Of a stretch of 64,000 nucleotides of DNA, positions 1 to 64,000 are shown in pieces. The notes beneath the pieces are model-generated. The model was not told the origin of the DNA. It saw only the letters and a list, made by a program, of their open reading frames with translations, and searched no databases. Position 1 is the first letter of the stretch; every line of letters starts with the position of its first letter. Position numbers and translations under genes: made by a program. The stretch is from Halomontanus rarus (GTDB taxonomy: Archaea > Halobacteriota > Halobacteria > Halobacteriales > Natrialbaceae), in assembly GCF_017357405.1 (NCBI RefSeq), contig NZ_CP071597.1:1612001-1676000 (forward strand), read 5' to 3'.

Positions 1-425
1 CAGATCGGACAGCGATCTTTCTCCTCGTCGAACTCGCGACCGCAGCCCTGACACTGGAACAGCCAGTCACGCTGCTCGGAGATGCCCTCCCGAGCGATGA
101 ACTCCACGTCGACGTTCAACTTCTCGGCGACGTTTTGCATCGCGTAGTCGTCCGTGACGAGCACGCCATCGAGTTCGAACGACGCGGCGACGAGCCGGAT
201 GTCGGTATCCGAGAGCACCTCGAGATCACCGGATTCCTTGGCCGCGCGACGGACCTTCTCGGTCGTGTCGTCGTTCGGAATGTGGATGTGCATGCCCGAC
301 CCCTCCATCGCGTCGTAGCGATAGGCGCTCTCGTCCTCGAGTTCCTCGCGGACGAGCGGAATCGTGGCTGTCTGTGCGGTCGTGTGAAAGTCGTGGATAA
401 AAGCGGACGAGTCGAGAATGTGCAT
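1..425 (-). CDS. nob1: Nob1-like PIN-domain endoribonuclease (partial, C-terminus off the left edge)
   Basis: Reverse-strand reading from the ATG at 425 gives 141 codons that run off the window. The N-terminus is a PIN nuclease domain with the acidic start ILDSSAFIHD, a central SDTDIRLVAAS block and VTDDYAMQNVA, which supply the expected metal-binding aspartates. It is followed by a zinc-ribbon start with Cys pairs CQGCG and CPIC, the second lying at the window edge. PIN plus zinc ribbon is the architecture of archaeal Nob1, which cleaves the 3' end of 16S rRNA precursor during small-subunit maturation. The start lies 10 bp beyond the stop of the PRC-barrel gene on the same strand, so the two are probably co-transcribed. 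Confidence 0.88.
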   Translation of the reverse strand, partial: MHILDSSAFIHDFHTTAQTATIPLVREELEDESAYRYDAMEGSGMHIHIPNDDTTEKVRRAAKESGDLEVLSDTDIRLVAASFELDGVLVTDDYAMQNVAEKLNVDVEFIAREGISEQRDWLFQCQGCGREFDEEKDRCPI

Positions 426-435
426 ACCGGTACCG

Positions 436-681
436 TTAGCGTTGGACGACAATGTAATCCTTCACGGCCTGAACACGACTGACGGAAATGAGAAACTGGC
501 CAGTCTCGTTGCGGTCGAAGTCGACGGAGCGAGCGGGCAGTTCGTCGTCGGGTTCGATGACGAGATCGTGGAGTTTGCCGGACTTGAGGTCCATCGTGAT
601 GTTGTAGAGCAGTCCCAGCTCGGTGCCGTCCGATCCCATTACGGACTTCCCCGAGAGGTTTTCAGCGAGTATATCGCTCAT
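436..681 (-). CDS. PRC-barrel domain protein
   Basis: This 81-residue protein is a single PRC-barrel: it starts MSDILAENLSGKSVMGSDG and continues through a GLLYNI strand and a KSGKLHDLVIEP block. Such small archaeal PRC-barrel proteins are frequent beside RNA-processing or ribosome genes. Their exact role is not settled; a function in RNA maturation is only suggested by the context. It precedes nob1 by 10 bp on the same strand, which supports an operon. There is no signal peptide or membrane segment, so it is cytoplasmic. Confidence 0.85.
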   Translation of the reverse strand: MSDILAENLSGKSVMGSDGTELGLLYNITMDLKSGKLHDLVIEPDDELPARSVDFDRNETGQFLISVSRVQAVKDYIVVQR

Positions 682-1004
682 GCATTCCCGTTCTTACTTA
701 TCACTATTAAACGCCACGGGCTGTCTGACGAGTGGCAGCCATCCGTCACCGCTCGAGAGCGAGCGGTCGTTCTCGCGTGTGATGGGTCCGTATCCGCGGT
801 TGACGCCCTCGAGTGCACCGTCGAGGCGACGACACGATACGCCTCGAACGAGACCGACGAGAGACAGGCGATCGGAGACCGAACTCGAGTTCTCGTGCGA
901 ACGACGGCGAACGACCAGCGAGTGAGACGGTCTCCGGGCCGTGACGATGGCTTTAACTACCGCGCAACGGATTTTTCAGCAAAGACCTTCTCTGGTGGTT
1001 CATC
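682..1004. other. Divergent intergenic region between the PRC-barrel gene and infB
   Basis: About 320 bp separate two divergently oriented genes and must hold both promoters. A T-rich stretch with TTTAAC near 951-956 and ATTTTTC near 970-977 precedes infB. The segment 'cttatcactattaaac' near 693-710 could serve the PRC-barrel/nob1 pair. I see no convincing gene here; open frames crossing it have no recognisable protein content. Confidence 0.5.
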
Positions 1005-2804
1005 ATGTCTGATACGGATACTCGCGACCCAACCTCTCTCAGAACGCCGATCGTCGCCGTTCTCGGACACGTCGATCACGGCAAGACCAGTTTACTCGAC
1101 AAGATACGCGGTTCGGCCGTCATCGAAGGCGAAGCCGGCGCCATCACCCAGCACATCGGTGCAACCGCGGTCCCGCTCGACGTCATCTCCGAGATCGCGG
1201 GCGAACTCGTCGATCCCGACGACTTCGACCTGCCCGGCCTGCTCTTCATCGACACGCCCGGGCACCACTCCTTTACTACGCTTCGCTCGCGGGGCGGCGC
1301 ACTCGCCGACATCGCCATCCTCGTGGTCGACGTCAACGACGGCTTCCAGCCCCAGACGCTCGAGGCCCTGGACATCCTCAAACGATCCCAGACGCCCTTC
1401 ATCGTCGCCGCGAACAAGATCGACACGGTCCCGGGCTGGAACCCGAACGAGGACTCGCCGATCAACGCGACCTACGACGCACAGACCGACCGCGTCCGCC
1501 AGACACTGGACACCAGCCTCTACGAGATTATCGGCAATCTGAGCGACGAAGGACTCTCCGCCGACCTCTACTGGCGAGTCCAGAACTTCCAGCGCAACGT
1601 CGGCGTCGTCCCCGTCTCGGCGATGACCGGCGAGGGCGTCCCCGACCTGCTCGCGGTGATGATGGGCCTCTCCCAGCGGTACATGAAAGAGGAGATGGAG
1701 ATCGACGTCGCCGGCCCCGGCGTCGGCACGGTCCTCGAGGTCAAAGAGGAGAAGGGATTCGGAACGACCATCGACACCGTCCTCTACGACGGCACCATCC
1801 GGGCCGACGACGAACTCGTCGTTGGCGGCATGAACGAACCGATCGTCACCGACGTGCGCGCAATCTTGCAGCCACGGCCGCTCGCGGAGATCCGCACCGA
1901 GAACCGGTTCGAGAAGGTCGACTCGGTGTCGGCGGCGGCCGGCGTCAAGGTCGCCGCACCCGATCTGGCGGACGCGATGGCCGGCGCACCCGTCCGCGTC
2001 GTCCGGGACCGCGACCGACAGGACGTAATCGAAGAAGTCGAGGCCGAGCTCGCCGACATCGCCGTCGACACCGCCGACAACGGCGTCGTCGTCAAAGCCG
2101 ACACGCTCGGCAGTCTCGAGGCGATGGCCGACGCCTTAGAGGAGGCGGAGGTCCCGATCGTCCGCGCCGAAGTCGGCGACGTCGCGCCCCGTGACATCTC
2201 GGTCGCGTCGACCGCGGACGACCACAAAGAGCGGGTCATCCTGGGATTCAACGTCGACGTCCTCTCGGACGCCGAACAGCGCGCCGAGATCGACGACGTG
2301 AGGCTGTTCACCGACGACGTCATCTATCAGGTCATCGACGAGTACGAGACGTTCGTCGAGGAGCGAGAGCGCGCCCAGCAGGACACCATCCTCGACAACA
2401 TCACCCGTCCGGCGCGGTTTCGTATCCTGCCCGACCACGTCTTCCGGCAGAACGACCCCGCGGTCGTCGGCGTCGAGGTCAACTCCGGGACCCTCCAGAA
2501 CAACACCTTCGTCGTCAGCTGGGCGGGCAACGAACCCGAGCGCGTCGGCCAGGTGAAGGGGATTCAAGAGCAAGGCGAGGACGTCGACGAGGCCCGCGCC
2601 GGCGAGCGCGTCTCCGTCGCGATCGACGGCCCGACCGTCGGCCGCCAGATCGACGAAGACGACGAACTCTGGACCGAACTCCCCGAGAAACACGCGAAGA
2701 TCTTAGAACAGGAACTCGCGAGCGAGATCCCCGGCGACGAACTCGAGGCGTTGAACATGTATCTCGACAAGCAGCGCAAGCGAGATCCCTTCTGGGGCAA
2801 GTGA
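1005..2804 (+). CDS. infB: Translation initiation factor aIF5B (IF-2 family)
   Basis: This 599-residue protein is the archaeal homologue of IF2/eIF5B, a GTPase that promotes subunit joining and initiator tRNA positioning. The G domain is intact: P-loop GHVDHGKTS at about residues 21-29, DTPGHHSF (G3) near residue 84, and ANKID (G4) near 130. Domain II with VLEVKEEKGFGTT and the alpha/beta domain III follow. The C-terminal beta-barrel and terminal helix (ALNMYLDKQRKRDPFWGK) are complete. Length matches archaeal aIF5B without intein or insertion. The ATG at 1005 begins a short haloarchaeal N-terminal extension (MSDTDTRDPTSLRTPIVAVLG). Confidence 0.97.
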   Translation: MSDTDTRDPTSLRTPIVAVLGHVDHGKTSLLDKIRGSAVIEGEAGAITQHIGATAVPLDVISEIAGELVDPDDFDLPGLLFIDTPGHHSFTTLRSRGGALADIAILVVDVNDGFQPQTLEALDILKRSQTPFIVAANKIDTVPGWNPNEDSPINATYDAQTDRVRQTLDTSLYEIIGNLSDEGLSADLYWRVQNFQRNVGVVPVSAMTGEGVPDLLAVMMGLSQRYMKEEMEIDVAGPGVGTVLEVKEEKGFGTTIDTVLYDGTIRADDELVVGGMNEPIVTDVRAILQPRPLAEIRTENRFEKVDSVSAAAGVKVAAPDLADAMAGAPVRVVRDRDRQDVIEEVEAELADIAVDTADNGVVVKADTLGSLEAMADALEEAEVPIVRAEVGDVAPRDISVASTADDHKERVILGFNVDVLSDAEQRAEIDDVRLFTDDVIYQVIDEYETFVEERERAQQDTILDNITRPARFRILPDHVFRQNDPAVVGVEVNSGTLQNNTFVVSWAGNEPERVGQVKGIQEQGEDVDEARAGERVSVAIDGPTVGRQIDEDDELWTELPEKHAKILEQELASEIPGDELEALNMYLDKQRKRDPFWGK

Positions 2805-3078
2805 ACTGAGTCGGGTCGGATCGGGTCGAACTCGAGGAATCGGATCAGGTCGAATCGAATTGCGACGTTTCGACCGCTCACGTCCACACAGCTCACACTG
2901 ACGCACACCGCCTGACGCTCACCCGTTTTCACGTCCACACCGCTCGGTTCACGTTAGCTCGTCCTCGAGAGTGACAGTACCACCACACGATCGCGCAGTC
3001 GCGACTGGGAACGCTCGAGTCGGCTCAAAACGAATCGAATCAAATGTCGGTCGCGGACTGCGTCCGGTCGTCGCGTCG

Positions 3079-3492
3079 CTACCGAGCGGTCGGCGTCACG
3101 CTATCGCTGATCGCCTGTTTAACCTGCAAGGCGGCGCTGGCTGCCAGTCCGCGGGCGACCTCGTTGCGTTCGTCGGCCGTGATCGCCTCCTCGATGAGCT
3201 CGGTATCGGTGTCGACTGCCTCCTCGATATCCGGCGTGAACCCGGCGCTGACGGGGTGGCCGATCGGCGGCTGGACGGCGACGCGGACCTGTGGTCCACC
3301 GACACCGGTGGCGACGTCGGCGTCGACGATGTACTCGTCCGGGAGGAACTCGCGGGTTCGGGCGGCGATCCGCGAGACGTCCCTATGGAGTGCGCGTTTC
3401 TGTGCCCCCGAGAGCTCTGGGACGTCCGCCGCGGCTCGCTGACCAGCCTGCGTCTCCCCCGGCAGCCCTGCGTACGGCGTGTTTCCATTCAT
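3079..3492 (-). CDS. Conserved haloarchaeal protein, DUF5811-like
   Basis: This 137-residue soluble protein has a flexible Gly/Pro N-terminus (MNGNTPYAGLPGE) and a basic helix around KRALHRDVSRIAARTREFLP. An acidic alpha/beta region follows, then a helical tail (ARGLAASAALQVKQAISD). I recognise it only as resembling a small family conserved in haloarchaea, provisionally DUF5811; no function is known to me. It is on the same strand as, and 73 bp downstream of, pdaD, so it may be the last gene of that run. No membrane segment or signal peptide is seen. Confidence 0.7.
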   Translation of the reverse strand: MNGNTPYAGLPGETQAGQRAAADVPELSGAQKRALHRDVSRIAARTREFLPDEYIVDADVATGVGGPQVRVAVQPPIGHPVSAGFTPDIEEAVDTDTELIEEAITADERNEVARGLAASAALQVKQAISDSVTPTAR

Positions 3493-3565
3493 AAGAGTTC
3501 GGTATGCGTCCCAATGTGATGGGGAGTGAAAAGGGTTCGCCTCAGATTAGTGTCTTCCGGAACGA

Positions 3566-4081
3566 CTAGAGTATCGGCTCGCTCTCGCCGTAGACCGCCA
3601 GTACGACCGCCGTCGTGTAGCGACCGGACTTCGCCGCTCGCGTTTCGACCTGATCCCGCGGCTCGCCGAACTCCCACTCGCGCAACTCCTGGCCCGCCGC
3701 GAGCCCCTCGCGGACCCGCGTCCGAACGTCCGCACTGTCCATCTCGCCTGCCGTCTCGTAGAACAGGCCCGGGCCGCCGTCGGCGGACTGTACCCAGCTC
3801 AACGCCGCGCTCACGCGACCCGGTCCCGCAGTCGTCGCTCGAGCTTCCACGACGGTCAGTCGCTCTCCCGCGGGGCCGAGGTCGGGCGCGGTGCCGACGG
3901 CTTCGACGTCGACGTCCGCCGGGATCACCGAGGAAACGGAGACGAGGTTGTAGTTACAGATCCCCGCTTCCGCGAGGGCTGCGTCGTAGGAGGCCATCTT
4001 CGTCGGGGCCGAGGCCGACCCCCAGACGATCCGGATCGTCTTCGACCGTGCGCTCGAGTCCGGATTCGCGTTCGGGTTCAT
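3566..4081 (-). CDS. pdaD: Pyruvoyl-dependent arginine decarboxylase
   Basis: The product (171 residues) decarboxylates arginine to agmatine. In archaea agmatine feeds polyamine synthesis and the agmatidine modification of tRNA-Ile. The self-cleavage site is visible as NYNLVSVSSVIP near residues 43-54: cleavage between the two serines creates the pyruvoyl group on the new beta-chain N-terminus. The GSASAPTKMASYDAAL start and GPGLFYET region are typical of the family. I chose the ATG at 4081 because it gives the usual length and the sequence upstream of it is not conserved-looking. Confidence 0.92.
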   Translation of the reverse strand: MNPNANPDSSARSKTIRIVWGSASAPTKMASYDAALAEAGICNYNLVSVSSVIPADVDVEAVGTAPDLGPAGERLTVVEARATTAGPGRVSAALSWVQSADGGPGLFYETAGEMDSADVRTRVREGLAAGQELREWEFGEPRDQVETRAAKSGRYTTAVVLAVYGESEPIL

Positions 4082-4222
4082 AGCCGCCCCTCGGGGACCG
4101 TCCGCGTAAGATGTTGCGATTCGGGTGCGGACACACACGCCGCCTCGAGCGCCCGCTCGTGGGGACAGCGCGATAGCGAGAATACGACGTATTGTGTTCC
4201 CGACAGAACACGACGAAACGCG

Positions 4223-5458
4223 TCAGTCGTAGAAGTAGCCCGCCGAGGAGATGACGTCGGCCCCGTCGTCGTCTTCGATCTTCTCGAGCGCCTCTTCGAA
4301 GTCGACCATGCGAACGTCGGTTCGGTCGCTTCGGATGGCGAACATCCCGGCCTCGGTCGTGAGGCTCTCGAGTTCGGCGCCGGAGTAACCCTCGGTGTCG
4401 TCCGCGAGTTCCTCGAAGTCGACGTCGTCGTCGATGCTCATGCCGCGGGTGTGGATCTCGAGAATCTGGGCGCGGCCCTCGCGCGTCGGTTCGGGGACCT
4501 CGATGAGGCGGTCGAACCGACCGGGGCGGAGGATCGCACGGTCGAGCATATCGTAGCGGTTGGTTGCGGCGATGATGCGGATCTCGCCGCGGGCCTCGAA
4601 GCCGTCCATCTCGCTGAGTAGTTGCATCATCGTCCGCTGGACCTCGGCGTCGCCGCTGGTCTTTGACTCGGTTCGGCGGGAGGCGATCGCGTCGATCTCG
4701 TCGATGAAGATGATAGCCGGTTCGCGCTCGCGGGCCATCTCGAAGAGGTCGCGGACGAGCCGCGAGCCCTCGCCGATGAACTTCCGGACGAGTTCGGAGC
4801 CGGCCATCTTGATGAAGGTGGCGTCGGTCTGGTTGGCGACGGCTTTGGCGAGCATCGTCTTCCCGGTGCCGGGCGGGCCGTACAGCAAGACGCCGCTCGG
4901 CGGCTCGATACCGACTGTCTCGAATACTTCGGGTTCGATGAGCGGCTGTTCGACAGCCTCGCGGACCTCGCGGACCTGTTCGTCGATGCCGCCGATATCC
5001 TCGTAGCCGACGTCGGGACTCTCCTGAATCTCCATCGCTTGTGCGCGAGCGTCTGTCTCGGCGTCGAGGATGGACTGGATACCGAAGGAGTCGTTGACCG
5101 CGACGCGGTCGCCGGCTTCGACCCGGTCGCCCATTCGCGGGGAGACCTCGGTCAGCACTTCCTGATTGTTACCGTGTTGCTTGACCACGACCTCGTCTTT
5201 GTCGTCGAAGGTGTCCTCGACGGTCGCGATGTACAGCGAGGAACTCTTCAGCGTATCGTTCTCACGCTCGACGCGGTCGGTCTGCTGGCGCAGTTCCTGC
5301 CGGCGCTGCTCTGCGGCCTCGAGTTGGTTTGAGAGCTGTGCGTGGACATCGACAATGTCCTCGAAATGGGCGCGCAAGGCCTCGAACCGCTGTTCATCCG
5401 GCATATCCGGATCGATTTCGCGGTTAGGTCGGTCTGGGAGAGACGGGCTTCGAGACAT
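4223..5458 (-). CDS. pan: Proteasome-activating nucleotidase (PAN)
   Basis: This 411-residue AAA+ ATPase unfolds substrates and opens the gate of the archaeal 20S proteasome. In order it has an N-terminal coiled coil (about residues 25-75), an OB-fold ring domain and the AAA+ domain. The AAA+ domain shows Walker A GPPGTGKT, Walker B IIFIDEID and an arginine-finger stretch LRPGRFDR. The extreme C-terminus ends in Phe-Tyr-Asp, fitting the HbYX motif that docks PAN into proteasome alpha-subunit pockets. The start at 5458 (MSRSPSLPDRP) removes four unlikely upstream residues. It lies between pdaD and pepF on the same strand. Confidence 0.95.
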   Translation of the reverse strand: MSRSPSLPDRPNREIDPDMPDEQRFEALRAHFEDIVDVHAQLSNQLEAAEQRRQELRQQTDRVERENDTLKSSSLYIATVEDTFDDKDEVVVKQHGNNQEVLTEVSPRMGDRVEAGDRVAVNDSFGIQSILDAETDARAQAMEIQESPDVGYEDIGGIDEQVREVREAVEQPLIEPEVFETVGIEPPSGVLLYGPPGTGKTMLAKAVANQTDATFIKMAGSELVRKFIGEGSRLVRDLFEMAREREPAIIFIDEIDAIASRRTESKTSGDAEVQRTMMQLLSEMDGFEARGEIRIIAATNRYDMLDRAILRPGRFDRLIEVPEPTREGRAQILEIHTRGMSIDDDVDFEELADDTEGYSGAELESLTTEAGMFAIRSDRTDVRMVDFEEALEKIEDDDGADVISSAGYFYD

Positions 5459-5593
5459 CCTGACGTACACGGATAAGAGATGGACCGTAAATGTGCTTTT
5501 GGGTCCCGACGGATTTGTCGGTTTGTTCGTTGACGGAGGGATACCGCGTGTGAGATCGGTCGAGGACGGGTTTCGGCGTCCGACAGGCGACGC

Positions 5594-7393
5594 TTACAGA
5601 AGCGTCTCGAGTTCGTCGAGCCGCTCGCCGTAAGTCGACAGCGCGCGGTCGATCGGGTCGGACGTACTCATGTCGACGCCGGCGATCCGCAGGAGTTCGA
5701 GGGGGTACTCCCGCGAACCCTGCTGGAGGAAGGTGCGGTAGTCCGCGGCGGCGTCCGCGTCGACGTCACCGTCGCCGACGATATCGTCGACGATCGCGAG
5801 CGCGGCCGCGATACCGGTCGAGTACTGGTAGACGTAGAACGCGCGGTAGAAGTGGGGGATGCGCATCCACTCGCGCGCGATGCGGTCGTCGATGACGGCC
5901 GGCTCGTAGTAGTCTGCTTTGAGCCCGCGGTAGAGTTCGTCGAGACGATCGGCGGTCAGCGCCTCGCCTTCCTCCTCGAGTTCGTGGGCTCTGTGTTCGA
6001 ACTCGGCGAACAGCGTCTGGCGGAACAGCGTCGAGCGCACCCGTTCGAGGAACTCGTTGAGGACGTGTTTGCGGAACAGGTCGTCGTCGACGGTCTCGAG
6101 GAGGTGGTGGGTGAGCAACGCCTCGTTGACGGTACTCGCGACCTCGGCCACGAAGATTTCGTAGCCCGAGTAAATGTAGGGCTGTTCGTCGGTGGTGAGT
6201 TCGGAGTGCATCGAGTGGCCGAGTTCGTGGGCCAGCGTGTACATCGATGAGACGTCGTCCTGGTAGTTCATCAGGATGAACGGCTGGGTGTCGTAGGTCC
6301 CGCCCGAGTACGCGCCCGAGCGCTTGCCCTCGTTCTCGTAGACGTCGACCCAGCGGGAGTCGAAGCCCTCGGCGACGCGAGACTGGTACTCCTCGCCGAG
6401 CGGGGCGACGGCGGCGACGACGTGGTCGACGGCCTCGTCGTAGGAGATCTCCGGTCCTTCGTCGCCGGCGAGTGGCATGTAGAGGTCCCACATCTGTAAT
6501 TCGTCGACGCCCAGCGCCTCGCGTTTGAGTTCGGCGTACTGGTGGAGTGTCTCGAGGTTGTCGTTGACCGTGTCGACGAGCGTGTCGTAGACTTCGACGG
6601 GAACGTTCGGGCCGTCGAGGGCGGCCTCGCGAGCGGTATCGTAATTACGCGCCTGCGCCAGTTTGACGTCGGCTTTGACGCTGTTCTTGTACGCGGCGGA
6701 GACCGTGTTCCGCATCGACTCCCACTCGTCGAAGTAGGCCTCGTAGACGCGCTTGCGGAAGTCTCGGTCGGGACGCTTGAGGAGGTTGACGAAGTTGCTC
6801 TGGGTGATCTCGACGTCGTCACCGTCGGCGTCTTCGACCGTGGGGAACGTCATGTCCGCGTTCGAGAGCATGTTGTACACCTCACCGGTCGCGCCAGTGA
6901 CCTCGCTCAGGTCGGCCAAGAGCGCCTCGACCTCAGCCGAACGGGTGTGCGGTTTCATTCGCAACACGTCGTCGACGTAGTGGTCGTAGGTCTCGAGGGC
7001 CGGCTCGTCCTCGAGCATCGACTCGAACTCCTCGCGGGTGAGCGATTGGATCTCCGGTTCGAGGAACGACGCCGCCGACTGGGCGTCGGCCGCCAGCGAC
7101 TGCGCGCGGGCGGACAGGGCTTGATACTCCTGATCGGTCGTATCCTCGTCGCTTCGCATGCGAGCGTAGGAGGCGATCATCGAGATCTCACGCATCAGTT
7201 CGTCGCGCAGTTCGAGAACCTCGAGTAAGGTGGCGGCGTCGTCGGTCGCCTGACCCTCGTAGGCGGCGAGGTCCTCGATCCGATCGGTAGCGGCGTCGTA
7301 GGCTGCTTCCCAATCGTCGTCGGTCGCGTAGATACTCTCGAGATCCCACTTGTAGTCCTCGTCGATATCGGACCGGTCGGGAACGGAACTCAT
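5594..7393 (-). CDS. pepF: Oligoendopeptidase F (M3 zinc metallopeptidase)
   Basis: This 599-residue cytosolic peptidase cleaves short oligopeptides. The zinc site HELGHSMH gives the HExxH motif in the C-terminal third, and the downstream block ISGYEIFVAEVASTVNE provides the third zinc ligand (Glu) typical of family M3. The N-terminal helical cap (about residues 1-200) and total length match bacterial and archaeal PepF. There is no signal peptide. It sits 135 bp upstream of pan, so a shared protein-turnover theme is plausible but co-transcription is uncertain. Confidence 0.95.
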   Translation of the reverse strand: MSSVPDRSDIDEDYKWDLESIYATDDDWEAAYDAATDRIEDLAAYEGQATDDAATLLEVLELRDELMREISMIASYARMRSDEDTTDQEYQALSARAQSLAADAQSAASFLEPEIQSLTREEFESMLEDEPALETYDHYVDDVLRMKPHTRSAEVEALLADLSEVTGATGEVYNMLSNADMTFPTVEDADGDDVEITQSNFVNLLKRPDRDFRKRVYEAYFDEWESMRNTVSAAYKNSVKADVKLAQARNYDTAREAALDGPNVPVEVYDTLVDTVNDNLETLHQYAELKREALGVDELQMWDLYMPLAGDEGPEISYDEAVDHVVAAVAPLGEEYQSRVAEGFDSRWVDVYENEGKRSGAYSGGTYDTQPFILMNYQDDVSSMYTLAHELGHSMHSELTTDEQPYIYSGYEIFVAEVASTVNEALLTHHLLETVDDDLFRKHVLNEFLERVRSTLFRQTLFAEFEHRAHELEEEGEALTADRLDELYRGLKADYYEPAVIDDRIAREWMRIPHFYRAFYVYQYSTGIAAALAIVDDIVGDGDVDADAAADYRTFLQQGSREYPLELLRIAGVDMSTSDPIDRALSTYGERLDELETLL

Positions 7394-8404
7394 ACGCGGT
7401 GTTTCGAAACGGAACGGGTAAAGTATGGCGAAGCGCCGCCCGTGAGAGACGACTCGAGGAACACTCGTCGAGAGGGAAGCGTTAATTACTGGTGACGTAC
7501 GTGGGATATAGTTCGTCGCAACAACAATAGACAGAGTTGATAGAAGTAATCTAGAGAATTGCTTCGCTCAATATACCAATCTGATTGAAAAAGTTCGAAC
7601 AAGAAGAGGAGTTGTTCGAACGACCATCGAGATGATTGTATGGCACATATTAGCGTTATTTGTGGAAGGATACACACATTTAATTCTATATAGGCAATAT
7701 AAATGGACCTATGGTCAGATATTCGAAGCACGGTTCTCGGGAGATCTCGAACGCACAGTAGGGAGGAGCTATATAACAGATACACAGGTATTATTTTAAT
7801 CAGGGTTTTTAGACGTCTTCCAATCCAATTGATTATTATTCGATGAACAAGAACGAACGATCGACGAAATCGTTGCGGTTGCGATCGAGTCGATAACCGA
7901 TCATCCGACGACGGGGAGCTAACTGTGCGAATTGGATTACAACCATACGAGTGTAATCCCCACTTGATTTCGGGCCATGTGATTAGTATTTAACATTAAT
8001 ATGAATATACATCAAAGAATATCTATAATGAGTGCTGTGCCCCACGAACACGCTTTGTGGTGGTTAATTTAATAATTTAGTCTATGGAAAATACAGTATC
8101 AAGATCACAACTAATGTACTTTGAAATTATAACCGAGTTGTTTTTTATTACCGTATATATAAAATTTTTTGTTGTAGGAGTCGGCGCAGTCTGGCGTTTA
8201 CCGGAATCTTACCCCGCGGCCAAAATGGACAGTTATAATATATAAGGAAATTACGGTATAGATAGAACGCAATCAAACGGCCGCAAAAACATTTCGATAA
8301 CGATTACCGCTGCGAAAGGTAACCGAGTAACGACCGACGCTCGTTCGATCAGTAGATGGTACGCACAGAGTAGACGGCCGAACACGTGACAGTGAGTACG
8401 CAGA

Positions 8405-8620
8405 CGGGGAAGGGGTGCCCGAGATCGACGGGATCCACCTGCCGACACCACTGGTAACCGATTCTCCAACGAGTTCACCACTAGCGGAGAAACGATTACG
8501 GATGTGAACGTGTTCTTCGAGTACGTCGACGAGCCCACGGTAGCGGAGTACCTCGAGTACTACGACTTCGACGGCAACGACTAGAGCTGTGTCACCGACA
8601 TCGTCGAGTGCTTCGAGGGA
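8405..8620 (+). pseudogene. Relict dockerin domain (frameshifted, with in-frame stop)
   Basis: Read in two frames, this stretch reproduces the type of dockerin used across the island. VPEIDG matches the usual linker. After a frame change at about 8438 it reads PADTTGNRFSNEFTTSGE, ITDVNVFFEYVDEP and EYYDFDGND. A TAG at 8582-8584 interrupts it, but beyond the stop the frame still reads CVTDIVECFEG, matching the final VTDVVELFES helix of intact copies. Catalytic sequence upstream has been lost or scrambled. This is the remains of a dockerin-bearing gene that once lay at the left edge of the island. Confidence 0.8.
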
Positions 8621-8761
8621 ATCTACTGGCGTCTACAGGAGGAGAACGCACGAATCGTTCGAATCGTTCGCCTTACTCGACCCACGTGTGCCTCCACGCT
8701 CGTACGTTACTGTGGCGGTTCACAATCAAAATGTTCCACATTATATCTAAATTCTCAGCAT

Positions 8762-8777
8762 GGAAAATTTTATAAGG
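8762..8777 (+). promoter_or_regulatory. Putative BRE/TATA promoter of the first cellulase gene
   Basis: GGAAAATTTTATAAGG reads as a purine-A BRE-like element followed by a TATA box, about 105 bp upstream of the ATG at 8881. Similar AAAATTTTAT strings precede the scaffoldin gene (11085) and the 28392 gene (28101). Transcription would start near 8797, at the foot of an imperfect hairpin at 8798-8820 (GTGAG pairing with CTCAC). Confidence 0.45.
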
Positions 8778-8880
8778 TGATTCTCCTAATAAGAGAGGTG
8801 AGGCTTCGAACGAACCTCACGCACTACGTGACGGTGGCGATCACAGGCGTCACTGACCACGGTGTACGTTCGATCACAAC

Positions 8881-10707
8881 ATGAGCGAGAATACGAATCA
8901 GAACGGGCGAAAGCAGTTGAATAGCGATACAGGAACGACACGCCGGTCCTTCATGAAAGCGGCGAGTGCTGGCGCGGTCACCGTCGGATTCGGTGCCAGT
9001 ATGATGGGCAGTGCCGGTGCAGCGGGAATCAACCTCCCGCCACTGGCGCGTGACGGTAACAAAATCGTCGATCCGAGCGGCAACGAGGTCATCCTCCGCG
9101 GTGTGAACATCGCTGATCCCGGCGAACAGAGTCGAGAGTGGCGCGGTCAGACGGCTCCCGAAACGTTCGAACTGGCGACCGACCCGAACGAAGGGTGGTT
9201 CAACCGGATCATCCGCATTCCGATGCAGCCTCAGTTCATTTCCTCCGGTACCGTAGCCCCGTCGGAAAATGACATGGCACACGGCGACGACTGGGGTCCC
9301 GTCCTTCCGGGTGCGCTCGAGCAGAGCGACCTCGAGTGGTACCTCGAAACCTACATCGACGAACTCGTCGAGATGGGGCGCGAGCGCGGCGCCTACGTCA
9401 TGCTCGACTACCACCGTCACTACCCGATCTTCCACCAGGAAGACCACCAGAACCACGGCGTCCCAAATGACATCTGGGTCTGTTCGTCCGACGGCGGCGA
9501 GGACTGGCGGTATCCGGAAGTCTGTGGGGAGCGCGGTGTGCTCTGGCACGGCGAGGACCAGGTCGACGAGATCTGGAATCTGATCGACGAACAGAACATC
9601 CTCGAGGCGTTCGACCTCTCCGAGGACGACATCTACCTCGAGCCGGCAGAGATCACCAACGCGCTCGACGACGAGCTCCAGATGTTCTGGTCGACCGTTG
9701 CGGACCGGTACGCCGAGGACATGCACGTCGTCTTCGACGTCTACAACGAGCCGACCGGACCGTACGGCGGCGACTGGGGCGGACCGCAGCGTCAGGCCGG
9801 CGAACTCTCCGAGCCCGCAGTTGCTCCCGGCGATGCAGAGGGCAACTACGACGTGGCTCACTGTGAGATGAAGGCGTGGTACGACCTCTGGCGCGACCGT
9901 GCACAGCCGTGGGTCGATACGGTCGAAGAGAACGCACCGGGCCATCTCGTCACGATCGGCAACCCCCGCTGGAGCCAGTACACCCACTGGGCGCCGTACA
10001 ACGAGTTCGAGGCCGAGAATATGTGTTACACGGGTCACGTGTACACGCAGGACGATCTCCGCCCGCTGGGCGACTACTTCGGCGATCCGGCAGAGCAGGT
10101 GCCGATCTTCTTCAGCGAGTTCGGCTGGATGTCCCACGAAGGGCTGGTGGAGACGCCGTGGATGGACTGTTCCGGCGAACACGATGGCGACTGTGGTCCC
10201 TACATCGAAGGCTTCGAGCAGTTCCTCAACGAGTACGACGTCCACCCGATCTGTTGGAACTTCGATCACACGTACGAGCCGAACTTCTTCGATCACGGCG
10301 AACCGGGCCAGGGCAACGGTGCCGTCGGCGCCGACGACTGGATGGGCCACCTTCTCGACACCACGCCGGGTCAGTGGTGGCACGAGTGGGTTCAGGACAA
10401 AGAAGGCGACCGGGACCAGCCGACCTCCGGCTCGACGGCCTACGACGGAGACGGCGGACCCAACTCGATGCACGTCGGGTACGAGGACGTTGGAGACTGC
10501 GATGGCGGTACCAGCGGCACTTCTCAGGACACCACCGGTGACGGCCTCCACAACGACATCAACGGTGACGGGGAAACCACGGCGACCGACGTCACCGAGT
10601 TCTTCGACGGCTTCAACGACGAGTACTCCGACGCGCAGTACTACGACTTCAGCGGCGACGGACAGGTGACGACCACCGACGTCATCGAACTGTTCAACAG
10701 CCTGTAA
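8881..10707 (+). CDS. Secreted GH5 endoglucanase with C-terminal dockerin
   Basis: This 608-residue protein is exported by Tat: RRSFMK with Arg21-Arg22 precedes a hydrophobic stretch and a Gly/Ala-rich cleavage region. The GH5 (beta/alpha)8 domain spans about residues 50-510 and starts with the usual VDPSGNEVILRGVN. The catalytic acid/base is Glu290 in YNEP and the nucleophile Glu413 in SEFGW, so it should be an active retaining enzyme, most likely a cellulase. It has several cysteines (e.g. VCSS, EVCGE, MDCSG, GDCGP), unusual for a haloarchaeal protein and possible disulfides outside the cell. A dockerin (about residues 550-608) carries loops DTTGDG and DFSGDG. Its dockerin closely matches that of the 21514 gene. 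Confidence 0.93.
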   Translation: MSENTNQNGRKQLNSDTGTTRRSFMKAASAGAVTVGFGASMMGSAGAAGINLPPLARDGNKIVDPSGNEVILRGVNIADPGEQSREWRGQTAPETFELATDPNEGWFNRIIRIPMQPQFISSGTVAPSENDMAHGDDWGPVLPGALEQSDLEWYLETYIDELVEMGRERGAYVMLDYHRHYPIFHQEDHQNHGVPNDIWVCSSDGGEDWRYPEVCGERGVLWHGEDQVDEIWNLIDEQNILEAFDLSEDDIYLEPAEITNALDDELQMFWSTVADRYAEDMHVVFDVYNEPTGPYGGDWGGPQRQAGELSEPAVAPGDAEGNYDVAHCEMKAWYDLWRDRAQPWVDTVEENAPGHLVTIGNPRWSQYTHWAPYNEFEAENMCYTGHVYTQDDLRPLGDYFGDPAEQVPIFFSEFGWMSHEGLVETPWMDCSGEHDGDCGPYIEGFEQFLNEYDVHPICWNFDHTYEPNFFDHGEPGQGNGAVGADDWMGHLLDTTPGQWWHEWVQDKEGDRDQPTSGSTAYDGDGGPNSMHVGYEDVGDCDGGTSGTSQDTTGDGLHNDINGDGETTATDVTEFFDGFNDEYSDAQYYDFSGDGQVTTTDVIELFNSL

Positions 10708-10708
10708 T

Positions 10709-10748
10709 CTCTCGAGCCAACACATCTTCGATTTGCGCCGTTCGAATC
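10709..10748 (+). repeat. Copy of the 3' element found downstream of dockerin genes
   Basis: Immediately after the stop codon the sequence CTCGAGCCAACACATCTTCG, continuing into GATTTGCGCCGTTCGA, matches elements following several other dockerin genes (23489, 25921, 41942, 42066). The common core is CTCGAGCCAGCGAATCTTCG followed by GATTC-CGCCGTTCGA. Confidence 0.6.
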
Positions 10749-11232
10749 GACGGAAGCGATTGGAGTTCCCCGACGGGTTCCGTCGTGGTGTTCGACGGGC
10801 CGTAGTCGGGTTCGCGGTTCTCTAAATCGCTCTGTTCGCCGACCGCGACCGTCCACCGGCGGTTCGCGGAGCTGAACGGATCAACCGACCACGACTATCG
10901 CTGGCGATTTCCGACGGAGTGGTCGTCGCCAAGCGACGATCACCGCCGCTCTCCGCCAACGGAGCGCGGAGAGCGATTTTTCTTCGAAATACGACCGACG
11001 GGCGACACTCGAGCGTCGAGAGTACAGCGACTCGAGCGTCGTATATCAATTATTTCGACTGTAACTATTATATAATCTGCTTATGAAAAATTTTATCTAT
11101 ACCAGTGGCTAATTAGAGCAATGTACTGCACCACGCGTACGTTCACGAGAATAACGGCACACCGAATCCGAACCGCTCGTGGACCGCAGTGGGGTGTTCA
11201 GGGCGACAGCCCCTATCGGGGATTTCAATAGC
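10749..11232. other. Intergenic region upstream of the scaffoldin gene
   Basis: About 480 bp without a recognisable gene. The first part (to about 11045) is GC-rich and rich in CGA/TCG repeats. The second part is AT-rich, with TATTATATAATC near 11067-11078 and the promoter-like GAAAAATTTTATC at 11085-11097. An in-frame ATG at 11179 precedes the chosen scaffoldin start at 11233, but the intervening peptide does not resemble a signal region. Confidence 0.5.
11085..11097 (+). promoter_or_regulatory. Putative BRE/TATA promoter of the scaffoldin gene
   Basis: GAAAAATTTTATC matches the promoter-like string upstream of the 8881 and 28392 genes. It lies about 135 bp upstream of the chosen ATG at 11233, implying a leader of roughly 110 nt if it is the TATA box, long for a haloarchaeal mRNA. 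A second AT-rich candidate lies at 11067-11078. Confidence 0.4.
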
Positions 11233-14200
11233 ATGAGCGAAAACACAACAGAAACCGACCGAGACGAAGAAGAACCGAGTAACGGTACACGCTGGGACAC
11301 GTCACGCCGTACCTTCATGAAGGCGGCGAGTGCCGGCGCCGGTGCGCTCGCGTTCGGGAGCGCGAGTATGTCGGGCTTGGCCAGTGCAGAGCCACAGATC
11401 CCGACGCCGCGGCTGCAAGTCGAAGGGAACCTGATCACGGATCCCGAAGGGAACCAAGTTACGCTGCGCGGGGTCAACATCATCGACCCCAAACGTGCGG
11501 ATACCCTCGCACCGACTCGAGGGAAGAACGCAGTCCAAACGGTCGAGATGCTCACCGACAAGGGCAACGGCTGGCACACCCACGTGGTCCGTATTCCGAT
11601 CCAGCCACAGGACATCGGCGAACACGAGGGCGGCACTGCGGCACAGCCGCCGGCGTTCACCGAGAGCGAACTCGAGGACTACCTCGAGAACCACCTCGAT
11701 CCAGTGATCGAGACGTGTCGCGAACGGGGCGTCTACGCGATCGTCGACTATCACCGTCACTGGCATGAGTCCGGCGGTGCCTACGATGCCGAGGAGACCC
11801 TGTACTGGGCCAAACTTCAGGATCAGGATCCGAGCGCATCCGTCGCGTGGGACGACGTCGAAGAACAGATGGATCAGCTGGTGCCGAATCCGGAACTTCA
11901 GGACGAAGTCAATATGTTCTGGGACGTCGTCGCGCCGCGGTACGCCGACGACGAACACGTCCACTACGAGGTCTACAACGAGCCGACACAGCCGGGGATG
12001 TGGGGTCCCACCGACAACGAAGCGGTGCAATCCCTCTGGAGCACCTGGATCGACACGGCCCAGCCGTGGGTAGACACGATCCGCGAACACGCACCGGAGA
12101 CGCTCCTCATGATGGGCTCTCCAGGGTGGACTGCGTCGCCAGAGGGCGCGCTCATCGAGCCCTTCGACGACGACAACATGGCGTACACGTACCACGTCTA
12201 CCCGGGGCACGCTGCGAGTTCGGAGACTGCCTGGGGAGACGACCCGACCTGGGACAACAGCGGTTCGACGATCGGGTCCGTTCACGAGGAACACCCGGTC
12301 GTCGTTACCGAGTTCGGCTGGCAGAACGGCGCCGACTCGGACCTCTTAGACGGAACCGTCTCGGGATACGGAGAGCCGATCGTCGAGTGGATGGAAGAAC
12401 ACGACGGCATTCACTGGACCGCGTGGTGTGCGGACATCTGGTGGACGCCGAAAATGTTCGAACGCGGATTCGAGATTCAGAGCAGCGAATCCTCCGGTCA
12501 TCCATACGAGGATCCGGTCCCGACCCACTGTGAGGAGCTTCCCTGCGAGTGGGACTTGCTCGGCGCGGACGTCGGCGCCTACGACGACTATATGGGCGCG
12601 TTCATCAAGGACACGCTCGAGGAGTATCAGGACGACGGCGTTCCGGCCGGCGAGGTGGCCGGTCCCGGCGATGGTTCCGAGTCCGGAGACGATTCCCTGG
12701 TCTCCGTCGATCTCTCGGCGGACCAGATCGACGCGGGCGACACCGTCGAGGCGACCGTCTCCATCGCGGAGATTCCGCGTGGGCTCTCCGGCCTGCTCGG
12801 TGACGCCGGTGTGAGCGACCCCAGCGTCGCTACCGTCACCGATGCGAGCATCAACGAGGACTTCGGCATGGTCCAGGACATCGAGATCAGCGACGACGGC
12901 TCGATGGTCAACCTCGTCTCCGCCGACATCAGTGGTGCCTTCGAAGAAGGCGATACCGACATCGAACTGTTCACCCTCGAGCTCACCGGCCAGGGCGATG
13001 GCGAGACCGAGATCGTTCTCGAAGAGCTGATCGAGGCCGGCGACGGGACGTTCTACGAATTCGACCTCGGCAGTCCGTCCCTCACTGTCGGTGATGGTGT
13101 CGATGATGGCGAGGAAGAAGAGGACAACGAAGAAGAGAACGACGGCGAGGAAGAAGAAGGCAACGACGGAGAAGAAGAGGAGGACAACGAGACCGGCGAG
13201 GTAACCGTATCTGTCGATCTCTCGGCGGACCAGATCGACGCGGGCGACACCGCCGAAGCGACCGTGACTATCTCGGAGCTCCCGCGCGGGCTCTCCGGCC
13301 TGCTCGGTGACGCCGGCGTGAGCGACCCCAGCGTCGCCACCGTCGCCGACGCCAGCATCAACAGCGATTTCGACATGGTTCAGGACGTCGAAATCTCGGG
13401 CGACGGCTCGATGGCCAACCTCGTCTCCGCCGACACTGGCGGTAACTTCTCCGAGGGGGACACCGACGTCGAACTCTTCACTCTCACCCTCGAGGGCCAG
13501 GACGACGGTGAGGTCGACATCGTTCTCGAGGATCTCATCGAGGCTGGCGACGGCAGCTTCTACGACTTCGCTCTCGACGCACCGTCGCTCGCTGTCGGCG
13601 ATGGTGTCGACGATGGCGAGGAGGAGACCGGTGGCGAACCGACTGTCACCGTCGACCTCTCGGCCGACCAGATCAACGTGGGCGGCACCGTCGAAGCCAC
13701 CGTTTCCATCTCGGAGCTCTCGAACGGCCTCTCCGGACTGCTCGGCGACGCCGGCGTCAGCAACCCCGACGCCGCAACGGTGACTAACGCGAGCATCAAC
13801 AGCGATTTCGATATGGTTCAGGACATCGAAATCTCTGAGGACGGCTCGATGGTCAACCTCGTCTCCGCCGACACCGGCGGCAACTTCTCCGAGGGCGACA
13901 CCGACGTCGAACTCTTCACCCTCGAGCTCACCGGCCAGGGTGAAGGAGACACCGACATCGTCCTCGAGAACCTGATCGAAGGTAGCGACGGCACGTTCTA
14001 CGACTTCGCGTTCGACTCGCCGACCCTCTCCGTCGACAGCGACGTCGACGACGGTGAAGAGGAAGACGACGAGGAGGAGACCGGTGACGGGCCGACCGTT
14101 ACCGCCGATCTCTCGACGGACCAGATCGAAGCGGGCCAGACCGCCGAAGTCGACGTCAGCATCTCGGAGCTCTCGAACGGCCTCTCCGGCCTGCTCGGCG

Positions 14201-17200
14201 ACGCCGGCGTCAGCAATCCCGACGCCGCGACGGTCACCGACGCGACCATCAACCCCGATTTCGATATGATTCAGGATATCGAAATCTCCGACGACGGTTC
14301 GATGGTCAACCTCGTCTCCGCCGACACTGGCGGCAACTTCACTGAGGGAGACACCGACGTCCACCTCTTTACCCTCGAGCTCACCGGCCAAGGTGAGGGC
14401 GAGACCGACATCGTCCTCGAGGATCTCATCGAGGGTAGCGACGGCACGTTCTACGACTTCGCGTTCGACTCACCGAGCCTCACCGTCACCGACGAAACCG
14501 GTGGTGGCGGTGATGTGGTCGTCACCGCCGACCTCTCGACCGAAGAGATCGAAGCGGGCCAGACCGCCGAAGTCGACGTCAGCATCTCGGAACTCTCGAA
14601 CGGCCTCTCCGGCCTGCTCGGCGACGCCGGCGTTAGCAATCCCGACGCCGCGACGGTCACCGATGCGACCATCAACCCCGATTTCGATATGATCCAAGAT
14701 ATCGAAATCTCCGACGACGGCTCGATGGTCAACCTCGTCTCCGCCGACACCGGCGGTAACTTCTCCGAAGGAGATACCGACGTCCACCTCTTCACTCTCG
14801 AGCTCACCGGCCAGGGTGAAGGAGACACCGACATCGTTCTCGAAGACCTCATCGAGGGTAGCGACGGCACGTTCTACGACTTCGCATTCGACTCGCCGAC
14901 CCTCTCGGTTACCGGCGACGGAACCGGCGGCGACGAGGATGTGACCGTCACCGCCGATCTTTCGACAGACAGTATCCAGGCGGGCGAGACCGCCGAGGCG
15001 GCAATCTCCATCTCGAGTCTTCCGAACGGACTCTCCGGTCTGCTCGGCGATGCAGGTGTGAGTAACACCGACGCCGCAACGGTTACGGACGCGACCATCA
15101 ACTCCGATTTCGATATGATCCAAGATATCGAAATCTCCGACGACGGCTCGATGGTCAACCTCGTCTCCGCCGACACCGGCGGCAACTTCTCCGAGGGCGA
15201 CACCGACGTCGAACTGTTCACTCTCGAGCTCACCGGTCAGGGCGACGGCGAGACCGACATCGTCCTCGAGGATCTCATCGAAGCCAGCGACGGGACGTTC
15301 TACGACTTCGAATTCGATTCGCCGACCCTCTCGGTTACCGGCGACGGAACCGGCGGCGATGACCCGGTTGTCACTGCCGAGCTCTCCACAAGTGAGATCG
15401 AAGCAGGTGACACCGCCGAAGTCGACGTCAGCATCTCGGCACTTCCGAACGGACTCTCCGGTCTGCTCGGCGATGCCGGTGTGAGCAACCCTGAGGCCGC
15501 GACAGTGACGGACGCGACCATCAACCCCGATTTCGATATGATCCAGGATATCGAAATCAGTGACGACGGCTCGATGGTCAATCTGGTTTCGGCCGACACC
15601 GGCGGCAACTTCTCCGAAGGAGATACCGACGTCCACCTCTTCACCCTCGAGCTCACCGGTCAGAGTCAGGGCGAGACCGACATCGTTCTCGAAGACCTCA
15701 TCGAGGGCAGCGACGGGACGTTCTACGACTTCGAGTTCGACTCGCCGACCCTCTCGGTCACCGGTGACGGACCCGGCGACGTTACCGTCACCGCAGACCT
15801 CTCGACGGACGAGATCCAACCGGGCGAGACCGCCGAAGTCGACGTTAGCATCTCGAGTCTTCCGAACGGCCTCTCCGGCCTGCTCGGCGATGCAGGTGTG
15901 AGCAACCCCGACGCAGCCACTGTCGTCGATGCGACGATCAATCCCGATTTCGATATGATTCAGGATATCGAAATCTCTGAGGACGGCTCGATGGTCAACC
16001 TCGTCTCCGCCGACACCGGCGGCAACTTCTCCGAGGGCGACACCGACGTCGAACTGTTTACCCTCACCCTCGAGGGTCAGAACGAGGGCGAGACCGATAT
16101 CGTCCTCGAGGACCTGATCGAGGCCAGCGACGGGACGTTCTACGACTTCGAGTTCGACTCGCCGACCCTCGCAGTCGGGGGAATCGTCACTGGCGACGAT
16201 CCGGTCGTCACCGCCGACCTCTCGACCGACGAGATCGATGCTGGTGACACCGCCGAAGTCGCGGTCTCCATCTCGGAACTCCCGCGCGGGCTCTCCGGAC
16301 TCCTCGGTGACGCCGGCGTCAGTAACCCCGACGCAGCCACTGTCGTCGATGCGACGATCAACCCCGATTTCGATATGATTCAGGATATCGAAATCAGCGA
16401 CGACGGCTCGATGGTCAACCTCGTCTCCGCCGACACCGGTGGTAACTTCTCCGAGGGCGACACCGACGTCGAACTGTTCACCCTCACTCTCGAGGGTCAG
16501 GGACAGGGCGAGACCGATATCGTCCTCGAGAATCTCATCGAAGCCAGCGACGGGACGTTCTACGACTTCGAGTTCGACTCGCCGACCCTCGCAGTCGGGG
16601 GGATCGTCACTGGCGACGATCCGGTCGTTACCGCAAACCTCTCGGCGGACCAGATCGAAGCGGGCGAGACCGCCGAAGCCGCGGTCTCCATCTCGGAACT
16701 CCCGCGCGGCCTCTCCGGTCTGCTCGGCGATGCGGGTGTGAGCAACACCGACGCCGCGACAGTGACGGACGCGACCATCAACTCCGATTTCGATATGATC
16801 CAGGATATCGAAATCTCCGAGGACGGCTCGATGGTCAACCTCGTCTCCGCCGACACCGGCGGTAACTTCTCCGAGGGCGACACCGACGTCGAACTCTTCA
16901 CCCTCGAGCTCACCGGCCAAGGTGAGGCCGAAACCGAGATCGTCCTCGAGGACCTGATCGAGGCCGGCGACGGCAGCTTCTACGACTTCGAGTTCGACTC
17001 ACCGACGCTCGCCGTCACGGACGGCGATGGACCCGGACCGTCTCCGGACGCCCTCGTCGTCGACAGCTTCGGCAGTACCGGCCAGTGGAACGAGCTGGGC
17101 CGCTGGCGCGGCGGCGGCAGCTTCCAGAACGGCGAAGGCGAGATCGCAAGCGGCGAACTCGTCCTCGAGTACGACAACGCTGGCTGGTACGCCAGCCAGG

Positions 17201-17469
17201 TCGACGAGGACGTCTCCGAGTACGACGAGCTCGTCTTCAGCATCCGTGGAGACAGCGGCGGCGAGGAGAGCGACTTCACCGTCTCGCTCGGCGGAGCCAA
17301 CGCGCTCGCCTCGAGTGTCGCCGACAGTAGTGTGTCCACGAGCACCGGCGACCTGCGGATCGACCTCGATGCGCTGGGTGCGAACCAGAGTTCGCCCGGC
17401 CAGTTGAACCTCAACTTCTGGCAGGGCGGCAGTAGCACGGTCTACATCGAAGAGATCCGGTTCGAATAG
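11233..17469 (+). CDS. Catalytic scaffoldin: GH5 domain, ten cohesins, C-terminal jelly-roll CBM-like domain
   Basis: This 2078-residue secreted protein has a Tat signal (SRRTFMK, Arg25-Arg26). A GH5 domain follows (about residues 55-475) with acid/base Glu250 in YNEP and nucleophile Glu360 in TEFGW. Then come ten cohesin-like modules beginning near residues 490, 657, 803, 953, 1095, 1237, 1377, 1517, 1657 and 1797. Each carries G-D/E-T-x-E-A/V beta strands, GLSGLLGDAGVS, VNLVSAD and LFTLxLxGQ blocks, the cohesin pattern seen in other haloarchaeal proteins. The first modules are joined by long Glu/Asp linkers, later ones by short Gly/Asp linkers. The last 140 residues (WNELGRW...NLNFWQGG...IEEIRFE) match the CBM-like domains of the 37359 and 38275 proteins. 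There is no dockerin or membrane anchor. By architecture it would seat up to ten dockerin enzymes; binding is inferred. The start at 11233 (MSENTTE) was chosen by analogy with the 8881 protein. Confidence 0.9.
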   Translation: MSENTTETDRDEEEPSNGTRWDTSRRTFMKAASAGAGALAFGSASMSGLASAEPQIPTPRLQVEGNLITDPEGNQVTLRGVNIIDPKRADTLAPTRGKNAVQTVEMLTDKGNGWHTHVVRIPIQPQDIGEHEGGTAAQPPAFTESELEDYLENHLDPVIETCRERGVYAIVDYHRHWHESGGAYDAEETLYWAKLQDQDPSASVAWDDVEEQMDQLVPNPELQDEVNMFWDVVAPRYADDEHVHYEVYNEPTQPGMWGPTDNEAVQSLWSTWIDTAQPWVDTIREHAPETLLMMGSPGWTASPEGALIEPFDDDNMAYTYHVYPGHAASSETAWGDDPTWDNSGSTIGSVHEEHPVVVTEFGWQNGADSDLLDGTVSGYGEPIVEWMEEHDGIHWTAWCADIWWTPKMFERGFEIQSSESSGHPYEDPVPTHCEELPCEWDLLGADVGAYDDYMGAFIKDTLEEYQDDGVPAGEVAGPGDGSESGDDSLVSVDLSADQIDAGDTVEATVSIAEIPRGLSGLLGDAGVSDPSVATVTDASINEDFGMVQDIEISDDGSMVNLVSADISGAFEEGDTDIELFTLELTGQGDGETEIVLEELIEAGDGTFYEFDLGSPSLTVGDGVDDGEEEEDNEEENDGEEEEGNDGEEEEDNETGEVTVSVDLSADQIDAGDTAEATVTISELPRGLSGLLGDAGVSDPSVATVADASINSDFDMVQDVEISGDGSMANLVSADTGGNFSEGDTDVELFTLTLEGQDDGEVDIVLEDLIEAGDGSFYDFALDAPSLAVGDGVDDGEEETGGEPTVTVDLSADQINVGGTVEATVSISELSNGLSGLLGDAGVSNPDAATVTNASINSDFDMVQDIEISEDGSMVNLVSADTGGNFSEGDTDVELFTLELTGQGEGDTDIVLENLIEGSDGTFYDFAFDSPTLSVDSDVDDGEEEDDEEETGDGPTVTADLSTDQIEAGQTAEVDVSISELSNGLSGLLGDAGVSNPDAATVTDATINPDFDMIQDIEISDDGSMVNLVSADTGGNFTEGDTDVHLFTLELTGQGEGETDIVLEDLIEGSDGTFYDFAFDSPSLTVTDETGGGGDVVVTADLSTEEIEAGQTAEVDVSISELSNGLSGLLGDAGVSNPDAATVTDATINPDFDMIQDIEISDDGSMVNLVSADTGGNFSEGDTDVHLFTLELTGQGEGDTDIVLEDLIEGSDGTFYDFAFDSPTLSVTGDGTGGDEDVTVTADLSTDSIQAGETAEAAISISSLPNGLSGLLGDAGVSNTDAATVTDATINSDFDMIQDIEISDDGSMVNLVSADTGGNFSEGDTDVELFTLELTGQGDGETDIVLEDLIEASDGTFYDFEFDSPTLSVTGDGTGGDDPVVTAELSTSEIEAGDTAEVDVSISALPNGLSGLLGDAGVSNPEAATVTDATINPDFDMIQDIEISDDGSMVNLVSADTGGNFSEGDTDVHLFTLELTGQSQGETDIVLEDLIEGSDGTFYDFEFDSPTLSVTGDGPGDVTVTADLSTDEIQPGETAEVDVSISSLPNGLSGLLGDAGVSNPDAATVVDATINPDFDMIQDIEISEDGSMVNLVSADTGGNFSEGDTDVELFTLTLEGQNEGETDIVLEDLIEASDGTFYDFEFDSPTLAVGGIVTGDDPVVTADLSTDEIDAGDTAEVAVSISELPRGLSGLLGDAGVSNPDAATVVDATINPDFDMIQDIEISDDGSMVNLVSADTGGNFSEGDTDVELFTLTLEGQGQGETDIVLENLIEASDGTFYDFEFDSPTLAVGGIVTGDDPVVTANLSADQIEAGETAEAAVSISELPRGLSGLLGDAGVSNTDAATVTDATINSDFDMIQDIEISEDGSMVNLVSADTGGNFSEGDTDVELFTLELTGQGEAETEIVLEDLIEAGDGSFYDFEFDSPTLAVTDGDGPGPSPDALVVDSFGSTGQWNELGRWRGGGSFQNGEGEIASGELVLEYDNAGWYASQVDEDVSEYDELVFSIRGDSGGEESDFTVSLGGANALASSVADSSVSTSTGDLRIDLDALGANQSSPGQLNLNFWQGGSSTVYIEEIRFE
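12700..17025 (+). repeat. Tandem array of ten cohesin-coding repeats
   Basis: Ten in-frame repeats begin near 12700, 13201, 13640, 14089, 14515, 14941, 15361, 15781, 16201 and 16621. From the sixth on the spacing is exactly 420 bp (140 codons). Repeats 4-10 share long stretches of nearly identical DNA around the GLSGLLGDAG and DGSMVNLVSADTGGN blocks, a sign of recent expansion or gene conversion. Repeats 1-3 are more diverged and have longer acidic linkers. This is a protein-module repeat; a short-read assembly could misjudge the copy number. Confidence 0.9.
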
Positions 17470-17785
17470 CGACGGACCCGACTCGAGGCTACGCGGCCTC
17501 GAATCCGTATCGAACGTCGAACGCTTTTTTTCGCGGCTCGATAACGGCCGCCAATTGTGAGACGGGACGCCGAAAGAGACCGCTCTCGAGTCGTCAGCGC
17601 CACTACATGAGGCGTCGTTCCGGATCGCGAACAGTCAGTACCAGAACACAACCGTAAAAAATTATAACACTGGGTGCTCGTTACTACCGCGTGAACGATA
17701 TTACGCCCGCGCGGCTTCGTGCTAATCGGTGCCGTCGACGCCCGCGTCAGTCGGGTGTGGTATCCACGCTGCAGGTGCTTCGAAG
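17470..17785. other. Intergenic region before the anchored cohesin gene
   Basis: About 315 bp without a recognisable gene. 'ggctcgataacggccgccaatt' near 17536-17557 contains GGC/GCC inversions but no clean terminator. GTAAAAAATTATAAC at 17654-17668 is a plausible BRE/TATA element about 120 bp before the ATG at 17786. Confidence 0.4.
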
Positions 17786-18514
17786 ATGAACGAAGAGAAC
17801 GAAGAGACGACTCAGATGAGCCGATGTGAACAGCACGTAAACGATAGTAGTACAGCCGCACGAACGGGACGACGGCTCTCACGTCGGTCCGTCCTGACGG
17901 TCGCGGCGGGTGCGGGGGTGTCCAGTGCGATCAGTGGTGCTGTCACAGCCCAAGAGCAAGAGCAGGAACAGGAACAGAATCAGGACACGCAGACGGTGAC
18001 CGTAGAACTGACCGCCGACGAGACCGATATCGGAGAGACGATCGAAGCCACGGTCTCGATCTCCGAGGTTCCTCGCGGACTCTCCGGACTGCTCGGAGAT
18101 GCTAGCGTCGCGGACCCGGAGGTTGCGACGATCGTCGGCGCGAGCATCGACGAGGACTTCGGGATGGCGCAGGACCCAGAGTTCTCCGACGACGGGTCGA
18201 CGTGTGAACTGGTCGCAGCCGATATCAACGGCGAGTTCTCGGAGGGCGACACCGACCTCGAGCTCTTCACGCTCGAACTCGAGGGACAGGACCACGGCGA
18301 GACCGAACTCGTGTTCGACGAACTCATCGAAGCCAGTGACGGGACGTTCTACGACGTCGACCTCGAGGGCGATCAGTTCACGGTCGGCGACGGTCCGGAG
18401 TCGGGCGGTGATGGCGGTTCCAGCCAGATGCCGGGATTCGGGGTTGGCGGGGCAGTCGCGGGGATCGTCGGTGGTCTCGCGTACCTCCTGCGAGGCCGGG
18501 CGTCGAGAGAGTGA
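17786..18514 (+). CDS. Surface-anchored single-cohesin protein (Tat signal, cohesin, PGF-CTERM-like anchor)
   Basis: This 242-residue protein has the modules of a cell-wall anchoring scaffoldin. A Tat signal (SRRSVLTVAAGAG) is followed by a low-complexity Gln/Glu linker (EQEQEQEQ). A cohesin occupies about residues 70-202. It shares PRGLSGLLGDA, the FGMxQD block, FSEGDTDLELFTLELEGQ and GTFYD with the scaffoldin cohesins, so the binding preference is probably the same. The C-terminus is a PGF motif (MPGFGVGG), a hydrophobic segment and a short basic tail (LLRGRASRE), as in PGF-CTERM proteins processed by archaeosortase and lipid-anchored. It would hold one dockerin protein at the cell surface. 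Start alternatives at 17729 and 17816 do not affect the mature protein. Confidence 0.87.
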   Translation: MNEENEETTQMSRCEQHVNDSSTAARTGRRLSRRSVLTVAAGAGVSSAISGAVTAQEQEQEQEQNQDTQTVTVELTADETDIGETIEATVSISEVPRGLSGLLGDASVADPEVATIVGASIDEDFGMAQDPEFSDDGSTCELVAADINGEFSEGDTDLELFTLELEGQDHGETELVFDELIEASDGTFYDVDLEGDQFTVGDGPESGGDGGSSQMPGFGVGGAVAGIVGGLAYLLRGRASRE

Positions 18515-18807
18515 TCCGGGGAACGCATCTCCAGCGTCGAACTCGAGCGGGCGTTTCGACCGTGTTACCGCGGTAAGTGATCCCGACGTCTGGAATGATT
18601 GAGGGCGTTTTATTCCTTTCTGAGGAGAGTAAACTTTTAGCTATTGGCCGACGACGTAGTGTCGCGGCGAGAACGACGAACGTCTCGACCAGAGAGCGAC
18701 CGGCAGATCACGATCCGGAGATGGCGACCGACGGATAGATCGAGCGGTCGTGGCGACGGTTCGGGAAGCGGTCGGTATCGATCACACCAATCAGAACAGT
18801 TCCACCC

Positions 18808-21039
18808 ATGACCGGACGACGCGTGCAAACACGAGATTCGAACGTACCGAGCGGCGACTACTCCAGAGAGAGAGAAAGTGACGGCGATGGAGGCGGAGAC
18901 GGAGGGGTCGGGGCGACGCGCCGGCGCTTTCTGCAGGGCATCGGCGCCGGAGCGCTCGTCGGTATCCTCGGTAGCGCGGGGGCGACGGCGCAGGCGGGTT
19001 CGACGTCGTTCGTCGAAACCGACGGCACCCAGTTCGTCGTCGACGGGGACCCGATCTACTTCCACGGCGCGAACAACTTCTGGATCGCCGACGCCTACAG
19101 GGGAACCGAGGACCGAATCGATTCCCTCTTCGGGCAGTTCGAGGAGATGGGCATCAACTTCCTGCGGACGTTCGTCACCTGCGAAGGAGGCGACGGCGAC
19201 TGTTACATTCCCGAACCGTACGAGCACTCGGAGGGAGCTTTCGAGACGCTCGATTACATCGTCGCACGCGCTGCGGACCACGGGATCAGGCTGACCCTCA
19301 TCCTCGCGGACAACTGGGACCACAACGGTGGCATCCCCCAGTACGTCGAGTGGATCGACGGTGCGGAAGCTCACAGCGACTTCTACGTGAACGAAGACGC
19401 GAAAGATCTCTACAAGTGGCACGTCGAAGAGACCCTGACCAGAGAGAACACGATCACCGGCCGCGAGTACCGCGAGGAACCGTCGATCGCGATGTGGGAA
19501 CTCTGCAACGAACCCCGACTCGAGGGCGACGCCTTCGGAGAGGGAGAGGATCCGGGCTACGAGGAGCGCGCGTCGATCCTCGAGGACTGGTTCCGTGAGA
19601 TGTCCGGGTTCATCAAGGAGCTCGACTCGAACCACCTCGTGTCGACTGGGATGGAGGGATTCTACACGCGCGAGGACCGCACCGAGTGGTTCTACAACGA
19701 GTGGACCGGGCAGGATTTCGTCAGACATCACTCGATCGACACCATCGACGCCTGTTCGTTCCACATGTATCCCTACCACTGGAACTTCCCGCTCGAGTAC
19801 GGGGCGACGTGGGTCCGAGAACACGTCCGGGACGCCCACGAAGTGGTGGGCAAGCCGGGATACTGCGGCGAGTTCAACGTGAACAGAGAGAGCGGTCTCG
19901 AGACCAGAAACGAGGTCCTCACCGAGTGGTACGAGATGTTGGACGCGACCGACGCCGACGCCGCGATGATCTGGCAGATCGTCCTCGAAGAGATGCACGA
20001 TCACGACGGGTTCCAGGTCTATCGAAGCGAGACGGGTGACGTCCTCGAGGCGTACGCGCAGGCGACCAGCGCCAAGAGCGTGGCCGGGAGCGGCGCCGAG
20101 CTCGCGGCCCCGACGAGCGTGGTCGCGACGACGACCGGGTCGTCGATCGCCGTCGACTGGAGTCGAGTGAGCGCCGCCGCCGAGTACGTCGTCTCGCTGG
20201 ATGGGGCCGTCGAACGTACCACGTCGGAGACGAGTACGGTTCTCGAGGGACTCGACGCGGACGTCGAGTACGAGGTCGGCGTCACGGCGGTCGGAACCGG
20301 CGGTGAGGAGACCGCGACCGCGACAACGATGGCGACGACGGAGGGGTCGAACACGGTCGAGTATCCGGAGTGGGAGTACGGAACCGTCTACGAAGAGGGC
20401 GATCGAGTCGTCTGGAACGGCATCGTCTGGGAAGCGCAGTGGTACACCGACGAGGAGGAGCCCCGATTCGAGAACGGCTATGCGTGGGAGTTCGTCCGCG
20501 TAATCGGATCTGGCGAGACTGACACCGACACCGGTTCCGACAACGGTGACCCAGCGGAACCGACGGCACCCGCCGGCATCTGGATCGACGAGACCACCGA
20601 ATCGGAACTCGAGGTGGGCTGGGAGTCGGTCACCGAGGCCGACGCCTATCGCGTCTATCTCGAGGGGACGCTCGAGGCGGAGACGGCCGATACCGAAGTG
20701 ACGATCGCGGGGCTCGAGGCGGAGACGAGCTACGAGATCGGTCTCTCCGCGGTCGTCGACGGGGAGGAGTCCGACGTGGTGACGACGACCGCGAGTACAC
20801 GGTCGGCCGACGGTCCCGAGGGTCCACCCGAAATCGACGGCTCCGAGCCCGCCGATACCACCGGCGACGGACTGTACGACGATCTCGACGGGAGCGGGTC
20901 GACGACGACGACCGACGTGACCGTCTTCTTCGAACACGTCGACGAGTCCGTCGTCGCGGACTATCCGGAGTACTACGACTTCGACGGCAACGGGCAGGTG
21001 ACGGTCACCGACGTCGTCGACCTCTTCGAGAGTCTATGA
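18808..21039 (+). CDS. GH5 beta-mannanase-like enzyme with Fn3, CBM5/12-like, Fn3 and dockerin
   Basis: The 743-residue product is Tat-exported (TRRRFLQGIGAGAL, Arg38-40). Its GH5 domain (about residues 66-430) opens FVETDGTQFVVDGDPIYFHG-x-NNFW, the hallmark of the mannanase group (GH5 subfamily 7-like). Acid/base is Glu235 in LCNEPR and nucleophile Glu355 in CGEFN. A fibronectin-III domain follows (about 432-515). Next is a short tryptophan-rich module (about 518-568: YPEWEYGTVYEEGDRVVWNG, then WEAQWYTDEEEP) that fits CBM5/12. A second Fn3 (585-670) and a dockerin (about 683-743, DTTGDG and DFDGNG loops) complete it. The substrate is probably mannan, by family only. A 9-bp-stem hairpin follows the gene. 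Confidence 0.9.
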   Translation: MTGRRVQTRDSNVPSGDYSRERESDGDGGGDGGVGATRRRFLQGIGAGALVGILGSAGATAQAGSTSFVETDGTQFVVDGDPIYFHGANNFWIADAYRGTEDRIDSLFGQFEEMGINFLRTFVTCEGGDGDCYIPEPYEHSEGAFETLDYIVARAADHGIRLTLILADNWDHNGGIPQYVEWIDGAEAHSDFYVNEDAKDLYKWHVEETLTRENTITGREYREEPSIAMWELCNEPRLEGDAFGEGEDPGYEERASILEDWFREMSGFIKELDSNHLVSTGMEGFYTREDRTEWFYNEWTGQDFVRHHSIDTIDACSFHMYPYHWNFPLEYGATWVREHVRDAHEVVGKPGYCGEFNVNRESGLETRNEVLTEWYEMLDATDADAAMIWQIVLEEMHDHDGFQVYRSETGDVLEAYAQATSAKSVAGSGAELAAPTSVVATTTGSSIAVDWSRVSAAAEYVVSLDGAVERTTSETSTVLEGLDADVEYEVGVTAVGTGGEETATATTMATTEGSNTVEYPEWEYGTVYEEGDRVVWNGIVWEAQWYTDEEEPRFENGYAWEFVRVIGSGETDTDTGSDNGDPAEPTAPAGIWIDETTESELEVGWESVTEADAYRVYLEGTLEAETADTEVTIAGLEAETSYEIGLSAVVDGEESDVVTTTASTRSADGPEGPPEIDGSEPADTTGDGLYDDLDGSGSTTTTDVTVFFEHVDESVVADYPEYYDFDGNGQVTVTDVVDLFESL

Positions 21040-21513
21040 GTCGCTCGGTCGACAACCGGCGACGGCTCGCCGGTTGGAGACCACGGCCGTCGAATCGTCG
21101 ATTGTTGGAATCGGTCCGTTCGAACCGCGACGCGGCGTGACAATCGATGGTCGATTCTCGGAGTCGCCCGTCCTCACTCACATCCCGACTGACCGAACGA
21201 GAATCTCCCGACCTTCCAGATAAAGTTCATTTATAGTAGTGAACGAATTAGGAGAGCGAAGATATTATTTTGTGCAACCAGGACGATTGTTCATACAACT
21301 GTCAGAGAAACTGAAACAGTCCGCAGGAGAGTGTACAACGAGTACGCCCCCAATGCCGCGTGAGTGGAGACACTATTTTCGATAGTTCAGCTAATATTTT
21401 TTACTAGAGTCAATAGTTTTAATATCGTCTGATTAAGTATGTTAGATGCAGCTTCGCATACGTAGCGAACAAGGGATCGCGGCGAACACAGGCAGATCCA
21501 ATCACAGGACACA
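21040..21513. other. Intergenic region after the first mannanase
   Basis: About 470 bp without a recognisable gene. It begins with a strong hairpin (21054-21075). The AT-rich part at 21360-21440 ('cagctaatattttttactag', 'gttttaatatcg') is the likely promoter zone for the 21514 gene. Confidence 0.45.
21054..21075 (+). terminator. Hairpin downstream of the 18808 mannanase gene
   Basis: AACCGGCGA and TCGCCGGTT form a perfect 9-bp stem with a CGGC loop, 15 bp after the stop codon. No T-run follows, so this may be a processing or stability hairpin instead of a true archaeal terminator. Confidence 0.4.
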
Positions 21514-23487
21514 ATGCAAAACAACGATAGCACACCGAAGACAGGCGAATCGACACCGATGAGCAGACTCACACGGCGTGGCGTCATGAAAGCGACTGCC
21601 GGCGCGGGCGTCGCCGCACTCGGACTGAGCGCCTTCAGTGGCGGTGCGGCCGGGAACCTCTCCGACGGCGAATTCCAGCGGCTGTCGGTCAGCAGCGACA
21701 ACCGGATCGTCAACGAAGACGGCGACACGTTCGTGATGCGAGGGGTCAACATCCCCGATCCGAAGCGACTCGAGCGGACAAAGCACCTCCGCGGAAAGTC
21801 GGGACAGCAGCTCGTCGACATGGTCACGAACAACGAGGCCGGCTGGTATCCGCGAGTCGTTCGCGTTCCCGCCCAGCCCCAGGACATCGGCGAGCACCCG
21901 ATGGGCCACACCGGACCCGAGTACGAGCCCGGTGAGCTGGAGTCGCCCGACGTCGTCGCCGACGACCGACGGAAGATGCGGCCGTCGCAGCCGGTCGCGT
22001 TCACGCAGGCCGAACTCGAGGACTACCTGGACAACTACTACGACCCGATCGTCGAGCGCTGTGCGGAACGCGGCGTCTACTGCATCGTCGACTTCCACCG
22101 ACATTGGCACGAACAGCCGCCGGGCGACCCGGAGAAGAGCGACGCAGCCGCCGAGAACCACCTGCCGTACAACAGCCCGTACACGAACTACTGGGCGCGC
22201 AACACGTACGACGACGGTACTGTTTCCTTCACCGAGGACGATCCGGGCTCGTGGGGCCACGTCGACCAGACCTGGATCGACGCGATGGGATACGGCCAGA
22301 CCGGCTCTGGCACGCCCTACGCCTACGAGTACTGGCAGGTCAACGAGGAACTGCTCGAGGAAGCACAGCTGTTCTGGGAGGAAGCCGCGTCCCGATACGG
22401 CGACATGGATCACGTGATCTTCGAGCCGTACAACGAGCCGACCTCGCCCGGTATCTGGGGTCCCGTCGAGGGCTGTGGCGCCGAGAAGCAACACGGCCTC
22501 TGGCGGACGTTCCAGGACGACTTCATGGGTCCGATCCTCGATACAATCAGGCAGTACTACGACGGACTCCTCCTGGTCGGCGTCCCCGGCTGGTGTCAGT
22601 CCCTTCAGGGGCTCCACTGGCGTGACTTCAATCAGGCCGGTTACGATAACGTCGCCTGTACCTGGCACAACTACGCGGGTCACGACGTCAGCCAGATGCA
22701 CAACTGGTTCAACGACACGAACTACCAGAGCCCCGACGGCGTCGAGGCCGAGACCGGCGAGTCGCTCGAGGATCCGTACCTCGCTCCGCCGGACTCCGTC
22801 GACATGCCGGAGTGCTGGGGCTGGGAAGGCTACGAGGCTGCGGGCCTCCAGGAGGCGATGGACTATCATCCCATCGCAGTCACCGAGTTCGGCTGGGTCG
22901 ACAACACGGACGTCTCCCACTGGCTGCGCGGCTCCACGACCGGTCTGGGCACAACCAACGAGTACGGCGTGCCGTTCTTCGACGCGATCGAACAGGACGA
23001 CCGACTCAGCTGGGTCGCCTGGGTCGCCGACGTCCGCTGGCACCCGACGATGTTCGAGTACGAGGACGGTGCCGCTGAAGGCGAACTCGACCTCGTCAAC
23101 GACAACTTCTACGACACGCCACTCGAGGACATCCCGTCACCCTGTCCCGAGCTCCCCTGCGAGTGGAATATTCTCGACGGGGAGGACAGCGGTGCGTACA
23201 TCAAGGATCGACTCGAGACGTACCAGGACGTCTCGGTACCGTTCGATCTGGAGACGACGGGTCCCGGTGACGAGAACGGAAACGGTAACGGCGACGGCGA
23301 TCCGCAGGACACCACCGGTGACGGTCTCTACAACGACATCGACGGCAACGGTGAAACTACGGCGACCGACGTCACCGAGTTCTTCGACGGCTTCAACGAC
23401 GAGTACTCCGATCCAGAGTACTACGACTTCAGCGGCGACGGGCAGGTGACGACCACCGACGTCATCGAACTGTTCGAATCGCTGTAA
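21514..23487 (+). CDS. Secreted GH5 endoglucanase with dockerin
   Basis: This 657-residue protein has a Tat signal (LTRRGVMK, Arg21-Arg22) and a large GH5 domain (about residues 60-575). Acid/base is Glu308 in YNEP and nucleophile Glu458 in TEFGW. Compared with other GH5 enzymes of the island it has insertions near residues 130-165 and 205-270 and extra cysteines (MPECWGW, SPCPELPCEW). The CEELPCEW/CPELPCEW element is shared with the scaffoldin GH5 domain, so these two catalytic domains are close relatives. The dockerin (about 599-657) is of the ETTATDVTEFFDGFNDEYSD subtype, found otherwise only in the 8881 protein. A second ATG at 21559 is an alternative start just before the twin arginines. 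Confidence 0.92.
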   Translation: MQNNDSTPKTGESTPMSRLTRRGVMKATAGAGVAALGLSAFSGGAAGNLSDGEFQRLSVSSDNRIVNEDGDTFVMRGVNIPDPKRLERTKHLRGKSGQQLVDMVTNNEAGWYPRVVRVPAQPQDIGEHPMGHTGPEYEPGELESPDVVADDRRKMRPSQPVAFTQAELEDYLDNYYDPIVERCAERGVYCIVDFHRHWHEQPPGDPEKSDAAAENHLPYNSPYTNYWARNTYDDGTVSFTEDDPGSWGHVDQTWIDAMGYGQTGSGTPYAYEYWQVNEELLEEAQLFWEEAASRYGDMDHVIFEPYNEPTSPGIWGPVEGCGAEKQHGLWRTFQDDFMGPILDTIRQYYDGLLLVGVPGWCQSLQGLHWRDFNQAGYDNVACTWHNYAGHDVSQMHNWFNDTNYQSPDGVEAETGESLEDPYLAPPDSVDMPECWGWEGYEAAGLQEAMDYHPIAVTEFGWVDNTDVSHWLRGSTTGLGTTNEYGVPFFDAIEQDDRLSWVAWVADVRWHPTMFEYEDGAAEGELDLVNDNFYDTPLEDIPSPCPELPCEWNILDGEDSGAYIKDRLETYQDVSVPFDLETTGPGDENGNGNGDGDPQDTTGDGLYNDIDGNGETTATDVTEFFDGFNDEYSDPEYYDFSGDGQVTTTDVIELFESL

Positions 23488-23488
23488 G

Positions 23489-23527
23489 CGATTCGAGCTA
23501 GCAAATCTCTGATTTGCATCGTTCGAC
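23489..23527 (+). repeat. 3' element after a dockerin gene, with perfect hairpin
   Basis: Just after the stop codon, GCAAATC (23501-23507), TCT and GATTTGC (23511-23517) form a perfect 7-bp stem with a 3-nt loop, followed by ATCGTTCGA. It belongs to the family also found at 10709, 25921, 41942 and 42066. Confidence 0.6.
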
Positions 23528-24130
23528 GGGTACAGTCCGTCGAGCAATCCTCGAGTTGTGTTGTTCGAGAATCCCTAACGGCGCTCCGAACCGGACCGTT
23601 CGGATGTCAGCCCTTCGGACGCCGAGTTCCGGTTCGCAGTGTTCGACTCACTGCACGAGATCCGGATCGTAACTCGCGGAAAACGGCCGTCGAGGAGTCG
23701 GATTCGCTCGAGTAGTTACGTAGTATTCTGTGACGGGAGCCCCGATTCCGCTCGAGTAGGTCGCCGACCGCTTCGACGGATTGTAGCGGCGCGTCGACGA
23801 TGGCGTCAGCGCCGATCGATCGGCGCTCACTCGAGCGCGAGACCGGGCCAGAAATCCGAGCGTGAGGCCTCTATAGCAATTAATTCAGAAAAATATAGAT
23901 AGTTTTTAATTGTGTGGGATCGTTTTTTCGGACGAGTGCAGGGCGACCGAGTGAGACGGGTCATCGGTCCGAACGGGTGGACGTACGCGAGTGCGACCGA
24001 CGACGACTCACTCGAGCGGACGGCCCGTCGAGTTCGACCCGACAGCGCGGTCCGGATGGACTGGAACTATCCATCGCGGACGACGAAAGCGCGTGTCGTC
24101 GAAGCACCACCTTCGGAGCGGACAACGACC
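23528..24130. other. Intergenic region upstream of the GH10 gene
   Basis: About 600 bp without a recognised gene. The first 350 bp are GC-rich and featureless. An AT-rich stretch at 23876-23912 ('aattaattcagaaaaatata') is the likely promoter. The reading frame of the GH10 gene is open back to 23912, but that 73-codon extension has no family resemblance, so the ATG at 24131 is preferred. Confidence 0.45.
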
Positions 24131-25918
24131 ATGACAGCAAACGACGAGACACCGACGACGGAATCTAAGCCTCGAGCGAACCGACTATCGCGGCCCGACC
24201 ACGAGGAGGGGCGCGACCGAACCGACGAAACTGACAAAACCGACGAAACGGCCGCCACGATCCCAGTACAGCGCCGCGAGTATCTCCGGTCGATCGGGGT
24301 CGCCGGCGCGCTCGGATCTCTTGCGGGACTCTCCGGGGCGACCGGAAGCGTCGCCGCACAGGACGGCGACTGGGAGGCGGCGGCCGAACAGCACATCGAA
24401 GAGCATCGGACGAGCGACCTCGAGGTCGTCGTCGAGGACGAGAACGGCGATCCGATCTCCGGGGCCGAGGTGCAAATCGAGATGCAAGAACACGACTTCG
24501 GCTTCGGGACGGCCGTCCACGCGGAGTTCCTCACGAACCAGACCGAGTGGGGGAACTCGATCCACACGCCCGAGGACCAACAGCAGTACCAGCAGACCAT
24601 CGAGGAGTTGTTCAACGAGATCGTCCTCGAGAACCTCCACAAGTGGCATCTCTGGGAGACCAACACGAATCACGCGGACAACGCCGTCCAGTGGGCGCGC
24701 GACCGCGGTATGGACGTGCGAGGACACGTCTGCATCTGGGGCAACCTCGGCGCCTACGCGCTTCCGCCGCGGGTCGTCGAGGCGATGGGCGATCCGTGGG
24801 CCAGCGAGTGGGACGAAGCCGGCGAGCCCAACCGCGACATTCAGATGGTTCGCGACGAGGCCAGCAACCACATCGACGAGATCATCAACCACTACGGAGA
24901 CGATATCAAAGAGTGGGAGGTCGTCAACGAGGTCCTCCACGTCCCCTCGATCATCGAGGCGATCGAAGGACAGGACGTCACGCCCGAGACGGCGGAGATC
25001 CTCGGGGACTGGTACCTGCAGGCCCAGGAGACCGCCAGCCAGTACGACTGCGGGGTCGCCATAAACGACTACAACATTATGGCGGAAAATAACTACAGCG
25101 AGCCCGACCGCTACGAGGACCAGATGGACTACCTCGTCAACGAGCGGGGCGTCGATCTGAGCGGCATCGGGATGCAGTGTCACTTCTCGCTCGACGAGCG
25201 CAAGAGTCCGGACGAAATCCTGCAGATGCTAGACCGGTACGCCGAGTACGGCGACTTGAACACGACCGAGTTCGACATGTTCGTCGACGGCTGGGACGAG
25301 CAACAGGAGGCCGACTTCCTCTACCAGTACCTGAAGACGTTCTTCAGCCACCCCGCTTCCAAGGACTTCCTCGTGTGGGGCCACTGGACCCCGCTGCACT
25401 GGGGCGACGACTACGGAGACGACAGCTCCCCCCAGAACGCGCCGTTCTACCGAGAGGACTGGTCCGAGAAGCCTGCACTCGACAGGTACCGTGATCTCGT
25501 GTTCGATCAGTGGTGGACCGACGAGTCCGGACCCACCGACTCGAGCGGGAGCTACACCACCAACGCCTTCCTCGGCGAGCACGAAATCACGGTGACGACC
25601 GATCAGGAGTCGACGACCGAGACGATCTCCGTCACCGACGCCGACGGGACGACCACCGTCGAGGTGGTCGCGACTGGCGACGGTGATTCCAACGGCGACG
25701 AACCCCCGGCGATCGACGGGACCGTCCCGCAGGATACGACCGGTGACGGTCTCTCCAACGACTTCACCGGCAGCGGGTCGACGACGACGACTGACGTGAA
25801 CGTCTTCTTCGAGAACGTCGACAACCCGGACGTCGCCGACTATCCCGAGTACTACGATTTCGACGGCAACGGCCAGGTGAGCGTCACCGACGTCGTCGAA
25901 CTCTTCGACAGCCTCTGA
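24131..25918 (+). CDS. GH10 endo-beta-1,4-xylanase with dockerin
   Basis: This 595-residue protein begins with a long acidic n-region before a Tat signal (QRREYLRS, Arg48-Arg49). The GH10 domain covers about residues 95-475: the FGFGTAVHAEFL strand, HKWHLWET, RGHVCIWG, acid/base Glu267 in VVNEVLH and nucleophile Glu380 in TTEFDM. It is the only GH10 enzyme in the island and should cleave xylan backbones. A small Ig-like segment (AFLGEHEITVTT to TVEVVATGDG) precedes the dockerin (about 535-595). The dockerin DNA is almost identical to that of the 35747, 37359 and 40451 genes. Start chosen at MTANDETPTTE, which resembles MTANDHTDTD of the 40451 protein. Confidence 0.93.
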   Translation: MTANDETPTTESKPRANRLSRPDHEEGRDRTDETDKTDETAATIPVQRREYLRSIGVAGALGSLAGLSGATGSVAAQDGDWEAAAEQHIEEHRTSDLEVVVEDENGDPISGAEVQIEMQEHDFGFGTAVHAEFLTNQTEWGNSIHTPEDQQQYQQTIEELFNEIVLENLHKWHLWETNTNHADNAVQWARDRGMDVRGHVCIWGNLGAYALPPRVVEAMGDPWASEWDEAGEPNRDIQMVRDEASNHIDEIINHYGDDIKEWEVVNEVLHVPSIIEAIEGQDVTPETAEILGDWYLQAQETASQYDCGVAINDYNIMAENNYSEPDRYEDQMDYLVNERGVDLSGIGMQCHFSLDERKSPDEILQMLDRYAEYGDLNTTEFDMFVDGWDEQQEADFLYQYLKTFFSHPASKDFLVWGHWTPLHWGDDYGDDSSPQNAPFYREDWSEKPALDRYRDLVFDQWWTDESGPTDSSGSYTTNAFLGEHEITVTTDQESTTETISVTDADGTTTVEVVATGDGDSNGDEPPAIDGTVPQDTTGDGLSNDFTGSGSTTTTDVNVFFENVDNPDVADYPEYYDFDGNGQVSVTDVVELFDSL

Positions 25919-25920
25919 GC

Positions 25921-25958
25921 GAGCCGGGCCAGCGAATCTTCGATTCACGCCGTTCGAG
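25921..25958 (+). repeat. 3' element after the GH10 gene
   Basis: GCGAATC (25932-25938), TTC and GATTCACGC form a stem with one bulged base, followed by CGTTCGA. Relative to the 23489 copy, an A-T pair in the stem is exchanged for G-C, so pairing is kept. Confidence 0.6.
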
Positions 25959-26037
25959 TCGGCCTGTTCGGGAGTTCGTAACCGATTCGGTCACTGCTCA
26001 CGGACGTGTACGACCAATACATTCAATATCGTACTGT

Positions 26038-26053
26038 GTGTAAACTGTGAAAG
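26038..26053 (+). promoter_or_regulatory. Possible operator-like motif GTGTRRAYTGTGA upstream of a GH5 gene
   Basis: GTGTAAACTGTGAAAG occurs about 140 bp before the start of the 26180 gene. Close matches stand 70 bp before the 33715 gene (33646-33661) and 90 bp before the 35747 gene (35657-35672). A shared regulator site is possible; the copies were found by eye. Confidence 0.25.
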
Positions 26054-26179
26054 ATCGACTGAAACGCGACTGGGCAGGCGTCTCGACCGATCCCGTGACA
26101 CGGATTCCGACGAACGGCCGTGTGTCGCGTTGGGAGGCTGCGACCAGTCGTGACTGAGAAATCCGATCAGGACAGATCC

Positions 26180-27988
26180 ATGCCGGACAACGACCCCTAC
26201 GACGACGAGACACCGGAGTACCGACGATCGATCCAGCGGACGACGTCTCGAGGTGCACCTGGGGAGACCACAGGAGACACCACTGGATACGTCCCGGACG
26301 CCGCCGACCGGAGCAGGCGCGCGTTCCTCGCGGCGATGGGCGCCGGTGCTGGCGCGCTGGCTCTCGGCGCTGGATCCGTCGCCGCCGATCATGACGAGAT
26401 TCCCCGCGACTCCGTCGAACTCGGAGATCGAGGAATTTCGACCCCGTGGCTCCACCGCGAGGGCAACGAACTCAAAGACCCCGAGGGGAACACGGTGGTC
26501 CTGCGGGGCGTGAACGTGACAGATCCCGCCAGAGCGGAATCGCTGCAGTGGCGATCGCCGCTGTGGCAGAACATCGAGCACGCGACCGACCCCGACAGGG
26601 ACTGGTACGCTCGGATCATCAGGATCCCCGTCCAGACCGGCGACGTCGCCAACGTCGATCCCGACGACGGGAGCATTCTGGGTTCGCCGACCGACGAAGT
26701 CGACCCCGGCGAGTTCACGCAGGCTCAACTCGAGGCCTACGTCGACGAGTACCTCCGTCCGGCCGTCGACTTCTGTCGGGAGGTCGGCGTCTACTGCATC
26801 GTCGACTACCACCGTCACGACGACCAGAGCGTCGAGTACACCGATCCCGACCTCCACGAGGAGGTGACGATGTTCTGGGAGACCGTGGCACCGGAGTTCG
26901 CCGAGGACTCCCACGTCCTCTACGAGGTGTACAACGAACCGATCGGGCCGTACGCCGGCGAGGGACAGAACGAGGAGTACGACGTCTTCGACCCCGAAGG
27001 CGAGGAGACGTGGTTGCTATGGCGCGAGACGGCCCAGCCGTGGGTCGACACGATCCGCGAACACGCCGCGGACAACGTGATCATCATCGGTTCCCCGCGG
27101 TGGAGCCAGTGGACCTACTGGGCACCGGAACACGAGTTCGAGGGCGAGAACCTCGCGTACGCCGCCCACGTCTACACGCACGAGAACCTGTGGCCGCTCG
27201 ACGAATACTTCGGCGAGCCGTCCGAGCAGGTGCCCGTCTTCCTCTCCGAGTTCGGCTGGACGACCGACTTCAACGCCGACTTCCTCGTCGGGACGCCCGA
27301 AGAACACGGCACGGGGTTCAGGGAGTTCCTAGAGGAGTACGACAGTATCCACTGGCAAGCGTGGTGTTTCGACCCGTTCTGGCAGCCGATCATGTTCGAC
27401 TTCGACGACTCGACCCACGAGTGGGAGCTGCTGGGCGGGGACTATCAGGGCGAGTTCCTCCGGGACTATCTGGCCGAGAAGCGCGACGACGACGTTCCGC
27501 TCGCGTCCGGTGGAACTGAGTCTCCGCCGGCGCCGGCGGAACTGTCGGTGACCCGCTCGAGCGAGACGACGCTGGAACTGTCCTGGACCGCCGTGGACGC
27601 CGCGTCGTCCTACGGAATCTACGTCGACGGCGAGCTCGAGGCGGAGACGAAGGATACTGAAGCGACGGTGACCGTGGATTCGACCGGTGAACTCGAGGTC
27701 GGCGTGACGGCGATCGACGAGGACGGGAACGAATCGAACCCGATTACCCGACCGGTTTCGGACGGCGACGGCCCGCCGACGATCGACGGCTCCGAACCCG
27801 CCGACACTACGGGTGACGGCTTGTACAACGATCTCACCGGTAGCGGAGAGACGACCACGACGGACGTCACCGTCTTCTTCGAGCACGTCGACGAGCCCGC
27901 GGTGACGGAGTACCCACAGTACTACGATTTCGACGGCAACGGGCAGGTCAGCGTCACCGACGTCGTCGCACTGTTCGACTCGCTCTAA
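26180..27988 (+). CDS. Secreted GH5 endoglucanase with Fn3-like domain and dockerin
   Basis: The 602-residue product starts at MPDNDPYDDE and has an unusually long n-region before the Tat motif (RSRRAFLAAMGAGAG, Arg46-Arg47). The GH5 domain spans about residues 80-440, with LRGVNVTDP, DYHRHDD, acid/base Glu253 in YNEP, QPWVDTIREHA and nucleophile Glu357 in SEFGW. An Fn3-like domain (about 448-530) and a dockerin (about 542-602) follow. The dockerin first loop reads DTTGDGLYNDLTGSGE, with Thr and Ser where calcium ligands are usual. It is closest in design to the 33715 protein. A cellulase role is inferred from the family. Confidence 0.92.
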   Translation: MPDNDPYDDETPEYRRSIQRTTSRGAPGETTGDTTGYVPDAADRSRRAFLAAMGAGAGALALGAGSVAADHDEIPRDSVELGDRGISTPWLHREGNELKDPEGNTVVLRGVNVTDPARAESLQWRSPLWQNIEHATDPDRDWYARIIRIPVQTGDVANVDPDDGSILGSPTDEVDPGEFTQAQLEAYVDEYLRPAVDFCREVGVYCIVDYHRHDDQSVEYTDPDLHEEVTMFWETVAPEFAEDSHVLYEVYNEPIGPYAGEGQNEEYDVFDPEGEETWLLWRETAQPWVDTIREHAADNVIIIGSPRWSQWTYWAPEHEFEGENLAYAAHVYTHENLWPLDEYFGEPSEQVPVFLSEFGWTTDFNADFLVGTPEEHGTGFREFLEEYDSIHWQAWCFDPFWQPIMFDFDDSTHEWELLGGDYQGEFLRDYLAEKRDDDVPLASGGTESPPAPAELSVTRSSETTLELSWTAVDAASSYGIYVDGELEAETKDTEATVTVDSTGELEVGVTAIDEDGNESNPITRPVSDGDGPPTIDGSEPADTTGDGLYNDLTGSGETTTTDVTVFFEHVDEPAVTEYPQYYDFDGNGQVSVTDVVALFDSL

Positions 27989-28391
27989 TCGTCTCGAGTC
28001 AGATTCTGAATTATTCCGTTCGAGACGGCGCTCCCGACCGGAACACGCTACGCAAGCGCCGATAGATCGAATCGACCGTCGCCGACACAACAATATTCCA
28101 GATAAAATTTTATTAGTTTTGTTCTGGTATTATGTGTGGGAAAGGCATACCGAGACCCGCGAAACAGGACTGCTCGCGGGTTCGGAATCGACCGAATGAG
28201 AGACCACACGAGACGGTACGACACGATGCAGGCTGGTCGGACGAACGAGCCGAAGAGGGAGCGGTCGAGAGGTGCGGCCGTACCGTCAGAACGGCGGCGG
28301 GTGCGAGCGTGATCAGTACCGACGGTGATGGGGCTCGATACCGGCGAGACGAACGCGGACACGGGGAGAAAGACGGAGACGAACACGGACC
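27989..28391. other. Intergenic region upstream of the cohesin-like/dockerin gene
   Basis: About 400 bp without a recognised gene. It opens with a degenerate copy of the post-dockerin 3' element (CTCGAGTCAGATTCTGAATT, then CCGTTCGAGACGG). The promoter-like GATAAAATTTTATTAG is at 28101-28116, leaving an apparent leader of about 250 nt before the ATG at 28392. Confidence 0.45.
28101..28116 (+). promoter_or_regulatory. Putative promoter element shared with the scaffoldin and first cellulase genes
   Basis: GATAAAATTTTATTAG resembles the strings at 8762 and 11085. It lies about 280 bp before the annotated start at 28392, which would leave an unusually long leader or indicate that the true start or TATA box is elsewhere. 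Confidence 0.35.
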
Positions 28392-30635
28392 ATGAAAGAC
28401 ACAGAACCCGACGAACCGAACGAATCGACACACGACCATACAGCTACTGAAACGGGGAGCGGAACACCCTCGGCGACCTCGCGTCGGGCCGTTCTCGCGG
28501 CCGTCGGTGCCGGAATGGTGGCCGGTTCCGGCGCGTTCGCGACCGGTGCCAGCGGGGCCGAATCGGTACCGACGACCGACAGACGGTACCTCGAGTGCAG
28601 TCGGCCGACGATCAATCACGGGGCGTTCCCGGAGGCCGTCCAGGCGGAGTTCGACGAGGCGCTCGAGTCCGGCCGGTACGAATCCGACCGACCGCCGCGA
28701 GTGCTCGAGACGATGGATATCGAGGAATCACACGTCCGTATCGATGGAACCGTCTACACGCCGGTGGTCGACGAGACCGGCGGCGGAGCGTACGTGCTCA
28801 CCCTCGAAGAGGAGCCGAATCCGACGCTCAGCGAGCCGCGGACGCTCGATATTCGGAACCGGAGCGCGGAGTCGCGGACGCTGACGGTGCGTGTCGAGGC
28901 GCCAGGCGGGAACGAAGCGGAAGACGAGGAATCCGAACCCGAGGTGCTGTACGATGGTCCGGTCGAAATCGACGCCGGCGAGGAGCGAACGGTCTGGGGA
29001 ACGAACGTGATCGGCACCTACGACCTAAGGATCGAAACCGAAGACGGGGAGCGCGTCGAGGACGGCTTTTACGTCACCGAAGGTGGCTTCACCAGCGTCG
29101 AGATCGGCGAAGACGGTGACGTGGGAGTCGCCCAGGCCGTGGCCGGTCTCGCGCGGTGCGAGTTCGACCCCGAGGCGTACTCCTCGCCCTGGGTCGAACT
29201 CGAACTCGGGGTCGAGAGCGAGAGCGAGCACCTCGAACCGGGCGAGCGGACGACGGCTGAGCTCCTCCTGACGTACACGACCGAGGGGGTAAGCGAGTAC
29301 GACCTCGAGGTGACCGTCGACGACACGGACGTCCTCCGAATCGCGGACGTCCAGTACGACGAAGCGTTCGACGCGGGCGACTCGCCGGAGATCGCAGCGG
29401 ACGGGTCGGCGGCGACGCTCCAAGCCGTCGACACGACCGCGGCCGTCCCGTCTGCGACGCGGTTCGTCCCGCTGGCGTCGATCGAACTCGAGGCCACGGA
29501 CGAGATGGCCGCCGTCGACGACGGAGAAGAGCTCACGACGAGAGTCGCCGTCACGGTCGAGTCGGTGATCGACGACGACGGGTCGACCGTCGACGCGAGC
29601 GGCGATACCGACCCGGTCACGGTCGCCCGTTCCCCGGAGTGGGGGACAGGGATCGACCGGTACGCGTACTCGCGTGACAGCCGAGGGATTGTCCAGCGTG
29701 AACGCGACGCGCCCCTGGTGACGATCGGAAACGACGCCGTGGTCGTCCACGGCTCGTCGACCATGGGCCCGAGCGCCTGTAGCGGCGAGGAACTCGTGGA
29801 ACTCGCCGTCGACGATGCGGACGGCGCGCTGGCGGCGACCGTCTCCGGGCCGAACGATCCCGACTACGAGTTCGGTGCGTGTACGGACGACGTCGCAGCC
29901 GTCTCCTACGAACTGATCGCGACCCTCGAGGAGGGATCGGACGCCGTGGAAACCGTTCGCCTGACGGAACGGGCCTACGCGCGAACCGGCACCAGTGTGG
30001 TCGCTCGCGACGACGCTCGACCGGCCGTTCGCGGCGTCGACGACTACGAGTTCTCCCTCGTCGACCGCGAGTTCAGAGATCCCGAGGACGCCGACCACGA
30101 CCCCGAGGTGACACTCGAGGGCGGAACGGTCGTCGTCGCCGGCACGATCGAGCTGTCGACGATCGGCTGTGAGACCCTCGAGCCGGCGCTGATCGCCTAC
30201 GACGAGACGTGGGGACGGCTCGTCGTCGAGGTGACGGATACGCGACTCGAGATGGACCCGGGGGAGACCTGTCCGGCCGCAGCCGGGTTCCAGGGCTACG
30301 AGCTTCGCGTTCCGATCGGAACCGACGTCGAGTCCCTCCGACGCGTCAGTGCGGTCGAACCGACCGTCGACGGGACCCGACTCGTCTCCGTGGACGGCCA
30401 CGAACTGGAACCGGGCGAGGGGATCGAACTGAACGGCCATACCCCGCAGGATTTGAACGGTGACGGCCTGTATCGTGACGTCGACGGGAACGGCGAACTG
30501 GGAACCAACGACGTGGTTACCCTCTTCGATCATCTCGAACACGAAGCGGTGACGGAGAACCCGGAAGCGTTCGACTTCGCAGGCACAGGCGAGGTCACGA
30601 CGACCGATGTCGTCGAACTGTTCGAGTCGCTGTAA
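28392..30635 (+). CDS. Secreted protein with cohesin-like module and divergent dockerin, no recognised enzyme domain
   Basis: The 747-residue product has a Tat signal (TSRRAVLAAVGAGM, Arg31-Arg32). Residues about 60-245 form an all-beta region I do not recognise. Residues about 267-413 look like a divergent cohesin: VELELGVES, EPGERTTAELLLTYTTEGVS, YDLEVTVDDTDVLRIADVQY and GSAATLQAVDTT follow the cohesin strand order. Residues about 415-670 are another unassigned beta-rich region with paired cysteines. The C-terminus (about 685-747) is a dockerin with good calcium loops (DLNGDGLYRDVDGNGE) but its second repeat is unusual (DFAGTGE). Having both interaction modules, it could be an adaptor, or the cohesin-like part may be structural. 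No catalytic motif is visible. Confidence 0.75.
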   Translation: MKDTEPDEPNESTHDHTATETGSGTPSATSRRAVLAAVGAGMVAGSGAFATGASGAESVPTTDRRYLECSRPTINHGAFPEAVQAEFDEALESGRYESDRPPRVLETMDIEESHVRIDGTVYTPVVDETGGGAYVLTLEEEPNPTLSEPRTLDIRNRSAESRTLTVRVEAPGGNEAEDEESEPEVLYDGPVEIDAGEERTVWGTNVIGTYDLRIETEDGERVEDGFYVTEGGFTSVEIGEDGDVGVAQAVAGLARCEFDPEAYSSPWVELELGVESESEHLEPGERTTAELLLTYTTEGVSEYDLEVTVDDTDVLRIADVQYDEAFDAGDSPEIAADGSAATLQAVDTTAAVPSATRFVPLASIELEATDEMAAVDDGEELTTRVAVTVESVIDDDGSTVDASGDTDPVTVARSPEWGTGIDRYAYSRDSRGIVQRERDAPLVTIGNDAVVVHGSSTMGPSACSGEELVELAVDDADGALAATVSGPNDPDYEFGACTDDVAAVSYELIATLEEGSDAVETVRLTERAYARTGTSVVARDDARPAVRGVDDYEFSLVDREFRDPEDADHDPEVTLEGGTVVVAGTIELSTIGCETLEPALIAYDETWGRLVVEVTDTRLEMDPGETCPAAAGFQGYELRVPIGTDVESLRRVSAVEPTVDGTRLVSVDGHELEPGEGIELNGHTPQDLNGDGLYRDVDGNGELGTNDVVTLFDHLEHEAVTENPEAFDFAGTGEVTTTDVVELFESL

Positions 30636-30744
30636 GCGGCGCCCGTCCACGAACGACGGCGTCGAGTCGGTCACGTCGAACTGCGCTGCAGACTGAAGTC
30701 GAGACGGGTCGACCGGAATCACGAACGACACGAACACACCACAC

Positions 30745-33495
30745 ATGACGGACGGACAGACAGATGATACAGATGAGAGATCGAACGACGAATCGACCAG
30801 AGATACGGATACGGAAGCGGACGCGGACGTGGACGTGAACGGGATGACGCGAGCGCTCTCGCGTCGAAACTACTGTACGGCCGTGAGCACCGCCATGGCG
30901 GGGGTCGGATTCGGGCTCACCGGTAGCACTCGAGGGGCCGCAGCGACGCCGACGGTCGGAAACGGCGGCTATCACGACTCGCCGCCGGCGGGAGCCGACA
31001 CGCACGGCTACGGTCGCCACACGACGGCGGCCTTCGGCGATCGGCCGGTGCCGACCAACGACTGGTACTCGACGGTTCCACTAACCGCGTTCAACGACGA
31101 GGACCGGATCGTCGCCCACCCGCTCGTCTTTCAGACGCGGGAGAACGGGTTGCTGGTCGGCCACCCGACGACGTGGACGACGAACTTCGACCGCGACGAA
31201 CTGGTCGGCGACGCCTCGATGGACGCCGAGCCCGACCTGCGGATCGGGCACGCGAACGCTGGCGGTTTCGCCGAGGCTGCCCTCGACGACCACGGCGACT
31301 GGTGCGCGAGCATCCTGTGGGGCGAGGGGACGGCCACGACGCTCAGGGCGACGATCGTACAGGGCTCGCCGTTCGTCTTCTGCGAGGTCGACGGCGGCGG
31401 CGCGGAACTCGAGTTCGAGGCCGCACCCACCGTGTGGGCGGATCGCGGGACCGTCCTCGGCGTCACGGTCCGCGAAACCGACTACGGTCTGTTCGCACCC
31501 GACGGCCGGCCGTGGAGCGGCGTCGGGTCGAGGACCCTCACGACCGACGGTGACTACTGTACGCTCGCGGTGCTTCCCTCGAGTGACCGCCCGCGGGAAA
31601 CCGTCCTCGAGGCGTTCGAAGGATACGCGTACAACGTCGTCACCGACACGCGGATAGATTGGACGTACGACCAGTCTACCGCCGAGGTCACCACGACCTT
31701 TCGCTTCGAGACCGCGTCGCTACCCGAGAGTTCGACGACCGGGACGATCGCGGCACTGTATCCCCATCAGTGGAAGTACAGCGACGCGACGAGTAGGGAC
31801 GGAAGCGAGGGTGAGAACGGAGATGAAGACGGAGACGGAGACAGAGACGAAGACGAGGGCAGTGTCGGGGCGCTCGAGGGGACCTATCCCTCCGCGCGCG
31901 GGGAGATGCGACTGACCGCCGGCGAGTCGTTCGCCGTGACCGACGAGTTCCGCGGAATCCTTCCCACCCTCCCCGACGTCGGCGGTTACGACGCGGACGA
32001 ACTCGCGGGCTTCTTCGAGGACGTCGACGAATCGGTCGGCGGCGGCGTCGTCCAGGACACCTACCGGTTCGGCAAGGACGTCGCCACCCGGCTCGCCAAA
32101 ACCGCCGCGGTCGCCGACCAGGTCGGAATGGAGGGAGAGCGAGATCGGCTGCTCGAGCGCGTCCGCGAGGGGCTCGAGGAGTGGTTCACGCCGAGCGATC
32201 GAGCCACGTTCTACTACGACGACTCGCTGGGCGTACTACAGGGTGTCCCGGGGAGCCACGGTTCGGTAACGGAGCTCAACGATCACCATTTCCACTTCGG
32301 ACACTACGTGAAGGCGGCGGCAGCGATCGCCCGATACGATCCCGAGTGGGCCGCCGAAAGTGAGTGGGGCGGGATGGTCGAGGAGCTGATCTGTGACTAC
32401 GCGAACCCCAACCGCGACGACGGTCGGTATCCGTTCAATCGGAACTTCAGCGTCTACGCGGGTCACTCGTGGGCCCACGGCTCCGGGGCGTTCGCGCTGG
32501 GGAACAATCAGGAGTCCTCGTCGGAGGCACTGACGGCCTACGCCGCGATGATCGAGTGGGGCGAGTACACTGACAACGACGGGATCCGGGACTTCGGAAT
32601 CGTCCTGTACACGACCCACATCCGGGCGATCCAGGAGTACTGGTTCGACCGGGACGACGAGAACCAGCCCGACGGCTGGGCGGTCGACTTCGCCGGTATC
32701 GTCTGGGGGAACGGCTACGCGTTCTCGACGTGGTGGACGACCGACACGGAGGCGATCTTCGGGATCAACGTGTTGCCGGTCGACGGCCACTCGCTGTATC
32801 TGGGCTGGGACGAGGCCCTCGCTAACAGGACCTTCGAACAACTCGTCGCGTACAACGAGACCGGCGACACCTTCGAATACTGGCCGGACGTTCACTGGCT
32901 GTACCGGTCGTTCTCGGACAGTGAGGACGCCCTCGAGCGTTTCGAGGCCCGCAAAGACACGTATCAGCCCGAAGACGCGCAGGAACGCGCTCACACCTAC
33001 TACTGGTTGTCCACCATCGACGAACTGGGATCGCCGGACCCGTCGGTGACGGCGGATACGCCGCTGTACGCGGTTTTCGAGGGCGGAGATGGAGGCGGAG
33101 GCGAGGGAAACGGAGACGGAGACAGAAACGGAAACGGAAACGGAGGTGCCGAGCACACGTACGTCGCGTACAACGCCGACGACACCTCGACGACGGTCAC
33201 CTTCTCCGACGGCACCGAACTCGCCGTCCCCGCGAACGCGATGGCGACCAGTCGGGACGAGGCCTCGAGTCCGAACGAACCACCGGCGATCGACGGCTCC
33301 GAACCTGCGGATACGACCGGCGACGGGTTGTACAACGATCTCACCGGGAGCGGGCAGACGACGACGTCCGACGTGACCGTGTTCTTCGAGCACGTCGACG
33401 ACCCCGTTGTCACGGAGTATCCGGAATACTACGACTTCGACGGCAACGGTCAGGTAACGGTTATCGACGTCGTCGACCTGTTCGACAGCCTCTGA
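30745..33495 (+). CDS. GH81 endo-beta-1,3-glucanase with dockerin
   Basis: This 916-residue protein has a Tat-like signal (LSRRNYCTAVSTAMAG, Arg40-Arg41) after an acidic n-region. The GH81 catalytic region (about residues 80-765) is recognised from PVPTNDWYSTVPLTAF, YPHQWKY, NDHHFHFGHYVKAAA, YAGHSWAHGSGAF and NQESSSEA. Glu590 and Glu594 in the last motif and the Asp of DHHFHFG are the conserved acidic residues of the family. It should cleave laminarin-like or fungal/algal beta-1,3-glucans. A loop at about 352-376 is a run of acidic and Gly residues, a haloarchaeal-style insertion. A Gly/Asn linker and short beta segment precede the dockerin (about 853-916). Confidence 0.93.
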   Translation: MTDGQTDDTDERSNDESTRDTDTEADADVDVNGMTRALSRRNYCTAVSTAMAGVGFGLTGSTRGAAATPTVGNGGYHDSPPAGADTHGYGRHTTAAFGDRPVPTNDWYSTVPLTAFNDEDRIVAHPLVFQTRENGLLVGHPTTWTTNFDRDELVGDASMDAEPDLRIGHANAGGFAEAALDDHGDWCASILWGEGTATTLRATIVQGSPFVFCEVDGGGAELEFEAAPTVWADRGTVLGVTVRETDYGLFAPDGRPWSGVGSRTLTTDGDYCTLAVLPSSDRPRETVLEAFEGYAYNVVTDTRIDWTYDQSTAEVTTTFRFETASLPESSTTGTIAALYPHQWKYSDATSRDGSEGENGDEDGDGDRDEDEGSVGALEGTYPSARGEMRLTAGESFAVTDEFRGILPTLPDVGGYDADELAGFFEDVDESVGGGVVQDTYRFGKDVATRLAKTAAVADQVGMEGERDRLLERVREGLEEWFTPSDRATFYYDDSLGVLQGVPGSHGSVTELNDHHFHFGHYVKAAAAIARYDPEWAAESEWGGMVEELICDYANPNRDDGRYPFNRNFSVYAGHSWAHGSGAFALGNNQESSSEALTAYAAMIEWGEYTDNDGIRDFGIVLYTTHIRAIQEYWFDRDDENQPDGWAVDFAGIVWGNGYAFSTWWTTDTEAIFGINVLPVDGHSLYLGWDEALANRTFEQLVAYNETGDTFEYWPDVHWLYRSFSDSEDALERFEARKDTYQPEDAQERAHTYYWLSTIDELGSPDPSVTADTPLYAVFEGGDGGGGEGNGDGDRNGNGNGGAEHTYVAYNADDTSTTVTFSDGTELAVPANAMATSRDEASSPNEPPAIDGSEPADTTGDGLYNDLTGSGQTTTSDVTVFFEHVDDPVVTEYPEYYDFDGNGQVTVIDVVDLFDSL

Positions 33496-33714
33496 TGCGC
33501 TCTCGCTCGAGCCAGCGACCCAACGGTTCGTCCCGTTCGAACGTCCGGACGGTGCTCGAGCACGAATACCGAATCCACACGCCCCTATTTTCGACCCGGT
33601 ACAGGCATGATTTCTGCCGAGTCTAGAAAGGTTTAATCGTGTTCAGTGTAGATTGTGAACGTATCACGTCCACGAGCGCGTGAGGTAACCGATAGAAGCG
33701 TGCGAGACCACACC
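33496..33714. other. Intergenic region before the 33715 GH5 gene, with shared motif
   Basis: The first bases (GCTCTCGCTCGAGCCAGCGA, then CCCGTTCGAACG) are a variant of the post-dockerin element; nearly the same start follows the genes ending at 37216 and 38123. 'aggtttaatcg' near 33629-33639 is a TATA candidate, and GTGTAGATTGTGAACG (33646-33661) is the second copy of the motif described at 26038. Confidence 0.4.
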
Positions 33715-35481
33715 ATGAGTGACGACAGCACACCAGACGAGACGGACGAACGGCCGCGAAATCGATCGGACGGACAGGATCGGGAAGTGAGCACTCGAGA
33801 AGACGGCGACGCCGGACGAACGCGAGGACGCGACACCGATGCGTGGACGCGGCGAAACTTCGTGAAGGCGGCGGGTGTCGGCGCGGCCACGGCCGGACTG
33901 TCGGCGGCGTTCGCCGGCAGTGCGGCCGCCGGCGAGAACATGCCGACGCCGTGGCTCCACGTCGACGGCAACCTCGTGAAGGACCCCGAGGGCAACGAGG
34001 TCGTTCTTCGCGGGGTCAACGTCGTCGACGCGTGGCGGGCGAACCGGGACGCCCCCTACTACAAGATGTTCATCGAAGACTACGTCGACCTCGCGACGAA
34101 CGAGGACGAAGGGTGGTACTCCCGGCTCATCCGCCTCCCCATGCAGCCCCAGGACATCGGGAAACACGGCTCCGGCGCAGTCGATCCGGTCGCCTTCAGC
34201 GAAGACGAGTTACTCACCTACCTCGAGGAGCACGTCGATCCGGCGGTCGAGAAGGCGAGGGAGAAAGGCGCGTACATTATCCTCGACTACCACCGCCACT
34301 ATCAGGAGGGCCCTCGCTGGGACTCGCCGGAACTCGACGAGGAGATCCGGCTGTTCTGGAATACCGTCGCGCCGCGGTACAACGACCGGTCGCACGTCCT
34401 CTTCGAACTGTACAACGAACCGACGACGCCGTACGCCGGTCAGGAGTGGGGCTCGGACATCGACATCCGAGACCCGGAGGGCGAAGAGACCTGGCTGGAC
34501 TGGCGCGAGACAGCCCAACCGTGGGTCGACCTGATTCGCGAGCACGCCGAAGACAACCTGATCCTCATCGGCTCGCCCAGCTGGTCACAGTGGACCTACT
34601 GGGCGGACGAACACGAGTTCGAGGGCGAGAACCTCGCCTACACCGGCCACGTCTACACTCAGGAGAACCTCAGACCGCTCGGCGAGTACTTCGGGAAACC
34701 CTCGGAGAACGTGCCGGTGTTCATGACCGAGTTCGGCTTCGGCGGCCCCGAGCCGTACCTTCAGGGGACCCGGGAGGTCCACGGCCAGCAGTTTACCGAC
34801 CTCTACGAGGAGTACGACACCATGCACTGGACGGCGTGGTGTTTCGACTTCGACTGGGAGCCCTCGATGCTCGACCGGGACTACGAGATCAAAAACGAGT
34901 GGGGCCAGTGGGTCCAAGACCACCTCGAGCAGTGGGCCGACGACGACCTGCCCCAGGTCGAGAGCGAGTCGCCGCCGGGGAACGGTGAGGACGATCCGGA
35001 ACCACCGACGTCACCAGCCGACCAGTGGGTCAACGAGGCCACCGAAACGTCGATCGAGATGGGCTGGGAGGCCGTCGACGGAGCCGACGGCTACCGCGTC
35101 TATCTCGACGGGAGCCTCGAGACGGAGACCACAGCGACGACGGCGACGGTCGAGGGCCTCGAGGCCGACACGAGCTACGAGATCGGGCTCTCGGCGGTCG
35201 CCGACGGCGAGGAGTCCGACGTGGTGACGACGACGGTCAGTACGCTTGCGGCGGACGGTGACGGGCCGCCGGCGATCGACGGGACCCAGCCTGCCGACAC
35301 CACCGGTGACGGACTGTACAACGACTTTACGGACAGTGGCTCGACGACGACGACCGACGTGACCGTCTTCTTCGAGCACGTCGACGAGCCCGCAGTGGCG
35401 GAGTACCCCGAGTACTACGACTTCGACGGCAACGAACAGGTCAGCGTCACCGACGTCGTCCGGTTGTTCGAGTCGCTCTGA
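33715..35481 (+). CDS. Secreted GH5 endoglucanase with Fn3 and dockerin
   Basis: The 588-residue protein starts at MSDDSTPDET and has a Tat motif WTRRNFVK (Arg46-Arg47) after a long charged n-region. The GH5 domain (about residues 75-420) shows PTPWLHVDGNLVKDPEGNE, LRGVNVVDAW and DYHRHYQ. Acid/base is Glu235 in YNEP and nucleophile Glu339 in TEFGFGG; most relatives here have EFGW. One Fn3 domain (about 430-515, with ADTSYEIGLSAVADGEES) leads into the dockerin (about 527-588, DTTGDGLYNDFTDSGS and DFDGNEQ). The Gly-to-Glu change in the second calcium loop (GNEQ, usually GNGQ) is seen only in this copy. Confidence 0.92.
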   Translation: MSDDSTPDETDERPRNRSDGQDREVSTREDGDAGRTRGRDTDAWTRRNFVKAAGVGAATAGLSAAFAGSAAAGENMPTPWLHVDGNLVKDPEGNEVVLRGVNVVDAWRANRDAPYYKMFIEDYVDLATNEDEGWYSRLIRLPMQPQDIGKHGSGAVDPVAFSEDELLTYLEEHVDPAVEKAREKGAYIILDYHRHYQEGPRWDSPELDEEIRLFWNTVAPRYNDRSHVLFELYNEPTTPYAGQEWGSDIDIRDPEGEETWLDWRETAQPWVDLIREHAEDNLILIGSPSWSQWTYWADEHEFEGENLAYTGHVYTQENLRPLGEYFGKPSENVPVFMTEFGFGGPEPYLQGTREVHGQQFTDLYEEYDTMHWTAWCFDFDWEPSMLDRDYEIKNEWGQWVQDHLEQWADDDLPQVESESPPGNGEDDPEPPTSPADQWVNEATETSIEMGWEAVDGADGYRVYLDGSLETETTATTATVEGLEADTSYEIGLSAVADGEESDVVTTTVSTLAADGDGPPAIDGTQPADTTGDGLYNDFTDSGSTTTTDVTVFFEHVDEPAVAEYPEYYDFDGNEQVSVTDVVRLFESL

Positions 35482-35746
35482 GAGACTCGAGTCGACGACT
35501 CGATTGCGTCGTTCGAGTGTTCTCGACCGAAAGTGAGGTGAGGACTCGACGTTCGTCCTCGAGAAGCACGCTATCGTGTGGTGACATCGACGATCACCAT
35601 AGCCGATACCGGACGGCGAATCACTCGATGGCGACCGCGTGCGGTGATCACGTCCGGTGTGAATTGTGATCGGGTATAAAATGAGTTCAAATGATACTCG
35701 AGTGAGGAAAATATTCATTATTCATTGGTCTAAAATATATTTCGTC

Positions 35747-37216
35747 ATGGGAGACTATAATCGTCCTCGAGACGGCGAACGGGTTCGATCGCGCGCGGAT
35801 CGAATACGAACGAAATCGACGCGACGGACGTTCATGCAGGCGACCGGTATCAGCGTCGGCGGACTCGCGCTGGGCGGGTTCATGGGATCGGCTGCGGCGG
35901 TCGACAACCCGACACCGCGACTGCACACCGACGGCAGGTGGATCGTCGATCCCGACGGAACCCGGGTCAAACTTCGGGGCTTCGCACCGGCCAGTCTGGA
36001 GTTCATCGACTACGACTGGTACCCGTTCACGGTCGAGGAAGTCCTCGAGCGTGCGACCGACGGGGAGCAGTGGCACCCCAATACGGTCCGACTACCGATC
36101 ACGGAGGACCCGGTCCACGAACAGGGGATGGACTACATCGTCGACGACCTCCTGCGGCCGGCGGTCGACCTGTTGGCCGACCGCGGCGTCTACGCCGTGA
36201 TCGACTTTCACCTCATCCGTCCGTACATCGACGCGATGGGGAACGCCGAGGGGATGGTCGAGGACGGCTGGGCGGACGACATAAGCGGTCTCGGATTCGA
36301 CGCGAACGTCCCGACGGACGACCTACTCGAGCAGTTCTGGAGCGCCGTCGCTCCGGAGTTCGCCGACGACGAGAACGTCCTCTTCGAGCTCTTCAACGAG
36401 CCTACGCTTCCGCTCACGTGGGCCGATTACGGCGAGTACGGCGCGGACGTCACCACCCGCGAGGAGTCGTGGCTACTCTGGCGCGACGCCGCCCAGCCGT
36501 GGGTCGATACGATCCGCGAACACGCCCCGGAGACGCCGATCATCATCGGCTCGCCCGACTGGACCTCCGAGACGCAGTTCGCCCCCGAGTATCCCTTCGA
36601 GGGCGAGAACCTGATCTACTCGGGCCACATCTATCCGCCGAACGGCCAGCCCGACGAGTTCGATCCCGAGTACGGTGCGCCCGCCGAGGACGTCCCCGTC
36701 ATCATCACCGAGTTCGGCTGGGATCCCGACGAAGCCGAGGACAGCGAGGGGTACGGCACGACCTCCGGGTGGGGAGAACCCGTCCGCGAGTGGATGGAAT
36801 CGTACGACAACATGGGCTGGTTCGCCTGGTGTTTCGACGATACCTGGGCCCCGACCTTCTTCGAGTCTCCCGACGAGGGCGTCGGCGAACCCTGGGAACT
36901 CAAGGACGGCCCCGAACAGTCCGGCGAGTTCGTCAGGCAGTGGCTCGAGGACACCCAAGACGACATGTTTCTCGGAGACGGTACCGGCGAGCCGGAGGGG
37001 CCGCCAGCGATCGACGGTACCCAACCCGCCGATACGACAGGTGACGGTCTCTCCAACGACTTCACCGGCAGCGGGTCGACGACGACCACCGACGTGAACG
37101 TCTTCTTCGAGAACGTCGACAACCCGGACGTCGCCGACTATCCCGAGTACTACGATTTCGACGGCAACGGTCAGGTGAGCGTCACCGACGTCGTCGAACT
37201 CTTCGACAGCCTCTGA
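35747..37216 (+). CDS. Secreted GH5 endoglucanase with dockerin
   Basis: The 489-residue protein has a compact architecture. A Tat signal (STRRTFMQATGISVGG, Arg26-Arg27) is followed by GH5 (about 55-405) and directly by a dockerin (about 429-489). GH5 landmarks are KLRGFAPASLEF, acid/base Glu218 in FNEP, QPWVDTIREHAPETP, SPDWTSETQFAPEYPF and nucleophile Glu322 in TEFGW. The catalytic domain is closely related to that of the 45326 protein. The start at 35747 (MGDYNRP) lies about 15 bp after 'taaaatatat', so if that is the TATA box the true start would be further downstream; an alternative TATA is 'gggtataaaatg' near 35672. The dockerin DNA is nearly identical to those at 25732, 37940 and 41757. 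Confidence 0.92.
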   Translation: MGDYNRPRDGERVRSRADRIRTKSTRRTFMQATGISVGGLALGGFMGSAAAVDNPTPRLHTDGRWIVDPDGTRVKLRGFAPASLEFIDYDWYPFTVEEVLERATDGEQWHPNTVRLPITEDPVHEQGMDYIVDDLLRPAVDLLADRGVYAVIDFHLIRPYIDAMGNAEGMVEDGWADDISGLGFDANVPTDDLLEQFWSAVAPEFADDENVLFELFNEPTLPLTWADYGEYGADVTTREESWLLWRDAAQPWVDTIREHAPETPIIIGSPDWTSETQFAPEYPFEGENLIYSGHIYPPNGQPDEFDPEYGAPAEDVPVIITEFGWDPDEAEDSEGYGTTSGWGEPVREWMESYDNMGWFAWCFDDTWAPTFFESPDEGVGEPWELKDGPEQSGEFVRQWLEDTQDDMFLGDGTGEPEGPPAIDGTQPADTTGDGLSNDFTGSGSTTTTDVNVFFENVDNPDVADYPEYYDFDGNGQVSVTDVVELFDSL

Positions 37217-37358
37217 GGCGCTCTCGCTCGAGCCGGCGAACCCGAAGACACCAACTGTTGACACACCTCATTTTGGCGATCGAATAGCATAATCGGACAC
37301 CTATTTATTGAGTTATAGATGTAGTTATTTTTATGGTCTAGAAGGTAGAGTATTCTGT

Positions 37359-38123
37359 ATGGTCGAAGAGCGAACCATCGTCAAGAGCGGACTCGCCGCC
37401 GGGGCTATCGGCCTCGCGGGCGCGGCCGCATCCGGTAGCGCGACAGCCCAGAGCGACGAACCGCTGCTCGTCGACGACTTCACGTCGTGGGCGGGCGAGA
37501 ACACTCTCGAGGAGTACTCGAGCGCGGGGGCGGTCGCCAACGGCGACGGCTCCGGAGCGGTCGTCGACGGTGCACTCCGGCTCGCGTACGACGAGGGGGG
37601 CTGGTTCCTCAGTAACGTTCGGCGGGACGTCTCCGGGTACACGCACCTCGAACTGGTCGTCCGCGGTGACGACGGTGGTGAAGAAGACGGGATTCAACTC
37701 GAGGTCGGGAGCGTCGAAGGGATGCTCTCGGAGCTAACCGACGACTCGATCGGCACGGAGTTCTCGACCGTCAGCGTCGACTTGCGGGATATCGGCGTCG
37801 ACCGGTCGTCGGTCGACGACATCTGGCTGACCTTCTGGCAGGCCGACAGCGGTGCGATCGAGATCGACGAGATTCGGTTCGTCGACGACTCCGGAACCGA
37901 GTCGGAGCCGCCGGCGATCGACGGGACCCAGCCCGCCGATACGACGGGCGACGGCCTGTACAACGACTTCACCGACAGCGGGTCGACGACGACCACGGAC
38001 GTGAACGTCTTCTTCGAGAACGTCGACAACCCGGACGTCGCCGACTATCCCGACTACTACGACTTCGACGGGAACGGTCAGGTGAGCGTCACCGACGTCG
38101 TCGAACTCTTCGACAGTCTCTGA
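37359..38123 (+). CDS. Secreted CBM-like jelly-roll protein with dockerin (no catalytic domain)
   Basis: This 254-residue protein has an N-terminal export signal (MVEERTIVKSGLAAGAIGLA) in which the twin arginine seems to be Glu-Arg; the 38275 paralogue has KRRTVLR at the same place. Residues about 32-176 are the jelly-roll domain shared with the scaffoldin C-terminus and the 38275 protein: WAGENTLEEYS, GWFLSNVRRDVSGYTHL, VVRGDDGGEEDGIQLEVGS, WLTFWQADSGAIEIDEIRFV. A dockerin (about 193-254) follows. With no enzyme domain it may add substrate binding to a complex. The start at 37359 was chosen because it begins the signal peptide; the frame is open to 37308. Confidence 0.85.
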   Translation: MVEERTIVKSGLAAGAIGLAGAAASGSATAQSDEPLLVDDFTSWAGENTLEEYSSAGAVANGDGSGAVVDGALRLAYDEGGWFLSNVRRDVSGYTHLELVVRGDDGGEEDGIQLEVGSVEGMLSELTDDSIGTEFSTVSVDLRDIGVDRSSVDDIWLTFWQADSGAIEIDEIRFVDDSGTESEPPAIDGTQPADTTGDGLYNDFTDSGSTTTTDVNVFFENVDNPDVADYPDYYDFDGNGQVSVTDVVELFDSL

Positions 38124-38274
38124 GGCGCTCTCGCTCGAGTCGGTGGGCCTTCGGTTCACGCTGTTCGCGTGTCTCCGAGAGTCCGGCGTAGCTTCGCACT
38201 CGACGTCGCAATAGAGACACATATTGTGTTGATCGATAATAATACTTATTAGATATAGTGTGCATTAAACGCCC

Positions 38275-40014
38275 ATGGTGAAACGAAGGACCGTCCTCAG
38301 GAACGGGATCGTGATCGGAACGGCCGGCCTGGTCGGGCTGGGTTCCAGCGGCACAGTCACAGTCGGTGCGGATCCGCTCGAGACCGACGACGAGTTGTCC
38401 GCGGAGACGTCGATAACCGTAAACCGGTTCGAGTCGGGGGCGTATCCGGGCCAGAACGAACTCGAGGAGTGGTCCGAACACGTCGCGTTCGAGGACGCCT
38501 CGATCGCGGACGGCGCGCTCCGACTCGAGTACGACGACGGCGGCTTTCTCGCGAGCAACGTCATGGACGACCTCTCGGAGTACTCCCACCTCGTGCTGGT
38601 CGTCCGCGGGGACGACGGCGGCGAGGAAGACGATATTCAACTCGAGGTCGGGAGCGTCGAGGGACTACTCTCGGAGCTGACCGACGACTCGATCGGGGCC
38701 GAGTTCTCGCCCGTGGTGGTCGATCTCGAGGAGATCGGCGTCGATCGCTCGTTCGTCGACGACGTCCAGCTCAACTTCTGGCAGTACGGCAGCGGCGCCG
38801 TCGAGATCGAGGAGATCGCGTTCGTCGGCGGGCTCGAAGAGAATCCGGGCGATCCCGGCGGTGGCACCGATATCACGGGCGAGACGACCCTCGACGAGTT
38901 CTATCCGGAACATCGGGAGGAAGACGTCCTTCGAGCATGGACCGAGTACATTCCGGGCGACCTGAGCAGCGGCCACGGGAGCGCAGGGTCGCAGGTCAAC
39001 TGGCCCGACGCGGAGAAGGCCGACGAGTTCGACGTCGATCTCGACATGATCGAGAACAGACACTCGAACGACGACGCCACGCTGACGTTCGACGATATGG
39101 GAACGCAGGCGCTCGGTCACGTCCAGCAGTACGAGGCCGAAGGCTTTCCCCGTCAGGCCAGCGCCAAGCTGTTGCCGCGCCTCTCCTTGCTCCCCGACGA
39201 GACCGAGGCGTTGACCTACCACAACGAGCCCCAGGAAGTCTGGGACGAGACCGCAGGTCCGATCGCGGCGACGAACGACCCCGATCAGCTCATTCAGGAC
39301 CCGTGGCCGCCGGACGCACGGAGCTACGAGCCCGATCAGGTCGCGATCCGCGACCGCGCCCACGACCAGCCCCAACACGAGGATCAGGAGGGGTGGACGA
39401 CGGCCGACAACCTCCCGGACGACCGGTACTACGACGACGACAATCCGATCCACGATATCGCGGACGGTATCCACCCCGCGACGGGCGAATCCCTCGGTGG
39501 CGACGGCTTCACCGCCAACGCACCGATGGAGGTCGAAGCGAAGATTCACGTCGAGAACGACGGTTTCTGGTATCAGGTTCTCAACTTCAAAAACGTTAGC
39601 AACGTGCCGTACTACCTCAACGCCGCGGTCATCATGTGGATCGGTCCCGCGGGCGCGAACGGAGACTTGCGAACCGGTCACTACAACAACGAGCAGCGTC
39701 CGCAACCGGGTTACGGCCACCCCCAGCGGGACATCATCGCCGTCTCCCACGACGAGGAACGCGCCCTCACTGCCTACGCGGTCCGTCTCGCCTTCCACGA
39801 CGAACCCTACAACATGCGGACGGCCTACCCGAACCAGCGCTGGGGTCTCGAGCAGGGAACGTCGAAACCCGAGGGGCACTTCGAGACGGCCGAGGAACGA
39901 CAGGAACTCGTCGACACGATGGCCGAGACCTGCCACGTCGAAATCGAGACCGACATGGACCGCAACGACGACCTGCTGGACGCCGTCAACCTGCGCAATC
40001 GGATGTCGAACTAA
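38275..40014 (+). CDS. Secreted CBM-like domain fused to an unrecognised C-terminal domain, no dockerin
   Basis: The 579-residue protein begins with a Tat-type signal (KRRTVLRNGIVIGTAG). Residues about 45-183 are the same jelly-roll domain as in the 37359 protein (EWSEHVAFED, FLASNVMDDLSEYSHL, VEGLLSELTDDSIGAEFS, LNFWQYGSGAVEIEEIAFV). After a Gly/Pro linker, residues about 200-579 form a domain I cannot assign. It is rich in His, Tyr and Trp: HGSAGSQVNWPDAEK, MIENRHSNDD, KIHVENDGFWYQVLNFKNVS, MWIGPAGANG, HPQRDIIAVSHDEE and CHVEIETDMDRNDD. It ends without dockerin or anchor. The immediate neighbour has CBM plus dockerin, so this may be a freely secreted partner; function is unknown. Confidence 0.85.
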   Translation: MVKRRTVLRNGIVIGTAGLVGLGSSGTVTVGADPLETDDELSAETSITVNRFESGAYPGQNELEEWSEHVAFEDASIADGALRLEYDDGGFLASNVMDDLSEYSHLVLVVRGDDGGEEDDIQLEVGSVEGLLSELTDDSIGAEFSPVVVDLEEIGVDRSFVDDVQLNFWQYGSGAVEIEEIAFVGGLEENPGDPGGGTDITGETTLDEFYPEHREEDVLRAWTEYIPGDLSSGHGSAGSQVNWPDAEKADEFDVDLDMIENRHSNDDATLTFDDMGTQALGHVQQYEAEGFPRQASAKLLPRLSLLPDETEALTYHNEPQEVWDETAGPIAATNDPDQLIQDPWPPDARSYEPDQVAIRDRAHDQPQHEDQEGWTTADNLPDDRYYDDDNPIHDIADGIHPATGESLGGDGFTANAPMEVEAKIHVENDGFWYQVLNFKNVSNVPYYLNAAVIMWIGPAGANGDLRTGHYNNEQRPQPGYGHPQRDIIAVSHDEERALTAYAVRLAFHDEPYNMRTAYPNQRWGLEQGTSKPEGHFETAEERQELVDTMAETCHVEIETDMDRNDDLLDAVNLRNRMSN

Positions 40015-40450
40015 CCTTTCGGCGGGAGTCCATCGCGGACTCGAGTCCGAATTCGGACCCGGATACCGTTCCCAGTTCTACATGGCTCTCTGCGGACCGT
40101 CCCGTTTCGAGAACCGAGAAACCGGTCTCGAGGGCGAACCTATTATATTTAAATGATTTTTTCCAGAAGAAAAATTTAACACGTCCTCTAAGTAATTTAC
40201 TGGGAGTGGCTGATCAAGCGACAGCAACCGGTACTGATACGCGGTGCGCTCTCGTCGCTGGATACCTCACCAACCGGAGAGGCGAACGTCGAACGGACGA
40301 CGGATGAGAAGATTACGAAGAGTCGATTCCGGATTCGGACCAATAGCGACCGGCGATCGATGCCGACTCGAGGTCCACACGACTGTCTGAGTAGCGACTC
40401 GTCGTGCTCTCCGGCACACGGAGCCACATCATCTCACAACATTACAGACG
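40015..40450. other. Intergenic region before the second mannanase
   Basis: About 435 bp without a recognised gene. Two overlapping palindromes at 40037-40058 follow the 38275 gene. An AT-rich zone at 40140-40200 ('attatatttaaatgattttt', 'agaagaaaaatttaac') contains the likely promoter of the 40451 gene. Confidence 0.45.
40037..40058. terminator. Overlapping palindromes after the CBM/unknown-domain gene
   Basis: GGACTCGAGTCC (40037-40048) and GTCCGAATTCGGAC (40045-40058) are both perfect palindromes sharing GTCC, so RNA could fold either way. They lie 23 bp after the stop codon. No T-run follows; the role is uncertain. Confidence 0.3.
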
Positions 40451-41941
40451 ATGACAGCAAACGATCACACGGACACAGACGCGGACGCACCGAGGAACAG
40501 GGACACGAACGCGCTGGCGACGGGTCGTCGACGCTTCATGAAGGCCGTCGGGGCCGGTGCGCTGGTCGGAACGGTCGGCCTCGGACCGGCGACAGGAGCG
40601 GCGAGTGCCGATATGGATTCGTTCGTCGAAACGGACGGGACGGAGTTCGTCGTCGACGGTGAACCGGTGTACTTCAGCGGGACGAACAACTTCTGGATTA
40701 CCGATCACTACTCGATGAGCGAACAGCGGATCGACGACTGCTTCCAGCTGTTCGCCGACCTCGGGATCGATCTCGTCCGAATCTGGGCCCACGGTGAGGC
40801 CAAAGAGGGGCCACTGGGCGTCCAGCCGGAACCCGGCCAGCACAACGAAGAGGCGCTGGCGCTCCACGATTACGTGATCGAGACGGCCAAAGAACACGGG
40901 ATCCGACTCATCGTGACGCTCGTCGACAACTGGGAGCACGAGGGCGGGATGCTCCAGTACGCCGAGTGGACCGGCGGGAGCACGCGCCATCACTTCTACA
41001 CGAATCAGGAGGCTCGGGACCTGTACACGAACCACGTCGAAACGATCGTCACTCGCGAGAACTCGATCTCCGGTGTCGAGTGGCGCAACGATCCCACTAT
41101 CATGATGTGGGAACTCGCCAACGAACCCCGACTCGAGGCCGACGATACCGATCAGGGCGAGCTCGACCGTGACACGGACGAGCACAAGGACATTCTCGGT
41201 GCCTGGTTCGCGGACATGTCCTCGTACATCAAATCACTCGACGACAACCACCTCGTCTCCACGGGTTCGGAAGGCCACTACTACGGTGGGTACGACGACG
41301 AGTACCCGTACGGCAATTGGGACGGCCAGTCGTACATCGACCACCACGCGATCGACACGATCGACGCCGCGTCGTTCCACTGGTATCCCGACCACTGGAA
41401 CATGGATCTCGATCACGGCACACAGTGGATCACCGAACACGTCGAGGATGCCCACCAGCAACTCGGTAAACCCGCGTATCTCGGCGAGTTCAACGTCAAC
41501 ATCGACAACGGTCTCGAGCGACGGAACGAACTCCTCGAGGAGTGGTACGCCACGGCCGACGAAGTCGACTGTAACGCCGTCTTGCCGTGGCAGATCGTGC
41601 TTGACGATACCGAGGACCACGACGGTTTCCAGCTCTATCGGGACGAGTCGGGCGACATCATCGAGAACTATTCGTCGATCGCCGCCGAAAAGAGCGGTGA
41701 CTCGAACGGTGGCTCCGGCGACGAGCCGCCGGCGATCGACGGGACCGTCCCGCAGGATACGACCGGTGACGGTCTCTCCAACGACTTCGACGGCAGTGGC
41801 TCGACGACGACCACGGACGTGAACGTCTTCTTCGAGAACGTCGACAACCCGGACGTCGCCGACTATCCCGAGTACTACGACTTCGACGGCAACGGCCAGG
41901 TGAGCGTTACCGACGTCGTCGAACTCTTCGACAGCCTCTGA
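40451..41941 (+). CDS. GH5 beta-mannanase-like enzyme with dockerin
   Basis: The 496-residue product has a Tat signal (GRRRFMKAVGAGALVG, Arg26-28) and a mannanase-type GH5 domain (about residues 55-415): FVETDGTEFVVDGEPVYFSG, TNNFWITDHY, MWELANEPR with acid/base Glu225, and LGEFNVN with nucleophile Glu346. It is the simplest of the three mannanase-like enzymes, with the dockerin (about 436-496) directly after a short Ser/Gly linker. The dockerin DNA and the first 40 bp after the stop are nearly the same as those of the GH10 gene, a sign of recent copying. Start at 40451, MTANDHTD. Confidence 0.92.
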   Translation: MTANDHTDTDADAPRNRDTNALATGRRRFMKAVGAGALVGTVGLGPATGAASADMDSFVETDGTEFVVDGEPVYFSGTNNFWITDHYSMSEQRIDDCFQLFADLGIDLVRIWAHGEAKEGPLGVQPEPGQHNEEALALHDYVIETAKEHGIRLIVTLVDNWEHEGGMLQYAEWTGGSTRHHFYTNQEARDLYTNHVETIVTRENSISGVEWRNDPTIMMWELANEPRLEADDTDQGELDRDTDEHKDILGAWFADMSSYIKSLDDNHLVSTGSEGHYYGGYDDEYPYGNWDGQSYIDHHAIDTIDAASFHWYPDHWNMDLDHGTQWITEHVEDAHQQLGKPAYLGEFNVNIDNGLERRNELLEEWYATADEVDCNAVLPWQIVLDDTEDHDGFQLYRDESGDIIENYSSIAAEKSGDSNGGSGDEPPAIDGTVPQDTTGDGLSNDFDGSGSTTTTDVNVFFENVDNPDVADYPEYYDFDGNGQVSVTDVVELFDSL

Positions 41942-41982
41942 GCGAGTCGGGCCAGCGACTCCTCGATCCACTCCGTTCGAAT
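41942..41982 (+). repeat. 3' element after the 40451 mannanase gene
   Basis: GCGAGTCGGGCCAGCGACTC continuing into CTCGATCCACTCCGTTCGAA aligns base for base with the element after the GH10 gene (25919 onward), with about eight differences. The fold is weaker here than in the 23489 and 25921 copies. Confidence 0.55.
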
Positions 41983-42546
41983 TGCGGTCTGCGATACGGG
42001 CTCGTGACTATTCTATTTAATTCGACTCGCGAAGCTATGCTTCGCGTCCTTCGACGGGCTGTGGCCCTCGAGCCAGCGAATTTCGAGGTTCTCCGTTCGG
42101 GCGCGTTTGAAAGAGCGGCGGGACGAACCCGACGAGAGCCGGATCGGATCACACTCGTTCGGTCGTCGGGTCCAGCGAAGACGAGTGTGACTGTCGAACG
42201 GACGTCGGTCAGGGAGAGCGTATCGACCCGCGTCACGTGTGGTTCTCGATCGATCACAGAGAGAACGGAGGCGCTGAATTATCACGCTTCATACACAGTA
42301 TTTATCGTAGCGTATCGTCCTAATATACGTTGAGTTGCGGAAGAAATGATAGGTGCGGCGGTACTGAGAGGGAGTGAACGCGACCCTGCTACCGGACGGC
42401 ACAAGGTCGGTGCAGTTGTCGTCTCGTCGTCACGGCGAGTCGCTCGGCGGTACTCGGATTAGTCGGACCGCGCGCTAATCAGCCAGTGCTCACACTCGTC
42501 ACCGAGATGCGTGAGAGCGGAACGAAACGGAGAACGGAACCCTACC
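41983..42546. other. Intergenic region before the third mannanase, with an orphan 3' element
   Basis: About 560 bp without an intact gene. It holds a perfect hairpin at 42028-42046 (CGCGAAGC, TAT, GCTTCGCG), then a sequence resembling the last codons of a dockerin gene and an orphan copy of the 3' element (42066-42100). Two AT-rich zones ('tattctatttaattcg' near 42008 and 'cacagtatttatcgtagcg' near 42293) could hold promoters. Confidence 0.45.
42046..42100 (+). pseudogene. Probable remnant of a lost dockerin gene end plus 3' element
   Basis: TTCGACGGGCTGTGGCCCTC parallels the TTCGACAGCCTCTGAG ending of intact dockerin genes, with the stop codon changed to TGG. It is followed directly by CTCGAGCCAGCGAATTTCGA and GGTTCTCCGTTCGG, the conserved 3' element. 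Nothing upstream remains recognisable. The call rests on short similarity. Confidence 0.35.
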
Positions 42547-45168
42547 ATGACAGAGAGATACGAACCGACACCACAGACGGACGAATCGACGACCGAAACG
42601 ACCAAGAGCGGCTGGTACGGATCGACACGACGACGCGATTTCCTGAAGGCGGTCGGTGCCGGTGCGCTCGTCGGGACGCTGGGGGCGACGACCGCCAGTG
42701 CGGCGCCGGAGATGACCGACTTCGTCGAGACCGACGGCACGGACTTCGTCGTGAACGGACGGCCGATCTACTTCAACGGGACGAACAACTTCTGGATCTC
42801 CAACAGTCACGCCGACAGGCAGCGCGTCGACGACCTGATCGAGTTGTTCGACGGACTGGGCCTCGACATCTTACGGACGTGGGCCCACTGTGCGGGCGGG
42901 GACGGACACTGCATCCAACCGGAACTCGGCGTCTACGACGAGGCGGGCCTCCAACACCTCGATTACATCGTCGCGAAGGCCAAGCAACACGGGATCAGGC
43001 TCGTCCTCGGACTGGCGGACAACTGGGACCACGACGGCGGGATCCCACAGTACGTCGAGTGGATCGACGGCCTCGAGGATCGCGGGGACTTCTACACGAA
43101 AGAGGCGGGCCGGGAGGCCTACCGGAACCACGTCGAGACCATCCTCACCCGGACGAACACGATCACGGGGATCGAGTACCGCAACGAACCCGCCATCGCG
43201 ATGTGGGAACTGTGTAACGAACCGCGCCTCGAGTCGGATCAGGCGGCGAGCGTCGACGACCACCACGGGGCGCTCCACGACTGGTTCGCGGACATGTCCG
43301 CGTACATCAAAGAGCTCGATTCGAACCATCTGGTGTCGACCGGTGCGGAGGGATTTTACACTCGCGAGGACGGCGAGAACTGGATGTACGACGACTGGAC
43401 GGGATCGGACTACATCGAGAACCACTCGATCGACACGATCGACGCCTGCTCGTTCCACATGTACCCCCACTGGTGGCCGGGCCTCGGCGTCGAAGGCCAC
43501 TTCGGAGAGGACGACTTCGTCACGTGCGTCGAGTGGATCCAGCAACACAGTGTCGACGCTCACGAGAAGGTCGGCAAACCCGTCTACTGCGGCGAGTTCA
43601 ACGTCAACGCCGAACAGGGCCTCGAGGTCAGGAACTCGGCGCTCGAGCGGTGGTACGATACCTTCGACGAGTACGACGCGAATGCCGCCTTACCCTGGCA
43701 GATCGTCCTCGAGGACACCGACGACCACGACGGCTTCCAGCTCTATCCCAGCGAATCCGGTCACATCGTCGAAGCGTACGGTGACGCCGTCGCGTCGAAG
43801 ACCGGCGGCAGCGACGGCGGCCCGATCGCCGACGCCGTCTCGCCCGAGACGCTCCGCGTCGGCGAAACCGGCGAGTTCAGTGCGGCCTACTCCGCGGGCG
43901 GCGGGCGGGAGCTCGCGAGCTACGAGTGGGCGTTCGGCGACGGCACGACCGAGTCCGGCGAACTCGTCGGGCACGCGTTCGACGCCGCCGGCGAGTACGA
44001 GGTGACGCTCACGGTGACCGACGAGGGCGGCGTGAGCGCCACGAACGCGGAGTCCGTCACCGTCGAGGGGATTCCGGAGGATTCGTTCGTCGTCGAAGGC
44101 GCCGGCAGACAGATTCACGAGGAGATCACCGAGTTCCACGTCGCCTACGGGACACAGTCGGGCGACTTCGACGTCGAAGCGAACGTCGCGACGATGAACT
44201 CGACCGATCCATCGGCTCAGGCCGGCATTGTGGCGCTGGCGGATCTCGAGGCCGACGGCGCGATCGGCGGCGTCGCCGTCTCGCCGAGCGAGGGGACCGA
44301 ACTCGTCCGGGCGTACGACGAGACGACGGCGACCTGGCGCCAGCGACTGCGCGACGACCGGGCGCCGCCGCTGTGGCTCAGACTCGAGCGCACCGACGAT
44401 ACCGTCACGGGGTACGCCTCCGAGGACGGCGAGAGCTGGACGGAACTCGAGAGCGGGCAGGTCGACTTCGACGAGGAGGTGTTCCTCGGACTGTTCGTCA
44501 GTAGCAACTCGGCGGGCGATCGCTGTACCGTCCAGTTCGACGACGTCGCCTGGCTCGCAACCCAAGAGTGGGCGCACACCGACGTCGGTGACGTCGGGGT
44601 ATCCGGGAGCGCGACCGCGGGAACCGGTGAAACCGGCGGCGGTGGCGGTGGTGGTGGTGGCGATCCCGAACCGCCGGCGTCACCCGCTGACGTGTGGGTC
44701 GTCGAAGCAACCGAGACGACGGTCGCGATCGGGTGGGAGGCGGTCGACGAGGCCGACGCCTATCGGGTCTCTCTCGGCGGGAGCCTCGAGACCGAGACCG
44801 AGACCGAAATCGAGACCGGCGAGACCGAGACGACGATCGACGGGCTCGAACCCGATACCGCCTACGAGATCGGCGTCTCGGCGGTCGCCGACGGCGAGGA
44901 GTCGGCGGTCGAGGTGATCACCGCGAGTACGCTCCCGGCGGGCGGTGACGGGCCACCGTCGATCGACGGCACCGAACCCGCCGATACCACGGGTGACGGG
45001 CTCTACAACGACGTCACGGGAAGCGGAGAGACGACCACGACGGACGTCACCGTCTTCTTCGAGCACGTCGACGACCCTGCCGTCACGGAGTACCCGGAGT
45101 ACTACGACTTCGACGGCAACGGGCAGGTGACCGTCACCGACGTCGTCGACCTCTTCGAGTCGATCTAA
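42547..45168 (+). CDS. Multimodular GH5 beta-mannanase-like enzyme: GH5, PKD, concanavalin-like, Fn3, dockerin
   Basis: The 873-residue protein has a Tat signal (TRRRDFLKAVGAGALVG, Arg28-30). The mannanase-type GH5 domain (about residues 55-415) has acid/base Glu225 in LCNEPR and nucleophile Glu350 in CGEFN. A PKD domain (about 425-505) is recognised by YEWAFGDGT and HAFDAAGEYEVTLTVTD. Residues about 508-675 form a concanavalin-like/DUF1349-type beta-sandwich (DPSAQAGIVALADLEADG, WLRLERTDDTVTGYASEDGE, FLGLFVSSNSAGDRCTVQFD). A Gly-rich linker, an Fn3 domain (about 715-800) and a dockerin (about 812-873) follow. Mannan as substrate is inferred from the family; the beta-sandwich may bind carbohydrate. 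Confidence 0.9.
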   Translation: MTERYEPTPQTDESTTETTKSGWYGSTRRRDFLKAVGAGALVGTLGATTASAAPEMTDFVETDGTDFVVNGRPIYFNGTNNFWISNSHADRQRVDDLIELFDGLGLDILRTWAHCAGGDGHCIQPELGVYDEAGLQHLDYIVAKAKQHGIRLVLGLADNWDHDGGIPQYVEWIDGLEDRGDFYTKEAGREAYRNHVETILTRTNTITGIEYRNEPAIAMWELCNEPRLESDQAASVDDHHGALHDWFADMSAYIKELDSNHLVSTGAEGFYTREDGENWMYDDWTGSDYIENHSIDTIDACSFHMYPHWWPGLGVEGHFGEDDFVTCVEWIQQHSVDAHEKVGKPVYCGEFNVNAEQGLEVRNSALERWYDTFDEYDANAALPWQIVLEDTDDHDGFQLYPSESGHIVEAYGDAVASKTGGSDGGPIADAVSPETLRVGETGEFSAAYSAGGGRELASYEWAFGDGTTESGELVGHAFDAAGEYEVTLTVTDEGGVSATNAESVTVEGIPEDSFVVEGAGRQIHEEITEFHVAYGTQSGDFDVEANVATMNSTDPSAQAGIVALADLEADGAIGGVAVSPSEGTELVRAYDETTATWRQRLRDDRAPPLWLRLERTDDTVTGYASEDGESWTELESGQVDFDEEVFLGLFVSSNSAGDRCTVQFDDVAWLATQEWAHTDVGDVGVSGSATAGTGETGGGGGGGGGDPEPPASPADVWVVEATETTVAIGWEAVDEADAYRVSLGGSLETETETEIETGETETTIDGLEPDTAYEIGVSAVADGEESAVEVITASTLPAGGDGPPSIDGTEPADTTGDGLYNDVTGSGETTTTDVTVFFEHVDDPAVTEYPEYYDFDGNGQVTVTDVVDLFESI

Positions 45169-45325
45169 CGAACAGAGCGAGAGTTCCATGGGCCACCCGA
45201 CCCGTAGTCGGGTACCACTCCGAGAGGCGGATCGTCGGCGGTCAAATTATCCACCCAGATTTTAGTTGATAATATATCTATTTTATTCAAAAAATATTAT
45301 CGTCAGCCACTGTGATCAGTGTTCT

Positions 45326-47797
45326 ATGGCAAGAGGACTCGAGAGCAGTGGCGACGAATCGGGAGGGGAGAACGAACGGTGGAGCCACTCGACGCGTCGA
45401 ACGTTCCTGAAAGCGGCGGGGGTCGGCGTCGGCGGACTCGCACTCGGCGGGGTTCCCGGAACGGCGTCGGCTGCGGGCGTTCCGACGCCGCGGCTCCAGA
45501 CCGACGGCAAGTGGATCACGGACCCGCTCGGAAACGAGGTGAAACTCCGCGGGTTCGCGACGGCGAGTCTGGACTACATCGCCTACGACTGGTACCCGTG
45601 GTCGGTCAGGGAGATTCTCGAGATGGCGACCGATCGCGAGGCGGGCTGGCATCCGAACCACGTTCGACTGCCCTGCGAGAAGGGAGGAATCGACGAGTAC
45701 GGCGGCGTCGAGCCGTTCGTCGAGGAGGTGCTCCGACCGGCTGTCGACTACCTCGCCGCGAGGAACGTCTACGCGATGATCGACTTCCACCTCATTCGAC
45801 CCTACACGCAGGCGGCGACCGACGACTACAACGAGGGAGAAGACGAGGAACTGGAACCGATCGACGACGTCGTGAGGGAGTTCTGGAGCGTGGTCGCACC
45901 CGAATTCGCCGACGACGAACACGTCCTCTACGAACTGTTCAACGAGCCGACCTACCCGCTGCAGTGGGGCGAGTACGGACAGACGGTCGACCGCGAGGAG
46001 TCGTGGCTGCTCTGGCGCGACACCGCCCAGCCGTGGGTCGACCTCGTCCGCGAGCACGCACCGGAGACGCCGGTCGTCATCGGCTCGCCCAACTGGACCT
46101 CCGAGACGCAGTTCGCCCCCGAGTATCCCTTCGAGGGCGAGAACCTGATCTACGCCAGTCACATCTACCCGGCCAACGGCCAGCCCGAGGAGTTCGACGA
46201 GGAGTACGGCGCGCCCGCCGAGGAGGTACCAGTGATCGTCACCGAGTTCGGCTGGGACCCCGACGGCGGCCAGATCGACGGGGCGACGACCGCAGAGTGG
46301 GGCGCACCGTTTCGCGAGTGGGCCGAGTCCTACGACAACATGGGCTGGACGGCGTGGTGTTTCGACGACTCGTGGGCCCCCGCGATGTTCGAGTCGCCGC
46401 CGGACAATCCGCAGCAGGGGGCGGGCCGCCCCTGGGCGCTGAAGGACGACGAAGACCAACACGGCGGCTACATCAAATCGTGGCTCGCGGAGACGAGAGA
46501 CGAGCTGGTACCGGAGTCGCCGATCGGCGAGGACGTCCCGCCGAACCCGCCGGCGGACATCGGCGTCATCAGCGCCGGCGAAGTCAGCGCCCGGATCGGC
46601 TGGGAACCCGCGACGGATCCGGGCGAGGCCGGCATCTCCCACTACGAGGTCGCCCTCGAGGGTACCCGACAGGGGCTGGTCCTCCCGAGCGAGGAGTTGC
46701 GAGCGACGATATCGGGACTCGAGCCCGACTCGAGCTACGAGGTCTCGATCGTCGCTGTGGACGACGTGGACAACGAGTCCGAGCCCGCGACGGTGACGGT
46801 CGAGACCATCCCCTACGGTAGCGCGCAGACGCCGTTCGACGGCCCGAACGCGATTCCCGGGCAACTTCCGGCCGAGGACTTCGACGAGGGCGGACGAGGG
46901 ATCGCCCACTACAGCACCGCATCCGAGGCCACGACGGACGTCGACTACCGCGAGACGAGCGTGACGCTCGAGGAATCGGGCGAGACGGGGTACAATATCG
47001 GCAACATCAACGCCGGCGAGTGGTGGGAGTACACGGTCGACGTCGAGGGGCCGGCGACCTACGAGCTCACGGTTCGCGTCGCCAACGGTTCGAATACGAC
47101 CTACGACCCGGCACTCAGCGTCCACGTCGATCGCGAGGAGGTTGCGAGCACCGTCGTGTGGCCGACCGGTGGGTGGAGCGAGTTCACGGAGATTCGCGTC
47201 GGGAGCGTCGACCTCTCGGCCGGCGAGCACATCGTCCGGGTCGTCGCCGAGTCCGGCGGCTGGAACTTCGACTGGCTCGAGTTCGACGGCGAGCCAGGCG
47301 ACGCCCCCGGTCCGAAGAAACCTGCAGCACCCGAAGACGTGGACGTTGCCGAGACGACCCCGACGTCGATCGACCTGCACTGGGAGTCGGTTTCCGAAGC
47401 CGAGTCCTACAACGTCTACCTCGAGGGAACACTCGCAGAGCAGGTCACGGAATCGCAGGCGACGATCGCGGACCTCGAGTCCGACACGACCTACGAGATC
47501 GGCGTCTCGTCGGTCGCAGGAGCGGAGGAATCGGACCCCGAGACGGTCACTGCCAGCACCCTGCCAGCGGATGGCGAGGGTCCACCGGCGATCGACGGGA
47601 CGCAGCCTGCCGACACGACCGGTGACGGTCTCTCCAACGACTTCACGGACAGCGGTTCGACGACGACCACGGACGTGACCGTCTTCTTCGAACACGTCGA
47701 CGACCCCGCCGTCACGGAGTACCCCGACTACTACGACTTCGACGGGAACGGTCGGGTGAGCGTGACGGACGTCGTCGAACTCTTCGATAGCCTGTAA
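45326..47797 (+). CDS. Multimodular GH5 endoglucanase: GH5, Fn3, CBM6-like, Fn3, dockerin
   Basis: The 823-residue protein starts at MARGLESSGD with a Tat motif STRRTFLKAAG (Arg24-Arg25). GH5 (about residues 50-395) has KLRGFATASLDYIAYDWYP, acid/base Glu207 in FNEP and nucleophile Glu307 in TEFGW. It is the closest relative of the 35747 catalytic domain. An Fn3 domain (about 405-495) is followed by a CBM6-like jelly roll (about 500-655) recognised from PGQLPAEDFDEGGRGIAHY, NIGNINAGEWWEYTVDVEG and GGWNFDWLEF. A second Fn3 (about 665-748) and a dockerin (about 763-823) complete it. CBM6 modules bind xylan or beta-glucan chains. An inverted repeat CACTG-TGAT-CAGTG lies just before the ATG (45308-45321). 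Confidence 0.92.
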   Translation: MARGLESSGDESGGENERWSHSTRRTFLKAAGVGVGGLALGGVPGTASAAGVPTPRLQTDGKWITDPLGNEVKLRGFATASLDYIAYDWYPWSVREILEMATDREAGWHPNHVRLPCEKGGIDEYGGVEPFVEEVLRPAVDYLAARNVYAMIDFHLIRPYTQAATDDYNEGEDEELEPIDDVVREFWSVVAPEFADDEHVLYELFNEPTYPLQWGEYGQTVDREESWLLWRDTAQPWVDLVREHAPETPVVIGSPNWTSETQFAPEYPFEGENLIYASHIYPANGQPEEFDEEYGAPAEEVPVIVTEFGWDPDGGQIDGATTAEWGAPFREWAESYDNMGWTAWCFDDSWAPAMFESPPDNPQQGAGRPWALKDDEDQHGGYIKSWLAETRDELVPESPIGEDVPPNPPADIGVISAGEVSARIGWEPATDPGEAGISHYEVALEGTRQGLVLPSEELRATISGLEPDSSYEVSIVAVDDVDNESEPATVTVETIPYGSAQTPFDGPNAIPGQLPAEDFDEGGRGIAHYSTASEATTDVDYRETSVTLEESGETGYNIGNINAGEWWEYTVDVEGPATYELTVRVANGSNTTYDPALSVHVDREEVASTVVWPTGGWSEFTEIRVGSVDLSAGEHIVRVVAESGGWNFDWLEFDGEPGDAPGPKKPAAPEDVDVAETTPTSIDLHWESVSEAESYNVYLEGTLAEQVTESQATIADLESDTTYEIGVSSVAGAEESDPETVTASTLPADGEGPPAIDGTQPADTTGDGLSNDFTDSGSTTTTDVTVFFEHVDDPAVTEYPDYYDFDGNGRVSVTDVVELFDSL

Positions 47798-48481
47798 GAC
47801 TCACGCTCGAGACAGAGAGTCGACGAACGTGTCGAAGATATCGGTCTCTCCGAACGTGGTCCACACGGCGGTCCAGCGTCACGCGTCGAATCGCGACGAA
47901 CGGGCGGACGCCGGGTACGGAAGGGAGGAGTGCTCGCGTAAACGGATTCGAACGAAATTCCCTCGTCTGGTCGAACGGAACTCGAGTCAAACGAACTGAT
48001 CGGAAGTCCACAACATATTCAACATATTTCCTACATAATTGGTAAACCATATTAAATGATACACTATCGTAACTCTATAGAGGTTCGACACCACTCCGAT
48101 CGGATTATCGAAGTAGAAGAGTAAATATCGCGTATATACCCGGCTGACGGTTGATATCGGATTCGAAGGATCGTTCTCCACCATCGTCACGTCGGTTCGA
48201 TGATCGGCGGAAGTGGATCGACAGTACTTGGAGAGAACCGCTGTTAGAGAGGGTCTATATCCTTTACTACCACACAGGCCCAAGATAGGCCATTCGATTT
48301 CGAGCGTCGCTATTATTTTTGCATATCATATATGTATTTCTGATATTTGTTCGAACAGTCGGTGGAGCTAGCACCGCTACTGTTCGTCGAGACGGCACGG
48401 AGACGACCTTCGAGCCGGAGAGTCGATCGTCGAACGGCCGCCGAGTCGCGAAACCGAACGTCACTCGCGTACGGACGCCCG
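47798..48481. other. Right border of the glycoside hydrolase island
   Basis: About 680 bp without a recognised gene. 47798-47990 is GC-rich and unremarkable; 47995-48360 is AT-rich, like the left border at 7490-8260. No tRNA, integrase fragment or matching direct repeat with the left border could be found by eye. Confidence 0.45.
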
Positions 48482-48724
48482 TTACCGGCGCATCTCCGCG
48501 TCGACGGCCGTCCGGACCGCTCGAGCGAGACCGAGGACGGCGAGAAAGCTGCCGGCGGCGACGATCGCGACGAAGAGGGCGAACCCGAGCGCCTGTGCGC
48601 CGAACGCCGAGTGAGCGAACAGCGGCGTGACGAACCGATAGCCGAAGACGACGAGCAGGACGCCGGCGGAGAGGCGAATCGACGCCTGCCAGTACGATCC
48701 GTACTCCTCGGGCGAGAGGTTCAT
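48482..48724 (-). CDS. Small two-helix membrane protein
   Basis: Starting at MNLSPEEYGSYWQASIRL, this 80-residue protein has two hydrophobic segments (about residues 18-34 and 44-66) and a short charged tail (RTAVDAEMRR). I do not recognise the family. It is divergent from the M28 peptidase gene and convergent with the island border. Composition and codon use look like neighbouring real genes, which supports coding. Confidence 0.6.
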   Translation of the reverse strand: MNLSPEEYGSYWQASIRLSAGVLLVVFGYRFVTPLFAHSAFGAQALGFALFVAIVAAGSFLAVLGLARAVRTAVDAEMRR

Positions 48725-48902
48725 GCCCCGACGTGGACACCCCGGAAGCAAAGTCCTGTTCCTGTCCGCTCACAGCGATGGAGTGGCCGGAATCGGACCG
48801 GAGCCGAGAAGATCGGCTTCGGTATCGACCGGGCCGAACCACAGTTATGCACGTTCACGTTCGGGACCAGCATTCATCTGCCTCGAGAGCGCAGCGAACA
48901 CC

Positions 48903-50270
48903 ATGACTGGAGACGAGGCCGATCTCGAGAGCGTGCTCGGCCGTGCCTGGTCCGACGACCGGGCGTGGGACCTGTTGACGCGGCTAACCGAACTGCCCGA
49001 TCGAATGGGAGGCTCGGCGGGCGAGCAACGGGCGGCCGAACTCGTCGGGGACGCGCTCTCCGACGGCGGCGTCGAGGGAGTACGGCGGGAGTCGTTCCCG
49101 ATGCGCCGCTGGGAACGCGGAACGACCGAGTTGGCCGTGGTCGAACCGGTCGAGCGATCGTTCCCGGCGATCGCACTCCCGTACTCGCCCGCGGGCGACC
49201 TCGAGGGGCCGGTCGTCGACGTCGGCTACGGAACCCCCAAGGAAATCGACGCGGTCGGCGACGAACTGCAGGGTGCGATCGCGGTGGCGAGTACGACGAC
49301 GCCGCCGGGCCAGCGGTTCGTCCACCGGATGGAGAAGTTCGGCCACGCGGCGGCGACGGGTGCGGCGGCGTTCGTCTTCGCTAACCACGTTCCCGGTCAG
49401 CTCCCGCCGACCGGGGCGCTCACGTTCGACGGCGAGGCCGCGATACCCGGCGTCGGCGTGAGTCGAGAGACTCACGACTGGCTGACGGAGTACGCCGAAC
49501 GGGGCGGTCGCGTTCGGCTGCGGGTAGACGCGAAGACGACGGACGGAACGAGCCGGAACGTCCACGGAACCGTCGGCCCGGACACCGACGAAGAAGTGCT
49601 CGTGGTGGCCCACTACGACGCCCACGACGTCGCCGAGGGAGCGCTCGACAACGGCTGTGGCATCGCGACCATCGTCGGAGCAGCGAAGATCCTCGCTGAT
49701 CTCCCCGGTCTCGAGCGTCGAGTCAGAATCGCGGGCGTCGGCTGCGAGGAGATCGGACTACTGGGCGCGGAGACTCTCGCGGAGAAACTCGACCTCGAGG
49801 ACGTCCGCGCGGTCGTCAACGTCGACGGCGCCGGTCGGTTCCGGAATCTGAAGGCGTACAGTCACGCGTCGGAGCCCCTCGAGACGCTGGTCGATCGGGT
49901 GACGAGCGAGGTCGGCCAGCCGGTCGTCCACGAGCCCGATCCGCATCCGTTCAGCGACCACTGGCCGTTTCTAAAGCGAGGCGTCCCCGCTCTGCAGCTC
50001 CACAGCGAGCCGCCAGAGGGCGGAGAGCGCGGTCGCGGCTGGGGACACACCGCAGCCGACACCCGCGACAAGGTCGACCGGCGGAACCTCCGGGAGCACG
50101 CGATGCTGACGGCGCTGCTGGTGCGGGCGCTCACTCGACACGAAGTACCGCGGATCGCCGCTGACGAACTCCGGGAAGCCCTGCGAGAACAGGCGTACGA
50201 GCCGGGAATGCGCGCCGCGGATATCTGGCCCGAGGGGTGGGGATCGAAGTCGGAGTCGGAGTCGAAGTGA
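48903..50270 (+). CDS. M28-family zinc aminopeptidase
   Basis: The 455-residue product carries the M28 metal-binding pattern: VVAHYDAHD, EGALDNGCG, GCEEIGLLGAE, VNVDGAG and a final histidine in RGWGHTAADTRDKVD. A PA-like insertion (about residues 100-200, with IAVASTTTPPGQRF and FVFANHVPGQLP) interrupts the peptidase fold, as in many M28 enzymes. There is no signal peptide with the start at 48903 (MTGDEADLES), so it is probably cytoplasmic and acts in peptide turnover. Confidence 0.9.
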   Translation: MTGDEADLESVLGRAWSDDRAWDLLTRLTELPDRMGGSAGEQRAAELVGDALSDGGVEGVRRESFPMRRWERGTTELAVVEPVERSFPAIALPYSPAGDLEGPVVDVGYGTPKEIDAVGDELQGAIAVASTTTPPGQRFVHRMEKFGHAAATGAAAFVFANHVPGQLPPTGALTFDGEAAIPGVGVSRETHDWLTEYAERGGRVRLRVDAKTTDGTSRNVHGTVGPDTDEEVLVVAHYDAHDVAEGALDNGCGIATIVGAAKILADLPGLERRVRIAGVGCEEIGLLGAETLAEKLDLEDVRAVVNVDGAGRFRNLKAYSHASEPLETLVDRVTSEVGQPVVHEPDPHPFSDHWPFLKRGVPALQLHSEPPEGGERGRGWGHTAADTRDKVDRRNLREHAMLTALLVRALTRHEVPRIAADELREALREQAYEPGMRAADIWPEGWGSKSESESK

Positions 50271-50300
50271 GCGTCTGCAGGGCAGTGTGGAGCGCCCCGC

Positions 50301-51113
50301 TCACTCCATCCCGTCTCGCAATTGCCTCGAGACCCGTGCGGCGGTCCGTCGCTCGATCCGCCGTCGGTCGAAGATCTCGCGGGTGCTCGCGGCGGCTTCG
50401 GTGTCGCGTTCGAACGCGAGGCCCGGATACGACACGTCGGTCAGGACGAGCGGCTCGGGCGGTGCGGGCGGGATTCCCTCGTGGCCGGGAAGCGGGTCGG
50501 GCCCGAGAACGCGGTCGATCTTCTCGAGGGAGGCGTCCCCGGTGCCGACGGCGCGGGCGAGCGAGACGAGGCGTCGGACGAGTTCCCGACAGAAGCCGCC
50601 GGCGTGAACGGTGAGGAGGAGATAGTCACCGTGTTCCTCGCGAACCGCCTCGAGCGTCGGCGCACGCTCGGTGAGACGATCGTCGGGCGTGAGGTTGTGA
50701 AAGTCGTGTGGACCGGAGAGCGCCGCGAGTGCGGCGTCGAACCGGTCGTCGTCGACGGCGGCGGGCGGTGCGTGGAGGTGGTAGGTGTAGGTCCGCGAGT
50801 CGGCGTGGTGAGTCGCGTGGAAGTCCTCGGGAGCGTCGGCGTGGGCCCACGCGCGGATCGTCTCGGGAAGTTCGCTGTTGAGCGCCCGCGGCGTGAGCCA
50901 GTCGGGAGCCTCGAGGGCGACGGTCTGGGCGAGTGCCGAGACGCCGGCGTCCGTGCGGCCGGCGGCGGCGTAGCCGGTCGGTCTGTGCCCGTCGTCGAAC
51001 ACCTCGAGCGCCCGAAGCGCGTCGAAGAGCGCGTCCTCGACGGTGGGGACGTCGGGCTGGCGCTGGAAGCCGTAGTAGGGCGTGCCGTCGTAGGCGACGC
51101 GAAAGGCGCGCAT
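50301..51113 (-). CDS. truA: tRNA pseudouridine synthase TruA
   Basis: The 270-residue product begins MRAFRVAYDGTPYYGFQRQP, the family start. The catalytic aspartate is in AAGRTDAGVSA, followed by the core TruA blocks ALNSELPETIRAW, FHATHHADSRTYTYHLH and FCRELVRRLVSLARAVG. It isomerises uridines in the tRNA anticodon arm. The ATG at 51113 is preferred over upstream in-frame starts because it begins the conserved first strand. It is convergent with the M28 peptidase gene. Confidence 0.94.
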   Translation of the reverse strand: MRAFRVAYDGTPYYGFQRQPDVPTVEDALFDALRALEVFDDGHRPTGYAAAGRTDAGVSALAQTVALEAPDWLTPRALNSELPETIRAWAHADAPEDFHATHHADSRTYTYHLHAPPAAVDDDRFDAALAALSGPHDFHNLTPDDRLTERAPTLEAVREEHGDYLLLTVHAGGFCRELVRRLVSLARAVGTGDASLEKIDRVLGPDPLPGHEGIPPAPPEPLVLTDVSYPGLAFERDTEAAASTREIFDRRRIERRTAARVSRQLRDGME

Positions 51114-51193
51114 CGGTATCGTCTCGAGGCACGTTCCTGCGGGTGTTAGGTTCGTCGTTCGCCGCAGGCGAGGACGCGACTGCAAGTCGTCGA

Positions 51194-52573
51194 TCACTCG
51201 TCGTCCGGCACGTCGATATTGTGACGGCCGTCACCCGCGGAGACGTCGATCTCGGCCCAGTCGTTGGGCAAGACGGGACCCTCGCACAGCGGATCGCCCG
51301 TCTCCGCCATCCACTCGACGAGGTCGTCTCGAAGCCGCTCGCGGACGTCGTCGAATGCGGGGTCGTCCGCGAGGTTCTCGCGTTCGTGCGGATCGGACTC
51401 GAGATCGTACAGTTCCACGTAGGGCCGTTGCTCGCCGTAGTACTCTTCCCGGAGTTCCCGACCGGCGTCGCTGGTGTAGACGTCGGTTGTCAGGTAGACC
51501 AGCGGCAGGTGCCAGAAGTTCCGGACGTACTTCCAGCGATCCGTCCGAACCGCTCGGATCGGGTTGTAGCGATCGTGCCAGGTCATACCGGCGAAGATCC
51601 GGTCGCGCGGCTCGTACGCGCTCCAGTCGCCGTCACCGTCGAACACGAGCGACGCGAAACTCTCCCCGGAGATGTCGTCCGGAACCGGAACGTCGGCGAC
51701 CTCGAGGAGCGTCGCGAAGACGTCGACGTTGCTCACCAGTTCGTCGCGAACCTGCGAGTCGACGACGCCGGGATGGCGCATCAGGAGCGCCGCCTCGATG
51801 CCGGGATCGTAACAACAGCCCTTCGCTCGCGGGAACGCCAGCCCGTGTTCGGTCGTGAAGACGACGAGCGTCTCCTCGGTGAGCCCGGCGTCCTCGAGAG
51901 CGTCCAGGACCGTTCCGACACCGTCGTCGATCGCCTCCACCATGCCCACTAGCCCGGCGGTATCGGCGCGGATACCGGGCAGGTCGGGGAGGAAGGAGAG
52001 CGGTTCGACGTCCTCGGGATCGGGCGGGTCGTAGCGCTCGGCGTCGAAGCCGAATCCGCCGTTCTCCTCGACGCGGTGGCACTCGAAGAAGCCGACCGAG
52101 GCGAAGAACGGATCATCGTGGTCACCGTCGGAGAGCATCGTCGCGAACTCGTCGGCGACGTTGCGAGCGCGAGCCTGCTCGTGGACGCTCGTCGGGGCGT
52201 CGTGTGTGAGTGCGTCGTCGATGTGGATTCGATCGTATCCAAGCCGGGAGGGGTGTCGGGTAACGTGCTGGAGGCCGAAGAGGTGGGTCTCGTACCCCGC
52301 CTCCGAGAGGTAGTCCGGCAGCACGCGTTCGCCAGGGCCGAGTTCCCAATTACCGTGTGCCAGCCCCATGAGGCCGTTCTCGTGCGGGAACGTTCCGGTC
52401 AGGAGACTGCCTCGACTGGGGGAACACTGCGGGGCGGTGACGAAGTGTCGATCGAACCGGGCCCCTTCCGAAGCGAGCACGTCGAGTCGCGGCGTCTCGG
52501 CGTCGACCCCGTAACAACCGAGGTACTTTCCGAGGTCGTGACAGTGGATCAGGACGACGTTCGGAACGGTCAT
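51194..52573 (-). CDS. Sulfatase (formylglycine-type)
   Basis: The 459-residue protein has the N-terminal metal-binding strand PNVVLIHCHDLGKYLGCYG and the formylglycine signature CSPSRGSLLTG with Cys50. It therefore has the modifiable residue of an active sulfatase. Later blocks TEHGLAFPRAKG and GMTWHDRYNPIRAVRTDRWKYV complete the alkaline-phosphatase superfamily core. There is no signal peptide, so it may be cytoplasmic and hydrolyse sulfate esters taken up by the cell. It lies 80 bp upstream of truA on the same strand and is divergent from the next superfamily member. Confidence 0.9.
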   Translation of the reverse strand: MTVPNVVLIHCHDLGKYLGCYGVDAETPRLDVLASEGARFDRHFVTAPQCSPSRGSLLTGTFPHENGLMGLAHGNWELGPGERVLPDYLSEAGYETHLFGLQHVTRHPSRLGYDRIHIDDALTHDAPTSVHEQARARNVADEFATMLSDGDHDDPFFASVGFFECHRVEENGGFGFDAERYDPPDPEDVEPLSFLPDLPGIRADTAGLVGMVEAIDDGVGTVLDALEDAGLTEETLVVFTTEHGLAFPRAKGCCYDPGIEAALLMRHPGVVDSQVRDELVSNVDVFATLLEVADVPVPDDISGESFASLVFDGDGDWSAYEPRDRIFAGMTWHDRYNPIRAVRTDRWKYVRNFWHLPLVYLTTDVYTSDAGRELREEYYGEQRPYVELYDLESDPHERENLADDPAFDDVRERLRDDLVEWMAETGDPLCEGPVLPNDWAEIDVSAGDGRHNIDVPDDE

Positions 52574-52748
52574 CGGAGTCGTCTACGGGCCGAAGCGGGT
52601 AAGGGATAATTCATCGAGCGACGAATATCCAGAACTGACGGTCTCTCTCGGGTAAATTCGGCTGCGAGACACGACGGTTGTTCTTCGTGAACGGCCTGCA
52701 TACTCCGGGGTGGTGGCCTTCCCCGCAACCGATGGATGTGTGCCTACA

Positions 52749-54356
52749 ATGGCCGAGTCTTCTGCTAGTGACTCCGGAGCATCACATGAAACTGTGCGGA
52801 ACGTGGCTTTGATCGTACTCGACACGGCTCGAGCGACGAATATCGGCGGACGCGGTGTAGCGCGGGATCAGCGTTCTTCTGCTTCCGATTCGGATTCGGT
52901 TTCGAACGTGGATTCTGGTCAGGAATCGGTTTCGAACGCGGCGTTCGAGAGCATCGACGACCGGACGATGCCGACACTCGCCTCGATCGCCGACGAGGGG
53001 ACGGCGTTCGAGCGGGCGTTCGCGACCGCCCCGTGGACGCTTCCCTCTCACGCGTCGATGTTCACCGGGACCTATCCCTCCGAACACGGCGCTCACGGGG
53101 GACACACATATCTCACGGACACCCTCCGGACGCTGCCGGAGGCGTTCACCGACGCCGGCTACGAGACCGTCGGCGTCTCGAACAACACCTGGATCACCGA
53201 CGAGTTCGGCTTCGACCGCGGTTTCGACACGCTCCGGCGGGGCTGGCAGTACGTCCAGTCCGACGTGGACATGGGAACGGTCATTCGCGCGGAGTACCTC
53301 GGCGGAAAGATCCGAGCGGCGCGCGATCGGCTCTTCGAGGGAAATCCCCTCGTCAATACGGCAAATATCCTCTACAGCGAACTATTCCAGCCGACCCACG
53401 ACGACGGCGCCGAGCGAACGACCGAGTGGGTCGGCGACTGGCTCCGGAACCGCGAGGACGACCGTCCGTTCTTTCTCTTCTGTAACTACATCGAACCCCA
53501 CGTCGAGTACAAGCCGGCCCGCGAGTACGCCGAGCCGTTCCTCCCCGAGGGCGGGAGCTACGAGGAGGCCCTCGAGATCCGACAGGACCCACGGGCCTAC
53601 GACGTCGGCGACTACGAGATCACCGACCGGGAGTTCGACCTCCTCCGAGCGCTCTACCGGGGCGAACAGGCGTACGTCGACGACCACATCGCGACGCTCC
53701 GGAGCCACTTCGAGGCGGCAGGCGAGTGGGATGACACCCTCGTCGTGATCTGTGGCGACCACGGCGAGCACGTCGGCGAGCACGACTTCTTCGGTCACCA
53801 GTACAATCTCTACGACACCCTGCTCCACGTCCCGCTGGTCTGTCACGGCGGCCCGTTCACCGACGGCGGCCGTCGCGAGGACCTCGTCCAGTTGCTCGAT
53901 CTGCCGGCGACGCTGTGCGAGGCGGCCGGAATCGAGGACCCCGAACTCGAGACGCAGGGCCGGAGCCGCTCGTTCCACCCGGAAACGGACGACCGCCCGC
54001 GCGAGGCGGTCTTCGCCGAGTACGTCGCTCCGCAGCCGTCAATCGAGCGACTCGAGGCCCGGTTCGGCGAGGGCGAACTCCCCGAGCGCGTATACGAGTT
54101 CGACAGAAAGCTGCGGACGATTCGGACGCCGGAGGAAAAGTACGTCGTCGGCGACGACGGCTTCGAACGGTTGCACGACGTCACGAGCGACCCGCTGGAG
54201 AAACTCGACCTCTCCGAGGAGAGCGTCGAGCGAACCGAGGCGCTCGGTCAGCGCCTCGAGGCCCATTTCGAGGGCATCGCCGACGATGCGGAGACGGGAA
54301 GCGTCGAAATGCGCGATTCGACGAAAGATCGGCTGGCGGATCTCGGCTATCTGTAA
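52749..54356 (+). CDS. Alkaline-phosphatase-superfamily (sulfatase-like) protein with Thr at the nucleophile position
   Basis: The 535-residue product has the superfamily start NVALIVLDTARA and later FFLFCNYIEPHVEY, VVICGDHGEHVGEHDFFGHQ and HVPLVCHGG. At the nucleophile position it has Thr97 in APWTLPSHASMFTG, where a formylglycine sulfatase has Cys. It is thus more likely a phospho- or phosphoglycerol-type hydrolase/transferase, as in relatives with Thr. Between residues about 32 and 72 is a Ser/Asp-rich insertion (SSASDSDSVSNVDSG) that splits the first metal motif from the DEGTAFERAF strand. The start at 52749 (MAESSAS) is the most likely. Confidence 0.82.
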   Translation: MAESSASDSGASHETVRNVALIVLDTARATNIGGRGVARDQRSSASDSDSVSNVDSGQESVSNAAFESIDDRTMPTLASIADEGTAFERAFATAPWTLPSHASMFTGTYPSEHGAHGGHTYLTDTLRTLPEAFTDAGYETVGVSNNTWITDEFGFDRGFDTLRRGWQYVQSDVDMGTVIRAEYLGGKIRAARDRLFEGNPLVNTANILYSELFQPTHDDGAERTTEWVGDWLRNREDDRPFFLFCNYIEPHVEYKPAREYAEPFLPEGGSYEEALEIRQDPRAYDVGDYEITDREFDLLRALYRGEQAYVDDHIATLRSHFEAAGEWDDTLVVICGDHGEHVGEHDFFGHQYNLYDTLLHVPLVCHGGPFTDGGRREDLVQLLDLPATLCEAAGIEDPELETQGRSRSFHPETDDRPREAVFAEYVAPQPSIERLEARFGEGELPERVYEFDRKLRTIRTPEEKYVVGDDGFERLHDVTSDPLEKLDLSEESVERTEALGQRLEAHFEGIADDAETGSVEMRDSTKDRLADLGYL

Positions 54357-54458
54357 CCGTAGTCGAAAGACGGGTATTCGATCCCGTCGTTCAGGTGTGG
54401 TATTCGGTTCCACACTGCGAGAAGATACTTGCAACGAGGCGCACCACTCTCGAGCGTC

Positions 54459-55175
54459 ATGTCGATGCCCTTCGCGCAGGCCGTCCGCGATTTCCATCTC
54501 GATCAACAGCGCGGCCCGCTCGTCTCTCACCGCGGCGAAGAGATGGAAGAACACCCCCTCGAGCTATATTTCTCCGAGTTTGCCGCCGAGGGGGACGATG
54601 GTGCCTGGTTCGAATCGTGGCTCGATGGACCCCTGCTGGACCTCGGGGCCGGGGCGGGACGCCATACGCTCTACTTTCAGCAGCAATTCGAGACGGTCGC
54701 CGTCGATCAGAGTGAGCTCCTCGTCGAGACGATGCGCGATCGCGGTGTGGAAGATGCGCGCGTCGCGGACATGTTTTCCCTCCGTGAGACGTTCGAGCGC
54801 GATCGGTTCCGGTCAGTCCTCGTGTTCGGTACGCAGATGAGTCTCGCACGGTCGATCCACGGGGTGAGACAGTTCCTCAGTGATCTCGCTTTCGTCACGG
54901 CTCCCGACGCCACGGCAGTGGTCGATGGATTCGATCCCGAACACGAGCAGACGACCGAGATGATCGACTACTACGCCGACCCGGCACGAGGTCTCGCGTA
55001 CCGAGTCCTTCAGTTCGAATACGACGGAACGCTCGGCGAACCGTGGTTGTATCGGCTGTTCACACCCGACCGGATTCGGGACGCGACCGTCGGTACCGAC
55101 TGGGACGTCGTCGACGTGAACCCCGGGACCGGCGACTGGGCGCATCACTACAAACTCGCGCTGAGAAAGAGGTAA
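54459..55175 (+). CDS. SAM-dependent methyltransferase (class I)
   Basis: The 238-residue protein has a methyltransferase core: LLDLGAGAGRHTLYF is the SAM-binding glycine loop, followed by VAVDQSELLVETMRDRG and ARVADMFSLRE. The remainder includes SVLVFGTQMSLARSIHGVRQFL and ends in HHYKLALRKR. The substrate cannot be told from the sequence. It is 100 bp downstream of the sulfatase-like gene on the same strand. Two starts are possible, at 54459 (MSMPFAQ) and 54465. Confidence 0.85.
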   Translation: MSMPFAQAVRDFHLDQQRGPLVSHRGEEMEEHPLELYFSEFAAEGDDGAWFESWLDGPLLDLGAGAGRHTLYFQQQFETVAVDQSELLVETMRDRGVEDARVADMFSLRETFERDRFRSVLVFGTQMSLARSIHGVRQFLSDLAFVTAPDATAVVDGFDPEHEQTTEMIDYYADPARGLAYRVLQFEYDGTLGEPWLYRLFTPDRIRDATVGTDWDVVDVNPGTGDWAHHYKLALRKR

Positions 55176-55458
55176 CGCGAATTCCTCGAGAACGGGTCTG
55201 TCGAAACTCAGGTCGACGATTGGTTTTTCTCATCCGTGCTGAATAGCGTTTCCAACGTGACTCCAATATCGAGGACAACAATTATGATGTGTGGTAACGA
55301 ATGGCAGGAATGCGTCCTCGTTGCTATCACGTAGTCGGCCGGGAAGATATCGTCGGAGGACAGAACCGGCCGATGGCGCCAAATCATAACAGTGCCATTG
55401 AATTAAATCATAAGTAAAACACCTAGTCCACGCACCCGAGAACGGAATCACTGAAGAC

Positions 55459-55773
55459 ATGCTCTTCCTCACATACTGGAAGCTCAACGAAGGGTTATCG
55501 GCTCAAGAAACGAACGAGATAGCTACGTCGCTCACCCAGGAAGGGTTGTTCCCACCCGAGGGGGCCGAGGTCATCCGCTGGGATGTGACTCCTGACCAGT
55601 GGGGTATCGTGCTCTGGGAGGCCGACGATTACAGAGCGGTGAACAACGGCCTCACGATGTGGCGTGCAGCTGCTGGCGAGAAAGCGTTCTTCGAGGAAAC
55701 CAGAACCGCACCAGCAGCGCCCGTCGAAGAAGTCATCCCTGAGACAGCGGCGTTACTCGAACAACTGAAATAA
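55459..55773 (+). CDS. DUF3303-like small protein
   Basis: The 104-residue protein begins MLFLTYWKLNEGLSAQETNE and contains PPEGAEVIRWDVTPDQWGIV and WEADDYRAVNNGLTMWRAA. This is the ferredoxin-like alpha/beta-barrel pattern of DUF3303 and related small dimeric proteins. No catalytic residue is evident. Its function is unknown. The preceding 280 bp are AT-rich and probably contain the promoter ('gaattaaatcataagtaaaac' near 55398). Confidence 0.8.
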   Translation: MLFLTYWKLNEGLSAQETNEIATSLTQEGLFPPEGAEVIRWDVTPDQWGIVLWEADDYRAVNNGLTMWRAAAGEKAFFEETRTAPAAPVEEVIPETAALLEQLK

Positions 55774-55873
55774 GCGATACCGGGTCTTCCTACCCGCTTC
55801 GAATCCATCTTTTCAGAAAGTGAGTTTCGACGGAGCGTCGAGAAAATATACGTGATCACGACCTCACACGCAC

Positions 55874-56227
55874 TCACGCGACGTTCACGGCCTCGGGAAC
55901 GTGCTCTTCGAGAAATCCGACGACCTCGTCGCCGCCCTGGAATCCCTCCGCGAGTCGCGCGACTTCCTCGCCGTCGCGAAAGACGACGAGCGTCGGGACC
56001 GACCGGATATCGAACCGGTCGACGAGCACGATGTCGTCGCCGGGGTTGAGCATCCCGACGGCGACGTCCGTCGCTCGAGCGACGTTGCCCAGAACGGGTT
56101 CCATCGCCTGACACATGGCACAGCCCGACGTGTAGAACTCGACGAGCGCGACGCCGTGGGTAGTGACGAAGCGCTCGAGGTCCTCGCCGTCGTTCAGTCG
56201 AGTCGGTTTTGCGGTAGTGTCGGCCAT
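55874..56227 (-). CDS. Thioredoxin
   Basis: The 117-residue product is a single thioredoxin domain: LVEFYTSGCAMCQAMEPVLG carries the CxxC active site (Cys-Ala-Met-Cys), and IRSVPTLVVFRDGEEVARLAEG supplies the cis-proline loop and following strand. It starts at MADTTAK with no export signal, so it is a cytoplasmic disulfide reductase. It is downstream of the 57821-56340 sulfatase gene on the same strand, 112 bp apart. Confidence 0.93.
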   Translation of the reverse strand: MADTTAKPTRLNDGEDLERFVTTHGVALVEFYTSGCAMCQAMEPVLGNVARATDVAVGMLNPGDDIVLVDRFDIRSVPTLVVFRDGEEVARLAEGFQGGDEVVGFLEEHVPEAVNVA

Positions 56228-56339
56228 GTCGGTGGTAGTCGACCGGCGCGGAAAGCGGTGTCGCCGACGGTCGCCTGCGCACACACGAGTGCTCGAGCGT
56301 TCGACTATCGACCGCTTCGAACGCTCTGGATCCCCGACG

Positions 56340-57821
56340 CTAGTCGAAGGTCCCCGGAACCCACTTCCGATTCGGATCGCCCGTTTCCTCCATCCACCCG
56401 ACGAGTCGGTCCTGCATTTCCCGGCGAGCGTCGTCGTATCCGGGATGGTCGATCAGGTTCTGGAGCTCTGCAGGGTCGGCCTCGAGGTCGTACAGCTCGT
56501 TCCGATCGGGGCCGTTGTAGACGAACTTGTACTCCGCAGTGCGGACCATCCGCTGGGTGTAGAGGCCGAACTCGTCGCCGTGGTACTGGGCGAAGACGCT
56601 GTCGGGGCGGGTGTCGTCGTCGGTGCCGTCCGCATCCCCGCCCTCGTCACTGCCATCGAGCAACGGCACTAGACTCCGGGCGTCGAACCCCTCCGGAACC
56701 GTCGTCCCGGCCATCTCGAGGAACGTCGGCGCGAGGTCGTGCAAGTGCACGGGCCGCTCGCAGACCGACCCCGGCTCGACGACCCCCGGCCAGCGTACCT
56801 GCAACGGGATTCGATAGGTGTCGTCGTACATCAGCGGCCCCTTGTTGAACTGGCGGTGGTTCCCGACGAAGTCGCCGTGATCGGAGGCGTGTATCACGGC
56901 GGTTTCGTCGGCCAGTCCAGTCTCCTCGAGGGCGTCGAGCACTCGCTCGAGTTGGTCGTCGATCATCGTCACGAACCCCCAGTACTTCGCGGCCGCCTCG
57001 GCCCAGGTGTCCCAGTCGAACTCGCGGACGCCGCGGTACTCGACGAACTCCTCGTGGACCGCGGGCTTGCCGTCGAACGTCTCGGCGTAGGAGTCCCAGG
57101 GCTCGATCTCGTCGGGGTCGTACATCGAGGCGTAAGGCTCGGGGACGACGTAGGGGTGGTGGGGCCCGTAGAAGTCCGCCCGGTGGAAGAAGGGGGCGTC
57201 GGTGTCGCTCTCGGCGTGGGCCTCGATCGCGTCGATCGTCCGATCGGCCAGAAACGACGCCCGGGTCGCCTCGACGTCGACGGGGGTCGTCGCGGCGACG
57301 AAGGTCCCGGTGCTGGTGTAGATCTCGTCCTCGAGGACAGTCTCCTCGACCGGCGCGCTGAGGTCTGCGCGATACTCGCGGAACGCCTCGTCGATGTCGT
57401 CGTGGTGTTTGTCGCTGCCGCCGAGGTACTCGAAGCCGAAGGTCTCGGGCGTCTGGTCGTTCCCGACGTGCCACTTGCCGGTGTAGGTGAGGTCGTAGCC
57501 CGCGTCGACCAGTTCCTCGGAGAACGTCGGCAATTCCGTCGGGAGGTTCGCCTGAATGGCGTCGGCCTCGTGGGAGTTGTTCAGCATTCCGTGATTGTGC
57601 GGAAACCGCCCGGTCAGCAGCGACGCGCGTGCGCTCGTACAGATGCTGATCGGGGTGAACGCCCGCTCGAAGCGCATGCCCTCGCTCGAGAGGCGGTCGA
57701 GCGTCGGCGTTTCGACCGGCGGGCCGTCGGCGGCGGAACAGTCGTATCGTTCCTGGTCTGTCAGGACGAGGAGGACGTTCGGACGACTGGAACTGGCGCT
57801 CGAGTCGGGACTGGCAGTCAT
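56340..57821 (-). CDS. Sulfatase with CTSAR formylglycine motif
   Basis: The 493-residue protein has PNVLLVLTDQERYD at the first metal site and CTSARASLLTGRFPHNHG with Cys61, a Cys-type formylglycine signature in which Ala replaces the common Pro. HASDHGDFVGNH and PLQVRWPGVVEPG mark the C-terminal part of the domain. A long Asp/Gly insertion near residues 405-420 (SDEGGDADGTDDDTRPD) is a haloarchaeal-type acidic loop. It is likely an active aryl or sugar sulfatase. It has no signal peptide. Confidence 0.9.
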   Translation of the reverse strand: MTASPDSSASSSRPNVLLVLTDQERYDCSAADGPPVETPTLDRLSSEGMRFERAFTPISICTSARASLLTGRFPHNHGMLNNSHEADAIQANLPTELPTFSEELVDAGYDLTYTGKWHVGNDQTPETFGFEYLGGSDKHHDDIDEAFREYRADLSAPVEETVLEDEIYTSTGTFVAATTPVDVEATRASFLADRTIDAIEAHAESDTDAPFFHRADFYGPHHPYVVPEPYASMYDPDEIEPWDSYAETFDGKPAVHEEFVEYRGVREFDWDTWAEAAAKYWGFVTMIDDQLERVLDALEETGLADETAVIHASDHGDFVGNHRQFNKGPLMYDDTYRIPLQVRWPGVVEPGSVCERPVHLHDLAPTFLEMAGTTVPEGFDARSLVPLLDGSDEGGDADGTDDDTRPDSVFAQYHGDEFGLYTQRMVRTAEYKFVYNGPDRNELYDLEADPAELQNLIDHPGYDDARREMQDRLVGWMEETGDPNRKWVPGTFD

Positions 57822-58003
57822 CGCGGAACGCTACATCGCTCCGCCAGTTAACGGTGATTCACGGACGAGTGACCGTCACTATCGCAGCAATCGGAGTACG
57901 AACCCTTCGGGGCGGACTCGAAACCGAGCCGCCTGATTCGGGCGCGTGGGAAGCGGGACCACACCACCGAAAGGATTCTACCGGACGATTCGGTATCCGG
58001 AAT

Positions 58004-59086
58004 ATGGGCAAGCCCTCTGCGCGGGAGATTCCGGACTCGACCGTCGAGGAGATGGTCCGGTCGGTCGAGCCGGGTCGGGAGATCCGGACGGTGACTCCGG
58101 CCGAACGGGGCTTCTGTTCGGTCTACCGGGTTGTAACCAGCACCGACGACGGAACGACGCGTGAACTGTACCTGAAGGCCTCACCCGACGAGCAGGCCTG
58201 GGGCATCCCGATGGAAGCGCGAATCTTGGCGGTCCTCGAGTCCCGCTCGGCGATTCCGGTTCCCGAGGTGCTCGGCGCCGTCGACGATCACGAGACCCTT
58301 CCGAGCCCGTTCTATCTCACGCGCGCGCTGCCCGGCGACGAACTCGCCTACGAGCGCGTCTGCCGACTCGAGGACGACTCGCTCCGGCGGCTCGCTCGAG
58401 AGACCGGCGAGTACCTGGGCGAACTGCACTCGATCCCGATTCCGGCGGTCGATACCTTCGGGGACGTCCGCCACGACGGTCCCGAACTGGCCGGCGAGCG
58501 TCCCGACGGCGATCCGGCGACCCTGACCGTCGGCACCCCTCGAGAGACCTGGCCGGCCTTCCTGGACGACTACGTCGACCGGGAACTCGAGCGTCACGCC
58601 GATTCCCGGTTTTCGGATCTCACGTCCGAACTGAACCGGTGGATCGAATCGGGCATCGAGAACCTGGACGGACCGTTCGAACCCGTGCTGGGGCGCAACG
58701 ACCACGGCCTGCACAACCTCCTCGTCGATCCCGACACGGGTGAGATCACGGCGATGCTCGACTGGGCCTACACGCTCGCCGTCCCGGCGGCCTTCGACTT
58801 CGAGTTCGCCGTCTACCTCTACAGCGGGGTCTTTCTGGCGGGCCTTCCCGACGTCCCGGACCGGCGGACCCTCGTCCGCGAAGCGATGCTGTCGGGTTAT
58901 CGGACGACGGCGCCGGACCGCGCCGAGGCGGTATCGACTCCCGAACCGCTCTACGAGGCGGTCGCGATGATCCGGATCATGAACGATTTCCACCACCTGG
59001 ATTTCCCCGACGGATCCGAAGCGATGGTGATGGATCGGATCAGTACGGACGCGCGAGCCCTCCTCGACGGAGGACGACCCGAATAG
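58004..59086 (+). CDS. Aminoglycoside phosphotransferase (APH)-fold kinase
   Basis: The 360-residue protein has the APH/choline-kinase fold. An N-lobe (YRVVTSTDDGTTRELYLKAS) contains the ATP-binding lysine. The catalytic loop is GRNDHGLHNLLVDPDTGEI, with Asp and Asn, and the metal-binding Asp is in AMLDWAYTLAVPAAFDFEF. Haloarchaea carry many such kinases with small-molecule substrates that are not predicted by sequence. The stop codon at 59084-59086 directly abuts the hisS stop from the other strand. The start at 58004 (MGKPSAR) gives the usual length. Confidence 0.88.
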   Translation: MGKPSAREIPDSTVEEMVRSVEPGREIRTVTPAERGFCSVYRVVTSTDDGTTRELYLKASPDEQAWGIPMEARILAVLESRSAIPVPEVLGAVDDHETLPSPFYLTRALPGDELAYERVCRLEDDSLRRLARETGEYLGELHSIPIPAVDTFGDVRHDGPELAGERPDGDPATLTVGTPRETWPAFLDDYVDRELERHADSRFSDLTSELNRWIESGIENLDGPFEPVLGRNDHGLHNLLVDPDTGEITAMLDWAYTLAVPAAFDFEFAVYLYSGVFLAGLPDVPDRRTLVREAMLSGYRTTAPDRAEAVSTPEPLYEAVAMIRIMNDFHHLDFPDGSEAMVMDRISTDARALLDGGRPE

Positions 59087-60388
59087 TTACGCGTCGAAGT
59101 CCTCGAGCGTCGGGCGGTCGTGATCACCCGGGAACGTATCCACGGGAACCTGAATCTGGTCGCCCGAGACCATGTCCTTGAGCGTCACCTCGTCGTTCTC
59201 CAAATCCTGCTCGCCGACGATCACCGTCGTCTCCGCGTGGATCGAGTCGGCGTAGTTGAGCTGAGCGCCGAACGAACGCCCGGAGACGTCGGTCTCGACG
59301 ACGTGCCCGCGCTCGCGGAGGTCGCGGGTGATGCGGGCGGCAGTCGGCCGCGTGTCGCCGATCTGGAGCACGTAGTAGTCGGTCGAAACCTCCTCGTCGG
59401 GCCAGACGCCGGCCCGTTGCATGAGCAACGGCAGGGTCGCGTGCCCTGGCGCGACGCCGACCGCGGGCGTCGGCTGGCCGCCGAAGCTCTCGATCAGGTC
59501 GTCGTAGCGACCGCCGCCGAAGACCGACCGCGAGACCTCGCCCGTGGAGTCGAAACACTCGAAGACGACGCCCGTGTAGTAGTCCAGTCCCCGCGCGGTT
59601 TCCAGGGATATCGTACAGTACTCCCGGGCACCGAAGTCCTCCGCGGCCGCGAGCACGTTCTGGAGGTTCTCGACGGCGTCGGTAACCGTCTCGGTGTCGG
59701 CGAAGTCGACGACTTCCTCGAGGTCGCCGCCGGCGACGAGGTCGTCGAACTGGCCGGCTTGATCGGCCGAGAGACCGGCCGAGACGAGCAGGTCGTGGTA
59801 CTCCGCCCGCTCGATCTTGTCGGATTTGTCGACAGCGCGGATCGCCGCCTCGGTGTCGACGTCGGTGTCGAACGTCTCGAGGACGCCGCCCAGGATATCA
59901 CGGTGGGAGATGCGAAACTCGAAGTGCTCGCCGGTCAGTCCGAGGCCGGTGAGGGCGTCGGCGGCCCACGCCAGGATCTCGGCGTCCGCTTCCGGTTCCG
60001 CGGAGCCGAAGATGTCGACGTTAGTCTGGTAGAACTCGCGCTGGCGGCCCTGCTGGACCTGCTCGTAGCGCCAGAACGGGCGGGTCGAGAACCACTTGAT
60101 CGGCTTCGAGAGCGCCTGCTGTTTGGCGACGACCATCCGTGCGACCGTCGGCGTGAGTTCCGGGGTGAGCGTGACGTGGCGACCGCCTTGATCCTCGAAG
60201 GCGTACAGTTCGTCGACGATTTCGTCGCCGCTCTTGTCGGTCCACATCGCCGCGCGCTCGACGGCGGGCGTGGCGATCTCGCGAAACCCGTAGTGGCGTG
60301 CCGTATCCTCCAATCCGTCGATCGTGGCCCGGCGAGCGGCCATTTCGCCGGGATAGAAGTCTCGAAAACCCTTGATTCGGTCGTACAT
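59087..60388 (-). CDS. hisS: Histidyl-tRNA synthetase
   Basis: The 433-residue class II synthetase has motif 1 around FREIATPAVE, motif 2 RPFWRYEQVQQGRQREFYQ and the histidine-specific block LDYYTGVVFECFD. Motif 3 is seen near GGGRYDDLIESFGG, and the C-terminal anticodon-binding domain follows (VLQIGDTRPTAARITRDLRE). Length and motifs are complete. The start at 60388 (MYDRIKGFRDFYP) is the conserved beginning; the six upstream codons are probably not translated. Confidence 0.96.
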   Translation of the reverse strand: MYDRIKGFRDFYPGEMAARRATIDGLEDTARHYGFREIATPAVERAAMWTDKSGDEIVDELYAFEDQGGRHVTLTPELTPTVARMVVAKQQALSKPIKWFSTRPFWRYEQVQQGRQREFYQTNVDIFGSAEPEADAEILAWAADALTGLGLTGEHFEFRISHRDILGGVLETFDTDVDTEAAIRAVDKSDKIERAEYHDLLVSAGLSADQAGQFDDLVAGGDLEEVVDFADTETVTDAVENLQNVLAAAEDFGAREYCTISLETARGLDYYTGVVFECFDSTGEVSRSVFGGGRYDDLIESFGGQPTPAVGVAPGHATLPLLMQRAGVWPDEEVSTDYYVLQIGDTRPTAARITRDLRERGHVVETDVSGRSFGAQLNYADSIHAETTVIVGEQDLENDEVTLKDMVSGDQIQVPVDTFPGDHDRPTLEDFDA

Positions 60389-60542
60389 GGCCGTTCGTTC
60401 GGTCACGGGGCACTTCTATGCTTTCGTTCGGCCGAACGATGCCACCGAACGTTTGGTTCGGAGCAAATTGGCATTAGTTGTATCCGACGGTTGGAGAGAC
60501 GGTCCCGTAGTTTGATGAGAACTGCCGACGAGACACGGCTAC

Positions 60543-61595
60543 ATGCAACGGGTCGCGGACGATCTGCAAGACGACTGGGTGGCCGACATCGGCGAACAGC
60601 TACCGGTCTCGCCGCTGTCGGCGCTCGGATTCGTCCTCGCGACGGTTATCGGGGTCCGCGTCGCCGCCCGGAGCGTCGTGGGTCTGGCGCTCCTCGAGAG
60701 TCTCTTCCCGTTTCTGGCCGCGGCGGCGGTCGTCGTCGCGGATCGCTGGCTCGTCGAGAACGACGTCGGCGTTCGGGATCGAATTACCGTGTTCGCGTAC
60801 GGTCTCGGGGGCTTTCTCGCCGCCGCCCTCGTCACGGCCCTCCACGTCCACGTCATGAATCTCCACGGGACGACCGTGCCGCAACCGCTGTATCTGACGC
60901 TGATGAGCGGCACCGTCGGCGTCGCCGCCGGGACCATCGCGGGCATCTACGAGATCCGCCAGCGGGCCGCCGTCCGTGACGCCCGGCGACAGAGCGCCCG
61001 CCTCGAGGAGTTCGCCTCGGTCGTCAGCCACGACCTTCGAAACCCGCTCAGCGTCGCACAGGGCCGGCTGCGCGAGACGTTTCGAACCGGCGATCCGGAC
61101 CACCTGAAGTCGGTCGACGGCGCGCTCGAGCGGATGGACGAACTCATCGAGGAGTCGCTATCGGTCGCCCGCAACGGCACTCACGTCGAGGAGTCCGAGG
61201 AAGTCCCGCTCGTCGAACTCGCCAGCGACGCCTGGGAGTCGGTCGACACCGACGAGGCGAGGTTCGAGACGGCCGGCGATCGGGCCATCCACGTCGACTA
61301 CGCGCGAGCGAAGAACCTCTTCGAGAACCTCTATCGAAACGCGGTCGAGCACGGTGGCGACGACGTCACCGTCCGCGTCGGTCCGTCCAAACACGGCTTC
61401 TTCGTCGAAGACGACGGCCCAGGTATTCCGGCGGCACAGCGGTCGAACGTCCTCGAGCAGGGGTACTCGACCGGCGACGACGGCTCGGGACTGGGCCTCG
61501 CGATCGTCCGCGCGATCGCCGACGCTCACAGCTGGGACGTGACCGTCACGGAGAGTCGATCGGGCGGTGCGCGGTTCGAGTTCACCCGCGGGTGA
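60543..61595 (+). CDS. Membrane sensor histidine kinase
   Basis: The 350-residue protein has four hydrophobic segments in its first 140 residues (near 25-42, 46-66, 82-103 and 119-138). The kinase core follows: H-box FASVVSHDLRNPLSVAQGRL with the phospho-accepting His, N-box LFENLYRNAVEHGGDD, G1 VEDDGPGIP and G2 GSGLGLAIVRAIA. No receiver domain or HAMP is present, and no partner regulator lies next to it, so the signal and target are unknown. It is divergent from hisS. Confidence 0.92.
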   Translation: MQRVADDLQDDWVADIGEQLPVSPLSALGFVLATVIGVRVAARSVVGLALLESLFPFLAAAAVVVADRWLVENDVGVRDRITVFAYGLGGFLAAALVTALHVHVMNLHGTTVPQPLYLTLMSGTVGVAAGTIAGIYEIRQRAAVRDARRQSARLEEFASVVSHDLRNPLSVAQGRLRETFRTGDPDHLKSVDGALERMDELIEESLSVARNGTHVEESEEVPLVELASDAWESVDTDEARFETAGDRAIHVDYARAKNLFENLYRNAVEHGGDDVTVRVGPSKHGFFVEDDGPGIPAAQRSNVLEQGYSTGDDGSGLGLAIVRAIADAHSWDVTVTESRSGGARFEFTRG

Positions 61596-61638
61596 GAGAG
61601 CGAGGGCGAAGCGAGAAGCGGTCTCGGTCGACGGGTGC

Positions 61639-62229
61639 CTACCGCACGTCGGTCACGTGCGTCTGTTCGTGATCCGGGAAGTACTCGCCGATGGCGTCGA
61701 TGCCGTCCTCCTCGGCGATGATCGCCCGTAACTCCGCTTCGTAGTCGGCGCGGGTGATCTGCCCGCTCGGTCCGACGGTGACGTCGAGGGTCTCCTCGAC
61801 CAGTCGATCCACGGCCGTCCGGCCGAACCCCGACAGCGGTGCGATGTAATCGACGCCGTGGCGATCCTCGAGACTCTGGGCCTGTGCCCGCGAAACCGTC
61901 GGAACCCGGTCGTCGCGTCTGGTGCCGTCGGCGACCGCATCGAACTCCCGTTCGGCAGCCGTCTCGAGGGCGTGCTGGTGGACCAACTGGATACCGTTGC
62001 GGGGAAAGCCGTCCTCGCGGATTCGGTCGACGGCCTCGTGGGCGACGTCGGGGTCGAGTTCGAGACGCTCGAAGTCGAATCCGGTCGCCTCGGCCGTCGA
62101 TCGAGCGTGTTTCCAGTCGTCGGTGATCCCGAAGTGGGCCGTCTGAAGGGTCACGTCGTAAAACTCCGACAGGAGGAGCGCCGCGAGCGTCGAGTCTTTG
62201 CCGCCGCTGTAGAGCAAGCCGAGCCGCAT
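61639..62229 (-). CDS. PP-loop ATP pyrophosphatase-family protein
   Basis: The 196-residue protein starts MRLGLLYSGGKDSTLAALLL, with the PP-loop SGGKDS that binds ATP in N-type pyrophosphatases. It continues with HFGITDDWKHARSTAEATGF and a C-terminal block DYIAPLSGFGRTAVDRLVEE. Family members adenylate a substrate for amidation or thiolation; the substrate here is not identifiable. It starts 4 bp after the stop of the PDCD5-family gene, so they are co-transcribed with rps19e. Confidence 0.88.
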   Translation of the reverse strand: MRLGLLYSGGKDSTLAALLLSEFYDVTLQTAHFGITDDWKHARSTAEATGFDFERLELDPDVAHEAVDRIREDGFPRNGIQLVHQHALETAAEREFDAVADGTRRDDRVPTVSRAQAQSLEDRHGVDYIAPLSGFGRTAVDRLVEETLDVTVGPSGQITRADYEAELRAIIAEEDGIDAIGEYFPDHEQTHVTDVR

Positions 62230-62233
62230 CGAA

Positions 62234-62590
62234 TCAGCGCCGGCGGATGTCGAAGCTCTGCTTCTCGGGTTTGAGTTCGTTGAGCAGTTGCTTCATCTTC
62301 GAATCGTCGATCTTCCCCTGCAGACGACCGCTCTGGGCGAGTGCGACCACCTGCTGTTCGACCTTTTCGCCGAACTGCGGTTTGCTCATCTTCACCGTGT
62401 TGAGCCGTTTCCGAGCGTCGTCGGTGAGATGCTGGCGAAGCATCGCCTTCTTCTGGGCTTCCGCCTGTTGCTGGGCGGCTTCCTGCTGGGCTCTGGCCTC
62501 GTCTCCCTGCTGGGATTCGGCGCGCTCTTGTAACTGTTCCATCTTCTTCTGTCGAAGTTCCTCGAGGTCGTCGTCGGGACTATCGCTCAT
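62234..62590 (-). CDS. DNA-binding protein of the PDCD5 family
   Basis: The 118-residue helical protein has the family pattern: [15 protein letters not shown], a Gln/Ala-rich helix, [38 protein letters not shown] and [17 protein letters not shown], ending in a basic tail DIRRR. Archaeal members are small DNA- or RNA-associated proteins of poorly known role. The order rps19e, PDCD5-family gene, PP-loop gene is typical of haloarchaea. Confidence 0.93.
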
Positions 62591-62671
62591 AGGACAGTGT
62601 AGTTTCGCACGGGGGAAAATGATTACGGACGGAGAGCGGCCGCGTCGGCCGACCGCGAAAGCAGCAGACGT

Positions 62672-63127
62672 CTACGCGTAGCGCTCGAGGTCCGGTCGAT
62701 CGAGATCCGAGAGGACGTCGCCGGCGGTGTCGTCGAGGAGGCTGCGACCGTCGGCGGTGATTCGGCGACCTTCGCCGTCCGCGGTCTCGACGAGGTCTTC
62801 CTCCTCGAGTTGCTGGAGGATGGTTCGAATGAGGTTGCGCGAGCCGTCGGCACGGCGGTCGGGAGCGACCTGGTAGCGGTTCGAGCCGCCCTTCGCGCCG
62901 CCGTACTCGGTGGCGAGTCGCTCGACACCGACGGGACCGGTGTCGGCGACTTTGCGGAGGAGACTTGCGGCGCGAAGCGCCCAGAAGTTCTCCTGTTCGG
63001 GTGGCAGGTCTCGGTTAACGCCGGTCTTCGTGAACTGTGCCCAGTCGGGTTCGTCGAGTCGGTCCTCGAGGTCCTCGGCGACTGCCTCGAGCAAGGCATC
63101 CACCGGAACGTCGTACATCGTAGCCAT
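62672..63127 (-). CDS. rps19e: Small-subunit ribosomal protein eS19
   Basis: The 151-residue protein matches S19e, an archaeal/eukaryotic small-subunit protein needed for 40S/30S maturation: YDVPVDALLEAVAEDLEDRL, PDWAQFTKTGVNRDLPPEQ, FWALRAASLLRKVADTGPVGVERLA, YGGAKGGSNRYQVAPD and IRTILQQLEEEDLVETADGEGRRIT. The length is normal. It heads the operon with the PDCD5-family and PP-loop genes. Confidence 0.96.
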   Translation of the reverse strand: MATMYDVPVDALLEAVAEDLEDRLDEPDWAQFTKTGVNRDLPPEQENFWALRAASLLRKVADTGPVGVERLATEYGGAKGGSNRYQVAPDRRADGSRNLIRTILQQLEEEDLVETADGEGRRITADGRSLLDDTAGDVLSDLDRPDLERYA

Positions 63128-63354
63128 TGGCGTTTCGTTCCCTGCCGCGGCATTTAAGCCCGTCGTTGTCGCCCCGCGTTACGGTGTGGTGTGGCGCAGT
63201 GCTCCGCGTCGCGTCGCGTTGCGGTATATCGTGTTACGTTGTGGTACGTCGTGTTGTGGGTCGAGGCGCGGTATCAGCGTTAGCGCGAGTGAAAATGTGA
63301 ACACACCGCGAACGCATCCGGTTGGCTTTTCGCACTGGACTCGAAACGACCGGT
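63128..63354. other. Divergent promoter region with GT-rich low-complexity stretch
   Basis: Between rps19e and thiL the bases 63175-63262 are a run of short GTG/CGT variants ('ggtgtggtgtggcg', 'gttacgttgtggtacgtcgt'). It is probably slippage-prone simple sequence with both promoters nearby. No gene is seen. Confidence 0.4.
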
Positions 63355-64000
63355 ATGGACGAACGCGCCGCACTGGCGCTGTTAGAGACGGAACTCGGCC
63401 CAGCCGGCGACGACGCCGCCGTCGTCGACGGGCAGGTGATGACGACGGACATGCTCCACGAGACGACGGACTTTCCCGGGGGGACGACTCGCTACACGGC
63501 GGGCTGGCGATCCGTTGGCGCCTCGCTGTCGGACGTGGCGGCGATGGGTGCCGAGGCGACGGCGGCGGTCGCCGCCTACGCCGCGCCCGCGTTCGATCGC
63601 GAGGAACTCGCGGCGTTCGTTCGCGGCGCGAGCGACGTCTGCGAGGCGGTCGGCGCGAAGTACGTCGGCGGCGACCTCGACGACCACACCGAGTTCACTG
63701 TGGCGACGACCGTCCTCGGCCGGACGGACGACCCCGTTCTCCGCAACGGTGCCCAGCCCGGCGACGCCGTCTGCGTCACCGGTACGCTGGGCCGAAGCGC
63801 CGCCGCCCTCGAGCTGTTCGAGCGCGGCGAACTCGAGCGCGCGAACGAGCTGTTCCGGTTCGAGCCGCGGGTCGCGGCGGGGCGGGCGGTCGCCGACCAC
63901 GCGACCGCGATGATGGACTCGAGCGACGGCCTCGCCCGGTCGCTCCACCAGCTCGCCGAAGCCAGCGGCTGCGGGTTCGCCGTCGAGTCGGATCGACTGC
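63355..64000 (+). CDS. thiL: Thiamine-monophosphate kinase (partial, C-terminus off the right edge)
   Basis: 215 codons are present before the window ends. The protein begins MDERAALALLETELGPAGDDAAVV, the GDDAA motif that binds metal and ATP in ThiL. TTDMLHETTDFP, VGASLSDVAAMGAEAT, GGDLDDHTEFTV and MDSSDGLARSL follow as expected for this PurM-like fold. It phosphorylates thiamine monophosphate to the active diphosphate. It is divergent from rps19e. Missing is about the last third. Confidence 0.93.
   Translation, partial: MDERAALALLETELGPAGDDAAVVDGQVMTTDMLHETTDFPGGTTRYTAGWRSVGASLSDVAAMGAEATAAVAAYAAPAFDREELAAFVRGASDVCEAVGAKYVGGDLDDHTEFTVATTVLGRTDDPVLRNGAQPGDAVCVTGTLGRSAAALELFERGELERANELFRFEPRVAAGRAVADHATAMMDSSDGLARSLHQLAEASGCGFAVESDRL

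Follow-up and report, generated by a model that had tools for sequence, protein, structure and literature searches.

A haloarchaeal gene island for a probable cellulosome-like complex with a predicted ten-cohesin scaffoldin

The bacterial cellulosome of Clostridium thermocellum has given the gene names CipA and OlpA, and OlpA displays individual dockerin-bearing enzymes on the cell surface. In the anchored sub-type of cellulosome, an anchoring cohesin binds a dockerin that the scaffoldin itself carries. Which partner a clostridial dockerin chooses is decided by positions 10 and 11 of its first loop. In the part available of a 2024 survey of prokaryotic RefSeq genomes, 37 cellulosome-producing species are counted and called bacterial (PMC11557425), and the accessible sections of another paper count the cellulosome among four bacterial models and mention, for haloarchaeal GH5 proteins that reach 2,101 aa, "yet undetectable domains" (PMC10267330); the words dockerin and cohesin are absent from the latter. 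For archaea, the available portion of a 2022 paper states, citing an earlier review, that large scaffoldins are lacking, and itself reports up to five cohesins in ANME (PMC9012536). A cellulase/mannanase cluster from Natronoglomus mannanivorans is already in print, and the accessible part of that paper reads its dockerin as substrate-binding and lists a GH5/CBM6 protein of 1,755 aa and an S-layer glycoprotein of 258 aa where we place scaffoldin and anchor (PMC10963439). The same sections describe a thicker, layered wall in mannan-grown compared with xylan-grown cells, linked by the authors to contact with insoluble glucan; such a wall is compatible with a surface organelle and proves nothing. 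The words cohesin, cellulosome and scaffold are absent from its text. An archaeal cellulosome is not named in titles or abstract openings among the literature matches listed, with subscription papers and preprints outside the scope of that search.

The locus described here is a 39-kb island of sixteen genes of one theme, all on the + strand, at positions 8881-47797 of the window (the whole stretch of 64,000 nucleotides that was analysed). A preliminary description had counted thirteen intact dockerin-ending proteins on this strand, and all thirteen carry the two-loop module: nine are GH5-type, one is GH10, one is GH81, and two have no recognised enzyme domain, such that eleven of the thirteen belong to glycoside hydrolase families. 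Pfam detects Cellulase/GH5 above cut-off in seven. The first has a Tat-like signal and a C-terminal dockerin with two fewer residues between the loops (8881..10707; PF00150 E 3e-15; PF00404 24.5 bits, above cut-off). The other six, assigned with Pfam and the dockerin profile, are three proteins of GH5 plus dockerin (21514..23487, with the short variant; 26120..27988; 35666..37216) and three that add fn3 (33655..35481), PKD, DUF1349-like and fn3 modules (42511..45168) or fn3, CBM6 and a second fn3 (45266..47797). Two further proteins are GH5-type by likeness to the 42511 protein. One (18808..21039; fn3, CBM5/12-like module, dockerin) is 44% identical to it over the whole length and is not matched by PF00150 at E 1; the other (40451..41941; dockerin) is 52% identical, and the Pfam scan gives it a GH2-type TIM barrel and no PF00150 match. 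The GH10 (23912..25918; PF00331 E 5.7e-34) and the GH81 (30745..33495; PF17652 E 2.1e-47) also end in dockerins. Catalytic motifs of GH5 and GH10 were found in 11 of the 12 proteins scanned, the exception being the GH81.

The enzyme families of the preliminary description are thus present, while its CBM-only partners reduce to a single protein, 37308..38123, in which a CBM-like module is joined to a dockerin with no enzyme domain; as a whole protein it gives only EF-hand matches in Pfam and no PF00404. Two other proteins differ from that type. The protein at 38275..40014 joins the CBM-like module to a conserved domain of unknown function; it lacks a dockerin and gives no Pfam match. The conserved domain (38881-40011) falls in no Pfam family and has 53 relatives, some fused to CBM2, CBM3 or CBM5/12 and some from cellulose-growing haloarchaea, and is a candidate for a new polysaccharide-active domain. 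The protein at 28392..30635, a possible adaptor, combines a divergent cohesin-like module (~29184-29630; E 8.1e-4 with the profile of the island modules) with a C-terminal dockerin, matches no Pfam family at E 0.01, and has a counterpart in Natronoglomus (L070). A pattern search finds Tat-like signals in 13 of the 16 island proteins, and the predicted pI is 4.05-4.13 in all 16, 4.05 being the floor of the pI program. Just upstream, 8438..8623 (+) is the dockerin-end remnant of a fourteenth gene, with 76.2 bits and one TAG inside; tblastn matches to it come from all thirteen intact dockerin proteins. Three sulfatase-family genes lie downstream (window 51194-57821), at 51194-52573 (-), 52710-54356 (+) and 56340-57821 (-).

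The protein at 11179..17469, described earlier as having ten cohesins, does contain ten tandem modules of about 130 residues (12703..17022), 67-94% identical in pairs and joined by acidic linkers, and it also carries a Tat-like signal and a GH5 domain (PF00150 E 1e-31). Its start is probably 11233 rather than 11179, because the database copy has 2078 aa. The C-terminal CBM-like module (17050..17466) is 37% and 41% identical to the modules at 37458-37889 and 38404-38832; Pfam and PDB sequence searches with it gave no match, and the Natronoglomus counterpart of the scaffoldin is listed as GH5/CBM6 in the sections available of PMC10963439. Long invariant stretches such as GLSGLLGDA are common to all ten repeats and to the module of the anchor. 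An AlphaFold model of one module (14521-14922) has a pLDDT of 93.8, and Foldseek matched it to solved cohesins in 50 of the 50 matches listed, suggesting that the island repeats have the cohesin beta-sandwich fold. Their identity as cohesins is based on this predicted fold and on profile comparison, not on Pfam.

Searches with PF00963 had been proposed to check the repeats in the island and across the genome, with the prospect that profiles might show them not to be cohesins. The Pfam family matched no island module in the own-genome search or in hmmscan of the scaffoldin or of our alignment A3, and its single match in the genome lies outside the island; the repeat is therefore missed by Pfam Cohesin, and it is the predicted fold that matches cohesins. 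Pfam and NCBIfam returned no cohesin for the scaffoldin. PDB sequence searches gave one weak, unrelated match and no cohesin for the profile of the eleven island modules, and two weak, unrelated matches for a profile of six other cohesins. Comparison of the eleven modules with the sole PF00963 match of the genome failed (probability 0.7). Independent support comes from the 11-module profile, which found 17 matches with E from 6.7e-76 to 8.1e-4. A3 itself (17 rows, including 4 of the 11 island modules) holds rows chosen by eye, namely the first modules of loci L014 and L016 and the 28392 module, together with the PF00963 match; the A3-profile scores of these rows are by construction, because the rows are inside A3. 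Only the L015 row of A3 is matched by PF00963. Pfam labels of the repeats as Big_12 or HK-GC sensor (29-30 bits) were set aside because the structural matches were stronger.

The eleventh module, 54-68% identical to the ten, belongs to the protein at 17786..18514, whose C-terminus is formed by MPGFG, a run of hydrophobic residues and a basic tail. This PGF-CTERM-like end scores 20.9 bits with TIGR04126, below the cut-off of 24.5, and the genome encodes an archaeosortase of PGF type (E 4.1e-95), such that an archaeosortase-processed surface protein is predicted. Of the anchored single-cohesin protein proposed earlier, the module and the tail stand. We rejected the idea that, as in C. thermocellum, it holds the scaffoldin, since the latter has neither a dockerin nor a membrane tail; the island scaffoldin thus differs from that of the anchored sub-type. 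The anchor probably displays single enzymes rather than the scaffoldin. The same observations would suit one-to-one pairing only, in which the anchor displays enzymes, the ten-module protein is a substrate-bound GH5 with repeats that are mainly spacers, and no large complex forms. That the anchor cohesin is of the same type as those of the scaffoldin, and that the scaffoldin has no dockerin or tail, both speak for this alternative, which we consider unlikely.

Two F-hand calcium loops are found by pattern in all thirteen island dockerins, the following helices are present in the model, and PF00404 matches 32 of 36 module rows at E 0.01. On whole island proteins, PF00404 matches 12 of 13 at E 1, with 1 of 13 above cut-off, and a whole-genome search places 5 island sites above cut-off. 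The predicted dockerin model matches solved dockerins with weak scores, and PDB sequence searches with dockerin profiles return mainly calmodulins and other EF-hand proteins, plus the clostridial double-dockerin (8x39/8x3a). In the first loop, nine of the thirteen have TT at positions 10-11, two have AT, one TN and one TS; elsewhere in the genome this pair is YD in PhoX and PhoD, while the two remaining systems have IV and VS. Dockerins of the island type also occur in three proteins outside the island (123-131 bits), one a GH9 and the other two with only fn3 among the main matches, suggesting that the complex could draw on distant genes.

Cohesin and dockerin genes lie close together at five loci of this genome. 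All six cohesin-only genes lie within 6 kb of a dockerin, a limit chosen after the distances were seen, and 0 of 100,000 random placements equalled this; for the four such genes outside the window, 1 of 100,000 did. The partners at the other loci are PhoX, PhoD, a subtilase and a PKD protein, and each cohesin protein at these loci has a C-terminal tail of PGF type; the tails score under the TIGR04126 cut-off, except that of the L015 protein, which gives no match. At L014 and L016, the dockerin gene (a PKD protein once, a subtilase once) runs, by the called starts, four bases and one base respectively into the next gene, whose tailed product has two cohesin-like modules. At L013 and L015 (C1 1474000-1484000 and 3848000-3863000), the PhoX and PhoD phosphatases carry cohesin and dockerin in one chain; a tailed single-cohesin protein adjoins PhoX, and another lies ~5 kb from PhoD. 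Cohesin-bearing frames of ~880-950 and 250-300 aa recur in pairs across the order, and the PhoX/PhoD arrangement resembles a widespread means of presenting phosphatases at the cell surface. Dockerin proteins of these four kinds near tailed proteins with one or two cohesins amount to simple display, which again favours one-to-one pairing.

This locus is not the only one of its kind, as several haloarchaeal families have scaffoldin-dockerin sets related to it. Natronoglomus mannanivorans (G368, grouped as the same genus) has an orthologous locus with a GH5 scaffoldin of 8 cohesins, a tailed cohesin and 17 dockerin proteins in the cluster; it was the single locus found when genome contigs were scanned with the cohesin profile. 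A scaffoldin with 8 modules and an anchor are found in Halomontanus rarus. Natronobiforma cellulositropha (G174) has a protein with a GH5 and five or more cohesins that is cut by the end of the contig, besides a hydrophobic-tailed single cohesin and 47 dockerin matches. Halococcoides cellulosivorans (G003) has 16 cohesin matches, three of them in one protein, and 71 dockerin matches; its modules are scattered over many loci (L061-L064) of a 2.7-Mb genome, making it a rich candidate system. Natrinema salaciae (G353) has three cohesins in one protein, a PGF-tailed cohesin and 19 dockerin matches, and Natronolimnobius AArcel1 (G179) has three cohesins in an 818-aa frame with a dockerin ~10 kb away. 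In further families, G265 has five cohesins plus a dockerin and G061 and G166 have three plus a dockerin. These last three scaffoldins end in dockerins, such that a tethered form may exist there. Of 25 dockerin frames at seven such loci, 10 were scanned; eight (from L059, L061, L065, L066 and L072) are GH5, GH9, GH10 or GH3, and two, at G061 and G166, belong to other enzyme families. Growth on cellulose is reported, in the parts available, for Natronoglomus (PMC10963439) and for Natronobiforma, Halococcoides and AArcel1 (PMC10267330), and is predicted for Natrinema salaciae. Proteins with at least three cohesins near dockerin genes were found in 4 of the 4 cellulose-growing haloarchaea matched to genomes, which is not a census. 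The retention of 8 to 10 modules in related species, the recurrence of multi-cohesin proteins in other lineages, and the invariant stretches that all ten modules keep with the anchor module argue against repeats that serve mainly as spacers.

Co-occurrence was tested in 392 haloarchaeal genomes of the order, where 148 have both modules, 11 cohesin only, 28 dockerin only and 205 neither (Fisher p 6e-64, a statistic that ignores relatedness and is inflated by PhoX-type proteins with both modules in one chain). Per-genome counts are lower bounds, as the searches scored the best 10 or 15 candidates per genome. All 15 genomes with at least eight dockerins counted have a cohesin, and 4 of the 30 with at least five lack one. 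Among six genomes initially taken as cohesin-free controls, five have no dockerin and G087 has one; G087 was rejected as a control since it holds two cohesin matches. Within the genome, cohesin and dockerin identities are correlated over five systems (r 0.80; 3 of 120 permutations equal), with the 28392 protein of the island group left out, as was the PF00963 cohesin of L015, which escaped detection in this test. Across genomes, r is 0.75 over nine systems (0 of 20,000), a value confounded by species relatedness, with Natronoglomus left out and one of several Halococcoides loci used.

The shared neighbourhood, co-occurrence and parallel divergence of dockerins and cohesins also bear on whether the dockerins could bind polysaccharide directly, the repeats being unrelated Ig-like stalks. 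A substrate-binding role is given to the type I dockerin domain in the sections available of PMC10963439 and repeated in those of PMC13260240, and Pfam calls part of the repeats Big_12 (29 bits, cut-off 27); given these three associations and a repeat model whose listed Foldseek matches are cohesins throughout, this reading is very improbable. Equally improbable is the idea that the modules are cohesins that serve adhesion between cells or at the cell surface and carry enzymes only as passengers. Such a role has been suggested for ANME archaea, in which, in the available part of PMC9012536, proteins that combine a dockerin with as many as five cohesins have transport and S-layer partners. Against it, eleven of the thirteen island partners belong to glycoside hydrolase families, and cellulose-growing strains share the design.

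Taken together, the island likely encodes a cellulosome-like secreted complex of a ten-cohesin scaffoldin and thirteen docking proteins, a reading supported by predicted folds, catalytic motifs, neighbourhood, co-occurrence, parallel divergence and recurrence. Their signals suggest export in the folded state, via the Tat pathway, for most of the proteins. Each dockerin would offer two calcium-loop helices to the cohesin face, and the dockerin proteins, eleven of them from glycoside hydrolase families, likely dock onto the ten predicted cohesins. Up to ten enzymes could then act together on the fibre beside the GH5 of the scaffoldin, whose C-terminal CBM-like module would touch the substrate, and in brine the complex would attack cellulose and mannan as well as xylan and beta-1,3-glucan. 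At the cell surface, dockerin enzymes are probably displayed singly by the protein that has one cohesin and a PGF-CTERM-like tail. More speculatively, the 28392 protein may be an adaptor. We infer that cohesins and dockerins would bind in high salt and that the complex would form and work in brine.

The accessible part of PMC11557425 takes at least one dockerin-fused glycoside hydrolase as one mark of a cellulosome genome; the island has eleven, and on the scaffoldin side there are ten modules recognised as cohesins by predicted fold and profile comparison rather than by Pfam. Cellulosomes probably exist in the second prokaryotic domain, as multi-enzyme complexes that several haloarchaeal lineages assemble in brine on multi-cohesin scaffoldins, with a cohesin subfamily missed by Pfam, and would be the means by which cellulose-growing haloarchaea degrade plant cell walls. 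The evidence supports as new an archaeal cellulosome-type system with divergent cohesins, an enzymatic scaffoldin and a display protein that is probably archaeosortase-processed. If true, a salt-adapted archaeal cellulosome would change the evolutionary picture of cellulosomes, could explain the undetectable domains in long GH5 proteins noted in the available sections of PMC10267330, and would yield salt-stable cohesin-dockerin pairs for protein engineering.

Other archaeal cohesin-dockerin proteins, those of Archaeoglobus fulgidus (2xdh) and ANME, are non-cellulosomal, and the ANME partners are transport and S-layer proteins in the part available of PMC9012536, unlike the plant-wall hydrolases of the island. 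Close to the island is also the cluster in print for Natronoglomus (PMC10963439), in which our analysis sees an orthologous set of an 8-cohesin GH5 scaffoldin, a tailed single cohesin and 17 dockerin proteins. Unlike bacterial cellulosomes, the island is archaeal, with very acidic proteins, Tat-like signals and an archaeosortase-type tail; its module is 9-20% identical to solved cohesins and is missed by Pfam, and the scaffoldin, unlike that of anchored bacterial cellulosomes, is a GH5 enzyme without a dockerin. Like bacterial cellulosomes, the island combines a multi-cohesin scaffoldin, dockerin-tailed GH5 and GH10 enzymes and a single-cohesin surface protein, and chains of solved clostridial complexes are matched by the folds predicted for its cohesin and its dockerin.
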